DNA of 38,607 bases from an uncultured Gammaproteobacteria bacterium (GTDB lineage Bacteria > Pseudomonadota > Gammaproteobacteria > GCA-002705445 > GCA-002716945), in NCBI GenBank assembly GCA_902605525.1, contig CACLCV010000007.1, positions 1 to 38,607 on the forward strand, read 5' to 3'. The position numbers were made by a program, and so were the translations under genes. The notes under the pieces were generated by a model. It was not told the origin of the DNA. It made no database searches and was given only the letters and a program-made list of their open reading frames with translations. This document shows, piece by piece, positions 1 to 38,607 of the stretch. Each line of letters starts with the position of its first letter. Within the stretch, counting starts at the first letter, position 1.

Positions 1-1
1 A

Positions 2-142
2 GTAAACTTTAATAATGCTTATATAGTGGCAACTAATGAATCTATTGAATTAACCATTAATAGAGTAACTGGTAAGTCTTCTTTAGAAAATAAGGAATTA
101 AAAGAAGGAATATGCAAATTAACAAATAAAACAAAATTTTAA
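2..142 (+). CDS. C-terminal fragment of an unidentified protein (truncated by window edge)
   Basis: Open frame from base 2: VNFNNAYIVATNESIELTINRVTGKSSLENKELKEGICKLTNKTKF*, ending 4 nt before the gmhA start; no family recognised. Confidence 0.45.
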   Translation, partial: VNFNNAYIVATNESIELTINRVTGKSSLENKELKEGICKLTNKTKF

Positions 143-146
143 TCTT

Positions 147-737
147 ATGAATATTGATAATTTAATAAAAAAGTCATTAGATGTTTCTCTTGACACAATT
201 AGTAAAACGATTAGAAGTGATTCGTTCTCTAAAAATCTTTCAAAAGCCTCTAATTGTCTTATTGATACATATAATAGAAAAGGTAAAGTTATGCTTGCTG
301 GAAATGGGGGTAGTGCTGCTGATGCACAACACATATGTGCAGAATTAGTAGGTAGATTAAATTTTGATAGAGCCCCACTGGCCGCAGTAGCTTTAACTAC
401 TAACACGTCAAATCTAACATGTATTGGAAATGATTATGGATATGATGAGATATTTTCTAGACAATTAAATGCAATTGCAAAGTCTGACGATTCACTTATT
501 GTATATACGACTTCAGGAAATTCAAAAAATATAATATCATTATTGAAAGAAGCTAAAAATAAAGTAAGACATATAATAGCACTTACTGGTAATAATACTG
601 AAAATATTATTAATTATTGCGATGTGATTATTTCAGTAGATTCCGTCTCTACAACTAAAATTCAAGAACTTCATGCGATAGCTGGTCACATACTATGTGA
701 ATGTGTTGAGAAAAACATATTCGAAGCAAATGAATAG
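147..737 (+). CDS. gmhA: D-sedoheptulose-7-phosphate isomerase (SIS domain)
   Basis: GNGGSAADAQHICAELVGRL, GNDYGYDEIFSRQL, TSGNS and KIQELHAIAGH motifs; Glu65, Gln172 and His180 equivalents of E. coli GmhA appear retained. Confidence 0.9.
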   Translation: MNIDNLIKKSLDVSLDTISKTIRSDSFSKNLSKASNCLIDTYNRKGKVMLAGNGGSAADAQHICAELVGRLNFDRAPLAAVALTTNTSNLTCIGNDYGYDEIFSRQLNAIAKSDDSLIVYTTSGNSKNIISLLKEAKNKVRHIIALTGNNTENIINYCDVIISVDSVSTTKIQELHAIAGHILCECVEKNIFEANE

Positions 738-770
738 TCTATATGTCCTCTTCGACTTGAGATAGTTTTT

Positions 771-2171
771 ATGAAAAACTCTAATAAGGCAGTTATATTA
801 TGTGGTGGAGAAGGCCTGAGATTATGGCCACTCTCAAGAAGTAGCTCTCCTAAGCATCTAATATCAATTGATGAGAACAAAACATTTCTTCAAAAAACTA
901 TAGAGAGAATTAACAGACTTTTTAATTTAGATGACATATTAATTGTTACCAACGAAAAACATAAATATGAAATAATTGGCCAGTTGTATGATGAATATAA
1001 AGATAATATTCCTCAAATAATATGTGAGCCAGAGCCTAAAAATACATTAGCCGCAATATCGTATGCTGCAAAAAAAATACACTTATCAGATCCCCACGCC
1101 TGCATAACTGTTTTTCCAGCAGATCATTTCATCGGCAGTGGTGTAGCATTTAAAGATACTATTGTAAGTGCACAAAACGCAGCTAACAATGGATATTTCG
1201 TTACTATAGGTATAAAACCAGATAGGCCGCATACTGGATATGGTTATATAAAAACTGGAGATATTATAAACTCAGATTTAAATGAAGAAATATTTACAGT
1301 ACAACGATTTATTGAAAAACCTAATCTTACTCAAGCAGAAAAATATATTCAGGAAGGATGTTTATGGAATTCAGGTATATTTGTTTTCAACTTAGAAAAG
1401 TTTTTTAGTGACCTAAAATTATTCCAACCACAAATGTCCTCGTTAATTTCTGATTTGAATGAAAATAATAAAAATAAAATCTATTCAAATCTTGATTCAA
1501 TATCTATTGATACAGGTTTAGTAGAAAAAATTTCTAATCTTGCTGTAGTATTTTCAGACATTGAATGGAATGACCTAGGCGAATGGAACTCAATTTATGA
1601 TTTTTCTAAAAAAAATGATAATTCCTTGAAGGGTAATGTACATATTGATGATGTGAGTAAATGCCTTATATGGAATTATAATGAATTAGCAGTTATATCA
1701 GGAATAAAAAATCTGATTATAATTAATACCCCCGATTGCCTTCTAGTAATGAATAGAGAGTCTTCTAACAATCTAAAAAACAATATTGATGCTATTAGGA
1801 AGAAATATCCAAAAAATGTAGAGCAATCTTTAAAAGAGCATAGACCTTGGGGATATTTTAAAATAATAAAAGATTCTCAAGACTATAAGATAAAAAAGAT
1901 TGTTGTTAGACCTAAAGAAAGATTAAGCTTACAAATGCATAAATACAGGAGTGAACACTGGATTGTTCTAAAAGGTTCTGCAACAGTAATAAATAATAAT
2001 AAAGAATTCATACTCAAATGTAGTGAATCTACATTTATTCCGGCACATACACGACATAGGCTCATAAATAATGAAGATGATGATTTGGAAATTATCGAAA
2101 TACAAACGGGATCTTATTTTGGTGAAGATGATATTCAACGAATAGATGACGAATACGACAGGATCAAATGA
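771..2171 (+). CDS. manC: Mannose-1-phosphate guanylyltransferase / mannose-6-phosphate isomerase (bifunctional type)
   Basis: N-terminal CGGEGLRLWPLSRSSSPKH nucleotidyltransferase signature plus C-terminal cupin RPWGYFKII...LSLQMHKYRSEHWIVLKG. Confidence 0.92.
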   Translation: MKNSNKAVILCGGEGLRLWPLSRSSSPKHLISIDENKTFLQKTIERINRLFNLDDILIVTNEKHKYEIIGQLYDEYKDNIPQIICEPEPKNTLAAISYAAKKIHLSDPHACITVFPADHFIGSGVAFKDTIVSAQNAANNGYFVTIGIKPDRPHTGYGYIKTGDIINSDLNEEIFTVQRFIEKPNLTQAEKYIQEGCLWNSGIFVFNLEKFFSDLKLFQPQMSSLISDLNENNKNKIYSNLDSISIDTGLVEKISNLAVVFSDIEWNDLGEWNSIYDFSKKNDNSLKGNVHIDDVSKCLIWNYNELAVISGIKNLIIINTPDCLLVMNRESSNNLKNNIDAIRKKYPKNVEQSLKEHRPWGYFKIIKDSQDYKIKKIVVRPKERLSLQMHKYRSEHWIVLKGSATVINNNKEFILKCSESTFIPAHTRHRLINNEDDDLEIIEIQTGSYFGEDDIQRIDDEYDRIK

Positions 2172-2959
2172 TAAACATAATTATTAATTTATTTAGATAT
2201 TTTTCACTGACAATAGAGTTAACAAAAAGACATTTAAGCAGTAAATATAAAGGTTCTATAGCTGGATTCACTTGGTGTTTTATCTATCCTATAATCATGC
2301 TATCCGTATACGCTCTTGTATTTGTTCTTATTTTCAAATCAAAATGGGGATTTTCAGGAGATACAAGTGACTACGTCTTTATTCTTTTTTTGGGTCTGAT
2401 TATTTATAATATGACTGCTGATGTTTTAAAAGACGCGCCTTTTTTATTTATCAATTACTCTAACTACATAAAAAAAATCTCTTTCCCCATCGAAATATTA
2501 CCTGTAACTATTGTGTTAGCATCTATAACGCAGTCTTTTATTACATTAGCGGTATGGATTGGCGCTATATATATTTATAAAGGAATATTAATTGATTTTA
2601 TAGATTTATTTTTTCTGTATTTAATGTATTTGCCTTTCCTATTTCTATTTGCCTATTTATTTTCAACTATTGGTGTCTTTATAAGAGATATCGGCCATAT
2701 CGCTACGCTCTTAGGACAATCTCTGTTATTCCTAACGCCCATATTTTACTCTATTGATTCTGCACCAGCGCTGTTTCAAAATATACTTTTTTACAACCCA
2801 CTTACATTTCCAGTTGAGCAATTTCGCCTAACCTTATTTTATAATATAGAACCATCATATTATGGATTTTTTATGTATTTTATTATTTCTACATCATTTC
2901 TCTTGCTTATGATATATATGTTTAGTCTTTTAAAAAATAGATTCTCGGATTATTTATGA
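2168..2959 (+). CDS. wzm: ABC-2 type polysaccharide export permease (Wzm/KpsM/TagG-like)
   Basis: About 6 TM segments, LTKRHLSSKYKGSIAGFTWCFIYPI N-terminus, 4-nt overlap with the downstream ABC ATPase. Confidence 0.85.
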   Translation: MINIIINLFRYFSLTIELTKRHLSSKYKGSIAGFTWCFIYPIIMLSVYALVFVLIFKSKWGFSGDTSDYVFILFLGLIIYNMTADVLKDAPFLFINYSNYIKKISFPIEILPVTIVLASITQSFITLAVWIGAIYIYKGILIDFIDLFFLYLMYLPFLFLFAYLFSTIGVFIRDIGHIATLLGQSLLFLTPIFYSIDSAPALFQNILFYNPLTFPVEQFRLTLFYNIEPSYYGFFMYFIISTSFLLLMIYMFSLLKNRFSDYL

Positions 2960-4164
2960 GTAAAAATATAATTGAAGTATCAAATTTGAGTAAAGAATAC
3001 AAAGTATTTAGTAAGGAATCCTCTAAGGTAATTAATTTAATCTTTCCTAGCTATAGAAAGAATCTTACAGTCATTAAAGCACTGAATAAAATAAATTTTA
3101 AAGTTTCAGCTGGCGAGGCAGTTGGTATTGTAGGTAAAAATGGATCAGGTAAAAGTACATTACTGCAAATACTTAGCGGTACAATCAAACAATCCAGTGG
3201 AGATTATAAAATAGATAGAAATTTATTCTCTTTATTAGAGCTTGGGACTGGCTTTAATTATGAGTATAGTGCCTATGATAATGTAATTATTAATGGTTTA
3301 CTTTACGGTAAAAGAAAAAAAGAAATTAAATCAAAAATACCTTATATTTTTGATTTTGCAGAATTATTAGGTTACGAAAAATATCCTCTCAAAACATTTT
3401 CATCAGGAATGATAATTCGATTAGCATTTTCTATACAACTTATACTTGAACCTAAGGTGATAATTATAGATGAAGCATTAAGTGTGGGAGATATATTTTT
3501 CCAACAGAAAAGCTACAACTATATTCGAAATCTTGTTGATAATGGAGCTTCTTTAATGTTTGTATCACATGATATGGGTCTTGTTAAAAAACTTTGTAAT
3601 AAAGCATTATATCTAAAACACGGTGATTCAGTAGATTTCGGCGATACAGATACAGTAATAGAGCAATATTTAAATGATGATGACATAAAAGAATACAATA
3701 ACATGAGTTTAAAGCCACATGGTGAGATTCATAACGTTTATATTAAAAATAATAGCAATACTAATGGTTATCAGATTAATGATGATATTACTATTACTGT
3801 AATAGTAAACTCAATACCTAATGAGGAGAATGTGATTTCTATGAACATTAAAGATGCTACTGGAACTATACTAACATCTATTAACACGTTGGACCTCACT
3901 GATGAACTACTAAACAGTAAGAAAAAAAATAAATTTAAGCTAATAATGGACTTAAAGCTATCATTAGAGGCTGGCTCATATACCTTTGATTTTTTCCTTG
4001 GAATAAAAAAAGGAAAAAATGAGGCAATTTCAATAACTAAAAAAACATTGGGCCCAATCAATATCGAATGGGATTATAATCTTCAAACAGCGCCTTTTTT
4101 AGGAAAGTTTGGACTACCCATAAAGAAAAGATTAAATTATATAAATAGACCCGATGAAAAATAG
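2956..4164 (+). CDS. wzt: Polysaccharide ABC exporter ATPase with C-terminal Wzt-like carbohydrate-binding domain
   Basis: Walker A GKNGSGKST, signature FSSGMIIRLAFS, Walker B VIIIDEAL; about 150-aa beta-rich C-terminal extension typical of Wzt. Confidence 0.88.
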   Translation: MSKNIIEVSNLSKEYKVFSKESSKVINLIFPSYRKNLTVIKALNKINFKVSAGEAVGIVGKNGSGKSTLLQILSGTIKQSSGDYKIDRNLFSLLELGTGFNYEYSAYDNVIINGLLYGKRKKEIKSKIPYIFDFAELLGYEKYPLKTFSSGMIIRLAFSIQLILEPKVIIIDEALSVGDIFFQQKSYNYIRNLVDNGASLMFVSHDMGLVKKLCNKALYLKHGDSVDFGDTDTVIEQYLNDDDIKEYNNMSLKPHGEIHNVYIKNNSNTNGYQINDDITITVIVNSIPNEENVISMNIKDATGTILTSINTLDLTDELLNSKKKNKFKLIMDLKLSLEAGSYTFDFFLGIKKGKNEAISITKKTLGPINIEWDYNLQTAPFLGKFGLPIKKRLNYINRPDEK

Positions 4165-5512
4165 TTTTACATATAAATCTTTAAAATCTGGCATGTTGTA
4201 TATAGAATTTTATTCTTCTGTAGATACATTACTAAAAACTGAAATCAATGGTTACAAGAAAACGTTAGATATCAAATTAAACTCATATTATAAATTGGGC
4301 TTTAGAATTGAAAAAAATATAGTAAATAACATCTCTCTTTTTTTTGACCATAAGAATTATATCGACAACACACAAATTTCATTTCATGTACAGTATTTTG
4401 AAACTGACACATTGATATATCCACTTGACACTTTCATTAATGGAAGCGATAAGATTAACTTACATTTTATTTCAGGTATATCTACAACGGCGTTTGATAA
4501 GATGCCAAAGGAAATGCTTTTACAGAGATTACTAACTTCTGAATACACCCTAGATCAATACAAACGCTCTTATGGTGGACCATTGAAGATTGCTAATCCC
4601 TTATTTAGGTTTATCTATAAAATTTGGTCAATTTTCATGCCCCGTCTTGGTAAACTTTATCAATACATAAGTCGTGATTTAGATGAAATAAGAATAAAAA
4701 CTGAACCTTTACCCTCTCATTGTCCGAAAATATCAATAGTTACACCTTCATATAATCAAGGACAATATCTTGAGTTTCTATTTAAATCTATTGAGGAGCA
4801 AAAATATAATAATTTAGAATATATTATTCAAGACAATGAGTCAGATGATTGTACTAAGAATGTGATAGAAAAATATGCACATATTTTTTCATCCATCAAT
4901 ATTGAATCTGATACTGGGCAAGCAAATGCTATTAATAAAGGCTTTAAAAATGCAACGGGTGAAATTATGGCTTGGATAAATTCAGATGATGCGCTGGCTA
5001 AAGATGCTCTCAATAAAGTCGTGAAGTACTTTAATGAGAACCCGAATATAGACGTAATTTATGGAAATAGGATAATTATAGATAGTGAAAACAGACATAT
5101 TGGGCGATGGATACTTCCTGGACATAATAATAAATCTACATACTACTGTGATTTTGTCCCACAAGAGACCATGTTTTGGAGAAAATCTGCTTGGGATAAA
5201 GTCGGTGGATTCATAGATGAAGGGTACAATTTTGCTCTTGATTGGGATTTAATTTGTCGGTTTCAACAAAAAGGTCTTGTTATTAAACATATAAATTATG
5301 TTTTAGGCTATTTCAGGCATCATAATGAACAGAAAACATCTTTAGAAATTGATGTATCTGGTTTTCATGAAATGAACATGATTAGAAGGAAATATCTTGG
5401 AAAGCACATAAATAATTTAACCATCAAGCGAAAGATTTTATTTTATTTAATAAAACATGTAATTGCTGATATGATTACTAGAATAAAAATAAGAACAAAG
5501 ATGCCGATATGA
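4154..5512 (+). CDS. Glycosyltransferase family 2 with about 180-aa N-terminal extension
   Basis: KISIVTPSYNQGQYLEFLFKSIEEQKY, DTGQANAINKG and WINSDDA motifs from about residue 190 onward; N-terminus not recognised. Confidence 0.82.
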   Translation: MKNSFTYKSLKSGMLYIEFYSSVDTLLKTEINGYKKTLDIKLNSYYKLGFRIEKNIVNNISLFFDHKNYIDNTQISFHVQYFETDTLIYPLDTFINGSDKINLHFISGISTTAFDKMPKEMLLQRLLTSEYTLDQYKRSYGGPLKIANPLFRFIYKIWSIFMPRLGKLYQYISRDLDEIRIKTEPLPSHCPKISIVTPSYNQGQYLEFLFKSIEEQKYNNLEYIIQDNESDDCTKNVIEKYAHIFSSINIESDTGQANAINKGFKNATGEIMAWINSDDALAKDALNKVVKYFNENPNIDVIYGNRIIIDSENRHIGRWILPGHNNKSTYYCDFVPQETMFWRKSAWDKVGGFIDEGYNFALDWDLICRFQQKGLVIKHINYVLGYFRHHNEQKTSLEIDVSGFHEMNMIRRKYLGKHINNLTIKRKILFYLIKHVIADMITRIKIRTKMPI

Positions 5513-5874
5513 TTAAGTATTCCAATATACTATTTTTTTTATTTATATTAAGTTCCTGCAATATTAATAATACTACTAATATGAAACGCTCCTTCTATGA
5601 CTCAGGAGAGATTAAGTCAGAATCAATAATTGCAAGAGGCCTCCTTAATGGGCAGTCAACTCACTATTTTAAAAACGGTAATGTACGCTTTAAGAGTTTT
5701 TATAAGAATGGGCTGCTAGATGGAGAATCCTTCGAATATTATGATAATGGCAAAAAAAAAGCGTATGCTAATTATGAAAATGGATTATTGAATGGACAAT
5801 CAAAAAAATGGATGCGTGATGGGACTCTAGAATCAGAAGTATATTTTGAACAAGGTTCATTGTTTAATCAATGA
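5509..5874 (+). CDS. Lipoprotein with MORN/YwqK-like repeats
   Basis: Lipobox LSSC; about four tandem repeats of Y-x-NG-x(n)-Y-x-NGLLNGxS; ATGA coupling to the upstream GT2 gene. Confidence 0.72.
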   Translation: MIKYSNILFFLFILSSCNINNTTNMKRSFYDSGEIKSESIIARGLLNGQSTHYFKNGNVRFKSFYKNGLLDGESFEYYDNGKKKAYANYENGLLNGQSKKWMRDGTLESEVYFEQGSLFNQ

Positions 5875-5909
5875 AAATTAACCACTCTGGATTTTTTTAA
5901 TATTTATAT

Positions 5910-8798
5910 ATGATTGCATCTATAACCAGCTTGTTGTTGTTTATTTTATGCTACATCCTTGGGATGGCGCTTGCTCACGTACTGCCTAATCATCTATCAT
6001 CACTCCAAAAGAGACTACTTTCACCAACTATGGGCTTATCTCTTATTGTGATCGTATTTTATTTTATCAACATATTAGGCTATACCATTGATGAAGCTAC
6101 AATTCCTATAACATTTATTTTTTTACTACTATCATCTCTAATATTATTTAAGAATAAAACAGAATTACTCATAAAAGAGAAATATTTCTATTTAACATTT
6201 TTTATAAGCTTTGTATTTGTAAGTTATCCATTTATTTTTTTTGGGTTTGATTGGGTAAGCTATGCAAATGATGATATGGCTAATTATGCTCTAGCTGCAC
6301 AAAGATCTCAAAACTTTGGATTAGAGCATACTCCGAATTTTACATCATTGCTTAATGGTGGCGATCAATCTCATTATTATTGGTTTATGCATGCAGTAAT
6401 GGGCCATAGAGTAGGCAGTGAAATCTTTTTATCATATATGGCTGCTCTCACTGGTTTAAATGCACACCAAATTTTTATGCCAACAATTGTCATGTTGCAC
6501 ATGTCACTTGTAACAGCGATAGGCGCTCTTGTATGTAACAATAATCTTTCTAGAAATATTATTTATCTGTCAATGCTTTTTGTGGCATTGTCACCACTCA
6601 CAATACTTGGAACTATTTATCAACTAATTGCTCAAGTAGGTGGTATTGCCATAATGGTATGTTGTTTGTTACTTATTGTGAGAGATGAACATCACAAGAG
6701 CTACATAAATCTTTTCAAATATAGTATATTGCCATCTCTTATTATATTATCGTTTGTCATCTACTATACTGAGTTACTCCCTTTCTTTGCTGCTGTCTGG
6801 CTCTTGTATGCATTTTATTTGTTAAACAGAGACACGAATGCTTTCGTAGGACTATTAAAGAGTGCATTCATGATATTTCTATTCGGGCTAATTATATTAG
6901 ATGTTGAATTAATTAGATACTTATATTTCCTTATTCATCAAATGTTCGGAGGAATATCCGGTCCAAACTATGATATGATTTTATTTCCTTATTATTTAAT
7001 ACCAAGTGGTATAGCAAACTTTTGGGGTTTGTCACCAATAGCTTACTATCTACCAGAGCCTTATCAAAATATTACAATACTACTAGGTTTGATAAATTTT
7101 TATTTACTAATTAAATATGTAATTCCGAGTCTTAAAAATTCAAACATAATTTTATATTTCTTACTAATAAGCATGCTCGCGGTATTTTTAATACTATTCA
7201 TTAATAATAGTGAATTTGGATTATTCAAACTAGCTATGTATTTACAACCTATATTATTTCTAGCTATTGGTATCTATATTCTAAATAACTATGGTAAATT
7301 TAATAAAATACTTAAACTATATATCACAGTTAATGCTGTCATAATGATTAGTGTATCTTTTTACCATACAGTTAAAGTTTCTTTCAAAGATAATACTTAT
7401 TCAGAATACAAAGTTAATAGTCAATTCAATAACTTAGTAAGTAGCGAAGAATTTAAAACTTGTTCTGATACATATATATCTGATCAACCCAATATTGTTT
7501 TGTCAAAATTTCAAGACTTATATTTAAGGAATTATAAAACATTCTTTCCAAGTAGAATGTTTTATGAACACTTATCAACTATAGGTGAAAAAGCATTAAA
7601 TAATCCGTTTATGAAAGAAAGCTATATCAATTCTGTCAAAAGTTTTAATAATATTGAAAAAAATCTTTTTAATGATAAGTACTATATTTATAGCGATGGT
7701 TTAAGTACATCAAAAAAAAGAGCGTTTGTCTCAGATACCGAGTCTAAGAACAAGTGTTTTACTTCTAGTAGATTTAAAAACAATTTAGAGAATATATCAA
7801 ACTGCTTCAGTAGACGAGAGAACTTAAAAGAACTTATTAATTCTTCATGTTTTATTGTAACAGAACGTAGAAATAATCCATTTAACTCCTATCATATGTC
7901 AAACATAGGAAAATTTTATAGCATCAAGAAAAATGTTTCTAATAAACTTATTTTTATTCATTCTGATTTAGGTCAACATTATTATGGAGGGACAAAAAAT
8001 ATAGCTTATACTCATGACGAGAACGACCCAATGTTTCTTGGAAATAAAATTTCTGCTCTTGGCAACAATTTATTGTTTATGATTGTTAATCCTTCTAAAA
8101 AACCATCTTTTGTTTTTGAAGCTTCATCAACTCTCTTAAGACAGAATGATAATATGCTACCATTGGGTACAGTAAATGGTAAAGAAATGGATATAGTGGG
8201 AAGAGGTTCAGCTAGAGTTTTAATGAATAATGTTCCCTTAAGCCGAATAGATGATTTAGATTATATACATCTTAACTTCCCAAAGCCTGGAAAAAAATTT
8301 CCTATAAATAGAATTGGCTTAATGAAGCTCTATGGAAATAATATTAATCATGATTATAGAGATATAACAGTTTTTTCGAGGGATATATCTCTAGTAGATT
8401 TACCTGATATTGCTACAGAAAAAACACCAAGTTTAATTGAGAATTTTCCTAATGATTTAAAAAATAAAAACTTATTTTACTCTGGTATTTATGAAGATGG
8501 TTGGATATCTGAGGAATCATACTTCTATTTCAATCCATTAAATAAAAGTAAACTTTTGATAGAGGGTGAAATACCATTTATCGATAATAATGATTTTCAA
8601 ACAACACTTATACTTGAGTATGACGATGAAACTTTTTCAAATAAAATAAAAGTTGGAAAGTTTCAAATCAAAATACCCAAAAGTATTAATAGTAATAAAA
8701 TTAAAATTAAATTACTATTCTCTAACACTCAACGATTACCAAATAATGATGAGAGAATAGTAGGTGCATATATAAATAAAATCGGATTTGTGGATTGA
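5910..8798 (+). CDS. Large polytopic membrane protein, probable GT-C type glycosyltransferase with C-terminal soluble domain
   Basis: About 480 residues of hydrophobic TM segments followed by about 460 non-membrane residues; directly upstream of GtrB- and GtrA-like genes. Confidence 0.6.
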   Translation: MIASITSLLLFILCYILGMALAHVLPNHLSSLQKRLLSPTMGLSLIVIVFYFINILGYTIDEATIPITFIFLLLSSLILFKNKTELLIKEKYFYLTFFISFVFVSYPFIFFGFDWVSYANDDMANYALAAQRSQNFGLEHTPNFTSLLNGGDQSHYYWFMHAVMGHRVGSEIFLSYMAALTGLNAHQIFMPTIVMLHMSLVTAIGALVCNNNLSRNIIYLSMLFVALSPLTILGTIYQLIAQVGGIAIMVCCLLLIVRDEHHKSYINLFKYSILPSLIILSFVIYYTELLPFFAAVWLLYAFYLLNRDTNAFVGLLKSAFMIFLFGLIILDVELIRYLYFLIHQMFGGISGPNYDMILFPYYLIPSGIANFWGLSPIAYYLPEPYQNITILLGLINFYLLIKYVIPSLKNSNIILYFLLISMLAVFLILFINNSEFGLFKLAMYLQPILFLAIGIYILNNYGKFNKILKLYITVNAVIMISVSFYHTVKVSFKDNTYSEYKVNSQFNNLVSSEEFKTCSDTYISDQPNIVLSKFQDLYLRNYKTFFPSRMFYEHLSTIGEKALNNPFMKESYINSVKSFNNIEKNLFNDKYYIYSDGLSTSKKRAFVSDTESKNKCFTSSRFKNNLENISNCFSRRENLKELINSSCFIVTERRNNPFNSYHMSNIGKFYSIKKNVSNKLIFIHSDLGQHYYGGTKNIAYTHDENDPMFLGNKISALGNNLLFMIVNPSKKPSFVFEASSTLLRQNDNMLPLGTVNGKEMDIVGRGSARVLMNNVPLSRIDDLDYIHLNFPKPGKKFPINRIGLMKLYGNNINHDYRDITVFSRDISLVDLPDIATEKTPSLIENFPNDLKNKNLFYSGIYEDGWISEESYFYFNPLNKSKLLIEGEIPFIDNNDFQTTLILEYDDETFSNKIKVGKFQIKIPKSINSNKIKIKLLFSNTQRLPNNDERIVGAYINKIGFVD

Positions 8799-8838
8799 TG
8801 CAGAAATATGTATTTCATGTATTATAAAATTAGATAAT

Positions 8839-9771
8839 ATGATATCAGTAATTACGCCAGTATATAATGAAGAGAATAATATTCAGCCGTTTCTGGATAG
8901 ACTTATCCCAGTCTTAGAAAAGTTATCCCCAACATATGAAATTATTTTTTCTATGGATCCGTGTACTGATGAAACAGAAAAGATAATAATGGAAAACATT
9001 AAAAAAAATTCATCCATAAAATTACTTTTGATGTCTAGACGTTTTGGACAACCTGCTGCAACACAAGCTGGTATACTTAATTGTTCAGGAGATTACTGTG
9101 TTGCTATTGATGTAGATCTTCAGGATCCCCCAGAGCTTATAGAGGAAATGTATGAGAAAGTTTTAAATGGATATGATGTTGTTTTAGCTAAAAGAAAATC
9201 AAGAAAAGGTGAAACGTTCATAAAAAGAATAATTGCTAGGACGGGTTATTATCTTATAAAGAAACTTAGTGATGTAGAAATTCCTGAAAATATAGGAGAT
9301 TATCGAATGATATCTCGAAGAGTAATTGATCAATTAAGAAACTTACAGGAAAAACATGGATTTTTAAGAGGTCTTGTTGCTTATGTTGGTTTTAAACAAA
9401 CATATGTTATCTATGATCGTGATGCAAGATTTGCTGACAGCGGAAAATATAGCAGACTCACGGGGTCTATAAAAATAGGCCTCAATGGTTTAATCGGTTT
9501 TAGTACTAAACCATTATTTATAATGTCAGTATTAGGCTTAATACTTGCATCTTTCAGTTTTCTGATTGGGATGTTTTATTTTTTATCAAAAATATTTGGA
9601 GCAGATATTACTCCTGGCCTTCCTACTACAGTAATTCTAATCACATTCTTCTCTGGCGTTCAACTTCTAGGCTTGGGACTAATAGGCGAATATATTGGCA
9701 GAATCTATGATGAGGTCAAAAGAAGGCCTATGTATATAATAGATAAAAAGATTGGATTTAAGAAAGATTAG
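8839..9771 (+). CDS. gtrB: Polyprenyl-phosphate glycosyltransferase (GtrB/DPM1-like GT2)
   Basis: MISVITPVYNEENNIQPFLDRL, SRRFGQPAATQAGIL, DVDLQDPPELI and two C-terminal TM helices; ATG at 8839 fits family N-termini better than the 8788 start. Confidence 0.85.
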   Translation: MISVITPVYNEENNIQPFLDRLIPVLEKLSPTYEIIFSMDPCTDETEKIIMENIKKNSSIKLLLMSRRFGQPAATQAGILNCSGDYCVAIDVDLQDPPELIEEMYEKVLNGYDVVLAKRKSRKGETFIKRIIARTGYYLIKKLSDVEIPENIGDYRMISRRVIDQLRNLQEKHGFLRGLVAYVGFKQTYVIYDRDARFADSGKYSRLTGSIKIGLNGLIGFSTKPLFIMSVLGLILASFSFLIGMFYFLSKIFGADITPGLPTTVILITFFSGVQLLGLGLIGEYIGRIYDEVKRRPMYIIDKKIGFKKD

Positions 9772-9790
9772 TATTTACTAATACCAGATT

Positions 9791-10201
9791 ATGTTAAGTA
9801 TTTATAATTATATAAAAAAAAATTTTTATAGTATTTTTAAGTTTGGGCTAGTCGGAATTCTCACAACAATTATTTATTTGTTATTTATCTTTATTTTCTA
9901 TGATATTTTTAAGTTAGACTATCGAATCTCTATCTCTTTGGCATACATTATAGGTGTCTTTATGCAATTTATAAGTAATCAATTATTTACATTTAAGATC
10001 AAGAAAATTAGTTTTGTTCATATAAAGAAATATTCTTTACTGCCCATAATAAATTATATTCATACGCTATTAACTAGCTTAATAATTGTAGGTCAACTCA
10101 GCTATACGCCTTATATATCTGCTATTATATCAACTGTGTTATCGGCAATTATAAGTTTCCTTTACTTCAAGCATTACGTATTTGAAGAAGCGAGTAATTA
10201 A
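9791..10201 (+). CDS. gtrA: GtrA family membrane protein (putative lipid-linked sugar flippase)
   Basis: Four TM segments, FKFGLVGILTTIIYL start and QFISNQLFTFK motif; follows the GtrB-like gene. Confidence 0.8.
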   Translation: MLSIYNYIKKNFYSIFKFGLVGILTTIIYLLFIFIFYDIFKLDYRISISLAYIIGVFMQFISNQLFTFKIKKISFVHIKKYSLLPIINYIHTLLTSLIIVGQLSYTPYISAIISTVLSAIISFLYFKHYVFEEASN

Positions 10202-10204
10202 GAA

Positions 10205-11197
10205 GTGAATAAAATAGGAATATCTATTATAGGTACAGGTAACATAGGTTATAAAAGAGCTAAGAGCCTTCCAAAATCACTTGAAATAATTAGTTGCTTT
10301 GATATAGATAAAAAGCAAAGAGATCAGTTTGCGATTGATTTCAATTGCAAAGCATGCAGTAGCATAAAAGAGTTACTGAATAACAAGGAAGTCTCTGCGG
10401 TGATAGTGTCAACTCTACATGACACTCTATCTGAGATTACAATACAATCAATCATAGCAGGTAAACATGTATTAGTTGAAAAACCTGCTGGCTTAAATTC
10501 TAACGAAATTCAGAATATTATCTATCATCAAAAGAAATCGCAAAAAGTTGTTTGTGTAGGTTTTAATCACAGATATCATCCCTCAATTATGAAGGCAAGA
10601 GAAATCATATCTGAAGGTAAGCTCGGAGAAATAATGTTTATAAGAGGAAGATACGGTCATGGAGGTAGGGTAGGATATGATAAAGAATGGCGATCTTTTC
10701 CAGAAAAGGGCGGAGGAGAACTACTCGATCAAGGACCTCACCTCATTGATATCTCAAGATTAATCTTAGGTGACTTTGCTAATACCACTGGTTTTATGAA
10801 TACATTTTTTTGGGACATGAGTGTTGATGATAATGCATTTATGATTCTTAAAACAAAAGAAGAAAAATGCGCATTCCTTCATGTTAGCTGCACAGAATGG
10901 AAAAATATGTTTTCACTTGAAATATATGGAAAAATAGGCAAGTTAGACATTAAAGGATTGGGAGGAAGTTATGGAGTCGAGGAGATTATACATTATGAAA
11001 TGCAACCTGAAATGGGGCCTCCTCCTTCGAAAAAATGGATATTTGATGAAAACGATAAATCATGGTTTAAGGAGTTAGATGATTTTGTGTATAATATTCA
11101 AAATGATAATTTGGAATCAGCGACATTATATGATGCACTTGCTGTACATAAAGTAATAGAGGATCTAAAAAAAAATACCAAATATGATAATTACTAG
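10205..11197 (+). CDS. Gfo/Idh/MocA family oxidoreductase
   Basis: GTG start; IGISIIGTGNIGYKRA Rossmann motif, EKPAG, GGGELLDQGPHLID. Confidence 0.87.
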   Translation: MNKIGISIIGTGNIGYKRAKSLPKSLEIISCFDIDKKQRDQFAIDFNCKACSSIKELLNNKEVSAVIVSTLHDTLSEITIQSIIAGKHVLVEKPAGLNSNEIQNIIYHQKKSQKVVCVGFNHRYHPSIMKAREIISEGKLGEIMFIRGRYGHGGRVGYDKEWRSFPEKGGGELLDQGPHLIDISRLILGDFANTTGFMNTFFWDMSVDDNAFMILKTKEEKCAFLHVSCTEWKNMFSLEIYGKIGKLDIKGLGGSYGVEEIIHYEMQPEMGPPPSKKWIFDENDKSWFKELDDFVYNIQNDNLESATLYDALAVHKVIEDLKKNTKYDNY

Positions 11198-12167
11198 AAG
11201 CCCATTAAGAGTTTCACTAGGTGGCGGCGGGACGGATCTAGCCTCATATTATGAAAAATATGAAGGATTTCTCATAGCAGGCGCAATCAATAAATATGTT
11301 TATGTTAATGTTATGAAGCCATTTCAGGAAGGTATATACCTAAAGTATTCTGAATTGGAGCATGTCAATAAACCAGAGCAAATAAAACATAAAATAATTC
11401 GGGAGACTTTTCTTCATCTTGAATTGACACAGCCAAGAATAGAGCTAACAACTCTTGCAGATATTCCATCTGGAACAGGTCTAGGATCTTCTGGTAGCTT
11501 TACGACCGCACTGATTAGGTCGTTATATGCTTTCAACCAAAAACATATCACGCAGAATGATATCGCAAGATTGGCGTGTGAAATTGAAATTAATAGACTT
11601 AAAGAGCCCATTGGTAAACAAGATCAATATATCTCTGCTTATGGTGGATTGACTGCATTTACATTTCATAAAAATGGCAATGTTTCTGCCAAACCTATTA
11701 ATCTTTCCCCTGAATGTATACATGAACTTGAGGACAACCTATTACTCTTTTTTACTGGGTACTCCAGATCAGCAAGCTCAATATTAAAAGAACAGAATCA
11801 AAAATCTCATATAAATGATAAATTTATGATTGATAGTCTTCATTCTACAAAAGAACTAGGCTATCAAAGTCAAGAAGCATTAGAATCAGAGAACATTGAA
11901 TTATTCGGTAAAATCATGCACGAACATTGGAAGAAAAAACAAATAAGGACAAAAGCAATGTCCAATCAAAATATCAGTAAATGGTATGATCAAGCAATTA
12001 AAAATGGCGCCATTGGTGGAAAACTTGTGGGTGCAGGGGGCGGTGGTTTTTTAATGTTTATGGCTCATGATAAATCAAAACTTAGGTCATGCATGAAATC
12101 AAATGGGCTTGAAGAAGTTAGATTTGCTTTTGACTATCAGGGAACTAAAGTTATCTTCGATTCATAA
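11184..12167 (+). CDS. hddA: GHMP kinase, D-glycero-alpha-D-manno-heptose-7-phosphate kinase-like
   Basis: RSPLRVSLGGGGTDLASYY, DIPSGTGLGSSGSFTTAL, GAIGGKLVGAGGGGFLMF. Confidence 0.88.
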   Translation: MIITRSPLRVSLGGGGTDLASYYEKYEGFLIAGAINKYVYVNVMKPFQEGIYLKYSELEHVNKPEQIKHKIIRETFLHLELTQPRIELTTLADIPSGTGLGSSGSFTTALIRSLYAFNQKHITQNDIARLACEIEINRLKEPIGKQDQYISAYGGLTAFTFHKNGNVSAKPINLSPECIHELEDNLLLFFTGYSRSASSILKEQNQKSHINDKFMIDSLHSTKELGYQSQEALESENIELFGKIMHEHWKKKQIRTKAMSNQNISKWYDQAIKNGAIGGKLVGAGGGGFLMFMAHDKSKLRSCMKSNGLEEVRFAFDYQGTKVIFDS

Positions 12168-12880
12168 TGACCAGTTATCCGATGGTTATACTTCTTGGTG
12201 GTCTTGCAACACGTATAAGGCCCATTACAAATACTATTCCTAAAGCAATGGTTATCATAAATGATAAGCCATTTATATATTGGATTCTTAAATACTATAT
12301 GAAACAGTATATTACTAATTTTCACCTACTACTTGGATACAAAGGAGATATTATTGAAGATTATATTTCTTCGGTTAGTTGCTTTAGCTCCAGAGTAACA
12401 TACCACTATGATGGCCACTCACTGAAAGGAACTGGAGGTGCTTTGTTAAGGGCAGCTCGAAGTTTACCTGATAAGTTTATTCTACTGTACGGTGATACAC
12501 TTTTGAGAATAAAAATTTCTGATTTTGTAACATACGCAGAGTTACATAGATATAATAATGTCATGTCAATCCTTAAGAATTATAATAACTGGGATAAAAG
12601 TAATGTCTCTATTGGATTAGATAATAATATCACGTATTGTAATCTTAGTAATTCGAAACGGAATTATATTGACTATGGAATGTCTATAATTAATAAAGAA
12701 ACTTTTTTAGCATATGCAGATAAAAATATTTTCGAATTATCTGAGTACTATGAGTATTTATCAAGAGAAAATAAATTATATGGATATGAAGTTAAAGAAA
12801 GATTTTATGAAATAGGATCATTTAAAGGAATAGAGGAGACAGATGATTTTGTTAAAAAAAATCTAAATCTATTCGAATAA
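12167..12880 (+). CDS. hddC: Sugar-1-phosphate nucleotidyltransferase, HddC-like (D-glycero-alpha-D-manno-heptose-1-phosphate guanylyltransferase)
   Basis: ILLGGLATRIRPITNTIPKAMV signature, YGDTLL; TAATG overlap with hddA. Confidence 0.8.
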   Translation: MTSYPMVILLGGLATRIRPITNTIPKAMVIINDKPFIYWILKYYMKQYITNFHLLLGYKGDIIEDYISSVSCFSSRVTYHYDGHSLKGTGGALLRAARSLPDKFILLYGDTLLRIKISDFVTYAELHRYNNVMSILKNYNNWDKSNVSIGLDNNITYCNLSNSKRNYIDYGMSIINKETFLAYADKNIFELSEYYEYLSRENKLYGYEVKERFYEIGSFKGIEETDDFVKKNLNLFE

Positions 12881-13819
12881 CCACTTATTTTCACTCAAAT
12901 ATTTAACAGTTTTTCGCACTCCATTCTCAATAGTGCATTCCGGCCTCCATCCTGTTTTACTGATTTTTGTTACATCAAGGTGAATGAATGGATTATCACC
13001 AACCCAGCCTCTCTTTTGTCCTGAATAAGTTAGCTCTGGATTCAAATTAAGACATTCTGTAATCCATTTTGCAGATTCATTAATCTCACAGTAACCATCA
13101 TATCCAAGATTAATGATATTATTTTTTTCATTATAGAAATTTAAAGCTTGGTCAATGGCATTTAAGCAATCATTTATATATAAGTAAGATTTCTTCTGAT
13201 GTCCATCACCTAAAATATGCAGTTGATCTGGGTTGCTCTGTAGTTGTTTAAAAAAATCATATATATGCCCATGCTGATATCTTTCACCTATGATTGATAC
13301 AAATCTAAATATCCAAGATTGCATATCGTAAGCATTACAATAAGACGTTATTAAACCTTCGCACGCTATCTTTGATGTAGCATAAAGCGAGGTTTGTATT
13401 GGAAACCCTGCATCTTCTGGAGTAGGAATAGTCTTATGTTCTCCGTAGACTGACCCCGTAGAGGAGAATATGATTTTTTTAACTTCGTTATGCTTCATCG
13501 CTTCAAGCACATTTGATGTAACTAAGATATTCTGATCTATATCTTTTTTAGGATGATTAAAGCCAAATCTTACATCAGCGTTTGCTGAGAGATGGTAAAC
13601 TATCGAAATATCTTTAAAATATTTATGTATTTTATTATAGTTTAATAGATCCTCATTTATAAATGTAAACTGTTTATTATCTATATTATTTTCTAGAAAT
13701 TTTTCTCTACCTGTTGATAAATTATCGATGCCAATGACGGAAAAGTTTCTATTTAATAGGTAGTCAGTTATATGACTTCCAATAAAACCCGCGCATCCAG
13801 TAACTAGACAATTTTGCAT
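12869..13819 (-). CDS. NAD-dependent epimerase/dehydratase (extended SDR)
   Basis: LVTGCAGFIGSHITDYLL, SSTGSVYGE, LYATSK (YxxxK), RGWVGDNP C-terminal motif. Confidence 0.87.
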   Translation of the reverse strand: MQNCLVTGCAGFIGSHITDYLLNRNFSVIGIDNLSTGREKFLENNIDNKQFTFINEDLLNYNKIHKYFKDISIVYHLSANADVRFGFNHPKKDIDQNILVTSNVLEAMKHNEVKKIIFSSTGSVYGEHKTIPTPEDAGFPIQTSLYATSKIACEGLITSYCNAYDMQSWIFRFVSIIGERYQHGHIYDFFKQLQSNPDQLHILGDGHQKKSYLYINDCLNAIDQALNFYNEKNNIINLGYDGYCEINESAKWITECLNLNPELTYSGQKRGWVGDNPFIHLDVTKISKTGWRPECTIENGVRKTVKYLSENKWLFE

Positions 13820-14781
13820 TTTATTTCCTCATAAAGTTCCATTCCAGAAATTGCACGTGATGTATTAGCTTCTCTTCCTGAAATAATTTCTTTTAGCTCA
13901 TCTGTAAAGCTATTTTCGCATGCGGATTTTGATAAAAGTTGTTCATTATCGCTTTGTGATTTACCGTTTAGCCAACTCCATCTCTCACCATAATAATAAA
14001 CTTGATCACCATAGGTCCTTCCTCTTCCTGAGATCCTTGCATAAGCATCTTTTCCGTTTATTGAAATCTCGAACATACTTTTCCATCTAACACCTGATAT
14101 GTTAAGAAGAACCAGTGTTTTATTTATTTTCAACAAAATCTTTACTTCCTCTTCTATACCTGTATTCCAAAATCCATCCCAAGAGCAAACACTGATAATT
14201 TGAATATCTGAATCAAATAAAAAATATAATAAATCTATCATGTGTATTCCGGGATCTAATAAAACACCACCTCCACTAACATTAGGGTCTAATTTCCATG
14301 ATTTATCCATATTTGGTGAATTTCCATGCCCTATAGACATTTCTACCGATATTAGCTCACCAAATTTGTCTTCAGATAGATCTGACTTAAGGCGCTTTAT
14401 CGCTTCAAAATATTCATAATTAAATCCAACATGTATTTTAGATTTTTTTTGATGACCAAGAATCTCTCTCATTTCACTTATATTTCTACCTAGTGGTTTT
14501 TCTATTAATATATCGATATTTTTATTCAGAAAAAGACATGCATAATCTTTAGAAAGATTATGGGGTGTGGAAATAATAACAAGATCATATTCTCTTTTTG
14601 TAAGATCTTTTTTATTATTAAGAAATTTTATTTTGTTGCTTATCTCAAAGTCCTCATGATTCTTATCAATATTGGGATCATAAACATCACAAGTAAAATT
14701 CTTATTTGAATATATTTTAATAAGCGATTTTAGCCTTTCTTTACCTATTAACCCATATCCTATAATCAAAAAATTATTCAT
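13804..14781 (-). CDS. Gfo/Idh/MocA family oxidoreductase
   Basis: Internal start MNNFLIIGYGLIGKERL fits the Rossmann N-terminus; EKPLG, GGGVLLDPGIHMID. Confidence 0.85.
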   Translation of the reverse strand: MNNFLIIGYGLIGKERLKSLIKIYSNKNFTCDVYDPNIDKNHEDFEISNKIKFLNNKKDLTKREYDLVIISTPHNLSKDYACLFLNKNIDILIEKPLGRNISEMREILGHQKKSKIHVGFNYEYFEAIKRLKSDLSEDKFGELISVEMSIGHGNSPNMDKSWKLDPNVSGGGVLLDPGIHMIDLLYFLFDSDIQIISVCSWDGFWNTGIEEEVKILLKINKTLVLLNISGVRWKSMFEISINGKDAYARISGRGRTYGDQVYYYGERWSWLNGKSQSDNEQLLSKSACENSFTDELKEIISGREANTSRAISGMELYEEIKCKIV

Positions 14782-15538
14782 TTCTTCGAAGCATCCATCT
14801 ATTTTTGTCAATATTACTAGAATTATATTCAAAGATATTATCTCTCACATGAATGAACTTTCCAGATAAATATGAAATCTCCTCATGTATTAATTTTAGT
14901 ATAAAATCTCTAGTCTCAGTTATTGGTACAGTTGTTTTAATATCAGCGCCAGACTTTTTGACCTTTTCAAGCATTTTCGTTTCCATAGCTCCTGGCGCTA
15001 CTGCGAGGCATGTAATATCACCATATTTTAAAAGCTCAAGATGTAAGTTTTCAGCTGCTCTTACAGTAGCTGTTTTAGAGAGAGAATAACTTGAAAATTT
15101 AGGATAACCATATGCAGCACCACCACCTGAGAAAAAAATAATTTTTGCATGTTTACTACTTTTTATTTGTGGAAGAAAACTTTTTATCACATTGAGGTTT
15201 CCTATGATATTTGTCTCGAAGACATTTTTCCATAGATTTAAATTTGTTTTCTCAATACCCCCTTCTTGCCCTAGTGTTGCGGCACAAAGAATAAAACCAA
15301 TTGGCTCATTATTTAATTTAAGACTTTGTATCTTTTTAGTAGTTTCATTTAAATCACTTATATCAACCTTAATCGCGTATGAATTAGGACTCTTAGGCTT
15401 TATCAAATCGTATGTATCAAAGACATTATCAGATTTAGATAAACAAATAATTTTATAATTTTGAGATGCTTTAATTGCTATTTCTCGACCAAGACCATCG
15501 CCACTCCCAGTAATCACTAAAGTTTTAATTTGCTTCAT
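14774..15538 (-). CDS. Short-chain dehydrogenase/reductase
   Basis: LVITGSGDGLGREIA, CAATLG, YSLSKTA (YxxxK), VAPGAMET. Confidence 0.87.
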   Translation of the reverse strand: MKQIKTLVITGSGDGLGREIAIKASQNYKIICLSKSDNVFDTYDLIKPKSPNSYAIKVDISDLNETTKKIQSLKLNNEPIGFILCAATLGQEGGIEKTNLNLWKNVFETNIIGNLNVIKSFLPQIKSSKHAKIIFFSGGGAAYGYPKFSSYSLSKTATVRAAENLHLELLKYGDITCLAVAPGAMETKMLEKVKKSGADIKTTVPITETRDFILKLIHEEISYLSGKFIHVRDNIFEYNSSNIDKNRWMLRRNE

Positions 15539-16604
15539 TTAACCTTGCTACCATAAAAATATCCGACCCCTCTAAATTAGAAACTAAGCAATCAATTGAA
15601 AAGTTATTAAATCCAACAAACAGATGGCTAGATGTTATAGTGAATTCAATACTAAATCCATGCCTAGATAGTAAATATGCTAGGCTTAATGGTGAAAAAT
15701 AATTTAAATGTTCATTTTTGAGCGAATAAAATTTCGATCTAAAGCACTTATGTTCAAAACTACATAGATTAGGTGTCCTTACCACTATCAACCCTTTATG
15801 TGCTACATATTTTTTTGTCTCTGCAATAAAAGAGTCAAGATCCTTCACATGCTCTATCACATCGAGACATGTAACTATGTCATATTTTTGATTTTTGTTA
15901 TACTGCCAGATATCTCCCTCGAAATTCGTAAAACCAAATAATTTAGCGCACATTTCATTCGCATATCTACTTATTTCAAGGCCGTAGTGATTTAGACCCA
16001 TTCTTTGTGCAGAGTATCTTAAAAAACCATAGCCTGCGCCAATATCAAAAATGCAAGGCTTAGGAGCTAAAGAATATTTTTTTATCGATGATAAAATTCT
16101 ATCTGATTTTTCAATTCTCCATTCTGATTGCTTAAGATAATTACCGTACCCAAGACGCTCTATATCCCCTTCAAAATACTCTTCATCATAAGCTATAGGA
16201 GAGGCTTTTTTGTATCTATTAGTATAAAGAATTCCATGATTAAGATAGCTATTGCCTAGAATATGGAATCTATTGTCCAAGTAATCAAAAGAAGTAAAAT
16301 GACGATCAACTTTAGCACCAGAAAATATGCTGTGATGGGGGAATGATTTTACAGATACCTGTTTGCTTACTTTAAAATATAACTGAGTTCTCTTGCAAAT
16401 TAATTCATATTTTTCCTGTTGATGCATCTTATTCCATCTAGTCCCAGAAATATTCTCAAATATATACTCTATCCATTCTCGTCCTTGTATTTCTTCTAGA
16501 TTTAATAACCTTAAAATCCCAGTTTCCCAGTGTTGCCTTGTATCTGCAAAAACAATAGAATTATTTTTTAAATATTTGATATATTTTTTAGTTAGTTTCC
16601 ACAT
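15525..16604 (-). CDS. Class I SAM-dependent methyltransferase
   Basis: CIFDIGAGYGFLRYSAQ motif I, YDIVTCLDVIEHV, LIVVRTPN; about 180-aa N-terminal region unassigned. Confidence 0.82.
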   Translation of the reverse strand: MWKLTKKYIKYLKNNSIVFADTRQHWETGILRLLNLEEIQGREWIEYIFENISGTRWNKMHQQEKYELICKRTQLYFKVSKQVSVKSFPHHSIFSGAKVDRHFTSFDYLDNRFHILGNSYLNHGILYTNRYKKASPIAYDEEYFEGDIERLGYGNYLKQSEWRIEKSDRILSSIKKYSLAPKPCIFDIGAGYGFLRYSAQRMGLNHYGLEISRYANEMCAKLFGFTNFEGDIWQYNKNQKYDIVTCLDVIEHVKDLDSFIAETKKYVAHKGLIVVRTPNLCSFEHKCFRSKFYSLKNEHLNYFSPLSLAYLLSRHGFSIEFTITSSHLFVGFNNFSIDCLVSNLEGSDIFMVARLNEAN

Positions 16605-17757
16605 TCTTTCTATTTATAAAAATAAGGTTGTACAATAAAGAGTAAACAAATATAGCAGTTCCCAGTGCCATAAGATTAATTCCTGTTACGGCATAATATG
16701 ACTCATAACCAAGCTTATTTGGAAGGGTATAGCTATTTTCATGAAATACTGAAAAGATGGGCGATAGGAAGAATATAGAGACAATCATTAGAGTAATAAA
16801 AATACAAATAGAGTAATTAAATTGCAAAAACAATAGTGGCTTATTAATAGTTACCTCATAGAATAATTTTGATACTATTCCCAACATAAGTAACTGAAAA
16901 CCTACTTGAAATATCAAAGATAGAAACATCATGCTATGAAGAGATAGTTCATATTTCATTATCGTCGCGGGTCCATCATATAAAATCACTAAGAGAGGTA
17001 AGCTTAAAAATATTAAAACGTACCCTAAGGGAATAAATATCTGGCTAATCCCCCATGTAAGTATCGTTTGAATAGTAATCCAGCCAGCATGCCATGGTGC
17101 CCAAAAGCCTATTCTTTTTAGATTACTAATCCGTCCTTGTTTATCCTTATAAAATGATATAGGTATCTCAGTAGTCTTAAGCTTAAGATGTTTTGCCTTA
17201 ATAATCATTTCTGAAGCATATTGCCATGATTTCGAGACTAGGTTCATGCGCTTGAGCGCTCGAGTAGTGACAGCTCTCATCCCACAATGGATATCTTTAA
17301 CTGGGGTTTGAAATACTAGATTAAGAAGCCAGCTCGTAGCAGGAGAACCAAAGTATTGATGTGATTTTGGCATAGCGCCATGTTCAATGTAACCTTTAAA
17401 TCTATTACCAACTATGAATTCATATCCCTCTTTAAGCTTATTATAGAACATTTCAATATTGGAAAAGTCATATGTTAGATCAGCATCTCCTAAAATTACA
17501 TATTGTGATTTGATATAAGGAATAGCTGCTTTATATGCATTACCTAAACCCTTTTGAGGCACGATTACTACTTCGACATTTTTTTCTCTTGCTATTTTCG
17601 AAGTATTATCTGATGAACTATCTGCAATAATTATCTGACCATTGAGATTAAGCTTTTTAAACCCAATTCTACATGAGTCAATAAATTTAGAAATTGTGAT
17701 TTCTTCATTTAGGGTAGGAACTAAAACTGTGATATCAAAATTATCCATTTTTAGCAT
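16588..17757 (-). CDS. GT2 polyprenyl-phosphate glycosyltransferase-like protein with C-terminal TM helices
   Basis: ITVLVPTLNEEITISKFI, ILGDADLTYDF, VGNRF; four or more C-terminal hydrophobic segments. Confidence 0.82.
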   Translation of the reverse strand: MLKMDNFDITVLVPTLNEEITISKFIDSCRIGFKKLNLNGQIIIADSSSDNTSKIAREKNVEVVIVPQKGLGNAYKAAIPYIKSQYVILGDADLTYDFSNIEMFYNKLKEGYEFIVGNRFKGYIEHGAMPKSHQYFGSPATSWLLNLVFQTPVKDIHCGMRAVTTRALKRMNLVSKSWQYASEMIIKAKHLKLKTTEIPISFYKDKQGRISNLKRIGFWAPWHAGWITIQTILTWGISQIFIPLGYVLIFLSLPLLVILYDGPATIMKYELSLHSMMFLSLIFQVGFQLLMLGIVSKLFYEVTINKPLLFLQFNYSICIFITLMIVSIFFLSPIFSVFHENSYTLPNKLGYESYYAVTGINLMALGTAIFVYSLLYNLIFINRKNVETN

Positions 17758-18697
17758 CTACAAGTATTTCTCTTAAAGATTTTTTAATAGCATCAATAGA
17801 AGAATATCGATTCTCCCATTTATATCTAGTTCTTATCTTATTCGAGTTGAATTTAATTTTAGGTACATCGCCGTTCCATCCACGATCACCTCCTGAATAA
17901 TTGATTACAGTATCCACAGTTCCATTGACTTCTAATGCAATTTTAGCAATTTCTTTAACAGTTATTGAATCATTTGTAGTTATATTATATACGTCATAAA
18001 GTGTATTAACGTCAGAGTCAATGACTGAGAATATTCCTTCGATTATATCGTCAATATGAATATATGATTTACATTGATTACCATCACCAAGTACTTCTAA
18101 TTTATTCTTATTCTTATTTAATTTATGGATAAAATCATATCCAACGCCATGCGTTTGTCTTTTACCTACAACATTTGCAAATCTAAATACACGTGCATAG
18201 ATATCAAACATATGACTGTAGGCACTAATTAGTGCCTCAGATGCAATTTTATTTGCTGCATATGGAGATATTGGAACTAGAGGGCCATAATTTTCGTCAA
18301 AATCTTCATCTTTATCTCCATAAACACCGCTTCCTGAGGTGTAAATTATTTTTTTTATATTGTTTTTTCTTATGACTTCTAGCAAGTTATTTGTTAAAAC
18401 CGTTCCTTGATGAAAATCAAGTGTAGGATTGGACTCGGCCTTTGAGATATCCGGGTTAGCCGCTAAATGAAAAACAATATCAATTTCGCTTGTCAATCGT
18501 TTCCCTAGCTCATCAATATCAGTTATGTCTGCTTCATAGACTTCTAATCTAGCATCCTTAATAAAATCTAAGTTATGACGAGTATTTGAAGAAAAATTAT
18601 CATAGATAATTACTTTTTTAGTTTCTTCGTCCATTAGAAGTCTCTCTGAGATATGTGAACCGATAAAACCAGCTCCGCCTGTTAAAAAATATTTCAT
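17741..18697 (-). CDS. NAD-dependent epimerase/dehydratase (extended SDR)
   Basis: YFLTGGAGFIGSHISERLL, SGSGVYGD, PYAANK (YxxxK), GGDRGWNGDVP. Confidence 0.87.
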   Translation of the reverse strand: MKYFLTGGAGFIGSHISERLLMDEETKKVIIYDNFSSNTRHNLDFIKDARLEVYEADITDIDELGKRLTSEIDIVFHLAANPDISKAESNPTLDFHQGTVLTNNLLEVIRKNNIKKIIYTSGSGVYGDKDEDFDENYGPLVPISPYAANKIASEALISAYSHMFDIYARVFRFANVVGKRQTHGVGYDFIHKLNKNKNKLEVLGDGNQCKSYIHIDDIIEGIFSVIDSDVNTLYDVYNITTNDSITVKEIAKIALEVNGTVDTVINYSGGDRGWNGDVPKIKFNSNKIRTRYKWENRYSSIDAIKKSLREILVDAKNG

Positions 18698-20361
18698 TTC
18701 AACCTTATTTGCTCGATGTAGATATCATTTTCATGAGTGTCATTATATAAGAATAAGTTAAAAGAGTTTGTTATTATTTTTCTAATATAAATACTATCAT
18801 CTTGATGGTTAAAATTTTCATATAATATTCCATTTATTCTTACTGTAAAGGTTTCAGGGATATTTTTCCCAGTTAGTTTTAATTTAAAATATTTTTTATC
18901 AGAGGGTAAATTTAGATATGTATTAATAAATTTATTCATTCGACAGTCCTTCGACCAACCCATCATGTCAAAACCAACTTGATCAGCATCGAGAGATGGA
19001 TCACCACATTTTCTAATTATAGACCAACCCTGTAGATCAGACTCCCATGACAAATTATTATGGTCAATTGGATTATCCAATAATGATGCGCTTGCATAGT
19101 TCTCATGTATGATTGATGCAGATTTGTACATAAACGTAGCAAGTACAATCCCAATTACGAATTTTGTACTACGTAAACTAATATTTTCTCTGAAAAACAT
19201 CGATCTAGAAAGTAGATAGAGAGAGAAAAATATATAAAAATAAAAATCAACGACGTATCTGTATGCTGCTCCATTAGCTAAAAATGAATATAATATCAGG
19301 ATAGTCAAAATGCCAATGACTATAAATGTTAAGTCTATAAATTTTTTTTCCTTAAATAGAGCATAAAATGAGATAATTATTGTCAATCCAATAACAGGTG
19401 TAATCCAAGGCTTGTTTATACCTGTCATGTCCTCAAGGATAATTATACAATTTGGAGACGTTAATTCTAACCCACTTACTTCTTGAGTTATAAAGAAAGC
19501 TCTAAAGAATTGTAAAAATCTTTCTATATAAATATCGATTGTCGCACCATCTAAACAGGGTGAGCCTAATCTGTTATGTAAAAGCTCTTCTGTCATACCT
19601 GCGTGAATTGTCGCAGCACCAGCAGGAAATATTCCTCCAGTCTTGTCAAAAGATAGCAACATATAAAAGATTGCTGGCAATATAAAAAAATATAGATAGG
19701 GAACTAATAACTTTCTTTTTTTAATAAGAAGATATAAAAAAAGAAGAGCAGCTATAATTAGGCCAGTGTCCCTTATCATTATTGCAATAAAAAGATTTCC
19801 AACCAAATATGGAATAAATTTTTTATTATTACTTTCAATTAGATTTATAAAGTATATGAATGAATTTATAATGAATAATCCAAAATACGCTGCATTTTCC
19901 TCGTAAATATAAAATCTATAACTTATTAACCAATAAATAGAGAAATAAATTATGATGAGCGTCAATAAAAAAGAAACAATTTCATTATATTCTCTAAGAA
20001 AAAAATTATGCATAATACGAGCAGTAATGCAGGAATAAAAAATGAATATGAAAATTGTTGGGAAGGTCAGATCAGTTAATAAAATAGATATAAAATGGAA
20101 TGGAAGTTGTAAAATAGGCACACCATAACCCCAAGCACTATAATAAACACCATTATAGAAATGCAAGTCATGATGAAAATCTTTTGAATCAAAAGGTAAA
20201 TATGTGTACCCATTTAATAATGAAAGCGATTGTATCAAATGACGATCATAGCGATGATATAAAGAAAAATCTTGAAAAAAACCCCATACAAATAGCATAC
20301 TCAAAGCTATGGTGGCAAAGAGCAATACATTGGAATATTTGATTTTACTAATTATTAGCAT
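18694..20361 (-). CDS. Polytopic membrane protein, possible GT-C glycosyltransferase
   Basis: Many TM segments over about 420 aa then a soluble tail; adjacent to a polyprenyl-phosphate GT2-like gene. Confidence 0.55.
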   Translation of the reverse strand: MLIISKIKYSNVLLFATIALSMLFVWGFFQDFSLYHRYDRHLIQSLSLLNGYTYLPFDSKDFHHDLHFYNGVYYSAWGYGVPILQLPFHFISILLTDLTFPTIFIFIFYSCITARIMHNFFLREYNEIVSFLLTLIIIYFSIYWLISYRFYIYEENAAYFGLFIINSFIYFINLIESNNKKFIPYLVGNLFIAIMIRDTGLIIAALLFLYLLIKKRKLLVPYLYFFILPAIFYMLLSFDKTGGIFPAGAATIHAGMTEELLHNRLGSPCLDGATIDIYIERFLQFFRAFFITQEVSGLELTSPNCIIILEDMTGINKPWITPVIGLTIIISFYALFKEKKFIDLTFIVIGILTILILYSFLANGAAYRYVVDFYFYIFFSLYLLSRSMFFRENISLRSTKFVIGIVLATFMYKSASIIHENYASASLLDNPIDHNNLSWESDLQGWSIIRKCGDPSLDADQVGFDMMGWSKDCRMNKFINTYLNLPSDKKYFKLKLTGKNIPETFTVRINGILYENFNHQDDSIYIRKIITNSFNLFLYNDTHENDIYIEQIRLK

Positions 20362-20365
20362 TGTT

Positions 20366-20378
20366 TATCTTAAAGATA
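20366..20378. promoter_or_regulatory. Inverted repeat TATCTT-A-AAGATA in a 42-nt divergent promoter region
   Basis: Perfect 6-bp arms read directly between start codons at 20361(-) and 20404(+). Confidence 0.4.
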
Positions 20379-20403
20379 ATATACTATACTAGTACTGGAA
20401 AGT

Positions 20404-21033
20404 ATGAACGAATTATCAAAAAATACAGATAAAGCAAGTAACTTTTCAAAGTCATATCTCGATGAAGCTATAGAAGTAATTAGTTTAATTGACATAGATG
20501 CAATAGAAAAAATTGTTAGCTTGATAAAACAAACTCGGACAAAACTTGGTAGAATATTTTTCCTAGGAGTAGGTGGCAGCGCAGGTAATTGTTCACATGC
20601 CGTAAATGATTTCAGGAAAATTATTGAAGTTGAATCTTATGCGCCCACTGATAATGTTTCTGAATTAACTGCTAGAACAAACGATGAGGGATGGGCTAAC
20701 GTTTTCGTTCCATGGCTACGTCTTAGTAAATTATCAAAAAATGACATGGTGTTTATCTTCTCTGTAGGAGGAGGCAACTTAGAAAAGAATATTAGCCCAA
20801 ATCTTGTCGAGGCTCTAAAGTTTTCATCACAAATAGGCGCTAAGATCTGTGGCATAGTTGGTAAAGACGGAGGATATACTGCTAAAGTAGCGGATGCATG
20901 TATTATTGTTCCGACGGTAAATAAAGACAATATCACACCTCATTCAGAAGCTTTTCAGGCTGTGATATGGCACCTAATAGTCTCTCACCCAAGCTTGAAA
21001 GTAAATCAAACGAAATGGGAATCAACAAAATAA
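20404..21033 (+). CDS. SIS-domain sugar-phosphate isomerase, divergent GmhA-like
   Basis: FFLGVGGSAGNCSHAVNDFRK, SVGGGNLEKN, HSEAFQAVIWH; GmhA-like length and layout. Confidence 0.82.
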   Translation: MNELSKNTDKASNFSKSYLDEAIEVISLIDIDAIEKIVSLIKQTRTKLGRIFFLGVGGSAGNCSHAVNDFRKIIEVESYAPTDNVSELTARTNDEGWANVFVPWLRLSKLSKNDMVFIFSVGGGNLEKNISPNLVEALKFSSQIGAKICGIVGKDGGYTAKVADACIIVPTVNKDNITPHSEAFQAVIWHLIVSHPSLKVNQTKWESTK

Positions 21034-21039
21034 ATCTGA

Positions 21040-22449
21040 ATGCATGATTTTGACTATGTCTTAGTCGGATCTGGACCTACGGCAACAGCTTTCCTATTAA
21101 GTGATAATTATAAATTAAAATCATCTAAGTTTTGTATCCTTGATGTTGCCTTCGATTATAAAAATAAATTTAATCAAGAGCCAAGTAAAAAAAAATTATA
21201 TGAACTTCATGATATTCACAATAAAACATATTATGGAGACTCGTTTGCAACTAAGGAAATACCTAGATACGAATTTCCATCTAATCTAGAAATTTCTAAC
21301 TCTTATGCTTATGGCGGACTATCAAATGTTTGGGGTGCTGCATGTTCCAGCTATAATTTTGATGATTTGGAAATGATGGGATTAAAAATAAACAAAAAAT
21401 ATTATAATTTAGTAAACAGAGTTCTAAGCATTGAGCAATTTAATTTTCCAAAAAAATCTAAGATGTTAAATCTTTATAGTAGGTTAGAGAGGAACAATAA
21501 TGAAAATATCTATGTAGAACCTTCATTGTTAGCAGTTGACTTCAAGAGACTAGAATCTGGTTGCTCGGGTCTATATGGTTCATGTAATGGTGCGATATAT
21601 AATTCGAGAGAAACATTCATGAATCACAAAGGTGAAGCTACTATTAGTCCTAATACATTACTAGATAAGATTATCTACGAATCATCAGAAAATATAATTT
21701 TAGAAACTATAAACACACATAGTGGAGAGAAATCAAAAATTAAAACGAAAAAACTTATATTAGGATGTGGTGCAATTAATACATCAAAACTCTTACTTAA
21801 ATCATTTAAAGATGTTGAATCTATACATATCAGAGATTCACAAGGTTTTAGAATACCATTGATTGATATTACTCTTGCTGGTCTTTTTGGGAAATCATAT
21901 GATGAAACAGAATTAACAAATTTCTATTTAAAAACCAAAGTTGATGAATTTCTTGTTCATGGCCAGCTTTATTTTTCTGGTGAGTATGTAAAAAATCAAA
22001 TCTCAAAACAATATCATATTCCTAAAATTCTTTTATCTAATCTTTTAAATATAATGTATATATATCAAGGATATCTCCCATCTAAATATTCATCAATTGG
22101 AAAACTCATGATTAGAAATAATAAATTTGATTTTAAGACAGTTAAAAAATACGATAAAAAATTCCTACATAAACTTGTGAATTATAATAATCACTTTTTT
22201 AGAAAATCTAAATTATTTCAAATGAACGTTATGAGGGATATATCAGATATATTTAGCGTCTATCATTTTGGTGCAATTTCACTTCTATCAAATGATAAAA
22301 AAATAGAGCTTAGTGCTTCTGATGGATCAATCTCAGGCTATGAAGACATACATGTAATTGATGCTTCAATATTAAAGAATTTACCTAGCGGACCTATCAC
22401 ATCAATTGTTATGGCGAATGCTGTCAACATCTCTGATAAGATTCTTTAA
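21040..22449 (+). CDS. FAD-dependent oxidoreductase, GMC-like
   Basis: FDYVLVGSGPTATAFLL dinucleotide-binding motif, GGLSNVWGAACS, LILGCGAINTSKLLL, C-terminal VIDASILKNLPSGPITSIVMANA. Confidence 0.72.
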   Translation: MHDFDYVLVGSGPTATAFLLSDNYKLKSSKFCILDVAFDYKNKFNQEPSKKKLYELHDIHNKTYYGDSFATKEIPRYEFPSNLEISNSYAYGGLSNVWGAACSSYNFDDLEMMGLKINKKYYNLVNRVLSIEQFNFPKKSKMLNLYSRLERNNNENIYVEPSLLAVDFKRLESGCSGLYGSCNGAIYNSRETFMNHKGEATISPNTLLDKIIYESSENIILETINTHSGEKSKIKTKKLILGCGAINTSKLLLKSFKDVESIHIRDSQGFRIPLIDITLAGLFGKSYDETELTNFYLKTKVDEFLVHGQLYFSGEYVKNQISKQYHIPKILLSNLLNIMYIYQGYLPSKYSSIGKLMIRNNKFDFKTVKKYDKKFLHKLVNYNNHFFRKSKLFQMNVMRDISDIFSVYHFGAISLLSNDKKIELSASDGSISGYEDIHVIDASILKNLPSGPITSIVMANAVNISDKIL

Positions 22450-23072
22450 CCAAAAATTATTCTAAATATTTTATCTAGGAATCTTGTCCTTCTAATCCCA
22501 AGGTATTTACCTTGAATATTTTCAACCTTATAGGCCTCTTGCTCTGTGATCTTTATTTTTAAAAAATGTGGCAAATTATCAATTTGTAATATTTCATAGT
22601 TATTAAGTCTTGTTAGTATGATTGCCAAAAATCTTTCGAACGAATTTGAATAGAATTCGATATCGCCATTATTGTTTTTCAATAAAGGTATATCAATAGA
22701 TAGAAATTTATTAAATTTTTTGTTGAGTTCAACAGCTAAATAGTGTTTTGCATAACAATAGCGAGAGAAAGTATATTTTTTTTTTGGATTACTGGTATTT
22801 ACATAAATAACTTGAACATATTTTTCATCAAAAGTACTCATAAATTCTAAAGGCTGAATCACATTACTTGCAAAGTATGATTTATAACTCATAGAGTAAC
22901 TTTCATGATTATAGCCACATAGAATAATTATGTTGAAGTTATTATTTTCTAATTTTTTATTTTTAAGATTTCTCCAAGAGATAATTTCTATGTTTTCTGT
23001 ATTTAAAGCTTCTTTGAAGCCCTTAATGAATTTCTCGCTATTACCAATGATTAATACTCTTTCTTGTGACAT
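22446..23072 (-). CDS. Short NAD-epimerase/SDR-like Rossmann protein (208 aa, C-terminal region reduced)
   Basis: RVLIIGNSEKFIKGF N-terminus, NIIILCGYN, YCYAKHYLAVEL (YxxxK-like); weak glycine motif. Confidence 0.5.
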   Translation of the reverse strand: MSQERVLIIGNSEKFIKGFKEALNTENIEIISWRNLKNKKLENNNFNIIILCGYNHESYSMSYKSYFASNVIQPLEFMSTFDEKYVQVIYVNTSNPKKKYTFSRYCYAKHYLAVELNKKFNKFLSIDIPLLKNNNGDIEFYSNSFERFLAIILTRLNNYEILQIDNLPHFLKIKITEQEAYKVENIQGKYLGIRRTRFLDKIFRIIFG

Positions 23073-23090
23073 ATATTCTGTTATTATAAT

Positions 23091-23105
23091 ATACCATTAT
23101 GGTAT
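23091..23105. promoter_or_regulatory. Inverted repeat ATACCAT-T-ATGGTAT in a 37-nt divergent intergenic region
   Basis: Perfect 7-bp arms with 1-nt centre, between start codons at 23072(-) and 23110(+). Confidence 0.45.
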
Positions 23106-23109
23106 CCAG

Positions 23110-23649
23110 ATGAATAAGTGTGTTTTTTTAGATAGAGATGGAATCATTAACGAATCCATCATCATAAATAACAAACCTGTTGCGCCTAATAATCTCTCAG
23201 AGCTTAGAATAATTAAAGGTATAAAAGAACAACTTATTAAGCTTAAAGAATTTAAATATTATCTTATAGTAATTACTAATCAGCCGGATGTAGCCAGAAA
23301 TCTAACTAGTATGAGTTCTGTAAAAGAAATTAATAATAGTATTCTGAATCAACTTCCAATAGATGATATTTATGTGTGCTTCCATGATGACTCAGATAAC
23401 TGTGACTGTAGAAAACCTAAACCTGGTAATATTATTAAAGCTAGCGATGATTATTCAATAGATCTTTCAGCAAGCTACATGATAGGAGATAGATGGAAAG
23501 ATGTAGAGGCAGGAATCAATGCTGGAACAAGAACTATTTTTGTTGACTATAATTATGATGAACTTAAGCCTAAAAACTGTACGTACTATACAAAATCACC
23601 TGTGGAAGCCCTAGAAATAGTATTAAAAGAAACATATGAAAATAACTAA
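23110..23649 (+). CDS. gmhB: HAD-IIIA phosphatase, D-glycero-D-manno-heptose 1,7-bisphosphate 7-phosphatase-like
   Basis: Start at MNKCVFLDRDGIINES (the 22930 ORF extends too far upstream); FLDRDG, TNQPD, zinc-loop CFHDDSDNCDCRKPKPG, MIGDRWKDVEAG. Confidence 0.87.
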   Translation: MNKCVFLDRDGIINESIIINNKPVAPNNLSELRIIKGIKEQLIKLKEFKYYLIVITNQPDVARNLTSMSSVKEINNSILNQLPIDDIYVCFHDDSDNCDCRKPKPGNIIKASDDYSIDLSASYMIGDRWKDVEAGINAGTRTIFVDYNYDELKPKNCTYYTKSPVEALEIVLKETYENN

Positions 23650-24844
23650 CACTTCCAATAATATTCTTATATTTTCAACTTTTTTGTTTCTCATTTTTAA
23701 TTTTATAAATCGTGAAATTGCTAATTTTATACTATTGCTAGTACTACTACTTTCATTTTATCCTTTTCCAAAAGTTAACTTAATTTTAAATTATGATCAT
23801 TTTAAATTTGTCTATGCATCTATTTTATTTGTTTTAAGTATTATTATTATTAATAATTTATCAAATGATAATATTAGCGAAATTGATAATCATAGTAGAT
23901 ATTTACTTCTATTGCCTATTCTCTTAGCACTATCAAAATACAAAATTTCCTCAGATTTTTTCTTCATGACAGTTCTAGCTTCTGTATATTTTTCTTTTTT
24001 TTTATATATATATGATAATACTTTTCTCAACTATGAAGGTAGGTATTTAGGCTCTTCATCAACATCAATAACTTTCGCAAACTTAATCATAACTTTTAAT
24101 ATTTTAATTCTTTTAGAAATTATCGATAAAGCTGATGATGAGTCGACAGATATGGCTTTCTACATCTCTAGATACGCAGGTATTATATTGTCATTCTATT
24201 TATGGTCAGAAACGGAAACAAGAGGATCGTTGATTGGATATATTTTTGGACTAATTTGTATAATCATTTTGTACACTAGAAAAAGCTCAAAGTATATCCT
24301 TTTCGCTATATTGTTCCTAGTTCCCATAATAATGTCGTCGGGAGTTTATGATAGAATTAAAAACACATATTCCTCAATACAATCTATTGATACATCTAAA
24401 ATGGAAGATTCTATTGAATTTAATACATCTGAAAATGAAAGGATTTATTATTTTAAATTTGCAATCGAAAAAATACTTAAACATCCTCTAAGTGGCATTG
24501 GTTCAGGTAATTATGAAATGACCATGAGGAATGATCTTAAAAAAGAAGGCATTGCGATTAACGCAAGAAGTCATGCGCATAATGATTTTCTGGATATAGG
24601 ATCAAAATTTGGATTAATACCATTAGTATTTTTTATTACAATGCTAATGTATTTATTCTACTCTTTTGCAAAACATAGGAACAATCTATTTGCACGTGTT
24701 GGCCTAATTGTTTTATTTTCAAATATTGGTTTTATGTTAACGCAATCTCAATTTGCACATCATCAAGCTACTGTAATCTTTATAATTTTGATGTACATTT
24801 GTTTGTCACAAATCAGAAGACACTTTGAAATCAATAGTATATAA
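23636..24844 (+). CDS. O-antigen ligase/polymerase family membrane protein (WaaL/Wzy-like)
   Basis: About 10-12 TM segments; ETRGSLIGY and HPLSGIGSGNYE...HAHNDFLDIGSKFGL motif typical of the Wzy_C/O-antigen ligase family. Confidence 0.82.
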   Translation: MKITNTSNNILIFSTFLFLIFNFINREIANFILLLVLLLSFYPFPKVNLILNYDHFKFVYASILFVLSIIIINNLSNDNISEIDNHSRYLLLLPILLALSKYKISSDFFFMTVLASVYFSFFLYIYDNTFLNYEGRYLGSSSTSITFANLIITFNILILLEIIDKADDESTDMAFYISRYAGIILSFYLWSETETRGSLIGYIFGLICIIILYTRKSSKYILFAILFLVPIIMSSGVYDRIKNTYSSIQSIDTSKMEDSIEFNTSENERIYYFKFAIEKILKHPLSGIGSGNYEMTMRNDLKKEGIAINARSHAHNDFLDIGSKFGLIPLVFFITMLMYLFYSFAKHRNNLFARVGLIVLFSNIGFMLTQSQFAHHQATVIFIILMYICLSQIRRHFEINSI

Positions 24845-24897
24845 TTCAAATGTAGTATAAGTAATCTTATTTATAAGGAATCTGCGGAGGGTAGAAC

Positions 24898-25614
24898 GTG
24901 CAAAATATTCCCAATCTCAAAGTCAAGATATTTTCAGATGGTGCTGATAAAGCAAAAATGCTAGAAATGTACAGAAAGCCTTTTATCAAAGGACTAACAA
25001 CAAATCCGACGTTAATGAAAAAAGCAGGCATTAAAGACTATAAAAGCTTTTGTTTGGATATTCTCAAAGAAATCAAAGATAAGCCATTATCATTTGAAGT
25101 ATTCTCAGATGATTTTCATGAAATAATTACGCAGGCACGTGAAATAGCTAGTTGGGGTGAAAATGTCTATGTGAAAATTCCCATCATGAATACAAAAAAG
25201 GAAATGTGTTATCAATATGTTGAAAAACTTGTAAATGAAAATATAAAAGTCAATGTGACGGCTATAATGACATTAGATCAAGTAGAGAAAATAAATAAAG
25301 TTTTATCAAAAGATGTTCCATCATATGTTTCCATTTTTGCCGGAAGGATTGCTGATACTGGTGTTGATCCGGTTCATATTATTAGAGAATCCATTAATAT
25401 TCTAAAAACGAATACTCAGGCAGAGATAATATGGGCTAGTCCCAGAGAATTACTGAATATTTTCCAAGCTAGCGAAATTGGTTGTCATATAATTACAGTT
25501 ACTCCAGACATAATAAATAAGATGAAGCTTATATCATATGATCTTAATGAGTACTCACTTGATACAGTAAAAATGTTTTACGATGATGCTGTTAGTGCTG
25601 GATATAAAATTTGA
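24898..25614 (+). CDS. Transaldolase / fructose-6-phosphate aldolase family protein
   Basis: GTG start preceded by [28 protein letters not shown] (Schiff-base Lys position), [20 protein letters not shown]. Confidence 0.87.
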
Positions 25615-26663
25615 GAAAAGTTGCTCTAATTACAGGAATTACTGGCCAGGATGGAGCGTACTTAGCAGAATTTCTACTAGAAAAAGGCTACGAAGTTCAC
25701 GGCGTAAAACGAAGAACATCGCTCATTAATACATCACGAATCGATCATCTATACGAAGATCCAAAATCATCGAAAAACAGAAAGTTTTTTCTTCACTACG
25801 GCGATATGACTGATTCGTCTAGTATTTATAGAATAATAAATGATGTTTCTCCCGATGAAGTTTATAACTTAGCTGCTCAATCTCATGTCGCAGTTTCTTT
25901 TGAGAAACCAGAATATACAGCAAATTCAGATGCATTAGGCACACTTAGATTGCTAGAAGCTATTAAATTTTCAAGAAATACAACTAATACTAGATTTTAC
26001 CAGGCTGCGACGTCTGAACTTTATGGACAAGTCAAGGAGTCACCTCAAAATGAGAACACTCCTTTTCATCCTAGGTCTCCTTATGGAGTAGCAAAATTAT
26101 ATGCTTATTGGATTACTGTTAATTACCGTGAGGCTTATAACATGTTTGCTTGCAATGGAATTTTATTTAATCATGAGAGTCCTATAAGAGGAGAGACCTT
26201 TGTTACAAGAAAAATAACTCTCGGAATTACTAGAATTTATGAAGGTATCCAAGACTGTTTATACCTTGGTAATCTTGATGCAAAGCGAGATTGGGGACAT
26301 GCTAGAGATTATGTAGAAATGCAATGGATGATGCTCCAACAAGATAAACCTAAAGATTATGTAATAGCAACAGGTAAGCAGTATACCGTTAGACAATTTA
26401 TTGATGCAGCCTGTAAACGTTTGAATATGAAGATTGAATGGAAAGGTGAAGGCCCAGAAGAGAAAGGTTACTTCGAAGGTAAGTGTATAGTTCAAGTTGA
26501 TTCAAATTATTATAGACCTTGCGAGGTTGAAACACTTTTAGGAGACGCATCTATGGCTCACAAAGAACTTGGTTGGAAGCCCAAAACATCATTTGATCAA
26601 TTAGTCGATGAAATGGTTGAATCTGATTTGCAATTAGCACGAAAAGAAAAATTATTGTCATAA
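25611..26663 (+). CDS. gmd: GDP-mannose 4,6-dehydratase
   Basis: Start codon is [67 protein letters not shown]. Confidence 0.92.
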
Positions 26664-26670
26664 ATCATCT

Positions 26671-27600
26671 ATGATTACTAAGTCGTCCAAGATTTATATC
26701 GCTGGCCATAAAGGAATGGTAGGCTCTGCAATAAATAGAAAGTTACAGTCTCTTAACTATACAAATATTATTTTTAGAAGCCGTAAAGAGCTAGATCTTT
26801 TAAATAAAGATGATGTAAATAATTTTTTGAAAGAAGAAAACCCAGAATATATATTCATTGCTGCAGCAAAAGTAGGGGGCATTAAAGCTAATTCAAATAA
26901 TCAAGCTGAGTTCTTATATGAAAATTTAACAATTCAGAATAATATTATACATTCTGCATATAGACAAAATATTAATAAACTGATGTTCCTTGGGTCAAGT
27001 TGTATATACCCAAAAAATGCGCCACAGCCACTTAAGGAGGACTACTTACTAACTAGCCCGCTTGAAGAAACAAATGAAGGCTATGCTATTGCAAAAATTG
27101 CAGGTATAAAACTTTGTGAATATTATAATAAACAATACAAAAAAAAATATGTTGCCGCAATGCCTACAAATCTTTATGGACCTAATGATAATTATGATTT
27201 AGAGACAAGTCACGTTCTTCCTGCACTTATAAACAAAATTCATTTTGCAAAAAAAAATAATTTAAAAAAAGTTGATGTCTGGGGAACAGGAAATCCAAAA
27301 AGAGAATTTCTTTATGTAGATGATTTAGCTGATGCGTGTGTATTTATTATGGAACATGATATTAGTGATGGTTTATATAATATAGGGACTCAAAAAGATA
27401 TAACAATTAGAGAATTAGTAGATTTAATATCTAACATAATTGGCTTCAATGGTTGCATCAATTTTGATAAATCTATGCCTGACGGCACGATGAGAAAAAT
27501 TTTAGATGTAAGCAAAATAAATAATTTGGGCTGGTCCTATAAAACAAATCTCATGGAAGGCATAAAATTAACGTACAAAAATTATCTAAAAAATAATTAA
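26671..27600 (+). CDS. fcl: GDP-L-fucose synthase (GDP-4-keto-6-deoxymannose epimerase/reductase)
   Basis: IYIAGHKGMVGSAI, AAAKVGGIKANS, FLGSSCIYPKNAPQPLKEDYLLTSPLEETNEGYAIAK, TNLYGPNDNYD. Confidence 0.92.
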   Translation: MITKSSKIYIAGHKGMVGSAINRKLQSLNYTNIIFRSRKELDLLNKDDVNNFLKEENPEYIFIAAAKVGGIKANSNNQAEFLYENLTIQNNIIHSAYRQNINKLMFLGSSCIYPKNAPQPLKEDYLLTSPLEETNEGYAIAKIAGIKLCEYYNKQYKKKYVAAMPTNLYGPNDNYDLETSHVLPALINKIHFAKKNNLKKVDVWGTGNPKREFLYVDDLADACVFIMEHDISDGLYNIGTQKDITIRELVDLISNIIGFNGCINFDKSMPDGTMRKILDVSKINNLGWSYKTNLMEGIKLTYKNYLKNN

Positions 27601-27608
27601 TAATTAAT

Positions 27609-28364
27609 ATGCCCATAATATCAATAATTGTTCCTTCTTTTAATCATGGAAGATTTCTAGATAAAACATTGCAATCAATAGATGAGCAAAATCTTGATAG
27701 TGAAATCATTATTCTAGACGGTGGCTCTACTGACAATACTCCTGAAATAATTTCAAAATGGAAACATAAAATTAATTTCTATCGTAGCCATAAAGATAAT
27801 GGACAAGCGGAAGCGATTAATGAAGGTTTGAAACATGCAAAAGCTCCCTATGTTACATGGCTAAATAGCGATGATTGGTTGCTTCCTAATGGTATGAAAA
27901 GATTACTAGCAGTATTAGATTCAAATAAAAGTATTCCTGTTGTTTATGGCAATACACTTGATTACATTGATTCCAAAAATAAATATAATAATACGTGGGT
28001 CGAATCTTTCTCAGAGAAAAGATTGGCTATTCGATGTATTATTTCACAACCTGGCGCACTAATTCGCAGAGAATTTTTAAATAATATTGGGGGAATAGAT
28101 ATAAATCTATCTATGGCATTCGACTATGATATTTGGTGGAGACTTTTTCAAAAATATGGAGAATTTGTATATATAAATGAATGCATAGCAGTAAACAGAG
28201 TTCATAATATGACAAAAACAAACCAAAATAGAATTCAACACTATCGTGAGGCTATGGCGGTTGTAAAAAAATATTATGGGAAAATCCCTATCAAATGGTA
28301 CATATACAGTATTTATTCAGTTTTCTATAGAGCTATTATAAATAAGATTTATAGCTCATCATAA
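27609..28364 (+). CDS. Glycosyltransferase family 2
   Basis: ISIIVPSFNHGRFLDKTLQSIDEQ, DGGSTDNT, DNGQAEAINEGLKHA, WLNSDDW. Confidence 0.88.
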   Translation: MPIISIIVPSFNHGRFLDKTLQSIDEQNLDSEIIILDGGSTDNTPEIISKWKHKINFYRSHKDNGQAEAINEGLKHAKAPYVTWLNSDDWLLPNGMKRLLAVLDSNKSIPVVYGNTLDYIDSKNKYNNTWVESFSEKRLAIRCIISQPGALIRREFLNNIGGIDINLSMAFDYDIWWRLFQKYGEFVYINECIAVNRVHNMTKTNQNRIQHYREAMAVVKKYYGKIPIKWYIYSIYSVFYRAIINKIYSSS

Positions 28365-28369
28365 ATCTT
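28344..28369. terminator. Inverted repeat AAGATTTAT-agctcatc-ATAAATCTT spanning the convergent gene ends; possible bidirectional terminator
   Basis: Perfect 9-bp arms, 8-nt loop, read directly; contains both stop codons. Confidence 0.5.
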
Positions 28370-29437
28370 GCTAATTTTATTAATAAATATTTTTAATGTA
28401 AGTTTATCTTCATAGCGTTTTCTTGAATTATTACTAAATTTTTTACAAAGATCAGGTGATTGAAGAATTTTCTTAATTGCCTTTGATAATTCATTAGTAT
28501 TGTTAGGATTTACACATATACCCGTAGCATCATGTTTATTTAACCATGATATTCCTGAATCAATTAAGTTTGTTGTAACTAATGGTAAACCATATGACAT
28601 TGCTTCTACAATTGACATACCATAAGATTCAGATTTATTTATCGATGGCAAACAAAAGATAGATGCATTTTTATAAAATATTTTTTTCTTTGTGTTGTTT
28701 ATATCAGTCAAAATAAAAATTTTATTACCAAGGTTGTACTTAAGAATTACATCTTGCAATCTCTTATATTCTGGGCCATTTCCTATAATTATAAGTTTTG
28801 CATCAACATTTATCATTGCCATGATGAGGTTTTCATAGCCTTTGTATTTTACTAGACGCCCTACAGACAGGATGTACTGATTCTCAAAGATAGGATAGCA
28901 ATCTTCTATTAGTAAGTTGTTATCAACATCCTTGTCTGGTTCTTCAATTCCATATGGTATAACTTTAGTTTTAGATTTAAACAATGATAGTGAGTTCGAA
29001 TTATTTAGGTAGTTGTATGACGATATAATAATTGATGATGCTTTTTTTAATATCATTTTTTCCAAGGGCTTAATAAACGTATAAAGAAATTTATTATTTA
29101 TAATATCACTATGCCAATGAAGTATTATTGGCTTATCATTTACAAATAAAGCAACAATCAAAGCAAAAACATTAGGAAGATGAATATGAACAATATCATT
29201 ATTTTTGATTTCTCTAAGACTTTTTACAATATATTGAAAACTTATTGGTTGAGAAAAAAGATTTAATTTTACAGGTATCCTAAAAACGTTATTATCATTT
29301 TCAATTTGTTTGCTATTTGAAAAGCAGATAACTACATGATTGTTTTGATTATCATTGTCGACTATCAACGAAGTAACTTTCTCTATCCCTCCGAATTCAG
29401 GTGGATAATATTTACCAAGATGTATTATGCGCTTCAT
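28349..29437 (-). CDS. Glycosyltransferase family 4 (GT-B)
   Basis: GKYYPPEFGGIEKV, ILSVGRLVKYKGYENLI, KSESYGMSIVEAMSYGLPLVTTNL. Confidence 0.9.
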   Translation of the reverse strand: MKRIIHLGKYYPPEFGGIEKVTSLIVDNDNQNNHVVICFSNSKQIENDNNVFRIPVKLNLFSQPISFQYIVKSLREIKNNDIVHIHLPNVFALIVALFVNDKPIILHWHSDIINNKFLYTFIKPLEKMILKKASSIIISSYNYLNNSNSLSLFKSKTKVIPYGIEEPDKDVDNNLLIEDCYPIFENQYILSVGRLVKYKGYENLIMAMINVDAKLIIIGNGPEYKRLQDVILKYNLGNKIFILTDINNTKKKIFYKNASIFCLPSINKSESYGMSIVEAMSYGLPLVTTNLIDSGISWLNKHDATGICVNPNNTNELSKAIKKILQSPDLCKKFSNNSRKRYEDKLTLKIFINKISKIYDEL

Positions 29438-29470
29438 TATGTCTATTCTAAATGTTAAAAGTGATTTTAA

Positions 29471-29499
29471 TTGAAGATTAGCTTATTTGGTATTAGAAT
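29471..29499 (+). promoter_or_regulatory. Putative sigma70 promoter for fhs (TTGAAG, 17-nt spacer, TAGAAT)
   Basis: -35-like TTGAAG 29471-29476 and -10-like TAGAAT 29494-29499; spacing exactly 17. Confidence 0.4.
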
Positions 29500-29510
29500 A
29501 TAACCCTACT

Positions 29511-31184
29511 ATGAAAACAGATATAGAAATAGCTCAAGCGGCAAAATTAGAGAAAATAACCGAAATAGCCTCAAAACTTAATATTCCAGAGGATTCTTTA
29601 GAGCCATTCGGGCATTATAAAGCCAAGATCTCTCTAGATTATCTTAAATCAATAGAATCGAATCAAGATGGTAAGCTTATATTAGTTACTGCCATAAGTC
29701 CTACGCCTGCAGGCGAGGGTAAAACTACAACATCTGTAGGATTAGGTGATGCATTAAACAAAATAGGAAAAAAAGCGCTAGTCACTATAAGGGAGCCTTC
29801 ATTAGGACCAGTTTTTGGAATGAAAGGTGGTGCAGCTGGAGGCGGAATGTCTCAGGTGATACCTATGGAGGATATAAATCTTCATTTCACAGGGGATTTT
29901 AATGCAATTCAATTAGCAAATAATTTGCTCGCAGCTATGCTAGATAATCACATTCATCATGGTAATAAATTACAGATTGATGTTAGAAGGGTTGCATGGA
30001 AGAGGGTACTTGATATGAATGATAGAGCACTTAGATCTACAGTTTGCTCTCTAGGTTCAGTTGGCAACGGATATCCAAGACAAGATGGATTTGATATTGT
30101 TGTTGCGTCTGAAATCATGGCAATATTTTGCCTAGCTACTTCTATAAAAGACTTGAAGGAAAGATTAGGTAAAATTGTTATAGCATATACACGAGATCGT
30201 AAACCAATACTTGCTAAAGATATTAATGCACATGGCGCTATGACCGTTTTACTTAAAGATGCAATGAAGCCAAACTTGGTTCAAACACTGGAAAATAATC
30301 CAGCAGTGATTCATGGTGGTCCATTTGCAAATATTGCACATGGATGTAATTCTGTAATTGCAACGAAAGCTTCTTTAAAATTAGCAGATTATGTAGTCAC
30401 TGAAGCAGGCTTTGGAGCTGACTTGGGGGCTGAAAAATTTCTTGATATAAAATGTAGAAAAGCTGGTCTTAAACCATCTGCAGTTGTTCTAGTAGCAACA
30501 ATAAGGGCATTAAAATATCATGGTGGATGTTCAATTGAGGATTTAAATAAAGAGAGTACAGATTATCTCTCGAAAGGACTGACAAATCTTGAAAGACATG
30601 TACATAATTTGAAAAATAATTATGGATTACCAGTCGTCGTTGGTATAAATGGTTTCAGCTTTGATACCGAAAAGGAAAAGGACTTACTTAAAGCTAAATC
30701 AAAAGAGTTAAATGTACCCATAGTTTCATCTACTCATTGGGCTGATGGAGGTGCTGGCGCTAAAGAATTAGCAGAAACTGTTGTTAAAACTATTAATGAG
30801 TCAGAAAATAATTTTGACTTCTTATATCCTGATGATATGCCTCTATGGGATAAAATGGAAACAATAGCAAAAAAAATATATGGTGCTTCGAGTATATCCG
30901 CACCAGCTAACATTAAAAAACAAATCGATGATTTGCAAGCTAATGGCTATGGCAAGTTCCCTGTATGTGTTGCAAAAACACAATATTCATTTTCTACAGA
31001 TCCTACACTTAGAGGAGCGCCTTCTGATCATGAAATACCAATTAGAGAGGTCAGACTTTCTGCAGGTGCAGAGTTCATTGTAATGGTATGTGGCGATATT
31101 ATGACAATGCCAGGGTTACCGAAAGTACCAGCTGCTGAGAGAATAGACATAGATGATGATGGCAACATCATAGGCTTATTCTAG
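29511..31184 (+). CDS. fhs: Formate--tetrahydrofolate ligase
   Basis: [67 protein letters not shown] 29511 preferred over TTG 29487. Confidence 0.95.
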
Positions 31185-31253
31185 TTATAATTAAGAGCAG
31201 TTGATTAAACTCAAACTACATGCTTGTATGTAAATGTAGTATTATCATTTCTT

Positions 31254-31934
31254 GTGGAACTTGTACTTCAATCATTAGCTAATATTTTTGAACTTAACAA
31301 TAGCTTCAAAGATGTAGTTATTCTATCACTTTATGTTTCTGTGATAGCAACAATCATTTCTTCAGTTATATCTATCTATTTGACTAGTTATATGGCTATT
31401 AAAAACTTCTTTGGTAAAGATGCTATCACGCTTATCTTCAACTCATTGATGAGCTTACCACCAGTCGTTGTAGGATTAATATTGTATATAACATTTTCCT
31501 CGTCCGGCGTTTTAGGTTTTATGGACCTTCTATATTCCCCGAACATAATGATAATCGCACAGTTTATTATCGTAACTCCAATTATTATTTCTCTATCTCT
31601 TAAATGTTTAAATGATAGGTACAGCCTCTTAAGTGATTATTTATTTTCTTTAAATACTAGCGAAAATAAAATACGAAGAACACTAGTATATGAATCACGA
31701 TATGATCTACTCATTATAGTGATAACTGGAATGAGTAGAGCGCTATCTGAAGTAGGGGCTGTAATAATAGTCGGCGGTAATATAGATAACTTAACTAGAG
31801 TGATGACAACTAGTATTGTCCTTGAAACCTCTAGAGGAGAGTTATCATTAGCACTGAGCTTAGGTATATCACTAATAGTTATTGCTGTAACAATGAATTT
31901 ATTAATCTCATACATTAAAAATAAACTATTATGA
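31254..31934 (+). CDS. tupB: Tungstate ABC transporter permease
   Basis: MELVLQSLANIF start (GTG; TTG at 31224 is alternative), LMSLPPVVVGLILY, EVGAVIIVGGNI; next to TupC- and TupA-like genes. Confidence 0.78.
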   Translation: MELVLQSLANIFELNNSFKDVVILSLYVSVIATIISSVISIYLTSYMAIKNFFGKDAITLIFNSLMSLPPVVVGLILYITFSSSGVLGFMDLLYSPNIMIIAQFIIVTPIIISLSLKCLNDRYSLLSDYLFSLNTSENKIRRTLVYESRYDLLIIVITGMSRALSEVGAVIIVGGNIDNLTRVMTTSIVLETSRGELSLALSLGISLIVIAVTMNLLISYIKNKLL

Positions 31935-32551
31935 ATATATTTTCTGTAAATAATTTATCATATAAGGTGTCAAATAAGTTGATAATTAAAAGTGCTACCT
32001 TTCATGTTAAAAAAAATGTAATATCTATTATTAAAGGATCAAATGGAGCTGGCAAAACAACGTTATTAAAAATTCTATTTGGTATGATTAAACCTACCTC
32101 AGGATCTATACAAAGACAATTTGATAATAAAACATATGAATTGTCATATGTATTTCAAAATTCTGTATTTTTAAATAGATCAGTTGAAGATAACCTAAAC
32201 CATGTTCTATTCTGTAAAAATATTAGTAAATCTAAATGGAAAAATTTAATACTAAAAACACTTAAAGAATTTAATTTAGATTATATGCTTTCTCTAGATT
32301 TAAAATCTTTATCTGGTGGTGAACTTCAATTACTTGCTCTTGTTAGAGCTGTTCTAATTTATCCTGATATTTTATTTTATGATGAACCGACCAATAATCT
32401 TGATAGCCAAAATATTGAGACATTCGTTAAAATGATAAACAAATTTGATTCAAATGGCACTTCAATAATTATTGTAAGCCATGATGATGATCTTATAAAA
32501 AAATTAAAACATGATGAGCTAATAATGAAGGAGGGTGTAATATCAAAATGA
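31931..32551 (+). CDS. tupC: Tungstate ABC transporter ATPase
   Basis: Walker A GSNGAGKTT, LSGGELQLLALVRAVL, FYDEPTNNLD. Confidence 0.8.
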   Translation: MNIFSVNNLSYKVSNKLIIKSATFHVKKNVISIIKGSNGAGKTTLLKILFGMIKPTSGSIQRQFDNKTYELSYVFQNSVFLNRSVEDNLNHVLFCKNISKSKWKNLILKTLKEFNLDYMLSLDLKSLSGGELQLLALVRAVLIYPDILFYDEPTNNLDSQNIETFVKMINKFDSNGTSIIIVSHDDDLIKKLKHDELIMKEGVISK

Positions 32552-33342
32552 AAAGATTATTCTTAATAGCTACACTATTTTTCATATCTTTTAGTTCACA
32601 TGCCAGTTCAGTAACTATTCAATCTACTACTTCTACTCGCGACTCTGGTCTTTATGAGTACCTTTTACCATATTATCCTGATTTTAATAAAATAAATATA
32701 AAAGTAATAGCAGTTGGAACTGGTCAAGCAATTATGAATGCTAAAAACTGTGATGGAAACATCTTAATAGTTCATGATAAAGAGCGTGAAATAAAATTTA
32801 TTACTGATGGACACGGGTCAGATAGACATAATCTTATGTATAATGATTTCATTATAATTGGACCTAGCACAGATGAAGCTGATATATCATCGTCCAGGTC
32901 AGTTCAAGAAGCATTCAGTAGAATTTATAAGAAAAAGCATAAATTTGTATCAAGAGCAGACTCTAGCGGAACACATTCTTCTGAAATCGCTATATGGAAT
33001 CAACTTAAACTTGATCCTTCCACTTATACTGGCAAGTGGTACCTTGAGTCAGGACAAGGTATGGGGCCATCTCTTAATATAGCAATTTCACTTGATGCAT
33101 ATATACTTTCGGATAGATCTACATGGCTAAGATTTAAAAACAAACAAACGCATAAAATTGTTTACGAAAACTCATCTGAACTAAGAAATGACTACGGTAT
33201 GATATTAGTGAATCATAAAAAGTGTAAAAATCTTGATTATGATTCTTCACTAAAACTTTATCAATGGCTTGCTTCAGACGATGCTGCTGCAATTATTAGA
33301 AATTATAGGGTTTCAAATTCTCATGTTTTTTATATAGATTAA
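32548..33342 (+). CDS. tupA: Tungstate-binding periplasmic protein
   Basis: Signal peptide MKRLFLIATLFFISFSSHA; IQSTTSTRDSGLYEYLLPYY TupA-type TTST/DSGL motif, NDFIIIGPSTDEA. Confidence 0.85.
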   Translation: MKRLFLIATLFFISFSSHASSVTIQSTTSTRDSGLYEYLLPYYPDFNKINIKVIAVGTGQAIMNAKNCDGNILIVHDKEREIKFITDGHGSDRHNLMYNDFIIIGPSTDEADISSSRSVQEAFSRIYKKKHKFVSRADSSGTHSSEIAIWNQLKLDPSTYTGKWYLESGQGMGPSLNIAISLDAYILSDRSTWLRFKNKQTHKIVYENSSELRNDYGMILVNHKKCKNLDYDSSLKLYQWLASDDAAAIIRNYRVSNSHVFYID

Positions 33343-33416
33343 TTACATAATATATATTATACGAACCTATATATTAATCTAGCATATAATATTCATATAA
33401 CCTATTCTACTTATAT

Positions 33417-34919
33417 ATGGACATAAATGATCGTATAAAGGATGTAGATCTCCATCTAGTACTAGGAAACCAGTTATTTCCAATATCAAATGTAAATAAA
33501 ATCAATCCTACGAAGATATTCATGAGAGAGGATTATGGCTTATGTACATATGAGAAGCACCATAAGCATAAGATCACCCTCTTCTTATCATCTATGCGTT
33601 CGTACAAAGATTATTTAAATAAACATAATTACAGTGTTCATTATGAATATTTAAATGTAGATAAATCAATTAGTTATATTGATTCTTTAAAAGATTATAT
33701 AAATAAAGAAAAAATTAAAACCATGAGCGTATGGACAGTTGAAGATAAATGGTTTGAAAAAATAATAAACAAAATTTCAGAACAATTAAATGATCTAATA
33801 ATACTCGATAGTCCTATGTTTCTTACAAATAGAGATGAATTTATATCAATGTGCCCTAAAACGTCAAAACCAACATATAAGATGACAAACTTTTATATCA
33901 ATCAAAGAAAGAAATTAAATATATTAATGGATAATGGTAAACCCACTGGTGGCAAATGGACTTTTGATAGCGAAAATAGAAAAAAAATAAGCCATAAGGT
34001 GCTACCACCTCCAGTTAAAAAATTTAGACATACAAAACACACTAAAGATATAAAAGACATAGTGTCTAAATACTTTGAAGATCATTATGGAAATATTAAA
34101 GAATTCAACTACCCTACTACACGCAAACAAGCTATTGAGAATTTAGATGATTTTATAGTAAACAAATTTAAGTCATTTGGTGATTACGAAGACTCAGTTG
34201 ATCAAAGATCATATCTTTGGTTTCATTCAAACTTAAGCTCTTCTCTAAATCTTGGTCTGATAACACCCACTGATATAATCAATAAAATCAATAATTTAAA
34301 AGGTATACCTATAAATTCTTATGAAGGTTTTTTGCGCCAGATTATCGGCTGGCGCGAATTCATGAGAGGTTTGTATCACTTAGAAGGGAAAAATATTGAA
34401 AGAGGTAATTTTTTTAATCATAAAAGAAAGCTATGTGATTCCTGGTATACAGGAGAAACCGGCATAGATCCTTTGGATTACAGTATAAAAAGCACCATAA
34501 AATATGCATATTCGCATCATATTGAGAGGTTGATGATACAAGTTAACCTTATGAATTTATGTGAAATAGAGCCAAAGAATGCTTATAAATGGTTTATGGA
34601 GCTATATATAGACTCTTCAGATTGGGTTATGACACCAAATGTATATAGCATGGGTCTTTTTGCTGACGGAGGGATAATGGCCACTAAACCTTATATATGC
34701 GGTTCGAATTATATATTAAAAATGATGGACTTTAAAAAAGGAGAATGGTGTGATACTTTTGATGGCCTTTATTGGAGGTTCATAGATAAGAACCGTAAAT
34801 TTTTTAAAACTAATCCAAGATTGAATATGATGGTGAGTTTATTTGATAAAATGAAGAAAGAAAGAAAAGAAATTATCTTAACCAGAGCAAATCAATTTTT
34901 AAGAGATAATACGAGATGA
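33417..34919 (+). CDS. Cryptochrome/photolyase family protein (PhrB/(6-4)-photolyase-related, DPRP type)
   Basis: VDLHLVLGNQLFP, PTGGKWTFDSENRKK, YEGFLRQIIGWREFMRG, HHIERLMI, WVMTPNVYSMGLFADGGIMATKPYI. Confidence 0.88.
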   Translation: MDINDRIKDVDLHLVLGNQLFPISNVNKINPTKIFMREDYGLCTYEKHHKHKITLFLSSMRSYKDYLNKHNYSVHYEYLNVDKSISYIDSLKDYINKEKIKTMSVWTVEDKWFEKIINKISEQLNDLIILDSPMFLTNRDEFISMCPKTSKPTYKMTNFYINQRKKLNILMDNGKPTGGKWTFDSENRKKISHKVLPPPVKKFRHTKHTKDIKDIVSKYFEDHYGNIKEFNYPTTRKQAIENLDDFIVNKFKSFGDYEDSVDQRSYLWFHSNLSSSLNLGLITPTDIINKINNLKGIPINSYEGFLRQIIGWREFMRGLYHLEGKNIERGNFFNHKRKLCDSWYTGETGIDPLDYSIKSTIKYAYSHHIERLMIQVNLMNLCEIEPKNAYKWFMELYIDSSDWVMTPNVYSMGLFADGGIMATKPYICGSNYILKMMDFKKGEWCDTFDGLYWRFIDKNRKFFKTNPRLNMMVSLFDKMKKERKEIILTRANQFLRDNTR

Positions 34920-35269
34920 TCAAGGTTTTGTTTAATGACAGTTGTTCAATATGCTCCAAGGAGATAAATCATTATAAATCGATAGATAATGATATAAATT
35001 GGATAGATATTAATGATTTAGAAATATCTACTAAATTATCTGGAAAGAGCCATAAGGATCTTCTCAGACGATTACATGTTGTTAAAGATAATGAGGTCTA
35101 CTCTGGTGTAGAGGCATTCGTTATTATGTGGAGAAATATTCCTAAGTACAAATGGATTGGTAACTTAGTCGCATTGCCAGGAGTCTATCAAATTAGTGTA
35201 ATATTTTATGAAGTCATAGCACTACTGCTATTTTATAAAAATAGACATCAGTTAAATGAAAAAAAGTAA
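34916..35269 (+). CDS. DCC family (DUF393) thiol-disulfide oxidoreductase-like protein
   Basis: [18 protein letters not shown] (DxxCxxC), [25 protein letters not shown] coupled to the photolyase-family gene. Confidence 0.82.
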
Positions 35270-35393
35270 CCTTCCGAAAAAAATATGTCCTATCTGTAAA
35301 TTACCATTCTCGTGGAGGAAAAAGTGGGAGCGAGATTGGCAGAGTGTAAAATATTGCTCAGAGAGGTGTCGTAGAGCTGCAAAAAAGGTGTGA
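35256..35393 (+). CDS. DUF2256-like small zinc-ribbon protein (45 aa; absent from ORF track)
   Basis: [45 protein letters not shown]; CxxC...CxxxC with PFxWRKKW, overlapping the DCC gene end. Confidence 0.87.
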
Positions 35394-35427
35394 TAAATAT
35401 CAGCTGACGATACTAGTGGTTTGTAGC

Positions 35428-35901
35428 TTATTTTTTTCGATATTCCCATGGTTCTAGAGGATTTTTTGTACTCCAAAGGCCATTATTATTTGTTTTAGCG
35501 TAATCCTCAAGATTTATAAGATATCGGTTGTTTCTGTATCTCTTATATACCCATGCATTTCCGCTTTTTATAAGTTTTGCATTTACAAATATAGACCCTT
35601 TATCATCATGTATGTAAACTTCTCCGATTATTCTGTTGTACCTATCTTTTCTATATGTATCAATCTGTACCCTTTTATCTAGAACTAAATTTGTTAAATA
35701 ATTTTTACTTCGTACTCCAAATGCCTGCCTTAACTCGGGTGCGTCGATATAACTGAGTCTTATTTTTACATGTTTATTCTCAGTTTTGACCCAAATTGTA
35801 TCCCCGTCAATTACTTTAATGACCTTAGCATCAAATTGACCAGAGAAGGCAGAGCCTGTAATAATTAGACTAAAAAGAATTATAAATTTTCTAAGAAACA
35901 T
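35428..35901 (-). CDS. Thermonuclease (SNase-like) family protein, secreted
   Basis: Signal peptide then AKVIKVIDGDTIWVKTENKHVKIRLSYIDAPELRQ, DRYNRIIGEVY, GNAWVYKRY. Confidence 0.87.
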   Translation of the reverse strand: MFLRKFIILFSLIITGSAFSGQFDAKVIKVIDGDTIWVKTENKHVKIRLSYIDAPELRQAFGVRSKNYLTNLVLDKRVQIDTYRKDRYNRIIGEVYIHDDKGSIFVNAKLIKSGNAWVYKRYRNNRYLINLEDYAKTNNNGLWSTKNPLEPWEYRKK

Positions 35902-37034
35902 TTTATTTCTCTTGAGAATGTTTCAATATCAACAAGAAATGAATCATGCCCTTGTAAACAGTCTAAACTTTTATAAGCAACTTTTGTTGTACCACTGGCT
36001 AGATATTCAGCAATTTCTTTTTGTTGGCTTACCGGGAATAAAGTATCAGATTCCACTCCAAGAACAAGTGCATTGCTTAATCCCGTCTGCCCTAGTATTT
36101 CATTTGGCGAAGAGCCATAATCAACTAAATCAAACCAATCAATAGACCTAGATAGATATAAATAAGAATTTGCATCGAAAACATTTTGGAATTTTATTGC
36201 CAGATGTTCTAAGTAAGATTCTATTTCAAATTCAAAACCAGTATTTTCTATACCAAAAGTATTTTGTGTTATTTCTGTTTTAGCAGATTTTTTTCTACCA
36301 AATCGTTGTGCCCATTCATCAGCCGAACGATAAGAGAGCATACCAAGTTTACGTGCAATACGTACACCATTAAGAGGCGGATTATCATATGAATAGTAAC
36401 CATTGTTCCATAATGGATCTTTTCTAATTACTTCCCTTTGTAACGACCGAATTGCTATAGAATATGGCAATGACTGTCTTGCAGTTGAAATAGCAATAAA
36501 GTTTCTAACAAAATTATTATTTTGTATTATTAATGCAAGGCTGTGCATACCACCCATAGATGGGCCTACTAAAGTATGAATAGATTTAATTTCTAGTTTG
36601 TCAAATAATAATTTTGATGCCGTAGCCATATCATCAATCGTCAATTCAGGGAAAGTTAATCTGTATGGCTCTCCTGTTATTTCATTTATTGATGCAGGAC
36701 CTGTAGATCCAAAACAACTTCCTAGGGAATTTATACATACTACATAATATCTATTTGTATCAAATGCTTTACCTTTACCAACCATACCTTCCCACCAGCC
36801 AGTTTCAGGATTAGTAGCGCTTGAAGCAACATGTGAACTGGCACTTAGACCCGTTAAGATAACTATAATATTATCTTTTTCTTTTGATAACTCACCCCAT
36901 GTTTCATAAGCTAGAACAGGTTTTTTTAGATAACCTCCTCTTTTTAGGCGCAACGAATCAGTTAAAGTAATCTTTTGAAATCCCGGGTTAGTTTTTTCAA
37001 ATAAACTAACGACTTTTTTATCAGATTTTGGCAT
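35880..37034 (-). CDS. metX: Homoserine O-acyltransferase (MetX family)
   Basis: LAYETWGELSKEKDNIIVILTGLSASSHV, VGPSMGGMHSLALI nucleophile elbow, GHDSFLVD; acyl donor (acetyl or succinyl) not decided. Confidence 0.9.
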   Translation of the reverse strand: MPKSDKKVVSLFEKTNPGFQKITLTDSLRLKRGGYLKKPVLAYETWGELSKEKDNIIVILTGLSASSHVASSATNPETGWWEGMVGKGKAFDTNRYYVVCINSLGSCFGSTGPASINEITGEPYRLTFPELTIDDMATASKLLFDKLEIKSIHTLVGPSMGGMHSLALIIQNNNFVRNFIAISTARQSLPYSIAIRSLQREVIRKDPLWNNGYYSYDNPPLNGVRIARKLGMLSYRSADEWAQRFGRKKSAKTEITQNTFGIENTGFEFEIESYLEHLAIKFQNVFDANSYLYLSRSIDWFDLVDYGSSPNEILGQTGLSNALVLGVESDTLFPVSQQKEIAEYLASGTTKVAYKSLDCLQGHDSFLVDIETFSREIKCFLENL

Positions 37035-37052
37035 AACTGGATATTATTATGA

Positions 37053-37952
37053 TTAGCTTGCTAATTCAATTGATAAGTTATTGAGTAGATATTTAGGGTT
37101 TATATTCATCAAAATATTCTTTTTAATATTTGGAATTATTTCATAGATGTTTGAAAGCTTTTTTATGTGCCCTTTAGATTCTATAGTCTTGAGGTCAGTA
37201 GAAATATATTTCTTCAATATATATATAATATACATATTAATTATCTCTATTATTAATTTAATACCTAATTTATTCCAAATTATAGAGACATCAACAGGAT
37301 CATATGATTTATCTAGGAGTCCGTTAATTTGATCGACTGTTTCATTAAGTGATGTAGATATGTCATAAATATTGTCATTATCTTTTAAAAAAGAATGTCT
37401 TAAAAAGAAAAACTCTTCAAAGCTATTAGAGCTATCATCGATATATGAATCAATATTTATATGTAAGCATCTACTTTTAATTGTTTCATGCACATCTTTA
37501 ACAGAGTTACAAATAAGAATGAATGAGCAATTTGAAGAAACTTCTTCAAGTGTTTTCAGTAAAGCTGATGATGCTTCAATATTCATCTTTGAAACGTCAT
37601 TTAAAATAACAATTTTTTTATCTTTATGTGCTGATAACTGCGTGAATGATATGACGTCTCTGATTTGATTGATTGTTATTTCAGTCCCAATTTTATTCGA
37701 GTCTATATTATTAACTAAGCCATAATTATTAAGAACTAAGTCTTTGTTTGAAACCGAATTAACTGTTTTGCCAGTTTTATCTATTATCGGTAGAGATACA
37801 TATTTTACATCTGGATTATTTTCTAATTGATCTTTTGTGATATTCATCTCGCTGCAAATTTTTTGCGTTACTAATAAATATCTATTATTTAGGTCTGTTG
37901 ATGTAACTAAATAGTTACTAGGTTTATTACTCAATATTAATTGATCTATCAT
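37053..37952 (-). CDS. holB: DNA polymerase III delta' subunit-like
   Basis: KKIVILNDVSKMNIEASSALLKTLEEVSSNCSFILICNSVKDVHETIKSRC; located directly after tmk. Confidence 0.82.
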   Translation of the reverse strand: MIDQLILSNKPSNYLVTSTDLNNRYLLVTQKICSEMNITKDQLENNPDVKYVSLPIIDKTGKTVNSVSNKDLVLNNYGLVNNIDSNKIGTEITINQIRDVISFTQLSAHKDKKIVILNDVSKMNIEASSALLKTLEEVSSNCSFILICNSVKDVHETIKSRCLHINIDSYIDDSSNSFEEFFFLRHSFLKDNDNIYDISTSLNETVDQINGLLDKSYDPVDVSIIWNKLGIKLIIEIINMYIIYILKKYISTDLKTIESKGHIKKLSNIYEIIPNIKKNILMNINPKYLLNNLSIELAS

Positions 37953-38569
37953 TTTTTATCGAATATCTTATCTAGTGATTTAATTAAATTGTCTTTAGTT
38001 ATATCTTTATCAGCAGAAGTATCAATCTTTGTTATATTTTTCATACCATTGAAAACTAATTCATATGCGTTTGATAGATCTTCCAGGTAACTAAGTCCTC
38101 TACTTTCAAATTTATCTGTTACTGATCGTTTTGAAATTCTTTTAAAACTTTCTTTAGGAGTTGTGTATAAATAAATTATATGATCAATCATTTTAGAATA
38201 TATTGCATCAAATATTTCATGAACAGCTTTAACAGAAGAATTATTTCCAACTATACCCTGATAAACTAGAGTTGAATAATGATATCTGTCACAAACAACT
38301 GTTTTGCCAGCATCCAAGGCAGGTAATATAATCTTCTTATAGTTTTCATACCTTGAGGCATAAAAAAGCAATGAATCCGTAAGTTCTTCAGTATTATTAT
38401 CATCATTCAAAATTATGTCTCGAATTGATTCTCCAAAGCTTGTGCCGCCTGGTTCGCGAGTAAGAATATAATCTATCTTGTTATCAATCAGATAACGCTC
38501 AATTATCTTTATCTGAGATGACTTGCCTACTCCTTCACTACCCTCTACTACTATAAATTTATTACTCAT
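37949..38569 (-). CDS. tmk: Thymidylate kinase
   Basis: KFIVVEGSEGVGKSSQI P-loop, LTREPGGTSFGESIRDIIL, DRYHYSTLVYQG. Confidence 0.93.
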   Translation of the reverse strand: MSNKFIVVEGSEGVGKSSQIKIIERYLIDNKIDYILTREPGGTSFGESIRDIILNDDNNTEELTDSLLFYASRYENYKKIILPALDAGKTVVCDRYHYSTLVYQGIVGNNSSVKAVHEIFDAIYSKMIDHIIYLYTTPKESFKRISKRSVTDKFESRGLSYLEDLSNAYELVFNGMKNITKIDTSADKDITKDNLIKSLDKIFDKK

Positions 38570-38606
38570 ATATATATTTATGTAATAAATCCTCTAAATA
38601 TTCAAT
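38562..38606 (-). CDS. C-terminal 14 codons of an unidentified gene upstream of tmk (truncated)
   Basis: Only one reverse frame is open to the window edge (IEYLEDLLHKYIYE*) and its stop overlaps the tmk start by 8 nt. Confidence 0.3.
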   Translation of the reverse strand: MEYLEDLLHKYIYE

Positions 38607-38607
38607 A

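What the first reader, a model, noticed from the sequence alone, without database searches (positions are those of the whole stretch)
147..25614. Candidate dedicated pathway for a modified higher-carbon (C7, possibly C8) GDP-sugar
Seen: one locus encodes a transaldolase (24898), two SIS isomerases (147, 20404), a GHMP kinase (11184), a HAD phosphatase (23110) and a nucleotidyltransferase (12167), plus two Gfo/Idh oxidoreductases, two extended SDRs, one classical SDR, an FAD/GMC-like oxidoreductase and a methyltransferase. Knowledge: GmhA-HddA-GmhB-HddC makes GDP-D-glycero-alpha-D-manno-heptose. The lincosamide octose route uses the same enzyme classes (LmbR transaldolase, LmbN SIS, LmbP kinase, LmbK phosphatase, LmbO guanylyltransferase, then SDR and Gfo/Idh steps). 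Inference: the locus may build its own ketose phosphate and tailor a heptose or octose for surface glycan.
Basis: partly seen in the sequence, partly recalled or inferred. Interest (0 to 1): 0.75.

Follow-up and report, generated by a model that had tools for sequence, protein, structure and literature searches.

The report
Widespread transaldolase-based octose-type sugar cassette
The window carries a full set of genes that recurs, in a fixed order, across at least a dozen bacterial phyla and in uncultured T4-like phages, and that most likely builds and activates an unusual eight-carbon (or seven-carbon) sugar for surface glycans by the same chemistry that makes the sugar of the antibiotic lincomycin.

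Summary
Eight of them (SDR 12869, Gfo/Idh 10205, GHMP kinase 11184, nucleotidyltransferase 12167, SIS 20404, HAD 23110, transaldolase 24898, and a distant classical SDR, 14774) belong to a conserved cassette. Its full form, SDR–UGD-like–cSDR–Gfo/Idh–kinase–NTP–SIS–HAD–transaldolase, appears in identical order in 12 of 43 well-flanked loci; the searched relatives span 13 phyla. The transaldolase is not housekeeping: no same-genus genome has one, transketolase is universal in the relatives, and four of six other carriers tested hold a second, ordinary transaldolase. The SIS at 147 is a separate GmhA-like protein.

The enzyme classes match the lincosamide octose genes one for one, except that the aminotransferase is missing and a ketoreductase-type SDR is present. 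The cassette's UGD-like enzyme (absent from this window) has Thr in place of the catalytic Cys in every member where the site can be read, as expected if it oxidises a secondary C6 alcohol, which only a heptose or octose has. Best reading: an NDP-octose pathway, for a glycan in this locus. Chain length and nucleotide are not shown, and Lmb sequences could not be reached. Uncultured T4-like phages carry a version with a different nucleotidyltransferase.

The parts
24898..25614 (+). Transaldolase (TIGR02134 type); proposed C3 transfer from F6P/S7P to an aldose phosphate (R5P giving octulose-8-P)
   Evidence: 315.7 bits, cut-off 281.95; only TAL in genome; nested in the cassette clade; transaldolase-type Phe, not aldolase-type Tyr, at FAGR
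20404..21033 (+). SIS2: ketose/aldose-phosphate isomerase, distinct from GmhA
   Evidence: 59-73% identical to 42 cassette relatives; GmhA fold TM 0.72; SVGGG loop instead of GmhA STSGNS in 84/84
11184..12167 (+). GHMP sugar-1-kinase of the cassette
   Evidence: 53-64% identical to most cassette kinases, 41% to one; HddA-related, 183 bits against cut-off 600; best PDB HddA-like 3k85/4n3o
23110..23649 (+). HAD-IIIA (GmhB-like) sugar bisphosphate phosphatase of the cassette
   Evidence: TIGR01656 117.7 bits (scanned from 23092); 255 bits to cassette HAD profile
12167..12880 (+). Sugar-1-phosphate nucleotidyltransferase of the cassette
   Evidence: 32-43% identical to cassette NTPs; best PDB hit HddC 6jq8; HddC 87 bits against cut-off 300
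10205..11197 (+). Gfo/Idh/MocA oxidoreductase of the cassette (tailoring)
   Evidence: 37-53% identical to cassette members; EKP in 53/55 members
12869..13819 (-). Extended SDR of the cassette, epimerase-type site STGSVYG...YATSK (tailoring)
   Evidence: 56-57% identical to cassette SDRs; no dehydratase-type D-E motif in 48 members
14774..15538 (-). Classical SDR, distant member of the cassette ketoreductase family (tailoring)
   Evidence: 122 bits to cSDR7 profile; shares SGGGA...Y...K motif; about 30% identity
17741..18697 (-). Second extended SDR (accessory, type II)
   Evidence: 48-51% identical to second SDRs of L031, L048, L058, L102
16588..17757 (-). GT2 glycosyltransferase paired with the second SDR, as in L048/L058/L102
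   Evidence: (641 bits to its profile)
13804..14832 (-). Second Gfo/Idh oxidoreductase (accessory; not in the common cassette)
   Evidence: 166 bits to GFO profile
8788..9771 (+). GtrB/DPM1-like GT2, proposed transfer of the sugar to undecaprenyl phosphate
   Evidence: a homologue lies beside the cassette in 15/43 loci
9791..10201 (+). GtrA-like flippase
   Evidence: PF04138; in 9/43 loci
21040..22449 (+). GMC-like FAD oxidoreductase between SIS2 and HAD; window-specific, might replace the missing UGD-like oxidase
   Evidence: weak GMC C-terminal hits; N-terminal GSGPTA seen in sequence; no close relative in fetched cassette loci
15525..16604 (-). Methyltransferase, possible sugar O-methylation; not part of the common cassette
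147..737 (+). SIS1, GmhA-like isomerase; judged NOT part of the cassette
   Evidence: TIGR00441 168 bits; 60-62% identical in TAL-less same-genus genomes

Best explanation
The locus contains a dedicated NDP-octose (C8) pathway of the lincosamide type, serving a surface polysaccharide. Proposed steps: the transaldolase moves a C3 unit from fructose-6-P or sedoheptulose-7-P to ribose-5-P, giving octulose-8-P; SIS2 isomerises it to octose-8-P; the GHMP kinase phosphorylates C1; the HAD enzyme removes the 8-phosphate; the nucleotidyltransferase makes the NDP-octose (GDP most likely). The epimerase-type SDR, Gfo/Idh and ketoreductase-type SDR then tailor it; in most complete cassettes a Cys-less UGD-like enzyme would oxidise C6, and here the GMC-like enzyme might. 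A GtrB/GtrA-like pair may put the sugar on undecaprenyl phosphate and flip it. Shown: gene identities, conserved order and co-evolution, dedicated transaldolase, catalytic motifs. Inferred: every substrate, the chain length, the nucleotide and the order of tailoring steps.
For: Fixed gene order in 12 of 43 well-flanked loci (phyla). SIS2/TAL co-occurrence p = 4e-9. Pairwise distances of the families correlate, r 0.32-0.83, 0/500 permutations as high. TAL is absent from all 8 same-genus genomes and from 22 of 24 same-family genomes, while transketolase is in all 25 genomes searched, so S7P for a heptose would not need a transaldolase. Four of six carriers tested have a second, housekeeping TAL. 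TAL keeps transaldolase residues (Phe, not Tyr) in 72/74. SIS2 has the GmhA fold but a different phosphate loop and altered metal positions. UGD-like: Cys replaced by Thr at GGTL.RD in 27/28 (the other is cut short), whereas true UGDs on the same contigs keep Cys. Enzyme classes match LmbR/N/P/K/O/M/L/Z (PMC4351081, PMC12945683), and LmbR makes octulose from F6P or S7P plus R5P (PMC5854111). T4-like phages keep TAL, SIS2, HAD and KIN but use a different nucleotidyltransferase fold.
Against: No chemistry was tested. No Lmb/Ccb sequence could be reached, so homology to that pathway is by class and order only. The UGD-like gene, the strongest indirect sign of a C6 secondary alcohol, is absent from this window and from 24 of 43 well-flanked loci. 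The window's set is scattered over 15 kb among other genes, and its NTP and classical SDR are diverged. The aminotransferase LmbS has no counterpart. No octose made by this route was found in the open literature searched for bacterial polysaccharides.
Confidence: 0.6

Rival explanations
1. Dedicated heptose (C7) pathway: the transaldolase only boosts sedoheptulose-7-P (F6P + E4P), SIS2 is a divergent GmhA, and kinase, HAD and NTP are divergent HddA/GmhB/HddC making an NDP-heptose that is then tailored at C4/C6.
For: Kinase and the window's NTP are closest to HddA and HddC; HAD resembles GmhB; SIS2 folds like GmhA; a Cys-less UGD would also fit a heptose C6 alcohol.
Against: All four are below the curated GmhA/HddA/HddC/GmhB cut-offs. 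Transketolase, present in every relative, already makes S7P, and the known Hdd route has no transaldolase. A separate GmhA-like protein is already in the locus (147).
Confidence: 0.2
2. Another product of the same logic: the transaldolase uses a different acceptor (arabinose-5-P, a hexose-6-P giving C9, or glyceraldehyde-3-P giving an isomeric hexulose), so the activated sugar is neither the lincosamide octose isomer nor a heptose.
For: Acceptor choice cannot be read from the sequence. The SIS2 phosphate loop is unlike GmhA's, and tailoring genes vary among loci.
Against: R5P is the acceptor in the only described pathway with the same enzyme set (PMC5854111); no independent sign of C9 or C6.
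Confidence: 0.15
3. The transaldolase is the housekeeping pentose-phosphate enzyme that happens to sit in a glycan island, and the rest is ordinary hexose chemistry (GDP-mannose, GDP-fucose).
For: It is the only TAL found in this 73% complete genome; ManC, GMD and GDP-fucose synthase genes flank it.
Against: Relatives live without TAL; four of six other carriers have a second, housekeeping TAL; TAL is syntenic and co-evolving with SIS2/HAD/KIN/NTP across phyla.
Confidence: 0.03

Closest known systems
Lincosamide octose pathway (LmbR, N, P, K, O, then M, L, Z, S; celesticetin Ccb homologues)
   Same: Same enzyme classes: transaldolase, SIS isomerase, kinase, phosphatase, nucleotidyltransferase, epimerase, dehydrogenase, NAD(P)-dependent oxidoreductase. 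The published table lists Z, P, O consecutively, matching Gfo/Idh-kinase-NTP here (PMC4351081; PMC12945683 for the functions).
   Different: No aminotransferase (LmbS) family in the cassette; an extra classical SDR; setting is a polysaccharide locus, plasmid or phage, not an antibiotic cluster. Sequence homology to Lmb proteins not tested.
GDP-D-glycero-alpha-D-manno-heptose pathway (GmhA-HddA-GmhB-HddC)
   Same: Same order of reactions (isomerase, 1-kinase, phosphatase, nucleotidyltransferase), and related kinase, NTP, HAD and SIS families.
   Different: All four proteins score below the curated cut-offs; a dedicated transaldolase and tailoring enzymes are added.
TIGR02134 transaldolases of Staphylococcus and relatives
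   Same: The cassette TAL meets this family's cut-off.
   Different: The window's TAL lies in the cassette clade, separate from a supported clade of lactobacillus and Treponema enzymes, which sit in PTS/ABC sugar-utilisation loci where annotated.
Gtr-type glycan modification (GtrA flippase, GtrB undecaprenyl-phosphate transferase, membrane transferase)
   Same: GtrB-like GT2 and GtrA-like genes directly precede the Gfo/Idh-kinase-NTP run here and in several other loci.
   Different: The third component is only guessed (large membrane ORFs 5910-8798 or 18694-20361, no Pfam hit).

Membership tests
Lincosamide-type octose pathway | Transaldolase making octulose-8-P from R5P | not testable with these tools
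   A transaldolase with intact catalytic residues is present and dedicated; acceptor unknown
Lincosamide-type octose pathway | Co-encoded SIS isomerase, kinase, phosphatase and nucleotidyltransferase | tested here: met
   SIS2 query; TAL/HAD/KIN/NTP in 40/40/38/37 of 43 loci
Lincosamide-type octose pathway | Epimerase, dehydrogenase (L) and oxidoreductase (Z) tailoring set | tested here: inconclusive
   SDR 32, Gfo/Idh 32, UGD-like 19 of 43; UGD-like absent in the window; orthology to LmbM/L/Z untested
Lincosamide-type octose pathway | PLP aminotransferase LmbS | tested here: not met
   No aminotransferase among the recurrent neighbour families or in the window
Lincosamide-type octose pathway | Sequence clade with LmbR/N/P/K/O | not testable with these tools
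   No Actinomycetota genome reachable
GDP-D,D-heptose (Gmh/Hdd) pathway | Kinase meets HddA model NF049969 | tested here: not met
   183 bits, cut-off 600
GDP-D,D-heptose (Gmh/Hdd) pathway | Nucleotidyltransferase meets HddC model NF049965 | tested here: not met
   87 bits, cut-off 300
GDP-D,D-heptose (Gmh/Hdd) pathway | Isomerase 20404 meets a GmhA model | tested here: not met
   45 bits, cut-off 209; altered phosphate loop
TIGR02134 transaldolase | Score above curated cut-off | tested here: met
   315.7 bits, cut-off 281.95
Housekeeping transaldolase | Present in relatives irrespective of the locus | tested here: not met
   0 of 8 same-genus and 2 of 24 same-family genomes, one of those two being another cassette copy
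UDP-glucose 6-dehydrogenase (cassette UGD-like member) | Catalytic Cys in the GG.C motif | tested here: not met
   Thr in 27/28, the remaining one cut short

The most novel reading that the evidence does not exclude
A lincosamide-like pathway for activated octoses (possibly 8-deoxy-octoses, with the Cys-less dehydrogenase and Gfo/Idh acting at C6/C8 and a ketoreductase in place of the aminotransferase) is a common, horizontally moving unit of surface-glycan loci in at least a dozen bacterial phyla, and uncultured T4-like phages carry their own version with a different nucleotidyltransferase and a glycosyltransferase.
Probability: 0.5. Interest if true: 0.85.

Novelty: new variant of a known kind. 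Interest (0 to 1): 0.74.

Why it matters
Transaldolase-built octoses are described, in the literature I could read, as a peculiarity of lincosamide antibiotics. If this reading is right, the same chemistry is a common and mobile part of bacterial surface glycans and of phage genomes, hidden under annotations such as transaldolase, galactokinase and SIS protein. It would give a direct genetic handle on a class of sugars easily missed in composition analysis, a likely ancestor or cousin of the lincosamide sugar genes, and a testable idea of why T4-like phages carry sugar-phosphate genes. Even if the product is a heptose, a dedicated nine-gene nucleotide-sugar cassette of this breadth has no described product that I could find.

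Tried and rejected
1. Bradyrhizose: the presumed O-antigen operon of photosynthetic Bradyrhizobium (PMC4743980) was located with its published primer. It holds only distant SIS, NTP and SDR genes and no transaldolase; rejected. 2. Housekeeping transaldolase: rejected. 3. SIS at 147 as part of the set: rejected. 4. Direct comparison with Lmb proteins: no Actinomycetota genome could be used as a centre; the Streptomyces plasmid transaldolase lies among transposases and a lactone oxidase with no cassette genes. 5. UGD-like gene elsewhere in this genome: only an ordinary Cys-containing UGD. 6. Fructose-6-phosphate aldolase: not supported, Phe rather than Tyr at the diagnostic site. 7. Structure of the GMC-like 21040 protein: not run, because no relatives were available to align. 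8. Open literature: no paper describing this cassette was found; subscription journals are not held.
Full report
OBSERVATION. The window (about 30% GC, part of a 753-kb, 73% complete genome) is a surface-polysaccharide locus: ManC 771, ABC-2 transporter and Wzt-type ATPase 2168-4164, several glycosyltransferases, GMD 25611, GDP-fucose synthase 26671, followed by unrelated genes such as FTHFS. The transaldolase meets TIGR02134 (315.7 bits, cut-off 281.95); kinase, NTP, HAD and SIS proteins are related to HddA, HddC, GmhB and GmhA but score far below those families' cut-offs.

THE TRANSALDOLASE IS NOT HOUSEKEEPING. It is the only one in this genome. None of 8 same-genus genomes and only 2 of 24 same-family genomes have any transaldolase; one of those two (G020) is another copy of the same set. 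Transketolase is in all 25 genomes searched, so S7P can be made without it. Of six other carriers tested, Bradyrhizobium, Halieaceae, Methyloglobulus and Rhizobium tubonense have an ordinary transaldolase (about 300 bits) plus the locus copy (about 130 bits); Legionella and Pelagibacter have only the locus copy. On the tree the window copy lies inside the cassette clade next to a Halieaceae sequence; the lactobacillus and Treponema copies form a separate supported clade, though several early branches are open and the bootstrap had not fully settled.

A CONSERVED CASSETTE. SIS2 (20404) alone was used as bait. It has at least 555 relatives in public genomes; the 80 kept are 60-74% identical and come from 13 phyla. 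Around it the same families recur: in 43 loci with enough flank, TAL 40, HAD 40, kinase 38, NTP 37, Gfo/Idh 32, extended SDR 32, classical SDR 26, UGD-like 19; 12 loci show the identical nine-gene order. In 399 Pseudomonadota genomes SIS2 is in 8, the TIGR02134 transaldolase in 6, both in 5; in the four others with both they lie close together, and the window is the fifth (Fisher p = 4e-9). In three genomes with SIS2 alone, a different transaldolase is found on another contig; in one it lies beside a HAD and a UGD-like gene, in a second a HAD fragment lies nearby. Distances between families correlate (TAL-HAD r = 0.83, TAL-SIS2 0.74, TAL-SDR 0.32; 0/500 permutations as high). Lawsonia intracellularis plasmid 3 and a Rhizobium jaguaris plasmid carry it too.

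THE WINDOW'S COPY. It has Gfo/Idh 10205, kinase 11184, NTP 12167 in the standard order, SDR 12869 and a distant classical SDR 14774 on the other strand, then SIS2 20404, HAD 23110 and TAL 24898 with other genes between. It lacks the UGD-like gene. It also has a second SDR with a GT2 (17741, 16588), a pair seen in a second cassette type (L048, L058, L102), and a GtrB/GtrA-like pair (8788, 9791) like those beside the cassette in 15 and 9 of 43 loci. The SIS at 147 is a separate GmhA-like protein.

MECHANISM. Transaldolase catalytic residues are kept, with transaldolase-type Phe in 72/74. SIS2 models as the GmhA fold (pLDDT 85; TM 0.72 to 2x3y); its loop is SVGGG in 84/84 where GmhA has STSGNS, and the positions matching GmhA's metal site carry H, D, E, H (the match to GmhA numbering is from general knowledge). 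The UGD-like family keeps Lys, Asn and Asp but has Thr for the catalytic Cys in 27 of 28 (the other is cut short); true UGDs on the same contigs keep Cys. Without that Cys a second oxidation to an acid is not expected, as if the oxidised carbon were a secondary alcohol. That fits C6 of a heptose or octose, not of a hexose. The full set then reads as transaldolase, isomerase, 1-kinase, phosphatase, nucleotidyltransferase, epimerase, C6 dehydrogenase, Gfo/Idh, ketoreductase. The lincosamide octose genes have the same classes (PMC4351081, PMC12945683), and LmbR forms octulose from F6P or S7P with R5P (PMC5854111). From general knowledge, a 6-ketone in an octose would allow loss of the C8 hydroxyl, so an 8-deoxy-octose is a natural but untested guess.

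WHAT IS NOT SHOWN. No substrate, chain length or nucleotide was tested. Nucleotide: the window's NTP leans to HddC (GDP), another member to MurU (UDP). Lmb sequences could not be reached, so membership in the lincosamide pathway is not claimed; only that it works like it.

PHAGES. A scan of viral contigs gave 193 with SIS2. In the 80 kept, TAL is in 73, HAD in 69, kinase in 64. In 63, T4-type neighbours are present, with the commonest order glutaredoxin - RfaE/CTP_transf-like nucleotidyltransferase - SIS2 - HAD - TAL - glycosyltransferase - kinase - RNase H. Seven of 15 such records carry a T4-type portal protein, six of them full length. The T4-type transaldolases form one clade of 57. No phage isolate among 50,697 records has a close SIS2. 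That the nucleotidyltransferase has been swapped while the other four genes are kept supports the reading of these genes as one pathway.

VERDICT. A dedicated nucleotide-sugar pathway: about 0.9. Octose product: about 0.6. Heptose: about 0.2.

Noticed in passing
L168-L247 (IMG/VR contigs), e.g. L213:4968-9847 and L203:5598-9841: Uncultured T4-like phages carry an RfaE-like nucleotidyltransferase-SIS2-HAD-TAL-glycosyltransferase-GHMP kinase run between glutaredoxin and RNase H genes; a few also carry the Gfo/Idh and classical SDR (L246). What the sugar is put on (DNA, capsid or host surface) is unknown.
   Followed up: partly
L112 (Lawsonia intracellularis PHE/MN1-00 plasmid 3): The whole cassette lies on a plasmid of this intracellular bacterium, annotated as galactokinase, transaldolase, SIS and so on, in two blocks.
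   Followed up: partly
L124 (G163), L127 (G215), L259 (G242): A split form of the cassette: SIS2 on one contig and an aldolase-group transaldolase with a HAD, and in L124 a UGD-like gene, on another; its UGD-like protein also lacks the Cys (ISGGNLERD).
   Followed up: partly
L048, L058, L102, L149: A second cassette type with a different extended SDR, usually a GT2 and GtrA, and the five core genes; Gfo/Idh, UGD-like and classical SDR are missing in L048, L058 and L149. The window combines parts of both types.
   Followed up: partly
window 21040-22449 and 22446-23072: GMC-like FAD protein and a 208-aa protein with no family match, inserted between SIS2 and HAD; no close relative in the fetched cassette loci.
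   Followed up: no
G001:C8, G002:C4, G007:C20: In relatives, split transketolase-like halves lie about 10 kb from a GmhA-like SIS gene, as if another transketolase-based sugar pathway sat in their glycan loci.
   Followed up: no
window 5509-5874 and 5910-8798: A small lipoprotein-like MORN-repeat protein and a 962-aa membrane protein without Pfam hit within the polysaccharide genes.
   Followed up: no
L161-L164 (Bradyrhizobium): The operon presumed to make bradyrhizose has its own distant SIS, NTP and SDR genes but no transaldolase.
   Followed up: partly
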